A model generated the notes under the pieces. That model had not been told where the DNA came from. It saw nothing but the letters and a program-made list of their open reading frames with translations, and searched no databases. 64,000 bases of DNA, from assembly GCA_914767715.1 (NCBI GenBank), contig OU612066.1, positions 24,464,283 to 24,528,282 of the forward strand, in the 5' to 3' direction. Origin of the DNA: Membranipora membranacea (lineage: Eukaryota; Bryozoa; Gymnolaemata; Cheilostomatida; Membraniporidae). This document shows, piece by piece, positions 1 to 64,000 of this stretch. The position numbers and the translations under genes were made by a program. The stretch's first letter is position 1; every line of letters starts with the position of its first letter.

Positions 1-9
1 AGATCTGGT

Positions 10-15
10 TTTATT
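10..15 (-). promoter_or_regulatory. Candidate poly(A) signal for C-terminus B
   Basis: AATAAA on the minus strand lies about 880 nt past the TAA at 893, at the window edge. The cleavage site would be outside the window. Confidence 0.25.
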
Positions 16-68
16 TTATATTGTACTGTTACTCATTTTTTAAAGATTGATCCAGTTTGCCTGGATTT

Positions 69-120
69 GGAATTGCTCCCCTTCACTGCGGTTTATCAGT
101 AGTGGTGGGGGAGCAATTCC
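69..120. repeat. Short foldback (palindrome) 1
   Basis: Perfect 13-base arms (GGAATTGCTCCCC, 69-81 and its complement 108-120) flank a 26-base loop. The arm resembles that of the palindrome at 794-849. Confidence 0.7.
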
Positions 121-793
121 GAATGCTGACAAACCGGATCGAATTTGATCTACCTAATTAGGGACCCGACTTTACAAATCAACCTCAATACAAGAAAACA
201 GACAAACTTTGATCAAAATGGTTAAGTAAAAGAGAAATGAAAAATGAGAAAATCATAGGTGGTATTTTAAGCTTGGATAATAGGCAATAGTTACTTTCGA
301 TTAGAATTATGACAAACTGAGATCTACATGTTTTTCCACCCATAACTAAATGGGATATTCAGGTATTGGAAATTTACACAAAATATTGAGACCTATGCGT
401 CTCAGTGATGGTTTTAGGAGTTAACATCTCTTATTTTCAAAGAAATAAAATGAGAGTCGCTGTCAACAATCAAAGCCAGCATGTCATGTATTTTGTTGAG
501 CATTCAATCTCAAATAATACAATCACTGTTAACCTAATGCATCGCGCATGTTATAGCTCTAGCATTGTCTAAGACAAAAGTTAGCAAGTTACCAGTTACT
601 AACCCTGCTGCTGTGCCACTTTTACTGTTGGATTAATCATCTTATTCCAAGGTATGTTGTTCACCTTGGTATCGTGTCAATGATTATGAGCCATCATTTC
701 AACCCTCACATTTTGTATATCACAAATTTAATTATCAAAATGCAGCTTGTGTTTCCAGGCAGACAGAGAAATTTTAATATTGCTGCTTATAGT

Positions 794-849
794 TTGAGTC
801 GCTCCTCATCGACTGGCCGCAGTGTGACCAGTCGAGGGGAGCAACTCCA
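794..849. repeat. Short foldback (palindrome) 2
   Basis: Imperfect arms of about 23 bases (inner CGACTGG/CCAGTCG perfect; outer GTTGCTCC-like) make a 56-base hairpin. The arm GGAGTTGCTCCCC resembles GGAATTGCTCCCC of palindrome 1. Confidence 0.65.
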
Positions 850-892
850 AAACAGGCGGTCAAATCAAACCTGATTAAAATTGAATGAAAAA

Positions 893-1074
893 TTATATTG
901 ACAACACATAAAAGAGGAGTACAAACCGGGTAGAGATGAGATCGAGGCCAGACTCGTAAGTTCTGTCTATAGGGGGATCAGGTTTGACTGGTGTAACTGT
1001 AGCTGGCATTTCGTCTATAGTAGATAATCCTCTCGGCCTGTGTAACCCTGCATCGCTTTCATCACTGCTATATT
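893..1074 (-). CDS. Second possible terminal exon (C-terminus B)
   Basis: The exon enters at phase 1 after CTATCATTAG and joins the exon at 1969 to read EYSSDESDAGLHRPRGLSTI, DEMPATVTPVKPDPPIDRTY, ESGLDLISTR and a hydrophobic end FVLLFYVLSI before TAA 895-893. The first part looks like ankyrin regulatory sequence. The hydrophobic tail may be read-through past an unrecognised weak donor near CCCG/GTTTGT, in which case further exons lie left of the window. Confidence 0.7.
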
Positions 1075-1968
1075 CTAATGATAGTAAATGAAATCCGAGT
1101 TACAAAAGGCTGTTCTGACCAGTCACAAAAGATTATCTGTTTTTGAGTATATGTCCTAACATACCCAACCGATGGATAGTGGGGTTACATTCCCAACCTC
1201 TACAGCCCACTATTAATTTTATGACGGTTGCAATAATTGATACTTTAAAAAGCAAGACAGCTTGATAATTTAGTGTTTAGTACCCATGCTAAACCTTCAA
1301 GCGATCCTGAATGCCTTTCTGATCACTATCAAGTATATTGATGGTAAAGGAAGATCACAATACCAGCTCTAATGATATTTGCTACCGAGTTGAAATTGCT
1401 AAATTTAGAGGGTTTCACTAAGTTTGTAGTCTTACAAAGTTCAAAACTGTTCTCTGTGATTTGTTTGTATTTCAAATCTGGGGTAGGTTGGCGGATGTTT
1501 TGTTTCCCTCTCTGGCGACAAGTGTTAATACGAGGAAGCAACATTGGTGTTAGCTATGTGGCATTGCATCTATAGGGTTTAGCATCTTACACTTCAAAGC
1601 CTTGTTCCACACATCTATACTCTATTATAAGGGGGTTCTAGGGTTTAGGGTAGCACATAAACATCATGCGGGATACAACCATCTTAGTACTCATCACAAT
1701 TAGCTGTTTCATCTTTGCACGTGTTAAGAGGGTACAAATTTAAGCGATAAATGTTTCTTATGGGTTAGAATGCAGGTATGAGGGAGGCAAACCATTCCAT
1801 GACAATCATGATGCTCTCGACAACAACTGATAGAAGATTTGTAAAAATTTAGAAACCTCTGTATCGAGTTTGTGTTTGAACTATTAAAATTCAGTGTTAA
1901 GATTTGCCTCTTCATAAGTAGCATGCGTACATGGGTTATTAATAGATTAAGATATTAAGGTGAAATAC
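1075..1968 (-). other. Intron
   Basis: Intron between the exons at 1969 and 893. I see no convincing additional exon; a 33-bp candidate at 1165-1197 was rejected. Confidence 0.7.
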
Positions 1969-3483
1969 CTTTAGACACCAAAGAAATGTCAGTAAGAATA
2001 AGAGGTAGTGAAGGCGTGCACCCAGAATCCAAACTTTCTACCACTAAATCAGATTTAGGGCCAGTCAGATCAGCCTGAGAAATCACAATCTCATTGTTGT
2101 TATTGTTGCTTTGATCAACTAAGAGCTGACCATCGGGTTGATCATCTGCAATCAGACAAATATCTGGAGGTTGTCGAGTTATCTGCTCCAGTTGGTGAAT
2201 GTCAGTCTCGATCTCTTGATCTTGGCGAGTTTCTATGTCGGCATCTCTGGTTGCGGTTGAGATATCACCATGTTGAAAACTGCTTTGTGTCTCGACACTA
2301 TCTTCTGCATCCACCTCACTATGAAGTGATGGATCTGGTTCCACTTGGCTTCGTTCGTCCGCAACTGAAGACACCTGAGAGATACTGATGTCGCTGTCTG
2401 AGTGAGTCTGAGATGGACATTCAGGATCGGTCACCAAAAAGTCACTAGGAGATGGAGAAAGCTCTTGGGGCTCGTCAGAATGTAGGCTTGTGACTTCTGA
2501 TGGAGCATGAACATCTAGTGAGGATGTGTAGCTGAGAGCCTTGTGGGAATTGGTATGCATTCCGTTACCATATGCCAGAGCAAAATCGCTGAAATCCATC
2601 TTAGGTTCGGCCAGTGAGTCCGGTGACTCATCATCAAAACTAACATGTTTACCCATCAGTGCATCTGGTGATTTTTCTGCTCCTGCTGGTGACTGTTCAG
2701 GCATAGCCTGATTAGTTGACTGGGCTTCTAATGCAAAAGTGGGAGAAACCAAACTTTCAAGTTCTTGCTCTAGTGATGTCTGACCTGAGACGGAAGAAGG
2801 GTCCTCTGATGTTGGTGTTTCGGCTTCGATCTCAATGTCACCTTGAAATTCAGTGTCATCAAACACACCGATATTAGTTTCAGGGGAGGCAACTTCACTG
2901 TCAGCTCGTGAGGTGATCATCGGTTCAGTTTCAGTCATTTGGCTAGATGTCATACTAGCCAACTCCTTCTCCTCTTGTGAAGACTTCTCTTTTGGGGGAC
3001 CTCTGGAAAATTCATCGACAGCGCAATGTGCAAACACAGACGACGTGACATCATCACCAGGACTTGTGATAGTGGAGGCTGAATCGGTGACGCCTTCGGT
3101 ACTCTGTGTAAGTTGTTCATTGGTATAAACAACATCTGTGGTTGCTTCCTCTCCAGGAAATCTAACATGCTTCTCAGAGTCCTTCATCTCAATCACACAC
3201 TTCTCGTCCAAGGCAAGAGAAGATTGATCGTCATCGTTCTCGGTCAGTGTAAGGGATTCACTCATCTCATCAAAGCCCTCTGCAAACTCTTCAGTCTCAC
3301 TTTCGATGGTTTCTTCAATCTCGTGTTTCTCAGCCTCAGACATTTGGCTGACAGCGCTTATCTCGCTGTGGATGGACACGGACATCGGCTGACTGCTCAA
3401 GTTAGAGAGAGTCATCTGAGTACTGTCACTCAGCGTTGAACTTGTTAGGTCTTCAGCTTCTTCTAGGGTCATAGGATGATCAT
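1969..3483 (-). CDS. 1.5-kb acidic exon with two RVxF-like motifs
   Basis: The exon adds 505 residues, phase 1 on both sides, from CTTACTAG (3483) to a GTATTT donor (1969). It starts DDHPMTLEEAEDLTSSTLSD. It is Ser/Asp/Glu/Gln-rich without known domains. Two copies of KHV-F (KHVRF near 3159-3173, KHVSF near 2636-2650) fit the PP1-docking consensus. It is ordinary non-repetitive acidic sequence, unlike the giant exon. An apparent upstream start (MASCKSLSW) lies before the acceptor and is intronic. Confidence 0.9.
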
Positions 3484-5518
3484 CTAGTAAGAAAACAAGG
3501 GTTAGACAGTTAGACAGGCATTCAAACCAGGACAGGGATTTGCAAGAGGCCATATTAAAAAAAACTATGACATGATGCGCAACTGATCAGCATGTTTCAA
3601 ACAGCACAATATAAACACATTTTGCAACGGAGCTCATTCTAAGACATGCAAGGCTATAACTCATGATCTCTAAGAGTGCTGATGTATTTTGCCCTATGCA
3701 ATTATTCTAACACTGTCAAAAGCCATCCAACACATTACAATGATAATACAGTAAAACGTAGCATACAATACGATCAAGGACATTCAAATATCACACAAAT
3801 GTAAATCTAGGACACAGACCAACAATAAGTTATATACAAAAAGCTCAAAACTTTGTAAATAATAGCAGCCTTTTCAACCAGGCCGTGGAAGGGAAAGAAA
3901 TTTTTTTTGGAGGTTTTGATGTAAATGAAATTTGAATGTCCTTGTATAGTATAGTGTGGGCAAGATCACAATAATGAAAAGTGACCAGCTGATGAGCTTG
4001 AGTCAATTGTCATCACTGTGTCACTGCACACAACAAGAAAGTTTGATGATGGTTTAGTTGTACCATATTGTTTCAAGGAAAAGTTACGAGTCTCATCAGG
4101 TTGTATGATAAATGCTCAACTCAAGTCCTATCTGATCAGCTAAGGGTCAAAACTTCGGGTTCATCAAACAATCTTAAAGTAAGTAACCAAAACGAAATGA
4201 AAGTGTTACAATATTTATGTACCTGATTTCTGGAGATCATCTTCGACTGCAAAATATTGAGGAGCAGAACGGTTGAAGAAACAACTTATCCACCAACAGC
4301 TCCTAACAAACAACTGGTTAATCGGAGGTGCCAATGAGCATCCACATAAAACCGTGCTCTATACTCAAGTCATGGGGAGGCAACAACCAATAGCTCTCTA
4401 ATTCAACTATATCTTTGTTAGCGATCCAAAACCAGCAAACATAAACAGCTCTAGTGTATGTTATGAACAGATAGGAGGTTCAAAGCATCTGGCTTCACAA
4501 TTAGGCGTGTTAACACTGATAGGGTGAATCGATATTCCTGATAGATGCAGGGAACATTTAAAGGATACTTTTGGTCAAGTGAAAACACATGTCTGTTAGA
4601 ATGGCTTGTCAAACTAGTCCAAAGCGAAATCCCTTGTTATGAAGCCCAAAGCTAACTAGATACTGCTTTGTAAAAGATGAAATTATTTTGAAATTGGAAT
4701 TGGCCCATTGAGAGAGTTTGAATATTGAAGGATTTGTTTATTTTAATACAATGACTTGATGGTGTAAATAGATAAAGCAAGAGTATCAATGAATCTGAAA
4801 ATGAAATACAACAGCTATAAAGTACAAGCTTAAAGTAAAACTAGTGAGCCTCATGGGGTATATACTAGACAAGGGTAAAAATATGGTGTGCTCGAGGCCA
4901 ACCAAAATAGATGTACAACAGAAATAATGCCCAACATTCTCAATAACAATGTAGGGGAAACAAGAACAAAGAGTAACGGGTCTGGTAAAAACCATAATTC
5001 AGGGAAACATTGAAAATTATCACAAGGGGTGAGCTTTTATAGAGGTTGCAAAGCTAAGGTAGCCATCGCCAAGAGAGTATAAAACAAGCGCCACCCACAG
5101 CAATTAAAAATGAGCAAAATTTGAAAGTTATAAAAATCACACAGATCTGAAGCAAAAAAAGCTATAGTCGTATTTTTCATCTGATAGATTTCAGCCAAGA
5201 TTCTAGCAATTTTAAAATTAGCTTTTGTTTGGCGAGTGGTGACACAATGCCTATTTATGAGAGATCAGCCAAAATCACGAAGAGTGTTTGCCAAATCCCC
5301 CAAATCGAAATTCAAATCGAAATATTTCTATGATTACTGGCTAATAAAATTTCTAAGTCGAAACAGCAGCTATACAAAGTGCAGAATAGAATTCTAATTA
5401 GACCACACCCAAATAGACTAAGTGAGGGGGAAGTGTGTATGGCTATAATAGTAAGACAGTGACTGATTTGTGAGAGGATAACTCTGAGATGTGAGAGGAT
5501 AACCCTGAGATCACTGAC
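3484..5518 (-). other. Introns around the 24-bp microexon
   Basis: Two introns (3484-4222 and 4247-5518) of AT-rich sequence with no clear repeats and no other exon that fits phase 1. Confidence 0.65.
4223..4246 (-). CDS. 24-bp microexon, EDDLQKS
   Basis: Eight codons (VEDDLQKS, with the first base supplied by the upstream exon) lie between TTTTGCAG and a GTACAT donor, phase 1 on both sides. The acidic residues fit the neighbouring exons. Confidence 0.6.
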
Positions 5519-5602
5519 CTGGTTCGTCACTCAAGTAATTATCATCTTGTTCAGAGTACCTCTCAGGCTGTTGCTTGATGGCAGCAGTATCAGGCTGCTC
5601 TT
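5519..5602 (-). CDS. Acidic cassette exon, 28 codons
   Basis: The exon encodes EEQPDTAAIKQQPERYSEQD and DNYLSDEP, phase 1 on both sides. The acceptor is TTTATAG and the donor GTCAGT, weaker than its neighbours, which suggests regulated inclusion. Confidence 0.72.
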
Positions 5603-6170
5603 CTATAAACATAAGTGAAAAAGCCATTAGAGTGACGATATAAGTTGTAAGAACATTATTATATGAACCACTACATGATAAGTCGTGAACCAAATACAAG
5701 GCACTGTTTGACAAATGTGTGCTTGACAAGCCTATCAGGGACACTCCATTACTCATTTTAGACAGGGAATCACAAAGCTTGAGTTTCAACCATAAACATA
5801 TAAATATTATATAGTATTTTGTGTTTATGGTTTCAACACATCTCAGGAAAGGATGCTTTTTGAGAGCGGCCATCGGCATCTTATTGTAAGTTTCCAAGCC
5901 AAGTGAAGATCTGTTTATAACCATAAAAATATTAACCAAGATACACGCTGACAGACCTGCCAAACCTTATAATCAAATTATATTCAAACCTTCCATCACT
6001 TTGAAGTCAATTTGTAATGTAAGTTGGTTCTGTACTGTTGAGAATCTTACTTGTTATCGTGAATAGTCATATATTGGCAAGCAAATGTTGAAATGCCCTC
6101 CATATTGTGATAAAAATACTTTTGTCTCGCCAGTACACAAATTTAATATTGTACAATCATCAAATTACAA

Positions 6171-6205
6171 GAGTTGTCCCCTCATGTACAATGAAGGGAT
6201 AACTC
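6171..6205. repeat. Short foldback 3
   Basis: GAGTTGTCCC (6171-6180) faces GGGATAACTC (6196-6205) with one mismatch. The arm resembles those at 69 and 794, so the three may belong to one family. Confidence 0.5.
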
Positions 6206-6488
6206 CAAACAGCTAACTCCAAGATCAATAATTTTCTTATGTCATGTTATGTTTCTGGGAAAGCATGGAACTAAACTAAATAAGGGCCGGCTGCATGTTT
6301 CAACTTTGGTACTAGTTTTTCATGAGGTGCATTTATATCAAAGATCTCTTAAGCAGATTTTACCGTCATAGCATTTGACAATGTCACCAAGGGCAGATTT
6401 TTTGTTGCTCCCAATGATAGCTTTTATAAAAGTCAAATCTGACCAAACAATCTAACGGAAAATCGGCAGTGTGAATGCAGCTTTAACA

Positions 6489-6540
6489 AAAGCACAGTGT
6501 AGGATAATGATCGCATTATAATTATCATACATTGTGCTTT
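6489..6540. repeat. Foldback with 20-base arms
   Basis: AAAGCACAGTGTAGGATAAT (6489-6508) matches the complement of 6521-6540 at 18 of 20 positions, with a 12-base loop. It is a MITE-like hairpin or structural RNA element in an intron. Confidence 0.7.
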
Positions 6541-6592
6541 CGTCATGACATGGACATGACTAGAAAATAAGGAAAATCGACGACTTGTTCCA

Positions 6593-6703
6593 CGGAAAGA
6601 AAATTGGTTATTAATAATCAAAGTAAAATCCCATTCACATTGTTAGCTGTCAACTGTGAATGAGATTTTACATTGTTTAATTATAATCAATTTTTTCTTT
6701 CCG
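6593..6703. repeat. Foldback element with about 50-base arms
   Basis: Arms 6593-6642 and 6651-6703 are inverted copies with a few gaps and mismatches; both contain CGGAAAGAAAA and GTAAAATC-CATTCACA-TTG. The loop is under 10 bases. It lies 28 bases past the 6731 exon donor. Confidence 0.75.
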
Positions 6704-6730
6704 CAGCACATTTTTGCGCTGTTGACTCAC

Positions 6731-6784
6731 CACGATATTGCACATCATCATCTTCATGTTGTGATGCCTCTAGATCACTGCCAT
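6731..6784 (-). CDS. Acidic cassette exon, 18 codons
   Basis: The exon encodes DGSDLEASQHEDDDVQYR, phase 1 on both sides, between a T-rich acceptor ending TTTCAG and a GTGAGT donor. A foldback element lies immediately downstream in the intron (6593-6703). Confidence 0.8.
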
Positions 6785-7053
6785 CTGAAATTGAGAAAAA
6801 AAAATTGTAAGTATATTATCAATATAAACTACATAATTTGTCTTAAACTAAATACAAGCACCTGCAGCGCATATGTGACCTTGACAGACTTATCAGGGAC
6901 ATTCCGACTGCTCATATCACAGATCACAACATCATAAAACTCAAGTTTCAACAGGTGTCAGCAGTAGACGAATAATTCATTATGCAAGACAGGCATTTAC
7001 GAGTATCAAATTTGGTCAACAGTCTGATGAAAAAATCTAATACCTATACATAC

Positions 7054-7125
7054 CTTCTGTGTTTGGAATATCCTGTAGGGCTTCTCTTTGTGATTCTTCG
7101 GGATCAGGAGAATTCTTCCAAGTAT
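7054..7125 (-). CDS. Acidic cassette exon, 24 codons
   Basis: The exon encodes DTWKNSPDPEESQREALQDI and PNTE, phase 1 on both sides, between TTTGCAG and a GTATGT donor. It lies past the stop at 8608, so it can only be used when that exon is skipped. Confidence 0.8.
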
Positions 7126-7297
7126 CTGCAAATTATAGAACAATATTGATTGATTAGGAAAGGAGGAGTTGGTACGCTAATATAATACGTAGATTCTTGC
7201 TGCTATAAATGAGTTAAAAAGTGAAGTGATATTGATTAAGCTGGAAATAGATAAGAGTCAGGCATAGCTTGTGAGAAAAGCCATGTGTTAAAAGTTT

Positions 7298-7397
7298 CCC
7301 ACAATGCAATGCTAGTATTGAACTCTCTGGGAGATGAGGGCAAACTCTCACGATAAAAATATTGACTCCCAGAAAACATGCAGCATTGCATTGTGGT
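7298..7397. repeat. 100-bp foldback with nested arms
   Basis: CCCACAATGCAATGCT (7298-7313) matches the complement of 7382-7397 at 15 of 16 positions. A nested pair, CTCTGGGAG (7325-7333) with CTCCCAGA (7367-7374), lies inside. It looks like a small foldback transposon or a structured RNA. Confidence 0.7.
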
Positions 7398-7734
7398 ATA
7401 CTTGTAAACATGCTCAACTCCAAGTGAGTGAGGGAACGAATGAGTCAGGTGGAGGTGAAGGGGGTTCTTTCAATTGACAAGTTCTTAAAATGACATTTTA
7501 CCATTCATCGTGGTAGGATGAGACATGCGGGAGGTTTCCCTCCCAGATATTTTGCATCACGTTTGAACTATAAAACCTCGACGCACAAGATCTGGGCAGA
7601 AATTGGTCCAGTTGAAACACCTTAGAAAAGAATTTGAATGCCAAATAATAGCAATAATCTGGCAATTGAAAGAACACCCTGGTTGTATTGGATGGAGTCG
7701 TGTGAGATAGAGCATGACAGACATTAAGCATGAC

Positions 7735-7825
7735 ATAGACAGAGAGACAGAGAGACAGACCGATGGAGGGACAGACAGATAGATACAGAGAGATGGAAGG
7801 GAGAGAGATAAAGAGACAGAGACGG
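7735..7825. repeat. GACA/GAGA low-complexity tract
   Basis: A purine-rich stretch of irregular GACAGA and GAGAGA units, a degenerate microsatellite. Confidence 0.7.
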
Positions 7826-7838
7826 ATGGTAGTGACTA

Positions 7839-7844
7839 TTTATT
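7839..7844 (-). promoter_or_regulatory. Candidate poly(A) signal for C-terminus A
   Basis: AATAAA on the minus strand lies about 765 nt past the TAG at 8608. It is the nearest exact hexamer I noticed. Use is not demonstrated. Confidence 0.3.
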
Positions 7845-8607
7845 GATGGTTAACAGGAGAAAACGGTTCCTTTCCCTAAAACTTGCCCCATTCAATCACT
7901 TCATCAAGCAAGAGAGGGAGTCAAATTGGATTGCAAGGAAAGAAGGAAAAAAATCACCAAATCTAAAATTGCAAAAGTACTTACTTTCAATGAATGAATG
8001 AAAGCAAAGGATATGCCATTCCATGCTGCAAGTTTCAGCAATCAGTTTAGTACAGGCTTGAATGCCGACATGCTCTAATAGGGCAATGCCTTACAAAGGA
8101 GTTTGAGTGGAAATAAATTCGAAGGGAATCAAATCAAAGCTTTCTAGTGGTAATTATTTTACAAAATGAACATAGATAAAAAAAAGCATAGTAACAGAAG
8201 AAAATATCAAACCCTGGTTACAATATACAAGCAGGAGTGTAAAAGCCCAATTTACCTGGATAATAAAGCTACTGTGCGAATATTATGAAAAATTCTAAGT
8301 TTACCAGGTAAACAAGTGGGAGTAAGTTGATATATTAAGTATTGCTCCATCTTATGGCATACAAAGTGAAAAAAAAGTGTCTTGGACAATTAAAGGATAA
8401 TACTGTGAAGTGATCAAAACAGGAATCTAGCAGTAAGCTATACCATTGTCACTAGTGTAGCTTTAGCCTGGTGTAGCAATGGAAAGCAAAGAAGCTTTAG
8501 TAATCATTAACGTTATGGGAGTCAGATATCATTTTAGCTCACAGAACCTGCACTGCAACCTATCAGCGATGCAATGTCATTCCACCTATATATTATGTCA
8601 GTTCATT

Positions 8608-9704
8608 CTACAGCTGGTTTGTAGCAGAAGCCGCAGGGTCGCTGTCAGTAGGATTATTATTATCACCTTCAACACAAGTGATCTGCGACTGTACGACAGT
8701 GATCTTTCTCTGAACAGTGGTGTCACAAGGCAGATCCTCTGTATGTGTCTGCTCTAACTGCTCAAAGTCAGACTTGGACATACTGAGGAATCTAGAAGCG
8801 GCTGAAGCGTCACCGGGAGCTTTGTCAGCGGCAGGTCTACGGGCGCTGCCTGTGGTAGAGGTGCCAAGAGACAGAAACTTTCTCACACGCACTCTGTTCA
8901 TATCATCAGGTTTTACTGTGACCTCACCTTCTTCAGATTTGGTCAGTATACTCTTAGCGACTACACGCTTGCGGATAGTCTTTGTGATCTTGCGAGTGAC
9001 AACAGTTCCATCAGGTAGTATTTCCACCTTGGTTTCTGTCTCAAGTTTCGGTTCATCAAGAAACTCTTCAGTATTAACAACATATTCATCAGTCTGGGAC
9101 TGTGCTGATACATCAAAAGTCATCTCTTCGTTGGACATCACTTGTTGGCTTTGACCAGTCATCGCAACACCGATTGATTGTGATGCTACAAGTTTTTTGC
9201 TTACATTAACTGTTTCAACTTTCATCCCGGAAGAGCTGTAACTGACGTCGACCTCATCTGAGGTGCTATGACTGTTTTTGTTGCTCGAAGCAGTTTCCGA
9301 AAGAGGGCTGCTTTCGTCATCAGTAGGAGAAAAGCAGGGGATTGAGTCCTGTGTGGCAGATGGAGGCATATCACGCTGTTGAAAAGACTCACATGAAATA
9401 TTCATAGATGCAGATATACCACTGTCCATCATGATTGGAATTTGTGCCTCGGAGCAATGTGATGATTCGTAGTTGGTAGGTGATGATGCGCTTGCGGTTG
9501 AATCTGACACACGGTTAGGGATTTCATCATCTTCAATAACAGATCGTTCGTCGGTTTCCTGAACATTGACAGTCATAGGGGCTGTCTCACCGTCAAGGAC
9601 AGTTATCTCCAGCGACTGCCTCTGAGAGTCAGAAGAGTCAACGAGAACCCAATCATCCTCATGCACCACCGTTGGTGCTAAATTATATCGATCAGAATTT
9701 ATTC
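8608..9704 (-). CDS. Terminal ankyrin exon with LPDGTVV motif (C-terminus A)
   Basis: The exon starts after TTTTGCAG at 9704 in frame with the giant exon (phase 1), adds 365 residues and ends at TAG 8610-8608. It carries VVHEDDWVLVDSSDSQ, EEMTFDVSAQSQTDEYV, KVEILPDGTVVTRKITKTIR and a basic end (RVRVRKFLSLG, SRFLSMSKSDFEQLEQ). ILPDGTVVTRKITKT is the likely counterpart of the vertebrate ankyrin C-terminal DEQGNIVTKKI motif and also resembles the end of the giant exon. It would serve as an alternative last exon. Confidence 0.92.
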
Positions 9705-9946
9705 CTGCAAAAGAAATTGAGATTACAATGAGGTTAGTAGGAGTAATGGATGGACAAAGGATTGCGTGTCAGAAGGAATGCAGAGCTGTGTATGTTAGTA
9801 TGACCATGAGTACCATAATTTAATATCAGATAAAGTTATCAATACAATTTAAAAAAGAATGAGAAAATACTTTATATTCGTTTTGAATGATGATTGACTT
9901 TCTGTGACTATAAGTTTGAGTGATCAACCAAGAGCTAAAAACTCAC

Positions 9947-12900
9947 TTGGCTCTGCGAAAGCAAACGGTGACTGTTGGTGAGGTGGAAGGGTATGGCGAG
10001 TGACGGTCTTGGTGATGTTGTGACAAACGACTGTCCCATCAGGTAATATGTGGTACTTTGATTCTGTTATGGAATGGCCACCAGGAACAACATTGGGAAC
10101 CTCATCAACTGTGAAAGTCATCCTAGCTGCAGAAGCATTCTCTTGTGCTGAATCGACCATGACATAGTCCGAGCCAGATGATGATCCTGATAAAACCATT
10201 GTTTGATCATCTTCGACAACAAAGACGCCATCGAGTTCATTCGTTAGGCTTTCCCCTTGGAAGTTGTCTTCTAGCTCAGAGGTTGGTGAGATTTCACTTG
10301 TTTCTATTTGTTCTTGAATTAGGAGTCGACCTGTACTGGAGTTTTGGTATCCACCAGAATGAAAATCAACTTCTGCAGGATCAGATACCAGTCTACGTTG
10401 ATAAAGATGCTGTGAGCCAAAGACAGTAGCATTGGAGTCTGATCGCTTTTCCATCGTGGGTTCAGCAACTGGTAAAGATTCAGAAGCAGCAGCAGTCAGT
10501 CGTGATTCAGCATCCAGGGAGTTTTCTTGTTGCGAGACTGTTTGAGTGCTGTACTCAATATTATCGCTGGTCGGCTCATATTCAGCACATCCAGAACTGG
10601 TTACTTTGAACTTACGGGATTGAAATCCAAGTTCAGAAGCTTCAGATACAAGTGAACGTTGGTAAATTTGCTGTGATTGAAGTACACTGGCATTTTGGTC
10701 TGATCGAACTTCCATGGCAGTTCCAGGCCTTAATTGTGGTTCAGCAACTGGTTGAGAACCAGTAAAATCAGAAGCAGTCAGTCGAGATTCAGCATCCAGG
10801 GAATTTTCTCGTTGCGAGACTGTTTGAGTGCTGTACTCAATATTATCGCTGGTCGGCTCATATTCAGCACATCCAGAACTGGTGACTTTGAACTTACGGG
10901 ATTGAAATCCAAGTTCAGAAGCTTCAGATACAAGTGAACGTTGGTAAATATGCTGTGATTGAAGTACACTGGCATTTTGGTCTGATCGAACTTCCATGGC
11001 AGTTCCAGGCCTTAATTGTGGTTCAGCAACTGGTTGAGAACCAGTAGAACCACAAACAGTCAGTCGAGATTCAGCGTCATGGGAATTTTCTCGCTGCGAC
11101 ACTGTTTGTGGGATGTACTCAATATTATCACTAGGTAGCTCATATTCAGCACGTCCAGAACTGATGACTTGGTAACGACGGGATTGAATTCCAACTTCGG
11201 CAGCATTAGATACTTGTGTATGTTGGTAAACATGCTGTGAGTCAAACATTGTAGAAATTAGCTCAACTTCAGACTCAGCATCAGCTGCAGATTCAGGCTG
11301 AGAGTTAAAAGCAATAACTGGTTCAGATTCAGAATGATGAGCAGCAGACAGCTCGGATTGTACATCCTTAGTCACATATTGCTGGATGGTTTCTTCTGTG
11401 ACTACATCTGACTCAGCATCGTTAACGGCTGGTGCAGATTCAGCTTCTTCTGTCAACTCTGGCTCGATTGCAGACTCCACAACTGGTTCAGTTTCAGTGT
11501 CACCTGCAGTGGGTTCGGAATGTACAGCCCCAGTGACATCTTGCTCGGTAGTTTCTTCAGTGACTAAATCAGACTCAGCATCATCAGCGGCTGGTGCAGA
11601 TTCAGCTTCTTCTTTCACCTCTGACTCTATGGTTGTTTCAGTGATATCATCAGAATCGGCATCATCAGCAGTTGGTGCAGATTCAGCTTCCACTGCAGTC
11701 TCAGCCACAGGGGCAGACTCTACAACTGCATCAGTTTCAGTATCATCTGCAGTGGGCTCAGAATGTACATCCTCAGTCACATCTTGCACGATGGTTTCTT
11801 CAGTGACTAAATCAGACTCAGCATCATCAGCGGCTGGTGCAGATTCCGCTTCTTCTGCAGCCTCAGGCAAGAGGGCAGACTCCACAATTGGTTCAATTTT
11901 CGTATCACCAGCAGTGGGCTCAGATTGTACAGCCTCAGTGACTTCCTGCTCGATGGTGTCTTCAGTGATTTCATCAGACTCAGCTTCATCTGTGGTTGGT
12001 GCAGATTTAGCTTCCTGCGTAGCCTGAGGCTGCAGGGCAGATTCCACAACTAGTTCAACCTCATTATCATCAGCAGTGGGCTCAGATCGTACACCATCAG
12101 TCACATCTTGCTCGATGGTTGCTTCAACGACTTCTGTTTCAGAAGCATCAACAGTTGGCTCTGATTCTTCAACAACTGTGACTTCCTCTTCCTGTACTGT
12201 TTCAGTGGTTTGATCAGACTCAGTATCTTCTGCGGTTGGTGCAGATTCAGCTTCCTCAGTAGCCTCAAGCTCGAGGGCAGACTCCACAACTGGTTCAACT
12301 TCAGTATCATCAGCAGTGGGCTCAGATTGTACAGCCTCAGTGACTTCCTGCTCAATGGTGTCTTCAGTGATTTGATCAGACTCAGCATCATCTGTGGTTG
12401 GTGCAGATTGAGCTTCTTCTTTCCCCTCTGACTCTATGGTTGTTTCAGTGATATCATCAGAATCGGCATCATCAGCAGTTGGGGCGGATTCAGCTTCCAC
12501 TGCAGTCTCAGCCACAGGGGCAGACTCTACAACTGCATCAGTTTCAGTATCATCTGCAGTGGGCTCGGAATGTACATCCTTAGTCACATCTTGCACGATG
12601 GTTTCTTCAGTGACTACATCAGACTCAGCATCATCAGCGGCTGGTGCAGATTCGGCTTCTTCTGCAGCCTCAGGCTCGAGGGCAGACGCCACAATTGGTT
12701 CAATTTTCATATCACCAGCAGTGGGCTCAGATTGTACAGCCTCAGTGACTTCCTGCTCGATGGTGTCTTCAGTGATTTCATCAGACTCAGCTTCATCTGT
12801 GGTTGGTGCAGATTTAGCTTCCTGCGTAGCCTGAGGCTCTAGGGCAGACTCCACAACTGGTTCAACCTCAGTATCATCAGCAGTGGGCTCAGATTGTACA

Positions 12901-15900
12901 GCCTCAGTGACTTCCTGCTCGATGGGGTCTACAGTGATTGCATCAGGCTCAGCATCATCTGCGGTTGGTGCAGATTCAGTTTCGTCTGTAGCTTCAGGCT
13001 CGAGGGCAGACTCCACAACTGGTTCAACCTCAGTATCATCAGCAGTGGGCTCAGATTGTACAGCCTCAGTGACTTCCTGCTCGCTGGTGTCTTCAGTGAT
13101 TTGATCAGACTCAGCATCATCTGCGGTTGGTGCAGATTCAGCTTCCTCTGTAGCCTCAGGCTCGAGGGCTGACTCCACAACTAGGTCAACCTCATTATCA
13201 TCAGCAGTGGGCTGAGATCGTACGCCATCAGTCACATCTTGCTCGATGGTTGCTTCAGCGACTTCTGTTTCAGAAGCATCAACAGTTGGCTCTGATTCTT
13301 CCTCAACTGTGACTTCCTCTTCCTGTACTGTTTCAGTGGTTTGATCAGACTCAGCATCATCTGCGGTTGGTGCAGACTCAGCTTCCTCGGTAGCCTCAGG
13401 CTCGAGGGCAGACTCCACAACTGGTTCAACTTCAGTATCATCAGCAGTGGGCTCAGATTGTAGAGCTTGAGTGACTTCCTGCTCAATGGTGTCTTCAGTG
13501 ATTTGATCAGACTCAGCATCATCTGTTGTTGGTGCGGATTCAGCTTCCTCTGTAGCCTCAGACTCGAGGGCAGACTCCATAACTGGTTCAACTTCAGTAT
13601 CATCGGCAGAGGGCTCGGATTGTACAGCCTCAGTGACTTCCTGCTCGATGGCGTCTTCAGTGATTTCATCACACTCAGCATCATCTATGGTTGGTGCAGA
13701 TTCGGCTTCCTCTGCAGCCTCAGGCTCTAGGGCAGACTCCACGACTGGTTCAACTTCAGTATCATCCGCAGTGGGCTCAGATTGTACAGCCTCAGTGACT
13801 TCCTGCTCGATGGCGTCTTCAGTGATTTCATCAGACTCAGCATCATCTATGTTTGGTGCAGATTCAGCTTCCTCTGCAGCCTCAGACTTGAGGGCAGACT
13901 CCACAACTGGTTCAACTTCAGTATCATCAGCAGTGGGCTCAGATTGTACAGCCTCCGTGACTTCCTGCTCGATGGCGTCTTCAGTGATTTCATCGGACTC
14001 AGCATCATCTATGGTTGGTGCAGATTCAGCTTCCTCTGCAGCCTCAGGCTCTAGGGCAGACTCCACAACTGGTTCAACATCAGTATCATCCGCAGTGGGC
14101 TCAGATTGTACAGCCTCAGTGACTTCCTGCTCGATGGCGTCTTCAGTGATTTCATCGGACTCAGCATCATCTATGGTCGGTGCAGATTCAGCTTCCTCTG
14201 CAGCCTCAGACTTGAGGGCAGACTCCACAACTGGTTCAACTTCAGGATCATCAGCAGTGGGCTCAGATTGAAGAGCTTCAGTGACTTCCTGCTCAATGGT
14301 GTCTTCAGTGATTTGATCAGACTCAGCATCATCTATGGTTGGTGCATATTCAGCTTCCTCTGCAGCCTCAGACTCGAGGGCAGACTCCACAACTGGTTCA
14401 ACTTCAGTATCATCAGCAGTGGGCTCAGATTGTACAGCTTCAGTGACTTCCTGCTCAATGGAGTCTTCAGTGATTTGATCAGACTCAGCATCATCTGCGG
14501 TTGGTGCAGAGTCAGCTTCCTCTGTAGCCTCAGGCTCGAGGGCAAACTCCACAACTAGTTCAACCTCAGAATCATCAGCAGTGGGCGCAGATTGTACAGC
14601 TTCAGTGACTTCCTGCTCAATGGTGTCTTCAGTGATTTGATCAGGCTCAGCATCATCTGCGGTTGGTGCAGATTCAGCATCCTCTGCAGCCTCAGACTCG
14701 AGGGCATACTCGATAACTGGTTCAACCTCAGTATCATCAGCAGTGGGCTCAGATTGTACAGCCTCAGTGACTTCCTGCTCGCTGGTGTCTTCAGTGATTT
14801 GATCAGACTCAGCATCATCTGCGGTTGGTGCAGATTCAGCTTCCTCTGTAGCCTCAGGCTCGAGGGCTGACTCCACAACTAGGTCAACCTCATTATCATC
14901 AGCAGTGGGCTCAGATCGTACGCCATCAGTCACATCTTGCTCGATGGTTGCTTCAGCGACTTCTGTTTCAGAAGCATCAACAGTTGGCTCTGATTCTTCC
15001 TCAACTGTGACTTCCTCTTCCTGTACTGTTTCAGTGGTTTGATCAGACTCAGCATCATCTGCGGTTGGTGCAGACTCAGCTTCCTCGGTAGCCTCAGGCT
15101 CGAGGGCAGACTCCACAACTGGTTCAACTTCAGTATCATCAGCAGTGGGCTCAGATTGTAGAGCTTGAGTGACTTCGTGCTCAATGGTGTCTTCAGTGAT
15201 TTGATCAGACTCAGCATCATCTGTTGTTGGTGCGGATTCAGCTTCCTCTGTAGCCTCAGACTCGAGGGCAGACTCCAAAACTGGTTCAACTTCAGTATCA
15301 TCGGCAGAGGGCTCGGATTGTACAGCCTCAGTGACTTCCTGCTCGATGGCGTCTTCAGTGATTTCATCACACTCAGCATCATCTATGGTTGGTGCAGATT
15401 CGGCTTCCTCTGCAGCCTCAGGCTCTAGGGCAGACTCCACGACTGGTTCAACTTCAGTATCATCCGCAGTGGGCTCAGATTGTACAGCCTCAGTGACTTC
15501 CTGCTCGATGGCGTCTTCAGTGATTTCATCAGGCTCAGCATCATCTATGTTTGGTGCAGATTCAGCTTCCTCTGCAGCCTCAGACTTGAGGGCAGACTCC
15601 ACAACTGGTTCAACTTCAGTATCATCAGCAGTGGGCTCAGATTGTACAGCCTCCGTGACTTCCTGCTCGATGGCGTCTTCAGTGATTTCATCGGACTCAG
15701 CATCATCTATGGTTGGTGCAGATTCAGCTTCCTCTGCAGCCTCAGGCTCTAGGGCAGACTCCACAACTGGTTCAACATCAGTATCATCCGCAGTGGGCTC
15801 AGATTGTACAGCCTCAGTGACTTCCTGCTCGATGGCGTCTTCAGTGATTTCATCGGACTCAGCATCATCTATGGTCGGTGCAGATTCAGCTTCCTCTGCA

Positions 15901-18900
15901 GCCTCAGACTTGAGGGCAGACTCCACAACTGGTTCAACTTCAGGATCATCAGCAGTGGGCTCAGATTGAAGAGCTTCAGTGACTTCCTGCTCAATGGTGT
16001 CTTCAGTGATTTCATCAGACTCAGCATCATCTATGGTTGGTGCATATTCAGCTTCCTCTGCAGCCTCAGTCTCGAGGGCAGACTCCACAACTGGTTCAAC
16101 TTCAGTATCATCAGCAGTGGGCTCAGATTGTACAGCTTCAGTGACTTCCTGCTCAATGGAGTCTTCAGTGATTTGATCAGGCTCAGCATCATCTGCGGTT
16201 GGTGCAGATTCAGCATCCTCTGCAGCCTCAGACTCGAGGGCATACTCGATAACTGGTTCAACATCAGTATCAAATGTAGCGGGCTCAGATTGTACAGCAT
16301 CAGTGACTTCCTGCTCGATGGTGTCTTCAGTGATTTGATGAGACTCAGCATCATCTGCGGTTGGTGCAGATTCAGCATCCTCTGTAGCCTCCGGCTCGAG
16401 GGCTGACTCCACAACTGGTCCAACTTCAGTATCATCGGCAGTGGGCTCAGACTGTACATCATCAATCACATCTTGCTCGATGGTGTCTTCAGTGACTTCT
16501 TCTATTTCAGAAGCAACAACAGTTGGCTCTGATTCTTCCTCAACTGTGACTTCCTCATCCTGCAGTGTTTCAGTGGTTTGATCAGACTCAGCATCATCTG
16601 CGGTTGGTGCAGATTCAGCTTCCTCTGTAGCCTCAGGCTCGAGGGCAGACTCCACAACTGGTTCAACTTCAGTATCATCAGCAGTGGGCTCAGATTGTAC
16701 AGCCTCAGTGACTTCCTGCTCAATGGTGTCTTCAGTGATTTGATCAGGCTCAGCGTCATATGCTGTTGGTGCAGATTCAGTTTCGTGTGTAGCCTCAGGC
16801 TCGAGGGCTAACTCCACAACTGGTTCAACTTCAGTATCATCGGCAGTGGGCTCAGATTGTACAGGCTCAGTGACTTCCTGCTCGATGGGGTCTTCAGTGA
16901 TTTGATCAGGCTCAGCATCATCTGCGGTTGGTGCAGATTCAGTTTCATCTGTAGCCACAGGCTCGAGGGCAGACTCCACAACTGGTTCAACTTCAGTATC
17001 ATCAACAGTGGGCTCAGATTGTACAGCCTCAGTGACGTCCTTCTCGATGGCGTCTTCAGTGATTTCATCAGACTCAGCATCATCTATGGTTGGTGCAGAT
17101 TCAGCTTCCTCTGCAGCCTCAGGCTCTAGGGCAGACTCCACAACTGGTTCAACCTCAGTATCATCAGCAGTGGGCTCAGATTGTACAGCCTTAGTGATTT
17201 CCTGCTCGATGGGGTCTACAGTGATTTGATCAGGCTCAGCATCATCTGCGGTTGGTGCAGATTCAGTTTCGTCTGTAGCCACAGGCTCGAGGGCAGACTC
17301 CACAACTGGTTCAACTTCAGTATCATCAGCAGTGGGCTCAGATTGTACAGCCTCAGTGACTTCCTGCTCAATGGTGTCTTCGGTGATTTGATCAGGCTCA
17401 GCGTCATATGCTGTTGGTGCAGATTCAGTTTCGTGTGTAGCCTCAGGCTCGAGGGCTAACTCCACGACTGGTTCAACTTCAGTATGATCGGCAGTGGGCT
17501 CAGATTGTACATCATCAGTCACATCTTGCTCGATGGTGTCTTCAGTGACTTCATCTATTTCAGAAGCAACAACAGTTGGCTCTGATTCTTCCTCAACTGT
17601 GACTTCCTCTTCCTGTACTGTTTCCGTGGTTTGATCAGGCTCAGCATCATCTATGGTTGGTGCAGATTCAGCTTCCTCTGCAGGCTCAGACTCGAGGGCA
17701 GACTCCACAACTGGTTCAACTTCAGTATCATCGGCAGTGGGCTCAGATTGTACAGCCTCAGTGACTTCCTTCTCGATGGTGTCTACAGTGATTTCATCAG
17801 ACTCAGCATCATCTATGGTTGGTGCATATTCAGCTTCCTCTGCAGCCTCAGACTCGAGGGCAGACTCCACAACTGGTTCAACTTCAGTATCACCAGCAGT
17901 GGGCTCAGATTGTACAGCTTCAGTGACTTCCTGCTCAATGGTGCCTTCAGTGATTTGATCAGACTCAGTATCATCTGTGGTTGGTGCAGGGTCAGCTTCC
18001 TCTGTAGCCTCAGGCTCGAGGGCAAACTCCACAACTGGTTCAACTTCAGTATCATCGGCAGTGGGCTCAGAATGCACAGCTTCAGTGACTTCCTGCTCAA
18101 TGGTGTCTTCAGTGATTTGATCAGGCTCAGCATCATCTGCGGTTGGTGCAGATTCAGTTTCGTCTGTAGCTTCAGGCTCGAGGGCAGACTCCACAACTGG
18201 TTCAACTTCAGTATCACCGGCAGTGGGCTCAGATTGTACATCATCAGTCACATCTTGCTCGATGGTGTCTTCAGTGACTTCATCTATTTCAGAAGCAACA
18301 ACAGCTGGCTCTGATTCTTCCTCAACTGTGACTTCCTCTTCCTGTCCTGTTTCAGTGGTTTGATCAGACTCAGCATCATCTGCGGTTGGTGCAGATTCAG
18401 CTTCCTCTGTAGCTTCAGGCTCGAGGGCAGACTCCACAACTGGTTCAACTTCATTATCATCGGCAGTGGGCTCAGATTGTACAGCCTCAGTGACTTCCTG
18501 CTCAATGGTGTCTTCAGTGATTTGATCAGACTCAGCATCATCTGCGGTTGGTGCAGATTCAGTTTCGTCTGTAGCTTCAGACTCGAGGGCAGAATCCACA
18601 ACTGGTTCAACTTCATTATCATCGGCAGTGGGCTCAGATTGTACAGCCTCAGTGACTTCCTGCTCAATGGTGTCTTCAGTGATTTGATCAGGCTCAGCAT
18701 CATCTGCGGTTGGTGCAGATTCAGTTTCGTCTGTAGCTTCAGACTCGAGGGCAGAATCCACAACTGGTTCAACTTCAGTATCATCGGCAGTGGGCTCAGA
18801 TTGTACAGCCTCAGTGACTTCCTTCTCGATGGTGTCTTCAGTGATTTCATCAGACTCAGCATCATCTATGGTTGGTGCATATTCAGCTTCCTCAGCAGCC

Positions 18901-21900
18901 TCAGACTCGAGGGCAGACTCCACAACTGGTTCAACTTCAGTATCACCAGCAGTGGGCTCAGATTGTACAGCTTCAGTGACTTCCTGCTCAATGGTGCCTT
19001 CAGTGATTTGATCAGACTCAGTATCATCTGTGGTTGGTGCAGGGTCAGCTTCCTCTGTAGCCTCAGGTTCGAGGGCAAACTCCACAACTGGTTCAACTTC
19101 AGTATCATCGGCAGTGGGCTCAGAATGCACAGCTTCAGTGACTTCCTGCTCGCTGGTGTCTTCAGTGATTTGATCAGACTCAGCATCATCTGCGGTTGGT
19201 GCAGATTCAGCTTCCTCTGTAGCCTCCGGCTCGAGGGCTGACTCCACAACTAGTTCAACTTCAGTATCATCGGCAGTGGGCTCACATTGTACATCATCAG
19301 TCACATCTTGCTCGATGGTGTCTTCAGTGACTTCATCTATTTCAGAAGCAACAACAGTTGGCTCTGATTCTTCCTCAACTGTGACTTCCTCTTCCTGTAC
19401 TGTTTCAGTGGTTTGATCAGACTCAGCATCGTCTGCGGTTGGTGCAGATTCAGCTTCCTCTGCAGGCTCAGACTCGAGGGCAGACTCCACAACTGGTTCA
19501 CCTTCAGTATCATCGGCAGTGGGCTCAGATTGTACAGCCTCAGTGACTTCCTTCTCGATGGCGTCTTCAGTGATTTCATCGGACTCAGCATCATCTATGG
19601 TTGGTGCAGATTCAGCTTCCTCTGCAGCCTCAGGCCCTAGGGCAGAGTCCACAACTGGTTCAACTTCATTATCATCGGCAGTGGGCTCAGATTGTACAGC
19701 CTCAGTGACTTCCTGTTCGATGGGGTCTTCAGTGATTTGATGAGGCTCAGCATCATCTGCGGTTGGTGCAGATTCAGTTTCGTCTGTAGCCACAGTCTCG
19801 AGGGCAGACTCCACAACTGGTTCAACTTCAGTATCATCAACAGTGGGCTCAGATTGTACAGCCTCAGTGACTTCCTGCTCAATGGTGTTTTCAGTGATTT
19901 CATCAGACTCAGCATCATCTATGGTTGGTGCAGATTCAGCTTCCTCTGCAGCCTCAGGCTCTAGGGCAGACTCCACAACTGGTTCAACCTCAGTATCATC
20001 AGCAGTGGGCTCCGATTGTACAGCCTCAGTGACTTTCTGCTCGATGGGGTCTTCAGTGATTTCATCAGACTCAGCATCATCTATGGTTGGTGCAGATTCA
20101 GCTTCCTCTGCAGCCTCAGGCTCATGGGCAGCCTCCACAACTGGTTCAACCTCAGTATCATCAGCAGTGGGCTCCGATTGTACAGGCTCAGTGACTTCCT
20201 GCTCGATGGCGTCTTCAGTGATTTCATCAGACTCAGCATCATCTATGGTTGGTGCAGATTCAACTTCCTCTGCAGCCTCAGGCTCTAGGGCAGCCTCCAC
20301 AACTGGTTCAACCTCAGTATCATCAGCAGTGGGCTCAGATTGTACAGGCTCAGTGAGTTCCTGCTCGATGGGGTCTTCAGTGATTTGATCAGGCTCAGCA
20401 TCATCTGCGGTGGGTGCAGATTCAGCTTCCTCTGCAGCCTCAGGCTCTAGGGCAGACTCCACAACTGGTTCAACCTCAGTATCATCAGCAGTGGGCTCAG
20501 ATTGTACAGCCTCAGTGACTTCCTGCTCGATGGGGTCTACAGTGATTTCATCAGGCTCAGCATCATCTGCGGTTGGTGCAGATTCAGTTTCGTCTGTAGC
20601 CACAGGCTCGAGGGCAGACTCCACAACTGGTTCAACTTCAGTATCATCAGCAGTGGGCTCAGATTGTACAGCCTCAGTGACTTCCTGCTCAATCGTGTCT
20701 TCAGTGATTTGATCAGGCTCAGCATCATCTGCTGTAGGTGCAGATTCAGTTTCGTGCGTAGCCTCAGGCTCGAGGGCTGACTCGACAACTGGTTCAACTT
20801 CAGTATCATGGGCAGTGGGCTCAGATTGTACATCATCAGTCACATCTTGCTCGATGGTGTCTTCAGTGACTTCATCTATTTCAGAAGCAACAACAGCTGG
20901 CTCTGATTCTTCCTCAACTGTGACTTCCTCTTCCTGTCCTGTTTCAGTGGTTTGATCAGACTCAGCATCATCTGCGGTTGGTGCAGATTCAGCTTCCTCT
21001 GTAGCTTCAGGCTCGAGGGCAGACTCCACAACTGGTTCAACTTCATTATCATCGGCAGTGGGCTCAGATTGTACAGCCTCAGTGACTTCCTGCTCAATGG
21101 TGTCTTCAGTGATTTGATCAGACTCAGCATCATCTGCGGTTGGTGCAGATACAGCTTCCTCTGCAGGCTCAGACTCGAGGGCAGACTCCACAACTGGTTC
21201 AACCTCAGTATCATCAGCAGTGGGCTCAGATTGTACAGCCTCAGTGACTTCCCGCTCGATGGCGTCTTCAGTGATTTCATCAGACTCAGCATCATCTATG
21301 GTTGGTGCAGATTCAGCTTCCTCTGCAGCCTCAGGCTCTAGGGCAGACTCCACAACTGGTTCAACCTCAGTATCATCAGCAGTGGGCTCCGATTGTACAG
21401 CCTCAGTGACTTCCTTCTCGATGGTGTCTTCAGTGATTTCATCAGACTCAGCATCATCTATGGTTGGTGCATATTCAGCTTCCTCTGCAGCCTCAGACTC
21501 GAGGGCAGACTCCACAACTGGTTCAACTTCAGTATCACCAGCAGTGGGCTCCGATTGTACAGGCTCAGTGACTTCCTGCTCGATGGCGTCTTCAGTGATT
21601 TCATCAGACTCAGCATCATCTATGGTTGGTGCAGATTCAACTTCCTCTGCAGCCTCAGGCTCTAGGGCAGCCTCCACAACTGGTTCAACCTCAGTATCAT
21701 CAGCAGTGGGCTCAGATTGTACAGGCTCAGTGAGTTCCTGCTCGATGGGGTCTTCAGTGATTTGATCAGGCTCAGCATCATCTGCGGTTGGTGCAGATTC
21801 AGTTTCATCTGTAGCCACAGGCTCTATGGCAGACTCCACAACTGGTTCAACTTCAGTATCATCGGCAGTGGGCTCAGATTGTACATCATCAGTCACATCT

Positions 21901-24900
21901 TGCTCGATGGTGTCTTCAGTGACTTCATCTATTTCAGAAGCAACAACAGTTGCCTCTGATTCTTCCTCAACTGTGACTTCCTCTTCCTGTACTGTTTCAG
22001 TGGCTTGATCAGGCTCAGCATCATCCGCGGTTGGTGCAGATTCAGCTTCCTCTGCAGCCTCAGGCTCTAGGGCAGACTCCACAACTGGTTCAACCTCAGT
22101 ATCATCAGCAGTGGGCTCAGATTGTACAGCCTCAGTGACTTCCTGCTCGATGGGGTCTACAGTGATTTCATCAGGCTCAGCATCATCTGCGGTTGGTGCA
22201 GATTCAGTTTCGTCTGTAGCCACAGGCTCGAGGGCAGACTCCACAACTGGTTCAACTTCAGTATCATCAGCAGTGGGCTCAGATTGTACAGCCTCAGTGA
22301 CTTCCTGCTCAATCGTGTCTTCAGTGATTTGATCAGGCTCAGCATCATCTGCTGTAGGTGCAGATTCAGTTTCGTGCGTAGCCTCAGGCTCGAGGGCTGA
22401 CTCCACAACTGGTTCAACTACAGTATCATGGGCAGTGGGCTCAGATTGTACATCATCAGTCACATCTTGCTCGATGGTGTCTTCAGTGACTTCATCTATT
22501 TCAGAAGCAACAACAGCTGGCTCTGATTCTTCCTCAACTGTGACTTCCTCTTCCTGTCCTGTTTCAGTGGTTTGATCAGACTCAGCATCATCTGCGGTTG
22601 GTGCAGATTCAGCTTCCTCTGTAGCTTCAGGCTCGAGGGCAGACTCCACAACTGGTTCAACTTCATTATCATCGGCAGTGGGCTCAGATTGTACAGCCTC
22701 AGTGACTTCCTGCTCAATGGTGTCTTCAGTGATTTGATCAGACTCAGCATCATCTGCGGTTGGTGCAGATACAGCTTCCTCTGCAGGCTCAGACTCGAGG
22801 GCAGACTCCACAACTGGTTCAACCTCAGTATCATCAGCAGTGGGCTCAGATTGTACAGCCTCAGTGACTTCCCGCTCGATGGCGTCTTCAGTGATTTCAT
22901 CAGACTCAGCATCATCTATGGTTGGTGCAGATTCAGCTTCCTCTGCAGCCTCAGGCTCTAGGGCAGACTCCACAACTGGTTCAACCTCAGTATCATCAGC
23001 AGTGGGCTCCGATTGTACAGCCTCAGTGACTTCCTTCTCGATGGTGTCTTCAGTGATTTCATCAGACTCAGCATCATCTATGGTTGGTGCATATTCAGCT
23101 TCCTCTGCAGCCTCAGACTCGAGGGCAGACTCCACAACTGGTTCAACTTCAGTATCACCAGCAGTGGGCTCAGATTGTACAGCTTCAGTGACTTCCTGCT
23201 CAATGGTGCCTTCAGTGATTTGATCAGACTCAGTATCATCTGTGGTTGGTGCAGGGTCAGCTTCCTCTGTAGCCTCAGGCTCGAGGGCAAACTCCACAAC
23301 TGGTTCAACTTCAGTATCATCGGCAGTGGGCTCAGAATGCACAGCTTCAGTGACTTCCTGCTCAATGGTGTCTTCAGTGATTTGATCAGGCTCAGCATCA
23401 TCTGCGGTTGGTGCAGATTCAGTTTCGTCTGTAGCTTCAGGCTCGAGGGCAGACTTCACAACTGGTTCAACCTCAGTATCATCAGCAGTGGGCTCAGATT
23501 GTACAGCCTCAGTGACTTCCTGCTCGCTGGTGTCTTCAGTGATTTGATCAGACTCAGCATCATCTGCGGTTGGTGCAGATTCAGCTTCCTCTGTAGCCTC
23601 CGGCTCGAGGGCTGACTCCACAACTAGTTCAACTTCAGTATCATCGGCAGTGGGCTCAGATTGTACATCATCAGTCACATCTTGCTCGATGGTGTCTTCA
23701 GTGACTTCATCTATTTCAGAAGCAACAACAGTTGGCTCTGATTCTTCCTCAACTGTGACTTCCTCTTCCTGTACTGTTTCAGTGGTTTGATCAGACTCAG
23801 CATCATCTGCGGTTGGTGCAGATTCAGCTTCCTCTGTAGCTTCAGGCTCGAGGGCAGACTCCACAACTGATTCAACTTCATTATCATCGGCAGTGGGCTC
23901 AGATTGTACAGCCTCAGTGACTTCCTGCTCAATGGTGTCTTCAGTGATTTGATCAGACTCAGCATCGTCTGCAGTTGGTGCAGATTCAGCTTGCTCTGCA
24001 GGCTCAGACTCGAGGGCAGACTCCACAACTGGTTCACCTTCAGTATCATCGGCAGTGGGCTCAGATCGTACAGCCTCAGTGACTTCCTTCTCGATGGCGT
24101 CTTCAGTGATTTCATCGGACTCAGCATCATCTATGGTTGGTGCAGATTCAGCTTCCTCTGCAGCCTCAGGCCCTAGGGCAGACTCCACAACTGGTTCAAC
24201 TTCATTATCATCGGCAGTGGGCTCAGATTGTACAGCCTCAGTGACTTCCTGTTCGATGGGGTCTTCAGTGATTTCATCAGGCTCAGCATCATCTGCGGTT
24301 GGTGCAGATTCAGTTTCGTCTGTAGCCACAGGCTCGAGGGCAGACTCCACAACTGGTTCAACCTCAGTATCATCAGCAGTGGGCTCAGATTGTACAGGCT
24401 CAGTGACTTCCTGCTCGATGAGGTCTTCAGTGATTTGATCAGGCTCAGCATCATCTGCGGTTGGTGCAGATTCAGTTTCATCTGTAGCCACAGGCTCGAG
24501 GGCAGACTCCACAACTGGTTCAACTTCAGTATCATCAACAGTGGGCTCAGATTGTACAGCCTCAGTGACTTCCTGCTCAATGGTGTCTTCAGTGATTTCA
24601 TCAGACTCAGCATCATCTATGGTTGGTGCAGATTCAGCTTCCTCTGCAGCCTCAGGCTCTAGGGCAGACTCCACAACTGGTTCAACCTCAGTATCATCAG
24701 CAGTGGGCTCAGATTGTACAGCCTCAGCGACTTCCTGCTCAATGGTGTCTTCAGTGATTTGATCAGACTCAGCATCATCTGCGGTTGGTGCAGATTCAGT
24801 TTCATCTGTAGCCACAGGCTCTAGGGCAGACTCCACAACTGGTTCAACCTCAGTATCATCAGCAGTGGGCTCAGATTGTACAGCCTCAGCGACTTCCTGC

Positions 24901-27900
24901 TCAATGGTGTCTTCAGTGATTTGATCAGACTCAGCATCATCTGCGGTTGGTGCAGATTCAGCTTCCTCTGTAGGCTCAGACTCGAGGGCAGACTCCACAA
25001 CTGGTTGAACTTCAGTATCATCGGCCATGGGCTCAGATTGTACAGCCTCAGTGACTTCCTTCTCGATGGTGTCTTCAGTGATTTCATCGGACTCAGCATC
25101 ATCTATGGTTGGTGCATATTCAGCTTCCTCTGCAGCCTCAGGCTCTAGGGCAGCTTCCACAACTGGTTCAACCTCAGTATCATCAGCAGTGGGCTCCGAT
25201 TGTACAGGCTCAGTGACTTCCTGCTCGATGGGGTCTTCAGTGATTTGATCAGGCTCAGCATCATCTGCGGTTGGTGCAGATTCAGTTTCATCTGTAGCCA
25301 CAGGCTCGAGGGCAGACTCCACAACTGGTTCAACTTCAGTATCATCAACAGTGGGCTCAGATTGTACAGCCTCTGTGACTTCCCGCTCGATGGCGTCTTC
25401 AGTGATTTCATCAGACTCAGCATCATCTATGGTTGGTGCAGATTCAGCTTCCTCTGCAGCCTCAGGCTCTAGGGCAGACTCCACAACTGGTTCAACTTCA
25501 GTATCATCGGCAGTGGGCTCAGATTGTACAGCCTCAGTGACTTCCTTCTCGATGGCGTCTTCAGTGATTTCATCAGACTCAGCATCATCTATGGTTGGTG
25601 CAGATTCAACTTCCTCTGCAGCCTCAGGCTCTAGGGCAGCCTCCACAACTGGTTCAACCTCAGTATCATCAGCAGTGGGCTCAGATTGTACAGGCTCAGT
25701 GAGTTCCTGCTCGATGGGGTCTTCAGTGATTTGATCAGGCTCAGCATCATCTGCGGTTGGTGCAGATTCAGTTTCATCTGTAGCCACAGGCTCGAGGGCA
25801 GACTCCACAACTGGTTCAACTTCAGTATCATCAGCAGTGGGCTCAGATTGTACAGCCTCAGTGACTTCCTGCTCGATGGGGTCTTCAGTGATTTCATCAG
25901 ACTCAGCATCATCTCTGGTTGGTGCAGATTCAGCTTCCTCTGCAGGCTCAGACTCGAGGGCAGACTCCACAACTGGTTCACCTTCAGTATCATCGGCAGT
26001 GGGCTCAGATTGTACAGCCTCAGTGACTTCCTTCTCGATGGCGTCTTCAGTGATTTCATCGGATTCAGCATCATCTATGGTTGGTGCAGATTCAGCTTCC
26101 TCTGCAGCCTCAGGCCCTAGGGCAGACTCCACAACTGGTTCAACTTCATTATCATCGGCAGTGGGCTCAGATTGTACAGCCTCAGTGACTTCCTGTTCGA
26201 TGGGGTCTTCAGTGATTTGATCAGGCTCAGCATCATCTGCGGTTGGTGCAGATTCAGTTTCGTCTGTAGCCACAGGCTCGAGGGCAGACTCCACAACTGG
26301 TTCAACCTCAGTATCATCAGCAGTGGGCTCAGATTGTACAGGCTCAGTGACTTCCTGCTCGATGAGGTCTTCAGTGATTTGATCAGGCTCAGCATCATCT
26401 GCGGTTGGTGCAGATTCAGTTTCACCTGTAGCCACAGGCTCGAGGGCAGACTCCACAACTGGTTCAACTTCAGTATCATCAACAGTGGGCTCAGATTGTA
26501 CAGCCTCAGTGACTTCCTGCTCAATGGTGTCTTCAGTGATTTCATCAGACTCAGCATCATCTATGGTTGGTGCAGATTCAGCTTCCTCTGCAGCCTCAGG
26601 CTCTAGGGCAGACTCCACAACTGGTTCAACCTCAGTTTCATCAGCAGTGGGCTCAGATTGTACAGCCTCAGTGACTTTCTGCTCCATGGGGTCTTCAGTG
26701 ATTTCATCAGACTCAGCATCATCTATGGTTGGTGCAGATTCAGCTTCCTCTGCAGCCTCAGGCTCAAGGGCAGACTCCATAACTGGCTCAACCTCAGTAT
26801 CATCAGCAGTGGGCTCAGATTGTACAGCCTCAGTGACTTCCTGCTCAATGGTGTCATCAGTGATTTCATCAGACTCAGCATCATCTATGGTTGGTGCAGA
26901 TTCAGCTTCCTCTGCAGCCTCAGGCTCTAGGGCAGACTCCACAACTGGTTCAACCTCAGCATCATCAGCAGTGGGCTCAGATTGTACAGCCTCAGTGACT
27001 TTCTGCTCGATGGGGTCTTCCGTGATTTCATCAGACTCAGCATCATCTATGGTTGGTGCAGATTCAGCTTCCTCTGCAGCCTCAGGCTCTAGGGCAGACT
27101 CCACAACTGGTTCAACTTCAGTATCATCGGCAGTGGGCTCAGATTGTACATCATCAGTCACATCTTGCTCGATGGTGTCTTCAGTGACTTCATCTATTTC
27201 AGAAGCAACAACAGTTGGCTCTGATTCTTCCTCAACTGTGACTTCCTCTTCCTGTCCTGCTTCAGTGGTTTGATCAGACTCAGCATCATCTGCGGTTGGT
27301 GCAGATTCAGCTTCCTCTGTAGCTTCAGGCTCGAGGGCAGACTCCACAACTGGTTCAACTTCATTATCATCGGCAGTGGGCTCAGATTGTACAGCCTCAG
27401 TGACTTCCTGCTCAATGGTGTCTTCAGTGATTTGATCAGACTCAGCATCGTCTGCGGTTGGTGCAGATTCAGCTTCCTCTGCAGGCTCAGACTCGAGGGC
27501 AGACTCCACAACTGGTTCACCTTCAGTATCATCGGCAGTGGGCTCAGATTGTACAGCCTCAGTGACTTCCTTCTCGATGGCGTCTTCAGTGATTTCATCG
27601 GACTCAGCATCATCTATGGGTGGTGCAGATTCAGCTTCCTCTGCAGCCTCAGGCCCTAGGGCAGACTCCACAACTGGTTCAACTTCATTATCATCGGCAG
27701 TGGGCTCAGATTGTACAGCCTCAGTGACTTCCTGTTCGATGGGGTCTTCAGTGATTTGATCAGGCTCAGCATCATATGCGGTTGGTGCAGATTCAGTTTC
27801 GTCTGTAGCCACAGGCTCGAGGGCAGACTCCACAACTGGTTCAACCTCAGTATCATCAGCAGTGGGCTCAGATTGTACAGGCTCAGTGACTTCCTGCTCG

Positions 27901-30900
27901 ATGAGGTCTTCAGTGATTTGATCTGGCTCAGCATCATCTGCGGTTGGTGCAGATTCAGTTTCATCTGTAGCCACAGGCTCGAGGGCAGACTCCACAACTG
28001 GTTCAACTTCAGTATCATCAACAGTGGGCTCAGATTGTAAAGCCTCAGTGACTTCCTGCTCAATGGTGTCTTCAGTGATTTCATCAGACTCAGCATCATC
28101 TATGGTTGGTGCAGATTCAGCTTCCTCTGCAGCCTCAGGCTCTAGGGCAGACTCCACAACTGGTTCAACCTCAGTATCATCAGCAGTGGGCTCAGATTGT
28201 ACAGCCTCAGTGACTTTCTGCTCGATGGGGTCTTCAGTGATTTCATCAGACTCAGCATCATCTATGGTTGGTGCAGATTCAGCTTCCTCTGCAGCCTCAG
28301 GCTCTAGGGCAGACTCCACAACTGGTTCAACCTCAGTATCATCAGCAGTGGGCTCAGATTGTACAGCCTCAGTGACTTCCTGCTCGATGGGGTCTACAGT
28401 GATTTCATCAGGCTCAGCATCATCTGCGGTTGGTGCAGATTCAGTTTCGTCTGTAGCCACAGGCTCGAGGGCAGACTCCACAACTGGTTCAACTTCAGTA
28501 TCATCAGCAGTGGGCTCAGATTGTACAGGCTCAGTGACTTCCTGCTCGATGAGGTCTTCAGTGATTTGATCAGGCTCAGCATCATCTGCGGTTGGTGCAG
28601 ATTCAGTTTCACCTGTAGCCACAGGCTCGAGGGCAGACTCCACAACTGGTTCAACTTCAGTATCATCAACAGGGGGCTCAGATTGTACAGCCTCAGTGAC
28701 TTCCTGCTCAATGGTGTCTTCAGTGATTTCATCAGACTCAGCATCATCTATGGTTGGTGCATATTCAGCTTCCTCTGCAGCCTCAGGCTCTAGGGCAGAC
28801 TCCACCACTGGTTCAACCTCAGTATCATCAGCAGTGGGCTCAGATTGTACAGCCTCAGTGACTTTCTGCTCGATGGGGTCTTCAGTGATTTCATCAGACT
28901 CAGCATCATCTATGGTTGGTGCAGATTCAGCTTTCTCTGCAGCCTCAGGCTCTAGGGCAGACTCCATAACTGGCTCAACCTCAGTATCATCAGCAGTGGG
29001 CTCAGATTGTACAGCCTCAGTGACTTCCTGCTCAATGGTGTCTTCAGTGATTTCATCAGACTCAGCATCATCTATGGTTGGTGCAGATTCAGCTTCCTCT
29101 GCAGCCTCAGGCTCTAGGGCAGACTCCACAACTGGTTCAACCTCAGTATCATCAGCAGTGGGCTCAGATTGTACAGCCTCAGTGACTTTCTGCTCGATGG
29201 GGTCTTCCGTGATTTCATCAGACTCAGCATCATCTATGGTTGGTGCAGATTCAGCTTCCTCTGCAGCCTCAGGCTCTAGGGCAGACTCCACAACTGGTTC
29301 AACTTCAGTATCATCGGCAGTGGGCTCAGATTGTACATCATCAGTCACATCTTGCTCGATGGTGTCTTCAGTGACTTCATCTATTTCAGAAGCAACAACA
29401 GTTGGCTCTGATTCTTCCTCAACTGTGACTTCCTCTTCCTGTCCTGTTTCAGTGGTTTGATCAGACTCAGCATCATCTGCGGTTGGTGCAGATTCAGCTT
29501 CCTCTGTAGCTTCAGGCTCGAGGGCAGACTCCACAACTGGTTCAACTTCATTATCATCGGCAGTGGGCTCAGATTGTACAGCCTCAGTGACTTCCTGCTC
29601 AATGGTGTCTTCAGTGATTTGATCAGACTCAGCATCGTCTGCGGTTGGTGCAGATTCAGCTTCCTCTGCAGGCTCAGACTCGAGGGCAGACTCAACAACT
29701 GGTTCACCTTCAGTATCATCGGCAGTGGGCTCAGATTGTACAGCCTCAGTGACTTCCTTCTCGATGGCGTCTTCAGTGATTTCATCGGACTCAGCATCAT
29801 CTATGGTTGGTGCAGATTCAGCTTCCTCTGCAGCCTCAGGCCCTAGGGCAGACTCCACAACTGGTTCAACTTCATTATCATCGGCAGTGGGCTCAGATTG
29901 TACAGCCTCAGTGACTTCCTGTTCGATGGGGTCTTCAGTGATTTGATCAGGCTCAGCATCATATGCGGTTGGTGCAGATTCAGTTTCGTCTGTAGCCACA
30001 GGCTCGAGGGCAGACTCCACAACTGGTTCAACCTCAGTATCATCAGCAGTGGGCTCAGATTGTACAGGCTCAGTGACTTCCTGCTCGATGAGGTCTTCAG
30101 TGATTTGATCTGGCTCAGCATCATCTGCGGTTGGTGCAGATTCAGTTTCATCTGTAGCCACAGGCTCGAGGGCAGACTCCACAACTGGTTCAACTTCAGT
30201 ATCATCAACAGTGGGCTCAGATTGTACAGCCTCAGTGACTTCCTGCTCAATGGTGTCTTCAGTGATTTCATCAGACTCAGCATCATCTATGGTTGGTGCA
30301 GATTCAGCTTCCTCTGCAGCCTCAGGCTCTAGGGCAGACTCCACAACTGGTTCAACCTCAGTATCATCAGCAGTGGGCTCGGATTGTACAGCCTCAGTGA
30401 CTTTCTGCTCGATTGGGTCTTCAGTGATTTCATCAGACTCAGCATCATCTATGGTTGGTGCAGATTCAGCTTCCTCTGCAGCCTCAGGCTCTAGGGCAGA
30501 CTCCACAACTGTTTCAACCTCAGTATCATCAGCAGTGGGCTCAGATTGTACAGCCTCAGTGACTTCCTGCTCGATGGGGTCTACAGTGATTTCATCAGGC
30601 TCAGCATCATCTGCGGTTGGTGCAGATTCAGTTTCGTCTGTAGCCACAGGCTCGAGGGCAGACTCCACAACTGGTTCAACTTCAGTATCATCAGCAGTGG
30701 GCTCAGATTGTACAGCCTCAGTGACTTCCTGCTCAATGGTGTCTTCAGTGATTTGATCATGCTCAGCGTCATATGCTGTTGGTGCAGATTCAGTTTCGTG
30801 TGTAGCCTCAGGCTCGAGGGCTAACTCCACAACTGGTTCAACTTCAGTATCATCGGCAGTGGGCTCAGATTGTACATCATCAGTCACATCTTGCTCGATG

Positions 30901-33900
30901 GTGTCTTCAGTGACTTCATCTATTTCAGAATCAACAACAGTTGGCTCTGATCCTTCCTCAACTGTGACTTCCTCTTCCTGTACTGTTTCAGTGGTTTGAT
31001 CAGGCTCAGCATCATCTATGGTTGGTGCAGATTCAGCTTCCTCTGCAGCCTCAGGCTCTACGGCAGACTCCACAACTGGTTCAACCTCAGTATCATCAGC
31101 AGTGGGCTCAGATGGTACAGCCTCAGTGACTTCCTGCTCGATGGGGTCTTCAGTGATTTGATCAGGCTCAGCATCATCTGCGGTTGGTGCAGATTCAGTT
31201 TCGTCTGTAGCCACAGGCTCGAGGGCAGACTCCACAACTGGTTCAACTTCAGTATCATCAGCAGTGGGCTCAGATTGTACAGCCTCAGTGACTTCCTGCT
31301 CAATCGTGTCTTCAGTGATTTGATCAGGCTCAGCGTCATCTGATGTAGGTGCAGATTCAGTTTCGTGTGTAGCCTCAGGCTCGAGGGCTGACTCCACAAC
31401 TGGTTCAACTTCAGTATCATCGGCAGTGGGCTCAGATTGTACATCATCAGTCACATCTTGCTCGATGGTGTCTTCAGTGACTTCATCTATTTCAGAAGCA
31501 ACAACAGTTGGCTCTGATTCTTCCTCAACTGTGACTTCCTCTTTCTGTCCTGTTTCAGTGGTTTGATCAGACTCAGCATCATCTGCGGTTGGTGCAGATT
31601 CAGCTTCCTCTGTAGCTTCAGGCTCGAGGGCAGACTCCACAACTGGTTCAACTTCATTATCATCGGCAGTGGGCTCAGATTGTACAGCCTCAGTGACTTC
31701 CTGCTCAATGGTGTCTTCAGTGATTTGATCAGACTCAGCATCATCTGCGGTTGGTGCAGATTCAGCTTCCTCTGCAGGCTCAGACTCGAGGGCAGACTCC
31801 ACAACTGGTTCAACTTCAGTATCATCGGCAGTGGGCTCAGATTGTACAGCCTCAGTGACTTCCTTCTCGATGGTGTCTTCAGTGATTTCATCAGACTCAG
31901 CATCATCTATGGTTGGTGCATATTCAGCTTCCTCTGCAGCCTCAGACTCGAGGGCAGACTCCACAACTGGTTCAACTTCAGTATCATCAGCAGTGGGCTC
32001 AGATTGTACAGCTTCAGTGACTTCCTGCTCAATGGTGCCTTCAGTGATTTGATCAGACTCAGTATCATCTGTGGTTGGTGCAGGGTCAGCTTCCTCTGTA
32101 GCCTCAGGCTCGAGGGCAAACTCCACAACTGGCTCAACTTCAGTATCATCGGCAGTGGGCTCAGAATGCACAGCTTCAGTGGCTTCCTGCTCAATGGTGT
32201 CTTCAGTGATTTGATCAGGCTCAGCATCATCTGCGGTTGGTGCAGATTCAGTTTCGTCTGTAGCTTCAGGCTCGAGGGCAGACTCCACAACTGGTTCAAC
32301 CTCAGTATCATCAGCAGTGGGCTCAGATTGTACAGCCTCAGTGACTTCCTGCTCGCTGGTGTCTTCAGTGATTTGATCAGACTCAGCATCATCTGCGGTT
32401 GGTGCAGATTCAGCTTCCTCTGTAGCCTCCGGCTCGAGGGCTGACTCCACAACTGGTTCAACTTCAGTATCATCGGCAGTGGGCTCAGATTGTACATCAT
32501 CAGTCACATCTTGCTCGATGGTGTCTTCAGTGACTTCATCTATTTCAGAAGCAACAACAGTTGGCTCTGATTCTTCCTCAACTGTGACTTCCTCTTCCTG
32601 TACTGTTTCAGTGGTTTGATCAGACTCAGCATCATCTGCGGTTGGTGCAGATTCAGCTTCCTCTGTAGCTTCAGGCTCGAGGGCAGACTCCACAACTGGT
32701 TCAACTTCATTATCATCAGCAGTGGGCTCAGATTGTACAGCCTCAGTGACTTCCTGCTCGATGGGGTCTTCAGTGATTTCATCAGACTCAGCATCATCTA
32801 TGGTTGGTGCAGATTCAGCTTCCTCTGCAGCCTCAGGCTCTAGGGCAGACTCCACAACTGGTTCAACTTCAGTATCATCGGCAGTGGGCTCAGATTGTAC
32901 AGCCTCAGTGACTTCCTGCTCAATGGTGTCTTCAGTGATTTGATCATGCTCAGCGTCATATGCTGTTGGTGCAGATTCAGTTTCGTGTGTAGCCTCAGGC
33001 TCGAGGGCTAACTCCACAACTGGTTCAACTTCAGTATCATCGGCAGTGGGCTCAGATTGTACATCATCAGTCACATCTTGCTCGATGGTGTCTTCAGTGA
33101 CTTCATCTATTTCAGAATCAACAACAGTTGGCTCTGATTCTTCCTCAACTGTGACTTCCTCTTCCTGTACTGTTTCAGTGGTTTGATCAGGCTCAGCATC
33201 ATCTATGGTTGGTGCAGATTCAGCTTCCTCTGCAGCCTCAGGCTCTACGGCAGACTCCACAACTGGTTCAACCTCAGTATCATCAGCAGTGGGCTCAGAT
33301 GGTACAGCCTCAGTGACTTCCTGCTCGATGGGGTCTTCAGTGATTTGATCAGGCTCAGCATCATCTGCGGTTGGTGCAGATTCAGTTTCGTCTGTAGCCA
33401 CAGGCTCGAGGGCAGACTCCACAACTGGTTCAACTTCAGTATCATCAGCAGTGGGCTCAGATTGTACAGCCTCAGTGACTTCCTGCTCAATCGTGTCTTC
33501 AGTGATTTGATCAGGCTCAGCGTCATCTGATGTAGGTGCAGATTCAGTTTCGTGTGTAGCCTCAGGCTCGAGGGCTGACTCCACAACTGGTTCAACTTCA
33601 GTATCATCGGCAGTGGGCTCAGATTGTACATCATCAGTCACATCTTGCTCGATGGTGTCTTCAGTGACTTCATCTATTTCAGAAGCAACAACAGTTGGCT
33701 CTGATTCTTCCTCAACTGTGACTTCCTCTTTCTGTCCTGTTTCAGTGGTTTGATCAGACTCAGCATCATCTGCGGTTGGTGCAGATTCAGCTTCCTCTGT
33801 AGCTTCAGGCTCGAGGGCAGACTCCACAACTGGTTCAACTTCATTATCATCGGCAGTGGGCTCAGATTGTACAGCCTCAGTGACTTCCTGCTCAATGGTG

Positions 33901-36900
33901 TCTTCAGTGATTTGATCAGACTCAGCATCATCTGCGGTTGGTGCAGATTCAGCTTCCTCTGCAGGCTCAGACTCGAGGGCAGACTCCACAACTGGTTCAA
34001 CTTCAGTATCATCGGCAGTGGGCTCAGATTGTACAGCCTCAGTGACTTCCTGCTCGATGGTGTCTTCAGTGATTTCATCAGACTCAGCATCATCTATGGT
34101 TGGTGCAGATTCAGCTTCCTCTGCAGCCTCAGGCTCTAGGGCAGACTCCACAACTGGTTCAACCTCAGTATCATCAGCAGTGGGCTCAGATTGTACAGCC
34201 TCAGTGACTTTCTGCTCGATGGGGTCTTCCGTGATTTCATCAGACTCAGCATCATCTATGGTTGGTGCAGATTCAGCTTCCTCTGCAGCCTCAGGCTCTA
34301 GGGCAGACTCCACAACTGGTTCAACTTCAGTATCATCGGCAGTGGGCTCAGATTGTACATCATCAGTCACATCTTGCTCGATGGTGTCTTCAGTGACTTC
34401 ATCTATTTCAGAAGCAACAACAGTTGGCTCTGATTCTTCCTCAACTGTGACTTCCTCTTCCTGTCCTGTTTCAGTGGTTTGATCAGACTCAGCATCATCT
34501 GCGGTTGGTGCAGATTCAGCTTCCTCTGTAGCTTCAGGCTCGAGGGCAGACTCCACAACTGGTTCAACTTCATTATCATCGGCAGTGGGCTCAGATTGTA
34601 CAGCCTCAGTGACTTCCTGCTCAATGGTGTCTTCAGTGATTTGATCAGACTCAGCATCGTCTGCGGTTGGTGCAGATTCAGCTTCCTCTGCAGGCTCAGA
34701 CTCGAGGGCAGACTCAACAACTGGTTCACCTTCAGTATCATCGGCAGTGGGCTCAGATTGTACAGCCTCAGTGACTTCCTTCTCGATGGCGTCTTCAGTG
34801 ATTTCATCGGACTCAGCATCATCTATGGTTGGTGCAGATTCAGCTTCCTCTGCAGCCTCAGGCCCTAGGGCAGACTCCACAACTGGTTCAACTTCATTAT
34901 CATCGGCAGTGGGCTCAGATTGTACAGCCTCAGTGACTTCCTGTTCGATGGGGTCTTCAGTGATTTGATCAGGCTCAGCATCATATGCGGTTGGTGCAGA
35001 TTCAGTTTCGTCTGTAGCCACAGGCTCGAGGGCAGACTCCACAACTGGTTCAACCTCAGTATCATCAGCAGTGGGCTCAGATTGTACAGGCTCAGTGACT
35101 TCCTGCTCGATGAGGTCTTCAGTGATTTGATCTGGCTCAGCATCATCTGCGGTTGGTGCAGATTCAGTTTCATCTGTAGCCACAGGCTCGAGGGCAGACT
35201 CCACAACTGGTTCAACTTCAGTATCATCAACAGTGGGCTCAGATTGTACAGCCTCAGTGACTTCCTGCTCAATGGTGTCTTCAGTGATTTCATCAGACTC
35301 AGCATCATCTATGGTTGGTGCAGATTCAGCTTCCTCTGCAGCCTCAGGCTCTAGGGCAGACTCCACAACTGGTTCAACCTCAGTATCATCAGCAGTGGGC
35401 TCGGATTGTACAGCCTCAGTGACTTTCTGCTCGATTGGGTCTTCAGTGATTTCATCAGACTCAGCATCATCTATGGTTGGTGCAGATTCAGCTTCCTCTG
35501 CAGCCTCAGGCTCTAGGGCAGACTCCACAACTGGTTCAACCTCAGTATCATCAGCAGTGGGCTCAGATTGTACAGCCTCAGTGACTTCCTGCTCGATGGG
35601 GTCTACAGTGATTTCATCAGGCTCAGCATCATCTGCGGTTGGTGCAGATTCAGTTTCGTCTGTAGCCACAGGCTCGAGGGCAGACTCCACAACTGGTTCA
35701 ACTTCAGTATCATCAGCAGTGGGCTCAGATTGTACAGCCTCAGTGACTTCCTGCTCAATGGTGTCTTCAGTGATTTGATCATGCTCAGCGTCATATGCTG
35801 TTGGTGCAGATTCAGTTTCGTGTGTAGCCTCAGGCTCGAGGGCTAACTCCACAACTGGTTCAACTTCAGTATCATCGGCAGTGGGCTCAGATTGTACATC
35901 ATCAGTCACATCTTGCTCGATGGTGTCTTCAGTGACTTCATCTATTTCAGAATCAACAACAGTTGGCTCTGATTCTTCCTCAACTGTGACTTCCTCTTCC
36001 TGTACTGTTTCAGTGGTTTGATCAGGCTCAGCATCATCTATGGTTGGTGCAGATTCAGCTTCCTCTGCAGCCTCAGGCTCTACGGCAGACTCCACAACTG
36101 GTTCAACCTCAGTATCATCAGCAGTGGGCTCAGATGGTACAGCCTCAGTGACTTCCTGCTCGATGGGGTCTTCAGTGATTTGATCAGGCTCAGCATCATC
36201 TGCGGTTGGTGCAGATTCAGTTTCGTCTGTAGCCACAGGCTCGAGGGCAGACTCCACAACTGGTTCAACTTCAGTATCATCAGCAGTGGGCTCAGATTGT
36301 ACAGCCTCAGTGACTTCCTGCTCAATCGTGTCTTCAGTGATTTGATCAGGCTCAGCGTCATCTGATGTAGGTGCAGATTCAGTTTCGTGTGTAGCCTCAG
36401 GCTCGAGGGCTGACTCCACAACTGGTTCAACTTCAGTATCATCGGCAGTGGGCTCAGATTGTACATCATCAGTCACATCTTGCTCGATGGTGTCTTCAGT
36501 GACTTCATCTATTTCAGAAGCAACAACAGTTGGCTCTGATTCTTCCTCAACTGTGACTTCCTCTTTCTGTCCTGTTTCAGTGGTTTGATCAGACTCAGCA
36601 TCATCTGCGGTTGGTGCAGATTCAGCTTCCTCTGTAGCTTCAGGCTCGAGGGCAGACTCCACAACTGGTTCAACTTCATTATCATCGGCAGTGGGCTCAG
36701 ATTGTACAGCCTCAGTGACTTCCTGCTCAATGGTGTCTTCAGTGATTTGATCAGACTCAGCATCATCTGCGGTTGGTGCAGATTCAGCTTCCTCTGCAGG
36801 CTCAGACTCGAGGGCAGACTCCACAACTGGTTCAACTTCAGTATCATCGGCAGTGGGCTCAGATTGTACAGCCTCAGTGACTTCCTTCTCGATGGTGTCT

Positions 36901-39900
36901 TCAGTGATTTCATCAGACTCAGCATCATCTATGGTTGGTGCATATTCAGCTTCCTCTGCAGCCTCAGACTCGAGGGCAGACTCCACAACTGGTTCAACTT
37001 CAGTATCATCAGCAGTGGGCTCAGATTGTACAGCTTCAGTGACTTCCTGCTCAATGGTGCCTTCAGTGATTTGATCAGACTCAGTATCATCTGTGGTTGG
37101 TGCAGGGTCAGCTTCCTCTGTAGCCTCAGGCTCGAGGGCAAACTCCACAACTGGTTCAACTTCAGTATCATCGGCAGTGGGCTCAGAATGCACAGCTTCA
37201 GTGACTTCCTGCTCAATGGTGTCTTCAGTGATTTGATCAGGCTCAGCATCATCTGCGGTTGGTGCAGATTCAGTTTCGTCTGTAGCTTCAGGCTCGAGGG
37301 CAGACTCCACAACTGGTTCAACCTCAGTATCATCAGCAGTGGGCTCAGATTGTACAGCCTCAGTGACTTCCTGCTCGCTGGTGTCTTCAGTGATTTGATC
37401 AGACTCAGCATCATCTGCGGTTGGTGCAGATTCAGCTTCCTCTGTAGCCTCCGGCTCGAGGGCTGACTCCACAACTTGTTCAACTTCAGTATCATCGGCA
37501 GTGGGCTCAGATTGTACATCATCAGTCACATCTTGCTCGATGGTGTCTTCAGTGACTTCATCTATTTCAGAAGCAACAACAGTTGGCTCTGATTCTTCCT
37601 CAACTGTGACTTCCTCTTCCTGTACTGTTTCAGTGGTTTGATCAGACTCAGCATCATCTGCGGTTGGTGCAGATTCAGCTTCCTCTGTAGCTTCAGGCTC
37701 GAGGGCAGACTCCACAACTGGTTCAACTTCATTATCATCAGCAGTGGGCTCAGATTGTACAGCCTCAGTGACTTCCTGCTCGATGGGGTCTTCAGTGATT
37801 TCATCAGACTCAGCATCATCTATGGTTGGTGCAGATTCAGCTTCCTCTGCAGCCTCAGGCTCTAGGGCAGACTCCACAACTGGTTCAACTTCAGTATCAT
37901 CGGCAGTGGGCTCAGATTGTACAGCCTCAGTGACTTCCTGCTCAATGGTGTCTTCAGTGATTTGATCATGCTCAGCGTCATATGCTGTTGGTGCAGATTC
38001 AGTTTCGTGTGTAGCCTCAGGCTCGAGGGCTAACTCCACAACTGGTTCAACTTCAGTATCATCGGCAGTGGGCTCAGATTGTACATCATCAGTCACATCT
38101 TGCTCGATGGTGTCTTCAGTGACTTCATCTATTTCAGAATCAACAACAGTTGGCTCTGATTCTTCCTCAACTGTGACTTCCTCTTCCTGTACTGTTTCAG
38201 TGGTTTGATCAGGATCAGCATCATCTATGGTTGGTGCAGATTCAGCTTCCTCTGCAGCCTCAGGCTCTACGGCAGACTCCACAACTGGTTCAACCTCAGT
38301 ATCATCAGCAGTGGGCTCAGATGGTACAGCCTCAGTGACTTCCTGCTCGATGGGGTCTTCAGTGATTTGATCAGGCTCAGCATCATCTGCGGTTGGTGCA
38401 GATTCAGTTTCGTCTGTAGCCACAGGCTCGAGGGCAGACTCCACAACTGGTTCAACTTCAGTATCATCAGCAGTGGGCTCAGATTGTACAGCCTCAGTGA
38501 CTTCCTGCTCAATCGTGTCTTCAGTGATTTGATCAGGCTCAGCGTCATCTGATGTAGGTGCAGATTCAGTTTCGTGTGTAGCCTCAGGCTCGAGGGCTGA
38601 CTCCACAACTGGTTCAACTTCAGTATCATCGGCAGTGGGCTCAGATTGTACATCATCAGTCACATCTTGCTCGATGGTGTCTTCAGTGACTTCATCTATT
38701 TCAGAAGCAACAACAGTTGGCTCTGATTCTTCCTCAACTGTGACTTCCTCTTTCTGTCCTGTTTCAGTGGTTTGATCAGACTCAGCATCATCTGCGGTTG
38801 GTGCAGATTCAGCTTCCTCTGTAGCTTCAGGCTCGAGGGCAGACTCCACAACTGGTTCAACTTCATTATCATCGGCAGTGGGCTCAGATTGTACAGCCTC
38901 AGTGACTTCCTGCTCAATGGTGTCTTCAGTGATTTGATCAGACTCAGCATCATCTGCGGTTGGTGCAGATTCAGCTTCCTCTGCAGGCTCAGACTCGAGG
39001 GCAGACTCCACAACTGGTTCAACTTCAGTATCATCGGCAGTTGGCTCAGATTGTACAGCCTCAGTGACTTCCTTCTCGATGGTGTCTTCAGTGATTTCAT
39101 CAGACTCAGCATCATCTATGGTTGGTGCATATTCAGCTTCCTCTGCAGCCTCAGACTCGAGGGCAGACTCCACAACTGGTTCAACTTCAGTATCATCAGC
39201 AGTGGGCTCAGATTGTACAGCTTCAGTGACTTCCTGCTCAATGGTGCCTTCAGTGATTTGATCAGACTCAGTATCATCTGTGGTTGGTGCAGGGTCAGCT
39301 TCCTCTGTAGCCTCAGGCTCGAGGGCAAACTCCACAACTGGTTCAACTTCAGTATCATCGGCAGTGGGCTCAGAATGCACAGCTTCAGTGACTTCCTGCT
39401 CAATGGTGTCTTCAGTGATTTGATCAGGCTCAGCATCATCTGCGGTTGGTCCAGATTCAGTTTCGTCTGTAGCCACAGGCTCGAGGGCAGACTCCACAAC
39501 TGGTTCAACTTCAGTATCATCAGCAGTGGGCTCAGATTGTACAGCCTCAGTGACTTCCTGCTCAATCGTGTCTTCAGTGATTTGATCAGGCTCAGCGTCA
39601 TCTGCTGTAGGTGCAGATTCAGTTTCGTGTGTAGCCTCAGGCTCGAGGGCTGACTCCACAACTGGTTCAACTTCAGTATCATCGGCAGTGGGCTCAGATT
39701 GTACATCATCAGTCACATCTTGCTCGATGGTGTCTTCAGTGACTTCATCTATTTCAGAAGCAACAACAGATGGCTCTGATTCTTCCTCAACTGTGACTTC
39801 CTCTTCCTGTCCTGTTTCAGTGGTTTGATCAGACTCAGCATCATCTGCGGTTGGTGCAGATTCAGCTTCTTCTGTAGCTTCAGGCTCGAGGGCAGACTCC

Positions 39901-41650
39901 ACAACTGGTTCAACTTCATTATCATCAGCAGTGGGCTCAGATTGTACAGCCTCAGTGACTTCCTGCTCAATGGTGTCTTCAGTGATTTGATCAGACTCAG
40001 CATCATCTGCGGTTGGTGCAGATTCATCTTCCTCTGCAGGCTCAGACTCGAGGGCAGACTCCACAACTGGTTCAACTTCAGTATCATCGGCAGTGGGCTC
40101 AGATTGTACATCATCAGTCACATCTTGCTCGATGGTGTCTTCAGTGACTTCATCTATTTCAGAAGCAACAACAGTTGGCTCTGATTCTTCCTCAACTGTG
40201 ACTTCCTCTTCCTGTCCTGTTTCAGCGGTTTGATCAGACTCAGCATCATCTGCGGTTGGTGCAGATTCAGCTTCCTCTGCAGGCTCAGACTCGAGGGCAG
40301 ACTCCACAACTGGTTCAACTTCAGTATCATCGGCAGTGGGCTCAGATTGTACATCATCAGTCACATCTTGCTCGATGGTGTCTTCAGTGACTTCATCTAT
40401 TTCAGAAGCAACAACAGTTGGCTCTGATTCTTCCTCAACTGTGACTTCCTCTTCCTGTCCTGTTTCAGCGGTTTGATCAGACTCAGCATCATCTGCGGTT
40501 GGTGCAGATTCAGCTTCCTCTGCAGGCTCAGACTCGAGGGCAGACTCCACAACTGGTTCAACTTCAGTATCATCGGCAGTGGGCTCAGATTGTACATCAT
40601 CAGTCACATCTTGCTCGATGGTGTCTTCAGTGACTTCATCTATTTCAGAAGCAACAACAGTTGGCTCTGATTCTTCCTCAACTGTGACTTCCTCTCCCTG
40701 TCCTGTTTCAGTGGTTTGATCAGACTCAGCATCATCTGCGGTTGGTGCAGATTCAGCTTCCTCTGTAGCTTCAGGCTCGAGGGCAGACTCCACAACTGGT
40801 TCAACTTCATTATCATCGGCAGTGGGCTCAGATTGTACAGCCTCAGTGACTTCCTGCTCAATGGTGTCTTCAGTGATTTGATCAGACTCAGCATCATCTG
40901 CGGTTGGTGCAGATTCAGCTTCCTCTGCAGGCTCAGGCTCGAGGGCAGACTCCACAACTGGTTCAACTTTAGTATCATCGGCAGTGGGCTCAGATTGTAC
41001 AGCTTCAGTGACTTCTTGCTCAATGGTGTATTCAGTGATTTGATCAGGCTCAGCATCATCTGCGGTTGGTGCAGATTCAGCTTCTTCTGTGAACACAGGC
41101 TCCACAGTCGGATAACATATCGGCTCAGATTCATTATCGTCAAGAGGACAATTTGAAGCTGACTCGGACAAAGTGTGCTCTATGGAGGTGTGATAAGTTA
41201 TGTCAGATTCGCATGTGGTGGCACCAAGTTCGTCTGTGCCAGGGACAGAATAGTTAGTGTTTTGTTCATGTTCATATTCCTGTAAAAGTTCTGAAGTATG
41301 TTGAATACCAGAACTTGGATCAGTTGTTGAAGCACTAGTATTCTCCGAAAGAGATGAGTGAGAGATGAAATTAGCAGATAGTGTTGTAGATGGGTCCTCA
41401 CCGATCCCATAGGATACGAAATTAGACTTGTAGAGAGTGGTCTGTTCATCCCGATAAATGGTCTCTTCTTGCATGTCATTAGAATTAGAATCTAGTTTCT
41501 TCATTGCGTTTATTTCAACTTGTTCATCTACGTTTAAGCTCACTGTTTGTTGAAACTCACTACTATGTATGGCAACAGAACTGCTACACATAATATCCGC
41601 AGTTGCATCATTTTCATCCATATTCGAGCTAGGAACCTCATCCACTCGAA
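9947..41650 (-). CDS. Giant ankyrin exon, 31.7 kb, 27-residue acidic repeat array
   Basis: One uninterrupted reading frame of about 10,568 codons runs from a CTGCAG acceptor (41650) to a GTGAGT donor (9947), phase 1 on both sides. Its parts are a Ser/Thr-rich unique start of about 170 residues, roughly 9,950 residues of tandem acidic repeats, a segment with a 94-residue repeat (about 11255-10330), and a unique end with DYVMVDSAQENAS and ILPDGTVVCHNITKT. The last motif resembles the ankyrin C-terminal DEQGN-VTKKI region. Giant exons after the death domain are known in vertebrate ankyrin-B/G and in Drosophila Ank2, and C. elegans UNC-44 has a Ser/Thr/Glu/Pro-rich repeat tail, so the position fits. 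Predicted function: an extended polyanionic spacer on a spectrin-bound ankyrin, probably neuronal (inference). Stops are absent across the whole length, which argues for selection on the frame. Confidence 0.95.
10330..11255 (-). repeat. 94-residue repeat at the end of the giant exon
   Basis: Three to four copies of a 94-residue (282-bp) unit carry SQ-[IV]YQ---VS-A-E-G-QSR, SSG-AEYE--SDNIEY, QTVSQ-EN and PVAEPQLRPGTAMEVRSD. The last two full copies are almost identical (282-bp spacing between 10699 and 10981). The unit is less acidic than the main array and contains aromatic and basic residues, so it is a separate repeat family. Confidence 0.88.
13200..16450 (-). repeat. 1,698-bp higher-order repeat, two copies
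   Basis: Blocks starting near 13.23 and 14.93 kb are nearly identical at an offset of 1,698 bp, that is 21 x 81 minus 3. The missing codon comes from a 26-residue half-unit (SEPTVDASETEVAEATIEQD) in each block. This marks the two blocks as one duplication event. Confidence 0.75.
29000..39090 (-). repeat. 5,022-bp tandem duplication inside the array
   Basis: About 29.0-34.05 kb matches about 34.02-39.09 kb at an offset of 5,022 bp, which is 62 x 81. Rare variants are shared at the offset, for example TCTGGCTCAG near 30108 and 35130, and GATTGGGTCT near 30411 and 35433. The few differences include a Thr/Pro change near 30512 versus 35534. The low divergence implies a recent duplication or conversion. 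Confidence 0.85.
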
Positions 41651-43360
41651 CTGCAGAATAATCAAAACCTAATTGTCAATATCGCTTCATCAATTCTGTT
41701 TGCCATTAATGTCAGTAGGCTTAGCCCTAAGCATTCAGTTATGCTTAGTAAATGCATATGCGCTTCCAGCAGTTGTAGCCATACTATTAGCTTGATGTCA
41801 TGTGAATTATGCATTTGTTCCGCAACAGCCTTCTTGTTAAATGTGGTATTTGAAGCATTTCTGTGAAACATTCTGCACATTGCTATATCATTTTAGTTTA
41901 TACAGCTAAATCCAGTTAAATTGGGGGTAAGCTAGGGACCCACAGAAACCGGTACATATAGATGGTAATTTGAAAGGCTTTGCACATGTTGTGGGGATCC
42001 CGCACACAGACTAGCAACAAGCAATCTGATATTTATCACAACAAATAATGGCACAATATACTAACCACGTAATCTTCGGGTCTTGGTCTCCAATTTTGGG
42101 CTCCTTCATGCATAAGCACTGGCCAGCTTAGAAGGCTATAAGTTTTTTTTGTCAGTTCATGCATTGGCGACGGCGCACAGTGTTGCTATTTGCTAGCCAA
42201 AGCTCGATTGAAGTCAGTATAGTAAAAAACACCAATAAACTCAAGAGGGAAAACCACAAGAATCCTTTTTATAAACATCTGAATGTACATCTTTACTATT
42301 TGATACAAAATAGTTGTGATCAATTCCTCAAAACTCAATAAAATCACCATAGTTATTCTCACAAAATGTTTACATAAAGATGTTTACAACTTCATCATGC
42401 ATTAGTGAAATGTATAGGAAAAGTTTTGCATAATGATCATAATAACATACAAGCTTAGTTGAGAAGAATGAGAGGAAAGCAATGAATGCAAGACTGTCAT
42501 GTATAAAGCAACGCTGCCAGCAAGCCACTTTCTTATCCGAAAAAATCTTGAAATATTCGCCAATTAGGCACAGTTAGCAGTGATTTGAGGCGATCCCGAT
42601 TGGAATTAGTTTTGTTTGTGGCAATCAGTAGCTGTGCTTTGTGAAGGGATGAAACAGGCAGCAAAATGAGAGAAGTTAGTTATGAGACTAATAAAATGAA
42701 AGCAAGGTAGCGAGGAAGCTGTAATGGCGATCGATCAGAACTTTGAAGAAGTCAATATCATGACAAATAGTCGACCTTGACTCATCCAAAGTTCTATGAA
42801 TTTGATGTGTGTAGTGCGATTTAAGACGAAACATGATGGAAATGCAGGCATAAAACATGCGTAGATTGAAGTCACAGTCATCTACTATGATCAAGTGAAA
42901 CGAAAATCTTAGCAGAGCATTAAAATCTACCAGCAATGGCAATGGCCCAGCAATGTTAACTTTGGTGCCACTAATTGTTGGTAATTGATGGTAAATTGTA
43001 ATACACATACAGCAGTTACTGAACTAATATGCAGAGATCAACTTAGAAGATGTCTGAGCATGACCATGTAATGTCAGCTTTCAACACGGGTAAGGGACAT
43101 TGCTGAAGATCAACTCGATTATTCTGCATCAAGAAGTTGGCCAAACCATAAAAAATTAACAAGTTGATCAGAAAAAATAGTACTGATAATTCACAACAAT
43201 GACTGAAAGTTAATAAACCCAGTGAGCATGTGACGTGCTGATGCTGTAGCGACTCGTCATCATCACATAAGGTGGGTAGAGGGGGTTGGGGGTGGCAGGT
43301 GAATTCGATGATTCGGGGGTTACATTTAAGCTATCAATCAACAGAGGGAAGACAACTCAC
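41651..43360 (-). other. Intron before the giant exon
   Basis: This is 1.7 kb of AT-rich intron with no further coding signal or obvious repeat. A pyrimidine-poor CTGCAG acceptor at its end starts the giant exon. Confidence 0.7.
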
Positions 43361-43441
43361 CATCTGTTGAGTGAAGATCACCGTCCGTTCTCTGCTCATC
43401 GTAGTAGCTCGCGCCTTGGGATGATGCATAATCATCTCCTT
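43361..43441 (-). CDS. 81-bp acidic exon 2
   Basis: The exon encodes 27 codons (EGDDYASSQGASYYDEQRTD, GDLHSTD), phase 1 on both sides, between TTATAG and a GTGAGT donor. It is the last small exon before the giant exon. Skipping the giant exon would join it in frame to the exon at 7054 or 8608. Confidence 0.82.
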
Positions 43442-44234
43442 CTATAATAAATAATAAAATCATAAACATTAATATAAAATTAAATAGTCAAACCTACAGT
43501 CTCCTACTATGTCAGACTAACTGATGTCAAATGCCTGGTACAAATACAACTAAAATCTGTTTGGCAAAATGAACAATTCTGATTATTTTTGAACAATACA
43601 AAGTATCCCTTATTTTGAAGTAACAGCGTGTGATGGATGGATAAGTCGATTAATATATCTGTAAGTTTGAGTCATTATATAAAGTAGTGTTCATCTATAC
43701 CACCAATAACTCAATATATTATTGAACTGCATTACCAATACAAATACCATAAGGTTATTACTGTGCAGAATAAAGAATGCACCCCACCACTACAATAGCG
43801 CAAGTATCACATCAGTAGAACTAACACAGCATCAGGGGGAAAGAGAAATAAAAAATAAAGCACAGCTGAACTATTGTATCAGGCGGGTAAAGTATTGTTA
43901 CTGAATGAGTAAGCATGCAATTATCACTTTAGTTTCTAAGTATAGACATCGATACAGAAAGTCTGAGTTCCATGTGAAGACAACTTCAAATTTTGGTTTT
44001 CACATCCCATCTTCCGAAAAGATTTTAGGGAAAAACAGGTTCACACTGAGAAACAGACTTAATATGTCTTTGTATCGCCATCAAAGTCTTCTTATTATAC
44101 CCATGCTTAGCTAAACTGAATAGCCTTCTACGACAAACTATACTAAAGCAGCGATATAAAGTACACTTGCACTTGAGCAGCGGTAAAAATATGCAAATCT
44201 ATAAAAATAGCTACAGCCATGTTCAATACTGTAC

Positions 44235-44315
44235 CTTTCGAAATGTCAAATCCGGATTTTTCAGAAGGAGAATCCGTGCGGGCTATGTGCTGCTCGAAAT
44301 CTGATGATTTTTCCA
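44235..44315 (-). CDS. 81-bp acidic exon 1
   Basis: The exon encodes 27 codons (VEKSSDFEQHIARTDSPSEK, SGFDISK), phase 1 on both sides, between GATAG and a GTACAG donor. The length equals the 81-bp period of the giant exon, but the residues do not obviously match the repeat. Confidence 0.8.
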
Positions 44316-46520
44316 CTATCAAACAAAATTCATTTATCAGAGTGACAAAAAAACCATCAATTTAAGGGATAAATCTAAATAAAATAATTATTGCTGAAAA
44401 GTTCTTCGAAAATATCATCTTTACTCTCCTTATAATCCAGAGATGAGGCGCAATTTTAATCTCCCTGCCTAAAATTAAACATTGAGAACCTACCAAACTT
44501 AGAGCCTATGTTTAGCAGGTAGCGAGTTATACGAAGAAATATAATTGCTGTAGCGAACGATAGACAGAGTGAGTTTTGGCTCCAAGCCTTCACCACAGAC
44601 AACCATCCAAGTGAAGTGTCCAACCAGGAACCAACATTTAAACTTCCAGATTTATATGAGCCAGCCATTTATCCAAGAGCTCTGCACAAATTACCGGCAC
44701 AAAAAAATTATATCCATGAGAGCTTTTCTCTGCAGCATGCAGACAGCTAAGAATCCTGAGGGTTTATGATAGATTTACACATCAAGTGCAATTACTGAAT
44801 GACAGTCAATGACATAATGACTTCAATAAACGCAAGGATCTCTCCAACTTATCATGACCAAAGAATGTGACCCTAGATGTCAAAATAAGTTAGAGATCAT
44901 TGTGACGTCCGTCCAGTCTGAGAAAAACAAGCATATAATGACATCAAATTGTTTTATAAGTATACCACAGTTTATGTTTCACGGTGAAATTGAATTCCTT
45001 CGCAGCCCCCATTCAATCAATCGAGTACCAACCAGTTATAGAACAACGTAAAACAAGTATGGTGAGAAAACACTAATCATAAAAAGAGACTCATTAAAAC
45101 TGACTTGACCTAGTTACAGCCCATAACACCTGCTTACTACAACAAACCTTTCCAAGGAAACTTGTGCTTCTTAGATTTCTTCGATTGTTGATGTTCCGAC
45201 TTAGCTCCGCAGCACAGTTTATGAAAAACTTTAGGCATTTTTCTCGTAGACAGTAAATAAATCCTACGAATCCAGATTTTTCATGTCGACCATGAATCAG
45301 CTATATTGTTATGATGCAGACTAACATATCGAGGTAACTGTACTGTTGGTGCGAGATTCTCAAAATGAGACGTAGACTAGCAGCACACAGGATGCGAGAT
45401 AAGATACTACATAACTCTCTTATCCGATGCTGTCAGCAGAATAATTGCACAATGACTCAACCTGTAGGATCATACAGCTCTATCTGCTTAGCGTGTGAGA
45501 ATCTATGCAACCTCAATTCTTATATCAATAGAGTACAGGTTGAACAAGTCGCTGATGTAAAAATCTGTCGCTTTATATAATAATATAATACGATCTGGCA
45601 GACAAAACGCTGTATGAAATATTTGTATGAGGAGTTTTTTGGAAGGCTGCCAGCTATATGAGGAGACTAAACAATCGAGGATTTTGATCTTGAGCTAGGA
45701 TGAAATTGAAAACTGTTGGCAATTGTAAATTAAACACCACCCGTTTTAAATTTCTTTGCACTTTCAAATATGCAGGATATCATGATGCACTTTATCAACA
45801 ACGTCTGCAGGTAACTTTGGCATTGAAAGATAAATAGTCTACAAATTACACTCTCCTGGTAATTGTTTCCAATTTTTGGTGAATAAGCTGACACAGTTTG
45901 TTGCATAAATATCGGAAGGTTTTTAGAAACTGTATTTATCAAATTCAGCCTTTGCATAGGTTGTGTTCGTGGTTGGCTCAATGTCAAAATCATTGAATAT
46001 TGAGATTTTGCCAAATTTCACCTTGCAAGGTTATTTTTTCCTACGATATTATCATCCTCAAAATGGTAAGCATTATTAGAGGATTACATTAATATCAGGA
46101 AGTAACAGGTATTTAAGCAAAGAGATCAGATGTTGGAAGTTATATCGCCATATAGGGAAAGTGATGAAAATAAACAAAGGTTATTTTGGGGTGAAAGATC
46201 TATCCTTAATCCCGCTATATAAGTAGGGGCTTATCATCATGTTACATATATGTAAAGAACTTTTGTTTTCAGGGTATTTATGTGTAGGTAGAAAATACTT
46301 GATGTGCTGCCAAAGCCCCTTACTAGTTTAATCTGGTTTGATAATAGCTGAATGGCATTCTCACATGTCCAATGAGGCTAGACATTTAGACATGAGACTA
46401 GACATTTATTTCAAAGCCATCTTATTCTTCTCAACATACTTTTCTTGTTATCTTTTGATCTAGATTTTTTAGCTATGAAACCTTAATGATTGAGTAAAAT
46501 TCAACCTATTTACTGAAAAT

Positions 46521-46661
46521 TCTCACAAAATCATTTCGATCATCGATCCTTTGCATGGTTTGATGCAGTATCTCACAAAATCATTACGATCATGGATTCT
46601 TTGCATGGTTTTTATGTAGCATGTCACAAATTTATTTCGATCATGGATTCTTTGCATGGCT
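46521..46661. repeat. Three-copy 50-bp intronic tandem repeat
   Basis: Units start at 46521, 46571 and about 46622, each with TCACAAA-T-ATT-CGATCAT, then GATTCTTTGCATGG. Divergence is modest. Confidence 0.8.
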
Positions 46662-46855
46662 CAAAATTGTTTGACCTTTCTTCAAGTCCACATGAGATGT
46701 ATTCAAAAATGATGCTTTTCCCTGAGATGTGAAATTTCTGCACCGCTAAATTTCTTTTGACCAAATTTTCAGGTTAATTTACATAAAAAAACTCACCCTA
46801 GTTGATAACCTACAAAGCTCAAATTACCACAATAATATTGACAAATTAAACTCAC

Positions 46856-46990
46856 CGTATTGTGTGGCATCAGCTGCTGCTGGTTCATCATACAGACGTT
46901 CTTCTGTCTCATTATCTGAGTCTCGATCTAATACTGACTCAACTGTAGGCTTAGATTCAGCTTCCAGCTCTTCCTCAACCTGCTCATCAT
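46856..46990 (-). CDS. Acidic exon resembling the giant repeat
   Basis: The exon encodes 45 codons: DDEQVEEELEAESKPTVESV, LDRDSDNETEERLYDEPAAA, DATQY. EAESKPTVESV...DSDNETEE resembles the array unit EAESAPTADDAESDQITED by eye. Phase 1 on both sides, GTGAGT donor. Confidence 0.87.
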
Positions 46991-47396
46991 CTGAAACAAG
47001 GAAGATAATTTATATTTAAAAATAATCTATAGAGAAGTTTGCATTCAAAACATTACAGATATATTACAGTAATTATCTAAACAGAGATAAAGTGCCAAAG
47101 CCTAATTCAACTGATTTGTTGGTTTAAATTCTAATACAAGTACTGTAGATCTTGATATTGAAAAGTGAGAAGCAGAAGCGCATGCAAGAGAGGAAGAATT
47201 GGTCAACAGCAGAAAAATGAGAAGAGCAAAAAACTTGTAAAATACACGTTGTAAATGCGAGCAACAAGGTGTTTAAAGTTTTCTTCTACCACTAATAAAT
47301 TAACATGATAATAACTGGAATCGGATCAGGATTAGCTGATGGTGACTAAAATAACAGATAAGGGCTAGACAGCAGTGCTCAGGCCACCCTTTATAC

Positions 47397-47561
47397 CTTC
47401 TTGAGTGATGTCACAGATTTCAATCTCTGGTGAGGCAGCATCAAGATCAGCGACCAAACTCATTAACGCCTCACGACGCTTTTCTGATTTTTCCCTGGCC
47501 TCTTCCTCGGACACTGGTTTAGACGGTCCATGCCTTGGATCAATCTCAACAACCACTTCAT
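47397..47561 (-). CDS. DPRxG module, copy 4
   Basis: The exon encodes 55 codons: DEVVVEIDPRHGPSKPVSEE, EAREKSEKRREALMSLVADL, DAASPEIEICDITQE. The DPRHG, EKSEK-R-AL and ADLDAAS blocks are retained while loop residues differ. Phase 1 on both sides. Confidence 0.9.
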
Positions 47562-47906
47562 CTGCACAAGGCACCAAGCAAGAAGTGTGAGAAATAGGCA
47601 AACCATTTTAGCATGCATTATTGTAAGCATACTTTAGATTATCCACAAAGTTTTTCAAGCAAGCAAAAGTGTGAAAAAGGCCAAAGCTTTAATCTGATTT
47701 CAATTTCAGCGTGCATTATTTCAAGCAATCTTTAATTTATCTTTAATTTATCTGGATACTTTAAAGCAAGCAGAAGTGTGAAACAATGCCACCAACGTCT
47801 TATTCTGATTTCAATCAGAAAGCATATTTGCCAAATACTGCAATAGGTATTCATCCCCAGGCCAGAAGAAATTGAAGTCTTTGGATTGACAAAAAAGAGT
47901 TCTCAC

Positions 47907-48269
47907 CATCATCGACTAGAGGTGTGACAGGTTCAAGATCATCCTGTAGACTAGGCTCAGCATCCTGGCCGCCATATTGCACATCTTCATAAGCAGACTC
48001 CGCCTCTTCACTTTCAGGTTCCTCCTGTAGATTGCTAGGCTCCGCCTCCTGTATATCACTGGGCTCCGCCTCTGTCTGCTGATCGTCTACTGAGTCATCA
48101 GTTGCTGGTTTGGTGGATATTGGTACCTCATACTCTAGTTCAGGGTCCAAAGCTGGAGCTGACTCTGATTGGTCAGCTGAATCAGCAGTGATGAAATCAT
48201 CGTCTGTGGCTGTGACATCATCAGAATCTGCTGGCTCATTGGAACCAAACTCTGCCTCCTCAACTGGCT
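47907..48269 (-). CDS. Acidic partner exon, copy C (long)
   Basis: The exon encodes 121 codons starting EPVEEAEFGSNEPADSDD, with QSESAPALDPELEYEVP and an internal repeat (AEPSDIQEAEPSNLQEEPES). It is the longest of the acidic partner exons. Phase 1 on both sides, GTGAGA donor. Confidence 0.88.
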
Positions 48270-48663
48270 CTGTAACACCACGGAAATAGGTCAAAACTGC
48301 TCATCAACAACTCTTTTTGAGGAAACAATGTGAAATGTCACAAATAGTGTGGACAGCAGGAGGATGATTACAATTATTAGGAGAAAGCAAAAACTTTATG
48401 TTAGGTCATTTTATAATGGATAGCAATGTGTTTGTAAGGAAACCTGAACCACGCCTCTTGTGCAGTTTGCATGTAGTGCTGAACCAAGGAGTTAAAGACT
48501 TCAACTCCTTGGCTGAACAAACCAAAACCCCTAGCCTGTCCTGACAAGCTTTGATTGGTGGGGATCGGGGTAGGGGGAGGAACAACCCACCGAACAAAGC
48601 TTGTCAAGATAGGCTACAACACCCCTAACAGAACATGCAAGCATTAGGAGGGCTGCTCATTAC

Positions 48664-48831
48664 CTCCTTCAGGTTCTTCATCACAGACAACCACATCACC
48701 AGATGCTGCGTCAAGATCAGACAGGAAATCGAGTAAAGCTTGACGCTTTTTCTCTGACTTCTCCTGGACCTCTTCAGCACTGGGTTGGGTTGCCTGCCCA
48801 TGTCGTGGGTCAAGGTCGGTAGCGATGGCAT
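48664..48831 (-). CDS. DPRxG module, copy 3
   Basis: The exon encodes 56 codons: DAIATDLDPRHGQATQPSAE, EVQEKSEKKRQALLDFLSDL, DAASGDVVVCDEEPEG. It pairs with the copy at 49490 as the two most similar members. Phase 1 on both sides, GTAATG donor. Confidence 0.9.
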
Positions 48832-48988
48832 CTGACAAAAACATAGTATTCATGTAACCCTCCGATAATTGATGGACATTGACGAAGTAAATCATAATGT
48901 ACATGATATATTTGAATTTACATATAATATGCCATGGCATTAGATATAATATGTAGTGATTCAAATTTTGATTGTTCTTAATTATTAC

Positions 48989-49213
48989 CTTCTTGAGCTT
49001 CTGTTACAGGCTCGGCCTCGTCATACTGAGATTCTTCAGTCTGAGATGGGGCGGCGTGCTCTACGTCCTCAAACTCTTGTGAGATCTCAGGCTCTTCATC
49101 ACCTGGTTCTGAAGTGGGCGGAGCTGAGCGCTCAAACTCCACTGATTGACTAGCAATGACATCATCAGCTTCAGTTTCATGTGGAGATGACTCTACACTT
49201 TCATCTATAGGTT
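48989..49213 (-). CDS. Acidic partner exon, copy B
   Basis: The exon encodes 75 codons starting EPIDESVESSPHETEADD, with RSAPPTSEPGDEEPEIS and AAPSQTEESQYDEAEP. It is related to the exon at 49768 in start, length class and SAPP spacing. Phase 1 on both sides. Confidence 0.88.
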
Positions 49214-49489
49214 CTAATAAAAGATAGATATGAGATGTCAGATAATTCGGAAGAAGTAAGATACATGTGACGTCCATTCCGTGCAAAAGGGAGCAGAATC
49301 AGTGCTAATCAAACCAACATTGGGTACAGACTGAGCATTACGGGGTTACCAGAATTTACACACATACACATAGTATCATTAACAATGCAATTTGTCTGAA
49401 TGAGTTGGTGCAGAATCAGCATCATAATGTCTTGTTAAATCTCCAAGTACAACCACACCCTCGCTGACCCACACATAAAGATTGCTTAC

Positions 49490-49657
49490 CGCCTTCATCT
49501 TCATCCTGGCAAACAACCACGTCCCCAGATGCTGCCTCGAGGTCAGACAGGAAATCGAGTAAAGCTTGACGCTTTCTCTCCGACCTTTCCTTGACCTCAT
49601 CAGCACTGGGTTGTGTTGTCTGCCCTCGACGAGGGTCGATGTCAGTTACGACTTCAT
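49490..49657 (-). CDS. DPRxG module, copy 2
   Basis: The exon encodes 56 codons: DEVVTDIDPRRGQTTQPSAD, EVKERSERKRQALLDFLSDL, EAASGDVVVCQDEDEG. It is close to the copy at 48664 even at the DNA level across the RQALLDFLSDL stretch, so their duplication or conversion is recent. Phase 1 on both sides, GTAAGC donor. Confidence 0.9.
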
Positions 49658-49767
49658 CTGTATTGAAATGGATCAATGTTGTAAAAAAATGAAATAAGGT
49701 CAAATATGGGTAAAGAAAATAAGAACACAAATTGGGACTAAAAACTCAATAGATCTAGTTTATGTAC

Positions 49768-50019
49768 CTTCTACAGCCTCAGGTACCTCCTCTTCAGATT
49801 CCTGATCGTGTTGGGGTGGCGCAGACTCCTCCACATCCTCAGTTTCCTGAGTGATGAAGTCCTCAGCTACGCTGACAGGGGGAGCTGATTTTGCTGTGTT
49901 TGCTGATTGTAGAGTGATTGAATCTTCTAGCCTGTCTTCACGGTCAGCCAAATCTGACTTATTGTCAAACAATGTGCTTCTTTCGTAGGTAGATTGATCA
50001 ACAGACTCATCGACTGGTT
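49768..50019 (-). CDS. Acidic partner exon, copy A
   Basis: The exon encodes 84 codons starting EPVDESVDQSTYERS and containing SAPPVSVAEDFITQE and SAPPQHDQESEEEVP. The E-P-[VI]-D-E-S-V start is shared with the exon at 48989. The SAPP segments followed by acidic residues resemble the SAPT units of the giant exon. Phase 1 on both sides. Confidence 0.88.
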
Positions 50020-50865
50020 CTAAAATGAGAACGTATTGATGAAACATTTCATTTCTCAAACGAATAGCAAGGTACTTTTCTCATTGCTCCACATTCAACA
50101 TAAAATAATAGCCTCTTAGTTCACATTTATAATCTTACTGTAGCTTAAGACTGTTACCAAGGCATAAATATATGACTAATGTCATCATCAATATCAGGTA
50201 TCATATTAGGAGCCTTAGCCATAACAAAACACATTGATGAGCAACCATAGTGCTACCATTTGCCCGCAAACGAAAGCAAGCCACATGACATGTGTTATTA
50301 ACCCTGCATTTTAGCGTTCATGTCTACAGCAACTTCTTTTAAGGTGTTCTCCAAGACAACAGTACATGCATTATAAACCAATGTGCGATAGAAAAACTGA
50401 AACAAGCATTAGGGTAGATAAACATAAATTGAATTGAGGTAACTGCCAAGCAAGTGATGTGATTGTATATAAAGGAAAATCTGTATCTCTTTGATGTGTC
50501 AGCAACTTAATCTTCTTCGAGATCTGCATGCTTGAAATTGAGAGCAAATTGTTCTTTCCATGCTGCAAATCACCAATGACTACAAAAACACACTTTGACA
50601 ACACAGCCTCCCAGCTATAACTCCACGCCATAGGGGCTATTAGTCTAACTAAAACTGAAGTCTGGAAACTGAAATGAAATGAGTGCATGCAGGAAATCGC
50701 CGCTTTCTAACAGTAAGACTGTTATGATTAGCTTTTCCAACCCGTTACTGGTGCAAGCCTACAACAATGATTAGCCTTAGATCCAATAACTGAATGTTGG
50801 TGCCAGCGGGAGGGTTAAGTAGCACACCGACCAGTGCAGCAGGTGGAGCTTACACCTATTTATAC

Positions 50866-51042
50866 CTGAGCTATCATAGTCTTCATAATAAATCACTGGA
50901 TCACAGGCAGCGTCTAAGTCAGCGATGAATGACAGTAGAGCTTGCTTCTTCTCTTCTGACTGCCGCTGACGTTCAGCTTCGCTTAGCTGAGGAGTGTTAC
51001 CTCGACGAGGATCGACGGCTGCCACTATGTCAGCGTTAGGGT
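50866..51042 (-). CDS. DPRxG module, copy 1
   Basis: The exon encodes 59 codons: DPNADIVAAVDPRRGNTPQL, SEAERQRQSEEKKQALLSFI, ADLDAACDPVIYYEDYDSS. It is the first of four related exons that share D-P-R-[RH]-G, then a charged helix ending ALL-F--DLDAA. It is the most diverged copy, with AACDPV where the others have AASGDV or AASPEI. Phase 1 on both sides. I do not recognise the module from any named family. Confidence 0.88.
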
Positions 51043-51315
51043 CTGTGATAGCACAGGAGAATTATATACAGGCTGAATATATTAGTATTCAAACGGGGAA
51101 AGGATATGATATATTGAAGGAAATGGTGAAAGGGGACGCACTTTGTTAAAGAAGCAAAAATATATCACACTGGAAAACTGTGGTCGAATGAGAATAAATC
51201 TCCGGGCAACATGATAATAATATCAGAGTCAAAAGTCAAGACACATCGGACACTGTGGAGCACACTCAAAAAAAAGTGAGAAATGTGCAAGACTTAGAAT
51301 TTCGAATGTCCCTAC

Positions 51316-51373
51316 CTTCATGATCCTCTTCGGGTCGCTCTTTGACGGCCTGTAGATTTTCTTCCAGATGTTT
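51316..51373 (-). CDS. Short acidic exon, KHLEENLQAVKERPEEDHE
   Basis: This exon has 58 bp, enters at phase 0 after GTTGCAG and leaves at phase 1. It changes the phase register from 0 to 1, after which almost all downstream exons are phase 1 on both sides. The residues look helical and charged; I recognise no domain. Confidence 0.82.
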
Positions 51374-51939
51374 CTGCAACAAAAAAGATATATACGTTAT
51401 ACTGCTGACCAAGTTATGCGCTTAGTACAGTTTTACAGTACATATCAAGCAGAATCAAACTTAAATTCGCAGCAGTATTTGTAATTATGTAATTGTGACA
51501 TTTGTGGTCATGACAGGCTTCCACCAGTGAATTGTATTTGGTAAAATAAGCGATAGAGGAGAGGTAGGACAATTTATGTGACAATTTCTTTATGGACGAT
51601 TTATCTGCAGTGAAACCATTGATACATTTGAAATTTTACAGGTTTGTGATAAAAGATCAAACACAAAGACACTACATCCGGATGAGGACACGGCGAATCT
51701 TTGTTTTGGTGAGGACTGATCAGGGTCACGTACAACATATAGTTAAAAAGTATCACTAGCAAGATCTATATCAAAAACTGATAACGTTCAGAAAAATTAG
51801 ATTTAGATTGGTGCCACTCAAAGTGATAATTTTTGTTGTTTGGTTATGAAAATTTTTAAATCATAAAAAAAGACAAACTAGACCAACAAGAGCCCACACA
51901 GACATTGATATTGCTGCCGGTGTCAATGCTGCCTCTCAC

Positions 51940-51969
51940 CTTATACTCTCGATTAACATCGGCCAAATT
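51940..51969 (-). CDS. 30-bp microexon, NLADVNREYK
   Basis: Ten codons (NLADVNREYK) lie between GTTTAG and a GTGAGA donor, phase 0 on both sides, matching both neighbours. It could be skipped cleanly because 52256 also leaves at phase 0 and 51316 enters at phase 0. Confidence 0.75.
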
Positions 51970-52255
51970 CTAAACAAAAACATCCGTCAACAGAATGAAG
52001 GGTAACAGGCTTTTGGAATTGTCTTCCTATTAGCTTCACATTTGCCGATGTGAGTCAATGCAGACACAAAGCGACCCATGGGGCCAAGAAGAGGGTGATA
52101 TCTGAATTTTGAATACAAGTTTCTATCAACAATGATATCAAGAAAACATATTGGGTTGGTCATCCTGAACACACAATACAATAAAGATCATTTAGGGAAA
52201 AGTAATAAGAGTCATGCAACTATAATAAGATCATAATTGTTTCTATTCAACATAC

Positions 52256-52461
52256 CAAGAGTAGATCTTCATCATCCACACTGACATCTAGAGATTCATC
52301 TCTTGCTAGAGATGATAGAGAAGGTTTAGAGATCTGTGTTACATCATCACTGGTAGTTACATCGGTTTCGTCGATTGACGCTTGTGGCTCATCAGAAGGC
52401 AAAGGAGACAATCTTCCTGAAGATTCCTCGACTCTGTCCTCTGTCGCCACAATAATCTCGT
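52256..52461 (-). CDS. Ankyrin acidic regulatory-region exon
   Basis: The exon encodes DEIIVATEDRVEESSGRLSP, LPSDEPQASIDETDVTTSDD, VTQISKPSLSSLARDESLDV, SVDDEDLLL. It has no domain and is Ser/Asp/Glu-rich, as expected of the variable ankyrin C-terminal regulatory region. It enters at phase 1 and leaves at phase 0. Confidence 0.88.
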
Positions 52462-52662
52462 CTGAGTCAGAGATATAATAAAATTAATGATGATAGTAAT
52501 GTAAAAAAATAATAATAAAAATAATATATAGATATAATAATAATGGTTGTAAATGAAATCGAAATATACCCAAAAATACAATGTTATCCTACACTGATAT
52601 TAGAATCATCAGAAAGGGCAGCATACATCAGTTCCACCAGTCATCTCATTCACTGAAACAGT

Positions 52663-52815
52663 TTTTGCAAAACAATGGCAAACCCCCCATTGTTGGTATA
52701 TATATACAATGGCAAACGATTGTTGAAGGTGATGCCATCCTTTTGCAACATAATGGCGAAACCATCTCATTGTTGATATGCATAACATAAAACAATTGTT
52801 GAAATTGATTCCACA
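52663..52815. repeat. Diverged 78-bp direct repeat in intron
   Basis: Two units (from 52663 and from 52741) share TTTTGCAA-A-AATGGC-AA, CATTGTTG-TAT and the later ATTGTTGAA. Each contains an internal inverted CAATGG/CCATTG. Confidence 0.5.
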
Positions 52816-52908
52816 ATAAAGAAGACTGTCGTACACAAAGCCATGACTAGATGTCATTTCGTGACACCACTGGGTTCATATTATCTGATTGTGAGCTAGA
52901 TTGCTCAC

Positions 52909-53046
52909 CTTTTTCTTTTTCGATGCCGAGTTCTTTTCTGGCGACATCTTTTTCATTCTCATCAGTGACAGCCTTCATTTCATGGATACATTTAATGATG
53001 ACATCATCTCGAGAGATTCGCTGTAACGCTCTCTCCAATGTGTTAC
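52909..53046 (-). CDS. Ankyrin death domain, last helix and tail
   Basis: The exon encodes GNTLERALQRISRDDVIIKC, IHEMKAVTDENEKDVARKEL, GIEKEK. G--LE-AL--I-R-D----C is the last death-domain helix pair, followed by a charged helical tail. It is phase 1 on both sides with a GTGAGC donor. Confidence 0.95.
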
Positions 53047-53452
53047 CTGCAAATTAAAATATGCATACTTAATTTATAAAAAAATAGAGTATATATTAAA
53101 TAAATCATTGGATTTTTTTTCTCCAAAGTCTGGTTAACAACAACTTACTGCTGCTGACATCAGACATAAAATGAGAATTATCAATTACCTCAAACGTTGG
53201 GAACCAAGCAACATGGTTCATTAGTTACAAATTTGAGTTTTAACTTAGCGAGTATAGCGGCAGATCTCTTTTCATGTTGTTTCATCATGGAAATTGTTAG
53301 CATTCATCATTCGACATGGGAGTGAACCACCCATTTAAAGCATGGAACCATAGTTATTGTCTGTTAACAGATTAATATCAATTATAGGGGCGAAACTTTG
53401 AAATATCAGTATTGGCTCTTGGTGAAATGTTTCATTGAGTCTCTGATCTTAC

Positions 53453-53656
53453 CTGTTGCCATGATGCCGGCTTGTTTGACCCAGAGGTTCAGCATCTCGA
53501 TGCCTCGTTTGTCTGGATTAGGTACTTCATCTATGAGTCTGTCTATGTCTTTGTCTGGTACATTCAGCTCCTGTGCTAAGATCGGCCAATCACTGCCAAC
53601 TTCGGCAGCAATCTCCGGCAGTCTTAGGTTAGATGATACTATGTTCTCTGAGATGT
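53453..53656 (-). CDS. Ankyrin death domain, first exon
   Basis: The exon encodes ISENIVSSNLRLPEIAAEVG, SDWPILAQELNVPDKDIDRL, IDEVPNPDKRGIEMLNLWVK, QAGIMAT. W--LA-EL-V---DI--I---P------ML-LWV is the death-domain core as found in ankyrins. It is phase 1 on both sides and continues in the exon at 52909. Confidence 0.97.
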
Positions 53657-53902
53657 CTATAGATACAGAGTATAACAAAATAAATAAAAAAAAATCATAT
53701 CTAATTAATGAAGACCTAAAGCTATAGATGATGCCCATTCAAAAATAGTCCATTTCATCAGAATTAAAAACCAATGCTACTCGGCTGATTCATTTATCGG
53801 GTATATTTGACAAGGTCAAGTATTTAGTGTGTGAAAACGAGATCTTAAATATTATCATCCTGGGTTTACTTTCAGACTCCTTCACATACCGATAATACTC
53901 AC

Positions 53903-53911
53903 AGATGTACC
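53903..53911 (-). CDS. Candidate 9-bp microexon before death domain
   Basis: Nine bases (GGTACATCT) lie between a strong pyrimidine-rich acceptor ending TTGTATAG and a perfect GTGAGT donor. It is phase 1 on both sides and would add three residues (about WYI). The match is notable because both splice sites are strong, but 9-bp exons cannot be trusted without transcripts. Confidence 0.35.
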
Positions 53912-54059
53912 CTATACAATAGAGAGTAGGAGGGGCTCAGAAGGTTAAATCGACAGGAATACCCAATCAGTATTGACAACATGTGGCAACAGGGAGCATT
54001 GACACAAAAACTTATCAGGAAAACCTTTCATGAGCTTCAGGAAGTGTGCCTATACTTAC

Positions 54060-54141
54060 AAGAGACACCGTGATCTCTGTACATTCTGTATCTCTCATTA
54101 AAGTCAGCAGTTCGACTGAGGTCAAAGTCTGACGCTGTCCT
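54060..54141 (-). CDS. Ankyrin UPA-death domain linker exon
   Basis: The exon encodes RTASDFDLSRTADFNERYRM and YRDHGVS, followed by one base of a Tyr codon. It connects UPA to the death domain, as the short variable linker does in other ankyrins. It enters at phase 0, leaves at phase 1 and has a GTAAGT donor. Confidence 0.9.
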
Positions 54142-55355
54142 CTGCAAAACATGAACAGACCTCGGGGTTAAGCGGATATCTCAGCTTGAGGCAAACACAT
54201 GTCAGGTTAATACATGTTATACTGTAGGCTGAATGAGCATGCTGATGTCAATGTTTCTTACATACTGTTGCTTAAAACTCAGTCAATATCATGAAACACT
54301 AGCCTTTTAGTGGGTTTTTTTAGGAAAAACTTGCAATTAGGGATACTCCATTTTCAAGTAAAGGAAAGATAATGGAGATCAATCTTTGTATTTTTAAATT
54401 TATTCTTGGTAGGGTTAACTAATCAAATTAGGAAAAATGCATTTTGTAAGCGAGGTTAAATGAGACCGAATCGTGCCCTGAGTGGAAAAAAAAGATACAC
54501 CATAGTATCACGACACAAAATCACTGCAATTTTATCAACATATCAGCCACACGACAAGGCCATTTACAACTTTACAACCATTCTGTCACTCGTTAAAACC
54601 AACATATTGAACTCAGAACCAATATTGATTTAGGCATAATTTACAGGCCTAGTCCGGTGTTGTAAGCGCAGGTGGGATTTAACAATGTGTAGACATTGCT
54701 CGCTAGTAAATAAGAAGGAACAACAAATAAATATATTGAGTGATAGATATTAGGTAAATTAGCAACCCTTCATTACATTTTTAGCATAATTGAAATTTTT
54801 TTAAATATTTCTCAAAATTTAGAGAGGGTTGCAAATTTACCTACTGTTAAAAAATTTCAGGGATGAGTGGTTGACAAATTTTAACACATTTGAAAATTTC
54901 ACACACAAAAAAGCAGGGAAAATCACTGTAAGCAAGATGGCTACTTTGTTTAGGACTAAAATTCCAACATAAATCACGGTAATAAGATTCTATATGTTTG
55001 GTGTGGCAGCAATCTAATATTGTAATATTGCAGAGATCATAATTGATTATAATGTTAATTTAATGTCACGTATATCTGGTGATTTTGTTTGAATCTTATC
55101 CTAAAACAAAAGACACAAAAAAAAAGGATTTGAAACGAAATTTCACGGTGGTCTATGTTTGGCATGCTGATCATGCAACTTTTGGAAAATTATTTTCAAT
55201 CAAATGACAAAACTCTATATAGGCATTAAAATGAAGCGGGAAAGCTGGTAGTTATTATGTTAGTCCAATTCAAGGAAAGAGTATCGTGCATTTCAACATT
55301 TTATAGTAGAAACAGGAAGTCATGGGGAAAATAGCTCAATCAGGGGAAAGTCTAC

Positions 55356-55394
55356 CTTTCGTGAGGACTTGTGGGCATATATGGAAGCATCATT
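55356..55394 (-). CDS. Candidate 39-bp microexon after UPA
   Basis: A 39-bp segment between AATTTAG and a GTAGAC donor reads NDASIYAHKSSRK. Both neighbouring exons meet at phase 0 and so does this segment, so it would insert 13 residues between NEDL and RTASDF without disturbing the frame. The coding-like composition supports it; the donor is moderate. Confidence 0.5.
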
Positions 55395-55689
55395 CTAAAT
55401 TGTTCAAAAATATATCCATTTCACAACTCATGACACCCAAAGGATAACAACAAATTGCAAATCTAAACAGCTGAACATGTTAATCGAGGCTAAGCAAGGC
55501 ACATATAGCAAATAACTGCAATAAAAATATCCCATAAACATTTAAATACTCAGTATTTATGTTTATGAGATATCCACATCGCAAAACATTGAGAGGCCAA
55601 AAAACGATTGAAATAACAAGTGAGTCTTTTTCAATTGTGTACAACCTGACAGCATCTACCATTGTGATCATTTTAAATAGACAACTTAC

Positions 55690-55950
55690 CAAGTCTTCAT
55701 TGTATTCAGGCAGTGTGAGTTGTAGGTTACAGAGCGGTAACTGAGGAGGTTCACCCTTGGCCACTTTGTGCTCTCGCATAAAGGCGACACGACCTGTGGG
55801 CTCCTTGTCCTGGTCTCTAATTCTCACAATAAATGGTAATCTATTCTCGTGGAAAGCCTGGAAGTTAATGTGTAGCTGGGCATCATTAGTCCTGGTAATA
55901 GGTACAAGATTGCCGGCCATCTCCAACCACTGCTCCTTGTGTTCCAACAC
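55690..55950 (-). CDS. Ankyrin UPA domain, second exon
   Basis: The exon encodes 87 residues: VLEHKEQWLEMAGNLVPITR, FQAFHENRLPFIVRIRDQDK, GRVAFMREHKVAKGEPPQLP, LCNLQLTLPEYNEDL. AGNLVP, F--ENRL-F-VR--D and the L--LTLP end are the typical UPA C-terminal half. It is phase 0 on both sides. Confidence 0.96.
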
Positions 55951-56220
55951 CTAAAATAGAAATCAATTTTAGCATCAAGTCACATGGATCTTCTTCATTC
56001 TCAACCTGGCTTTTGCCCTCTTTTTTTAGGCACTATTCGGTAAACATTCCACTATTGGAATGAAATAGACTGCCAATCAGTGTTAAAAAAAAATTCACAA
56101 CAATTTTGTGATTTTTTCAATAATGCTATAATCTGGAATTTCTAGGTGAATACATTTTGACCTGGTCTGCTTGGGAGTTTTGGCATTGTGGGAACAATGC
56201 TGACGTTCCTTCCTACTCAC

Positions 56221-56449
56221 CTCGATATCCCGACTACGGGCCACTTCAGTGAAGTACTGTTGAGTTTCCAGTGTCTTGTCGATTTTGTCGTCAGTCATAC
56301 AGAATACTCTGAGTCTGGCCTCACGATTCTCGTGTCGTTTACCAAACACAACAAATCGTGACATAAATGGTACATTACATAATTCTTTGTACAGCGAGTT
56401 GGCCATATCTGTGACCTCAGAGACATCCTGGTAGTCTACTAGCCAGAAT
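56221..56449 (-). CDS. Ankyrin UPA domain, first exon
   Basis: The exon encodes FWLVDYQDVSEVTDMANSLY, KELCNVPFMSRFVVFGKRHE, ARLRVFCMTDDKIDKTLE and EVARSRDIE. The CMTDDK-DKTLE and ARSRDIEV blocks are near universal in ankyrin UPA domains. UPA packs against the two ZU5 domains. It enters at phase 2 and leaves at phase 0. Confidence 0.97.
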
Positions 56450-56816
56450 CTGTAACAGAGAGCAGAAGATGATATTACCACAGACTTGTTATTTATATTT
56501 TTTAATTATGGTGTTAATTCTCAGATTTAAATTTTCACTTTTATTTCAATAGACTTGATAAGCTTATGTTTTAGTTCTACTTTTCATTTTTTTTCAAGAT
56601 GAGTTTAAAATATGAAGGTTATCCCATAGGTGGCAATCAAATTTCTGAAGATTGCCAAAGAATGAGATAATATTGCGGCAATATTAACTAATGTACCATG
56701 GAAGTTGGGAGCCATGATCTGCCATTTTTCAATATGTTTGAGGATGTACTACGAATGTCGATTTGGAGATGTAATGACAGCTTTATATAAGCAACCACTG
56801 ATGATCAAACACTCAC

Positions 56817-56913
56817 CTTGCAGAGTATGTTGTAGTAAAAGAAACGCAATCGTTGATAAAAGATAGGCTCGTGTTGGCGGTGATGTCTTGCCATTCTGCT
56901 GGCTTGTTTCCGT
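56817..56913 (-). CDS. Ankyrin ZU5-UPA connecting exon
   Basis: The exon encodes DGNKPAEWQDITANTSLSFI, NDCVSFTTTYSA and half of an Arg codon. W-DIT---L-F-N-CVSFTT--SARFWL is the conserved ankyrin sequence joining ZU5C to UPA. It enters at phase 1, leaves at phase 2 and has a GTGAGT donor. Confidence 0.97.
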
Positions 56914-57219
56914 CTAAAATTAACGCGAGAAGTTGAACGCAAAGCTAAACAATCGCAACACTAATCATAACACACCGTAACTAGCATTGTCGGGAATAAC
57001 TACAGAATACTGTACAACAAACAACATGCAAAGCAGTGAAGTATGGCCAAATCCTTCTCTTTGAAACGGAGTGAAATTTAGTACAGGGGGTTCCATGTAG
57101 TGTGAAAGGTTCACAATAACTAGTGATGAAATAAAGTGGTACGTATTTGGATGAAACTAAAAACGTCTGATTGGTCAGTTTGGTGAAACAGCAGAATATA
57201 GTTTGTTAAGTGATCTCAC

Positions 57220-57240
57220 CATCACCACTGGTTCGTTTGC
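57220..57240 (-). CDS. Candidate 21-bp microexon at ZU5C/UPA boundary
   Basis: A 21-bp segment flanked by GATTCAG and GTGAGATC is phase 1 on both sides. It would insert GKRTSGD between LLSSMS and DGNKPAEWQDI. In vertebrates this junction reads without a break between LLCSV and WEDITG, with a short Gly-rich loop, so a cassette in this loop is structurally tolerable. It is not confirmed by transcript. Confidence 0.5.
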
Positions 57241-57521
57241 CTGAATCATTCAATCAATCATTGTTTGCTATTTACAGAGGAGGAGCGTACAATAAACACT
57301 GCCGTGCCCCCAAATCTCATGTCATGCAATTATACTGTACTAGTATATCATGAGCTAAGCAAACAACAAATTCAGGAGCTAGACATATTATCAATGTTAT
57401 AAACGACAAAAGAAATTGTTCAGATCCATTTGTTAGGCACGAAATTAAAACAACTAAAAATAATTTGATAATTGATTTAATTTCAATTTTTAATTTTATT
57501 TATTTCAGAGTAATCCAATAC

Positions 57522-57726
57522 CTGACATGCTGCTGAGTAGCCTGAGTGTACGGGAGCCTTGAGAGTACTGATTGGTCATTCCTTTAGAGGCGGCTCTTGG
57601 TAGGGGGAATGTTAGGGTAACAGGCTTTCGGAATTGTCTCCTCCTTGGCTCCACAGTCACAATAGGACTTACTGCAGCCCTGTTACCAAATAGCTTAGCT
57701 ACTAGATCAGCAGGCACAGGCTGAGC
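57522..57726 (-). CDS. Ankyrin ZU5C domain, second exon
   Basis: The exon encodes AQPVPADLVAKLFGNRAAVS, PIVTVEPRRRQFRKPVTLTF, PLPRAASKGM and ends with RTLRLLSSMS. SPIVTVEPRRR-F-KP and the LRLL-S- strand are shared by all ankyrins. It enters at phase 0 and leaves at phase 1. Confidence 0.97.
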
Positions 57727-57925
57727 CTAAACAAAAGATAAAAGATAGACATGAGTGCTGGCTGCAGCCTTAGACTATATTGTGATGGTCTAAGTTTAGT
57801 AATGACCAACTACAATTAACAGGCTTAGTATAACACAACATTCATCATCAACTTTGTAGATCAATGATGAAGTCAAAATGATAATATTTGAAACAATATT
57901 ACATACATGACAGATAATTTCATAC

Positions 57926-58137
57926 CTGTAGGCCGATCTTGGTTGATTTTCTGAGTGCTCCATCAGGGAACACTGCCTGTGCCTGTGGTACCACAGTAGA
58001 GCTGATGATTGCTCCCTCTGGTCCTACAAGCTTATTCTCGATCTTCACTCGGGAGACCAGAGCAAAGTACTTTGGAAACTCTGTAGTCACGATTCGAGTA
58101 ATTCTCTTCTTCTCTAACTCATCAAGTGGCTCAATAT
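57926..58137 (-). CDS. Ankyrin ZU5C domain, first exon
   Basis: The exon encodes DIEPLDELEKKRITRIVTTE, FPKYFALVSRV, LVGPEGAIISSTVVPQAQ and FPDGALRKSTKIGLQ. ELEKKR-R-I-TT-FP-YF--VSR followed by GPEG and P-AQA-FP-GA is diagnostic of the second ankyrin ZU5 domain. It enters at phase 1 and leaves at phase 0. Confidence 0.97.
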
Positions 58138-58621
58138 CTGTAAATATATCATTCATAGATAGATTAGATCATATCAAAGTGAAACGCGGAGATGGCCTAT
58201 AGGCAATAAGCGGGGTACTAGTAATGCTTGCTTCATGATTTCGTTGAAGTTATTCTGTTAGGCTGGCTTTCAAACTCCATATTGATACTCCAAATGATGA
58301 GTATTCTGTTTTGCATAAGCTAGAGTTTTGATTAGTTTTCTTCAGTAGTGGCTTTGGGTATTTGTTTAAAGGCCCATTTTTTAAAGCTTAGCAAGGTTTT
58401 GCTCTTCTTTTTCTCAAAGCGTAATTGTAAAGCACCAATCAGCAATACTAACAATTTGCTTATGGATACACACCAATCTTCCCAACAACACGAAATTTAC
58501 TGTTAATTTAAAAGCATTTGCAGTTGAATTTTGGATAGTATAAAAAAGCCCAAAAACTTCTTCATAGGTCTATGCCTTGTCCTTTCTTGTAGATTTTGCT
58601 GATTTGCCAGCACAAACTCAC

Positions 58622-58642
58622 CGTATTCCTCATATTCATAAC
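58622..58642 (-). CDS. 21-bp microexon between ZU5N and ZU5C
   Basis: This segment encodes about GYEYEEY between GACAG and a GTGAGT donor, phase 1 on both sides. It falls where vertebrate ankyrins have the short acidic stretch before ELEKKR. The splice sites are strong and the acidic, Tyr-rich residues fit the position. The frame also works if it is skipped. Confidence 0.75.
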
Positions 58643-58877
58643 CTGTCATTAGAACATTCATATTATGTATGTACATAGATAACATCTTTTTCTGTGGATT
58701 CATAAATACTTGACGGGAAACCCTCACGGTTCATGATACCTTACCCCATAGCATCAAATGGATCTCTCTCAGTATGAATGCAGTGTCAAAAGACCGGCTG
58801 ATGGCTATCAACTCATACTCAAACCTTTGGTATGTTTGCTATCAAATAGTACAATAAATCGGAGTTATCCCACTTAC

Positions 58878-59032
58878 CATCGAAACTATCGTTGACAGCC
58901 TTGAACACGATATCATCTGAAGGTTGAAGTTTATGCTCCTCCCACTTTTTACCGTCCTCACTTCTGAGTACTTGTATCTCTCGCTCATTACCTCTCAGAG
59001 AGGCAAAGTGAGGAATCTCTATTATCACTGGT
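58878..59032 (-). CDS. Ankyrin ZU5N domain, second exon
   Basis: The exon continues ZU5N with PVIIEIPHFASLRGNEREI, VLRSEDGKKWEEHK and ends DDIVFKAVNDSFDG. PVI-EIPHFAS and the LRSE-G--W-EH block are ankyrin hallmarks. It enters at phase 2 and leaves at phase 1 (GTAAGT donor). Confidence 0.97.
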
Positions 59033-59271
59033 CTGTTAAAGAGATGAAATTTACAGACATGATATTAAAATAGATATAAAGAAAAAAATTATGGTTTTAC
59101 TTTCTAGATCGGTGGCCACCACAGGTTAGGAAACATGAAATGCAGGTTGTTGGAAACAACGGTACAAGGTTCATCCCAAGTTTGAGAGTTTGGGGAAATA
59201 TTCATAATAAACAGAATGTTGTAATGATGTGAGACTCAACAATTATCTTTATACTATCATGTTTGACTTAC

Positions 59272-59496
59272 CCTAAGAAATCTGTTCCAACAGGGCCAAG
59301 GCTGACTACTCTGGATGCCAGAGCTTCTCCATCGTTCAGAGGAGGCTGAGATGAGAGCTTCTCTTTCTTCAGCATACGACACGTGACTCTGGTGGGTCCT
59401 GTCGCCATACCAGGGGGTATCACTATACGCACCCCTGCATGTCTACATCCCCTCATAGCTCCACCCCTGGCGTCAACCATGAAACTCACCAAGAAG
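59272..59496 (-). CDS. Ankyrin ZU5N domain, spectrin-binding DAR motif
   Basis: The exon encodes 75 residues: [16 protein letters not shown], then [43 protein letters not shown]. These are the diagnostic blocks of the first ZU5 domain of ankyrins. The DAR motif, shown in ankyrin studies to be needed for beta-spectrin binding, is intact, so spectrin binding is expected. It enters and leaves at phase 2 with a strong GTAAGT donor. Confidence 0.97.
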
Positions 59497-59789
59497 CTAG
59501 AAAAGAGCAATAAAAAAAGTCAGTGAGCAAAACGATCTCTCAAAATGTCTAGTCATACACACAATCTAATTTTGAAACTGATTGAATTCTAGACAAAACA
59601 TTTTGGGTTTAACAACAAAAGCTAAATAGACAATAATCACCAGCTACCCACATACCCAGACAACCTATGTAAACTCCAAAATTATTTCGCATGCATAAGG
59701 AAACTTCTAATGTACAAATATTTTTTATGTAGAAACCCCTGTTCTCCAAGAGTGCACATGAATACACCTGTTTCCCAACAGAAACATAC

Positions 59790-59825
59790 CCATGTAGAGA
59801 AACCATCGATGTTGCTGTCTGAGGC
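59790..59825 (-). CDS. Candidate 36-bp microexon at ZU5N entry
   Basis: A 36-bp segment between TTTCAG and a strong GTATGT donor is phase 2 on both sides. It would add 12 residues (PQTATSMVSLHG) directly before [12 protein letters not shown]. Splice sites are good and the frame stays open. Ankyrins without the insert are normal, so I expect it to be a cassette if real. Confidence 0.5.
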
Positions 59826-60308
59826 CTGAAATGACAAGCCCCTCGATTACATTTACAGAAGCTTAATACAGAAGACTATGGAAATCATCTGTATGTTTGC
59901 ATGATAACAGCTATGCATATATTTCTCACAGGATCGTAAGCGCCCATTTTTTAATGCCTTTGGTTGCACCATGCACTAGCATAGGCTCGCTGAAATGACA
60001 AGCTAACGTAGTATTTGATGTCATGCAGTTTAACGCAGAGTATCAACAAGCTTGTAGCTTGCTTCTTTCCTTGAAGCTAAGCTTATAATACTAAAAAACC
60101 GCAAAAGATTCATTCACGATTCTTTCTGTTTAATTCCTATAGGTGAGACAACCCCAAATATACACAAACTGACTATTTTCTACTAAAAGTTGATGTAACA
60201 AAACAACAGGGTTACGTAGAAATAACGTCAACAAAAAATAACAATAACAGTGTAACGTAACGCAATGTAACATCTTAATATGGTACAACATTAGTATTCA
60301 ACCGATAC

Positions 60309-60329
60309 CTTTTCCATTGCAATTTGTCC
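60309..60329 (-). CDS. Candidate 21-bp microexon at ZU5N entry
   Basis: A 21-bp segment lies between a good acceptor (TTTATTTCACAG) and a GTATCGG donor. It is phase 2 on both sides, has no stop in the frame used, and would insert seven residues (about DKLQWK plus a shared codon) between PVFTG and FLVSF. It is supported only by splice-site quality and frame. It may be optional or spurious. Confidence 0.4.
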
Positions 60330-60614
60330 CTGTGAAATAAATTGAATCATGCAAATATTCACACACTGCAAACTGGAGCAACAGATAAACGTCGGAGGAC
60401 AAAACAAAAGATGATCGAGCCAAGCAGGGAACAGACAGAGAGGAAAATTACATGCCTGGTTGCAAATTTACAAGAAAAAAATATCATTTATCTTATATAA
60501 CTCATGAAAACAGCATCTCCGCGGCTTCAAATTGCTTCAAAGTTTTTAAAATTGTCATTTATTTTAGTGACAAGATTATCGGAAGAAAAACAGTGCACAC
60601 TTTTCTTATCTTAC

Positions 60615-60744
60615 CCGGTGAATACTGGATTTCTGTCTACAACCACGTTGTCTGGGTTGAAGCCGTTACTGATATTAGGTCCAGCGTAAGAAGCCTCGAT
60701 ATCCTTCTCTCTCCTCAGAGTGAACAGACTCCAGGGTAGAGAAC
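60615..60744 (-). CDS. Ankyrin exon leading into ZU5N
   Basis: The exon encodes GSLPWSLFTLRREKDIEAS and then NPDNVVVDRNPVFTG. The last residues match the conserved entry to ankyrin ZU5N (N-x-V...PVHTG in vertebrates). It enters at phase 1 and leaves at phase 2, so Gly is split across the intron and continues into [12 protein letters not shown]. The intron that follows holds two candidate in-frame microexons. Confidence 0.9.
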
Positions 60745-61585
60745 CTGTCAATATATGTCACAGATCTGTCACTACCAGAATATGCAGCTGTCATTACCAG
60801 ATTTACAGCTGTCACTATTACAGAACATTTCAGACCAATATATGTGCAAAACAGATGACCTTAGCTGCCATAGAGGCTAACTGAGATTCCTATGTATTCT
60901 TTGGCCTGGACAGAAGGTTTTACAGAATGCTACTCGTCACGTTATCATTGTTGCATCACAGAAGGGAGTGAATTTTGTACATCGGCATACAGGGAAACAG
61001 AAGGGAAAACCATTATTGGCCCAATGTCAAATTTAAACTCAATAAAATGAAACAATCAAATTCCTTGGTATAACAATCATTGGCCTAGTTTTGAAGCCAG
61101 GTCTGAAATTTTAGAGATTTTTCATGTCACTGACATTGTTGGATGATGTTGTTGACATCTAGACAGAACTTGAATGACATGTAGGCATTTATGATGAAAG
61201 TCCAGACTCATAACAAGGTCTAATCTACACTTATTGGGGCATCATCTAATTTCTTATATAACACATCATATAAATTTAAGCCACCAACTGTCATGAACAT
61301 GGCAGGCAGGGCTCATGAGAAAGTATCAAACTAGGTCACTGCATTGCAAAAGAGGACCAATTCTAAGTGGATTAGTATCTGGTATTCATCGAAAATTTCA
61401 TCAGCCATTCCCAGCGTGGAGTGGGTACCATGTTGCCAAAAACTCTTTTTGCATATTACCGGTGTTCGCATATGTGTTGGTAATTATCACTTTGCCAAGC
61501 CAAAGGCAAGCAAATTCATACAATTTTCCAAATACACAGTAACAGTATGTAGGCTAGTATTATCTCGTATCTCATACACTCATAC

Positions 61586-61726
61586 CTGGAGGTAATGTGC
61601 TGGGTAGTGGTGGAGGAGATGTAGGTGTACCGGCCTCAGCGAATACACCGCGTGGTGCAGCTCTAGGTGCTGCTCTGGGTAGGGAGGCAGTATCATAGGG
61701 CTGCTGCAGCTCCAAGGTAGCCTCGG
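61586..61726 (-). CDS. Ankyrin linker exon, Ala/Pro-rich
   Basis: The exon encodes about 47 residues: an acidic start (AEATLELQQPYDTA), three related A-[AP]-R steps (PRAAPRAAPRG) and a Pro-rich end (TSPPPLPSTLPPG). It is phase 1 on both sides and could be skipped without a frameshift. The donor is GTATGA. The composition suggests a flexible, disordered linker before ZU5N; the Pro-rich end is a possible SH3-type ligand by composition only. Confidence 0.8.
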
Positions 61727-62008
61727 CTACAAAAAAACATAGAAAATCCAAACTGTGATGCAAATTCACCGAAACTTTCCTACAATTAGACGTACTGAGA
61801 GTTTGGGTGTTTAGTGGATATCTCTTTGGAAATAGCAAAGGACTATCCCTCAACAAGAACTGATTCTCAACAAATTTTATACTGAGACACGGTACACTGC
61901 CGATCATTATAACCAGCAGACGGGAAACATGAGCAAATCCAAGTTAAAGTTGGTTTGATCTGCACAACACAACGCACCACAATAAGCAATACATTTTTAC
62001 ATATATAC

Positions 62009-62126
62009 CTGTGACGGCCTGTTCCTGGGCCATGATCTCTTCTATAATTTCAGGTCTGTTTGGTACTTTCTGTAGATTAGGAGCAGCAGTACTCTGTACT
62101 GAACTGTCTTCTGGTACTGTTATCAC
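62009..62126 (-). CDS. Ankyrin linker exon before ZU5
   Basis: The exon reads VITVPEDSSVQSTAAPN... to EEIMAQEQAVT, about residues 158-197. It enters at phase 0 after a TTGCAG acceptor and leaves at phase 1. It contains no known domain. It matches the position of the variable acidic linker between the ankyrin repeats and the ZU5 supramodule in other ankyrins. Confidence 0.8.
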
Positions 62127-62982
62127 CTGCAAATACACAAAACCCCTCAAGTTAGTCTGAAGTAAGTATACAAACAAACACAAGCAGTATCATCATATAT
62201 ACTGGCACCATAGACAGGTTTTTGTAGTTCATTGATCTTGGGGTTCCACACATTGTTTTATTGAATGTATGTGGGCAGTTGAGACTGACTATAAAACAGT
62301 TGCAATACAGATAATCATATGAATGAAAGTTCGTGAATGAAAAAACTGTGTGGTGTAGCATGACTTTATAAAATTGTGAATATGAACTCCTTGTGAACAT
62401 CACATGTGTACCACCAGAAGTGGTGCAGCAAACAATTTGGGTCATTATTGGAGCTAAGAGAGGACCCAAAGTAATTTTCATGGAATTTGACCAAACTATG
62501 TGCTGGGAAGGCATGTTTAAACGTAGGTCACACATCCAATTTTAACCTTCAGCCACATGTAGAACAATTACGTCCTGATAAATATCACCAAATTCATTGT
62601 TCAAAAATGATTGTCTCAGCATTTATTTTTCAATGCTTGTAGTAATTATCCTAGAATTAAGTTTATTATTATGTCATCAGTCCTTTCTCAGCCTTTTCTC
62701 AGTTCATTGCTTACAACAGGAACAATTTTAAGCCAAAATATCTTAGAGAGTAGAAACAATATAACATGAGAGCAGGCCAAGGAGGTGACCCATGCGTATT
62801 CCATCAAACTCATGTAATAATTCCCATGTTAAGTTATTTAATGTCAAATGGTTCAGGTTTTATTGGAAAGTAATTTTGGTACTACAGCCTGCTCTCCAGA
62901 TGCGTTGCTTCTTCCCAGCACATCAAAACAACTTTATGTAAATTAAAAACTTACTCAAAGCAGGATATCATGTATGACATAC

Positions 62983-63453
62983 CTCTCCGTTTTGGTCGAG
63001 TACAGGTTTATTATCCGGTCCTATAAGTACTCTCTGACCAGGTGACATCTGTAGTGGAGCTCCGTTCTGATCCATTACTCTCTGACTATCAGGCAGCAGC
63101 ATGTATCCCTCCTCGTCAGCAGTGATTATCTTAGTACCTGTAGATGTGGGGGAGACAATAAGAGGCATTGCTGACAGAGAAGCAAATATAGACATCTTAC
63201 TGCCTGCCTGCTGCGTAAGCGCAGCGAGCGCGCTTTTATTTGATTTGGTTGAAGCTTTCTTAGCTGTGCTGTTCTTCTTGAGACTCTTCGATGACTTTGC
63301 GGCAGCAGAAGCTGGTTTCGGTGTAGGTTCTGGTTCTACCGCTGGTATCGTATCCAAATCAGGCAACGAGTCAGCAAACTCAAAATGCATCATCATGCCT
63401 TTACCGATTTCGAAATTGTTATTCATGCTCGACTCTGTAGTAGTCACGGGCAT
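62983..63453 (-). CDS. Ankyrin linker or alternative N-terminal exon, Lys/Ser-rich
   Basis: This exon encodes 157 residues from the ATG at 63453 to a GTATGT donor (phase 0). It starts MPVTTTESSMNNN, has an acidic stretch (FADSLPDLDTIPAVEPEP), then a basic Lys/Ser/Ala segment (KSSKSLKKNSTAKKASTK), and ends with two related DQNG segments (VMDQNGAPL and VLDQNGEV). I recognise no domain. Because it directly precedes the ZU5 exons it occupies the linker position after the ankyrin repeats. It could be the N-terminus of a repeat-less short ankyrin or an internal linker exon starting at 63476. The basic segment is rare in an otherwise very acidic protein. Confidence 0.7.
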
Positions 63454-63765
63454 GATTGCTGTTGCTCGCTTTCCCGCTACCCTGATGTGCTAGCTTTAGC
63501 TTGCTCTCACTTGGCTGTGCAGCAGACAACTATTTCACACAGTTTGAATAATAGTTGCAAGGCAAGACTTGACAGCGATTATGTCATCTCAGTGTTCTGT
63601 GGTTTCAGTAAATAACTAACTCTAGTATGACACACAGTAAAAGTGAATACCCTGAATTACTCCCCAACTATACGGCAAAAAGATTGTTAGAGGCAGGCCA
63701 GCCTATGTAATCTAACAACAATACATGGATGTCCAAATTACAGATAATTATAGTGTTGTACTTAC

Positions 63766-63808
63766 AAGAGGTAGAGGGTATATACAAATCTTGGTCAATG
63801 TAATCCAT
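63766..63808 (-). CDS. Candidate first coding exon (MDYIDQD...)
   Basis: An ATG at 63808 opens 14 codons reading MDYIDQDLYIPSTS and then meets a strong GTAAGT donor, leaving phase 1. An in-frame TAA lies two codons upstream, so if it is used this is a translation start and not an internal exon. It joins in frame to a weak acceptor at 63476 (TAG before CGGGAAAG), adding eight residues before the Met at 63453. The acceptor lacks a good pyrimidine tract. The alternative is that translation starts at 63453 and this is a chance match. Confidence 0.4.
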
Positions 63809-64000
63809 AATTTAGAGCTTAAAATAATCCAACTGTAAAATTCAACCTTGAATGTACTTATTGTTAACCCTAATGCGTGAATTGCTTTGAAGTGTACCCC
63901 TTGCTAAGTCTACTGCAATGTCTATCAGTAACCTTTCCGGCCGTCAGCGGTTCTTAGGCAGCATATAGCTATGACTAAGGTACAGGATATGGCCCAGCTG
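63809..64000 (-). other. Upstream of candidate first exon
   Basis: About 190 bp with no coding signal in the gene's frame. It could be 5' UTR and promoter of a repeat-less ankyrin transcript, or an intron. No clear TATA or other element is seen. Confidence 0.35.

Follow-up and report, generated by a model that had tools for sequence, protein, structure and literature searches.

The 64,000-nucleotide window of Membranipora membranacea analysed here contains a minus-strand reading frame of 10,583 aa between two stops (9924..41675). Does so long a frame belong to a single coding exon, in which gene does it lie, and what would it encode? From the sequence, we conclude that positions 9947..41650 are one coding exon of an ankyrin gene. 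The gene is assigned to the giant ankyrins by its ZU5-ZU5-UPA core, its death domain and an exon of more than 3 kb located downstream of UPA; the ankyrin repeats would fall beyond position 64000. The parts of the gene are:

57923..59519, minus strand: ZU5 domain exons, the first ZU5 recognised by Pfam (two exons) and the second through ankyrin chains of the PDB.
55690..56505, minus strand: UPA domain exons (PF17809, UPA_2).
52909..53738, minus strand: death-domain exons and the following phase 1-1 exon (Pfam PF00531 at 53409-53738).
46856..51042, minus strand: eight post-death-domain exons, all phase 1-1.
43361..43441, minus strand: exon preceding the giant exon, 81 nt, phase 1-1.
9947..41650, minus strand: giant cassette exon, 31,704 nt, phase 1-1, 10,567 full codons.
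8608..9704, minus strand: next ankyrin exon, with phase 1 acceptor, 364 residues and a TAG stop; it contains EILPDGTVVTRKITKT.

The best PDB matches of the upstream domains are all ankyrins. Pfam recognised the first ZU5 domain (E 3.6e-21), the UPA_2 domain (E-values 1.5e-21 and 1.1e-22) and the death domain (E 3.6e-07), which also matches the Ankyrin-1 death domain in the PDB (E 4.7e-04). The second ZU5 domain was missed by Pfam and matches Ankyrin-2 in the PDB (E 1.3e-24). These ZU5, UPA and death domains bear out the claim of an earlier note on this DNA that the exon belongs to an ankyrin gene. The death domain (53409-53738) lies upstream of the giant exon (41650-9947) on the same strand, which gives the latter an after-death-domain position. 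The eight exons at 46856..51042 form four pairs, each of a helical-looking exon with DPR[R/H]G followed by an acidic exon.

With 31,704 nt, the giant exon is a multiple of 3, and it has no stop in one minus-strand frame versus 213 and 2,226 in the other two. The open frame of about 10,568 codons claimed earlier thus stands, at 10,567 full codons. Both ends are in phase 1, and the ten consecutive exons from 51042 to 41650 all are phase 1-1 with lengths in multiples of 3. That the exon joins its neighbours in frame was confirmed by spliced translation of 51042..8608, which has no internal stop either with the giant exon (11,511 letters, final stop counted) or when it is skipped (943 letters). 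Exon borders in this run are our own placements, with acceptors at 49213 and 47561, and exon 52461/52462-52256 was left out because, as placed, its donor is phase 0 and the next acceptor phase 1. Since the giant exon is phase 1 at both ends, skipping it would yield an ordinary ankyrin, and inclusion would add about 10,570 residues. The exon alone encodes 1,128 kDa. The full isoform, put at about 12,500 residues in the earlier note, comes to 12,505 in our hand sum, of which 1,573 upstream residues derive from approximate exon ends.

The splice sites had been described as clean. An AG does precede 41650 and a GT follows 9947, but in our home-made splice-site matrix the donor scores lowest of 19 and the acceptor second lowest of 14. 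These low scores speak against the cassette view. With the median score of the gene's own sites as threshold, 2 donors and 1 acceptor reach it within the 31.7-kb exon, versus 35 donors and 31 acceptors in the 22.3 kb upstream of the giant exon; these upstream counts include the real sites used to train the matrix. Of the poly(A) signals, AATAAA occurs once and ATTAAA zero times within the exon. An internal exon of this size, with few cryptic splice and poly(A) signals and low-scoring flanking sites, is a difficult case for both splicing and translation.

The frame could alternatively be a separate intronless gene in an ankyrin intron, starting at 41621 and stopping at 9924. The frame has its first ATG 29 bases inside the exon and closes 20 bases past the donor, as would suit such a gene. 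We regard this as very improbable, because the phase-1 splice sites at both ends continue a series of nine phase 1-1 exons upstream, because position and composition match published ankyrin long exons, and because the tail of the exon and the next ankyrin exon have an ILPDGTVV..ITKT motif in common (15 of 27 residues identical, E 3.5e-6 by BLAST in an 18-sequence set). The LC8-like motif TQT occurs twice in the same tail.

That an ankyrin gene carries a giant exon is no surprise. Such exons form a class described across bilaterians, found in 23 of 36 ankyrins surveyed with a mean of 8,103 bp (PMC5135030, Jegla 2016), about one quarter of the length here. In that survey, a long exon after the death domain is the protostome and echinoderm arrangement. 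The present gene is an extreme, unusually regular giant ankyrin within a known family, and its giant exon may be the longest ankyrin exon described. It is not the record coding exon, as human MUC12 alleles reported in a preprint are longer (one haplotype 23,080 aa; PMC13345508). Its earlier ranking among the longest, set against MUC16 and TTN at about 22 and 17 kb, was not sustained as stated; the literature on longest coding exons yielded no ranking across animals.

Drosophila Ank2-XL, a protein of ~1,200 kDa (PMC6703079), is likewise an invertebrate giant ankyrin with a long exon after the death domain that is mostly a tandem protein array. Compared by published description, it differs in having 93 units of 76 aa (a core of 21.2 kb; PMC5135030) versus about 368 units of 27 aa here. 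The giant isoform of C. elegans unc-44 is another after-death-domain giant ankyrin, and UNC-44 is described as anchoring microtubules to the cortex via UNC-119 and UNC-33 (PMC7159925). The Ciona intestinalis ankyrin also has a single giant in-frame exon inside the gene (13,344 bp, with PCR-supported junctions; PMC5135030), but this exon precedes the death domain and is less than half as long. Vertebrate ANK3 and ANK2 resemble the present gene in carrying a giant cassette exon in the ankyrin tail (7.8 kb in ANK3; PMC5135030 and PMC10901741); they differ in its position before the death domain, and AnkG lacks a repeat array.

The giant exon itself consists of the following parts:

41076..41650, minus strand: unique N-terminal part, 191 residues, with a degenerate piece resembling an array unit at its end.
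11277..41075, minus strand: array of 368 units of 27 aa (81 bp), 9,933 residues.
33956..39246, minus strand: recent tandem duplication, at least 95% identity in 162-bp windows at a lag of 5,022 bp.
9949..11276, minus strand: non-array tail, 443 residues, with a 282-bp repeat in 2.8 copies at 10459-11240.

The near-identical array units are of type A (168), B (143), D (28) and C (25), with three 26-aa C-like units and one degenerate last unit, whose length was set to 27. Their order is strict, each of the 168 A-type units preceding either B or D-C. Units are more degenerate at the C-terminal edge, which has also been reported for array-edge units of several mucins (PMC13345508). Human mucin VNTR exons (MUC12, MUC4) are likewise very large single exons of coding tandem repeats, but mucins are extracellular glycoproteins of unrelated sequence and role.

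The duplicated stretch measures 5,291 bp and reaches 99.94% identity over 1,620 bp. Exact repeats extend to 1,477 bp, and those of at least 300 bp make up 49% of the giant exon. The count of 368 units is that of the assembly, the exact number being uncertain given this near-identical 5-kb tandem duplication. The same repeats would also fit a real array whose assembled length is wrong, near-identical 5-kb tandem blocks having been duplicated or collapsed. We consider this quite unlikely, since the window has no N, the frame is open over every repeat junction, and most copies are presumably divergent enough for placement by reads longer than about 11 kb.

The array gave weak BLAST matches to the N-terminal part of its own exon (E 3.6e-4 and 0.04) and a match to its own tail (30% over 125, E 5.8e-7) that possibly reflects composition only. 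The acidic exons at 50019-46856 were considered as the source of the array and rejected: array and exons are alike by eye (SAPP, EPxxDD), but gave no BLAST match among 18 pieces. PDB sequences contained no relatives of the array at E up to 0.01. An array segment had no match in NCBIfam, nor had 39003-41675 in Pfam, and the tail and the next exon gave weak sub-cut-off NCBIfam matches only. In GTDB contigs, 94 stretches fit a peptide pattern and none proved to be a relative, as expected for an animal protein.

Because the array inherits its openness from a few founder units, a fair test of openness lies in the changes among copies. There are 227 distinct single-base codon changes, after exclusion of 15 codon variants that differ by more than one step. 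None of the 227 creates a stop, versus 8.6 expected (6.8 with transitions weighted 4; P ~2e-4 to 1e-3). Changes in unit length are all of whole codons; one in-frame codon loss is common to three units. Third codon positions change more (96, versus 80 first and 51 second; p 0.001), an excess that could also stem from CpG avoidance. These patterns argue against an untranslated satellite-like array that is open by chance. We regard such an array as extremely improbable, although it would agree with the weak amino-acid constraint among copies, whose synonymous excess is gone when transitions weigh 4 (omega 0.93, p 0.61). Selection on charge was not significant under any of three weightings (charge loss p 0.08-0.44), with 12 K/R gains versus 12.4-19.0 expected and 44 D/E losses versus 48.7-54.8 expected, so the acidity of the array may be inherited rather than maintained. 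Glycine gains fall below expectation only with transitions weighted 4 (11 versus 22.3, p 0.008).

With 3,648 D+E and 53 K+R among its 9,933 residues, the array carries about -0.36 charge per residue. The giant exon as a whole has 31.7% Ser+Glu and 63.2% S+E+T+D+K+P, beyond the ~25% and >55% of the published ankyrin long-exon signature (PMC5135030). K is only 0.5%, with high proportions of A (12.8%) and V (10.2%). AlphaFold, run on 8 units with 34 array segments, gave a mean pLDDT of 49.4 and a pTM of 0.09 with no secondary structure assigned, which is weak evidence for disorder as the run lacked a deep alignment. The array is likely a disordered polyanion.

We propose that the giant-ankyrin cassette exon after the death domain probably encodes a disordered polyanionic spacer. 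Included in the mRNA and used in neurons, as we infer, it would extend an ankyrin whose core rests on spectrin and membrane proteins. The array would form a long self-repelling chain that sets the distance of microtubules and other structures from the membrane, and the less acidic C-terminal parts would provide specific contacts. Unequal exchange would adjust array length, while selection would retain the open frame, and the sequence only weakly. The likely function is to space microtubules from the spectrin-linked membrane skeleton.

The Ank2-XL repeat region has likewise been postulated to be a spacer (PMC5135030). Together with Futsch, Ank2-XL controls presynaptic microtubules, and its repeat region is essential for microtubule interaction (PMC6703079), while a fraction of that region is reported to suffice for axon diameter (PMC5135030). 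Both findings are unlike the prediction for a pure length spacer. The array of the same giant ankyrin exon could instead act as a multivalent strip that binds microtubules or other partners, as reported for the Ank2-XL repeats; its strict 27-residue register with ordered units would be in keeping with regular binding sites. We find this rather unlikely. Microtubule surfaces are acidic, as is the array, so direct binding is improbable; moreover, amino-acid constraint among copies is weak, and the EB-binding motif S/T-x-I-P occurs zero times in the giant exon.

Within the spacer reading, a more specific and tentative possibility is a length-coded polyanionic brush, for which frame and length would be selected and sequence hardly so. 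It would act through repulsion and entropy, not through microtubule binding. Its units follow a grammar of two states (A-B or A-D-C), and it would have grown recently in 5-kb and 2.2-kb blocks from the N-terminal side. If this is true, individuals would differ in array length, and these differences would tune axon calibre or the distance from membrane to microtubules.

Giant ankyrin tails matter for axon organisation, and their sequences diverge too fast to tell what is kept. The 368 paralogous copies in one exon constitute an internal record, with no stops, strict order and near-neutral amino-acid change, and thereby make the idea that length and frame, not sequence, are kept in giant-ankyrin spacers directly testable.

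Regulation of the SAFB type was also considered and rejected, as SAFB-regulated giant exons have more than 33% adenosine, along with purine-rich enhancer motifs (PMC10901741), and the giant exon has 29.3%. GAAGAA occurs at 1.26 per kb in the giant exon, versus 0.81 in the upstream 22.3 kb.

The minus strand holds a stop-to-stop open reading frame at 9924..41675 (10,583 aa), within which the proposed giant exon of the ankyrin gene (41650-9947) spans 31,704 nt. Its open frame contains no stop, and the remaining two minus-strand frames contain 213 and 2,226. AG precedes 41650, GT follows 9947 and the phase is 1 at either end. At the sequence level, the open single exon described in the earlier note is confirmed. 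The in-frame join to the neighbouring exons proposed there was likewise borne out, as the spliced run 51042-8608 has no internal stop and comprises 11,511 letters including the final stop with the giant exon and 943 without it. An exon near 52462-52256, whose phase does not fit as placed, was omitted from this run. The features of the surrounding gene are as follows.

59271-59519 and 58822-59064, minus strand: first ZU5 domain, two exons (Pfam E 3.6e-21 and 1.2e-06)
Minus strand: second ZU5 exon, without a Pfam match (PDB Ankyrin-2 match, E 1.3e-24)
Minus strand: UPA_2, two exons (Pfam E 1.5e-21 and 1.1e-22)
Minus strand: Death domain (Pfam E 3.6e-07)
46856-51042, minus strand: exon pair present four times in tandem, each time a DPR[R/H]G exon and then an acidic one, every exon phase 1-1
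9704-8608, minus strand: exon 3' of the giant exon, terminating with TAG

PDB matches of the first ZU5 exon at E up to 0.001 are exclusively Ankyrin-2, -1 and -3 chains, and the only PDB match of the death domain is Ankyrin-1; N-terminal ankyrin repeats would be expected outside the window. Ten consecutive exons from 51042 to 41650, 3' of the death domain, are all phase 1-1 and multiples of 3, eight of them making up the four tandem pairs and the giant exon being number ten. The DPR[R/H]G exons follow the pattern DPR[R/H]G...ALL.F..DL.AA, with 45, 75 and 43% identity to the second copy.

Splice sites were scored using matrices built on 19 donors and 14 acceptors of the same gene, picked by eye and including those of the giant exon itself. 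Sites scoring at or above the median of the real sites number 2 donors and 1 acceptor in the giant exon, and 35 and 31 in the upstream 22.3 kb. The sole strong acceptor-like site within the exon (41279, score 11.6) lies in its unique N-terminal part, and a shorter form using it is possible. The giant exon contains no runs of five T and one AATAAA. Its own donor has the lowest score among the 19, and its acceptor ranks last but one among the 14; these low scores are the chief sequence-level caution about the exon, and would fit regulated inclusion.

The product of the giant exon comprises 191 unique residues, a 9,933-residue array (11277-41075, minus strand) and a 443-residue tail. As assembled, the array numbers 368 units. 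Of these, 364 could be assigned to a type and are exactly 27 aa long (A 168, B 143, D 28, C 25), three have 26 aa and resemble a single variant, and the terminal one is degenerate, with a length that we set. With the three short units taken as C, the unit after A is always B (140) or D (28), that after D always C (28/28) and that after C always A (28/28); departures from simple unit alternation are two BB and the terminal unit. Units at the N-terminal end differ from their type consensus by 1.6 residues each, a figure that rises to 5.4 among the final 23 units at the C-terminal end, so that the N-terminal side seems to be the youngest part of the array. Recent large duplications are evident as a 5,291-bp stretch with at least 95% identity at a lag of 5,022 and as exact repeats of up to 1,477 bp; the copy number of the array is uncertain. 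The tail contains a second, unrelated tandem repeat (10459-11240; 282 bp, 2.8 copies, 90% matches).

Because the openness of the array is partly inherited, coding was assessed among its copies. Within each unit type, every distinct codon at each codon position of the unit was tied to a commoner codon one base away, giving 227 single-base changes, with 15 larger steps excluded; the tests are approximate, as unit types were handled as alignments without a tree. None of the 227 changes created a stop, against 8.6 expected with equal weights (Poisson P 1.8e-4) or 6.8 with transitions weighted 4 (P 1.1e-3). Third codon positions carried 96 changes and the others 80 and 51 (p 0.001). Amino-acid constraint among the copies is weak: omega was 0.72 at the transition weight of 0.97 estimated from four-fold sites and 0.93 with transitions weighted 4, p for the excess of synonymous changes was 0.024 or 0.61 depending on that weight, and avoidance of charge-changing changes among array copies was not significant. 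The CpG observed/expected ratio is 0.31 in the giant exon, 0.51 and 0.50 in its flanks and 0.58 in the gene's other exons, and NCG codons are scarce in the giant exon; its germline methylation is one possible cause of the low CpG.

The giant exon alone encodes a calculated 1,128 kDa (E 24.2, A 12.8, T 11.9, D 11.3, V 10.2, P 7.7, S 7.5, K 0.5 and R 0.3%). Acidic residues in the array number 3,648 and basic ones (K+R) 53; of its 1,904 S/T residues, 704 lie in the casein kinase 2 consensus S/T-x-x-E/D. AlphaFold modelling of eight units, based on an alignment of 34 array segments, gave no secondary structure (mean pLDDT 49.4, pTM 0.09). The contour length of the chain is 3.6 µm, and its estimated mean end-to-end distance about 120 to 345 nm, assuming chain-scaling exponents of 0.588 to 0.70.

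We conclude that the giant exon adds an extreme, very regular example to the known giant-ankyrin exon class. Jegla et al. 2016 reported that 23 of the 36 bilaterian ankyrins surveyed have long exons (mean 8,103 bp, SD 4,850, n 30), with a common composition bias and repeats of 36-228 bp in 5 to over 160 copies, and that in protostomes and echinoderms these exons lie 3' of the death domain (PMC5135030); the exon described here shares every feature of theirs that was tested. The earlier note placed it among the longest coding exons known, which is fair; a record is not established, given the 23,080-aa MUC12 haplotype, containing the largest human exon, that a preprint reports (PMC13345508), and Drosophila Muc14A, which nears MUC16 in length according to an older paper (PMC2515642). 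Ank2-XL, the giant isoform of Drosophila Ankyrin2, has ~1,200 kDa (PMC6703079), or ~10,900 residues in total at ~110 Da per residue, so its exon is probably shorter. In ANK3 and ANK2, the giant cassette exons are repressed by SAFB proteins, whose reported targets exceed 33% A (PMC10901741), whereas the exon here has 29.3%.

A cassette-encoded spacer is the most likely reading of the giant exon. The ankyrin core would sit on membrane and spectrin, the long polyanionic array would extend inwards, and the tail and following exons would make contacts. A spacer was also postulated for the Drosophila XL exon (93 units of 76 aa), only a fraction of it being required (PMC5135030), and C. elegans UNC-44 is reported to anchor microtubules to the cortex (PMC7159925). 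The extreme scarcity of basic residues speaks against microtubule gripping by the array itself. This is predicted rather than demonstrated, and differs from Ank2-XL, whose repeat region was reported as indispensable for microtubule interaction (PMC6703079).

At 1955-3586 and 5514-6790, beyond the TAG at 8608, the minus strand carries a 543-aa acidic Ser-rich open reading frame, without a match in a Pfam search, and two short acidic candidate exons; these elements may serve the ankyrin gene as alternative 3' exons or belong to another gene. An intronic tandem repeat of 51 bp (2.7 copies) is located at 46521-46659.
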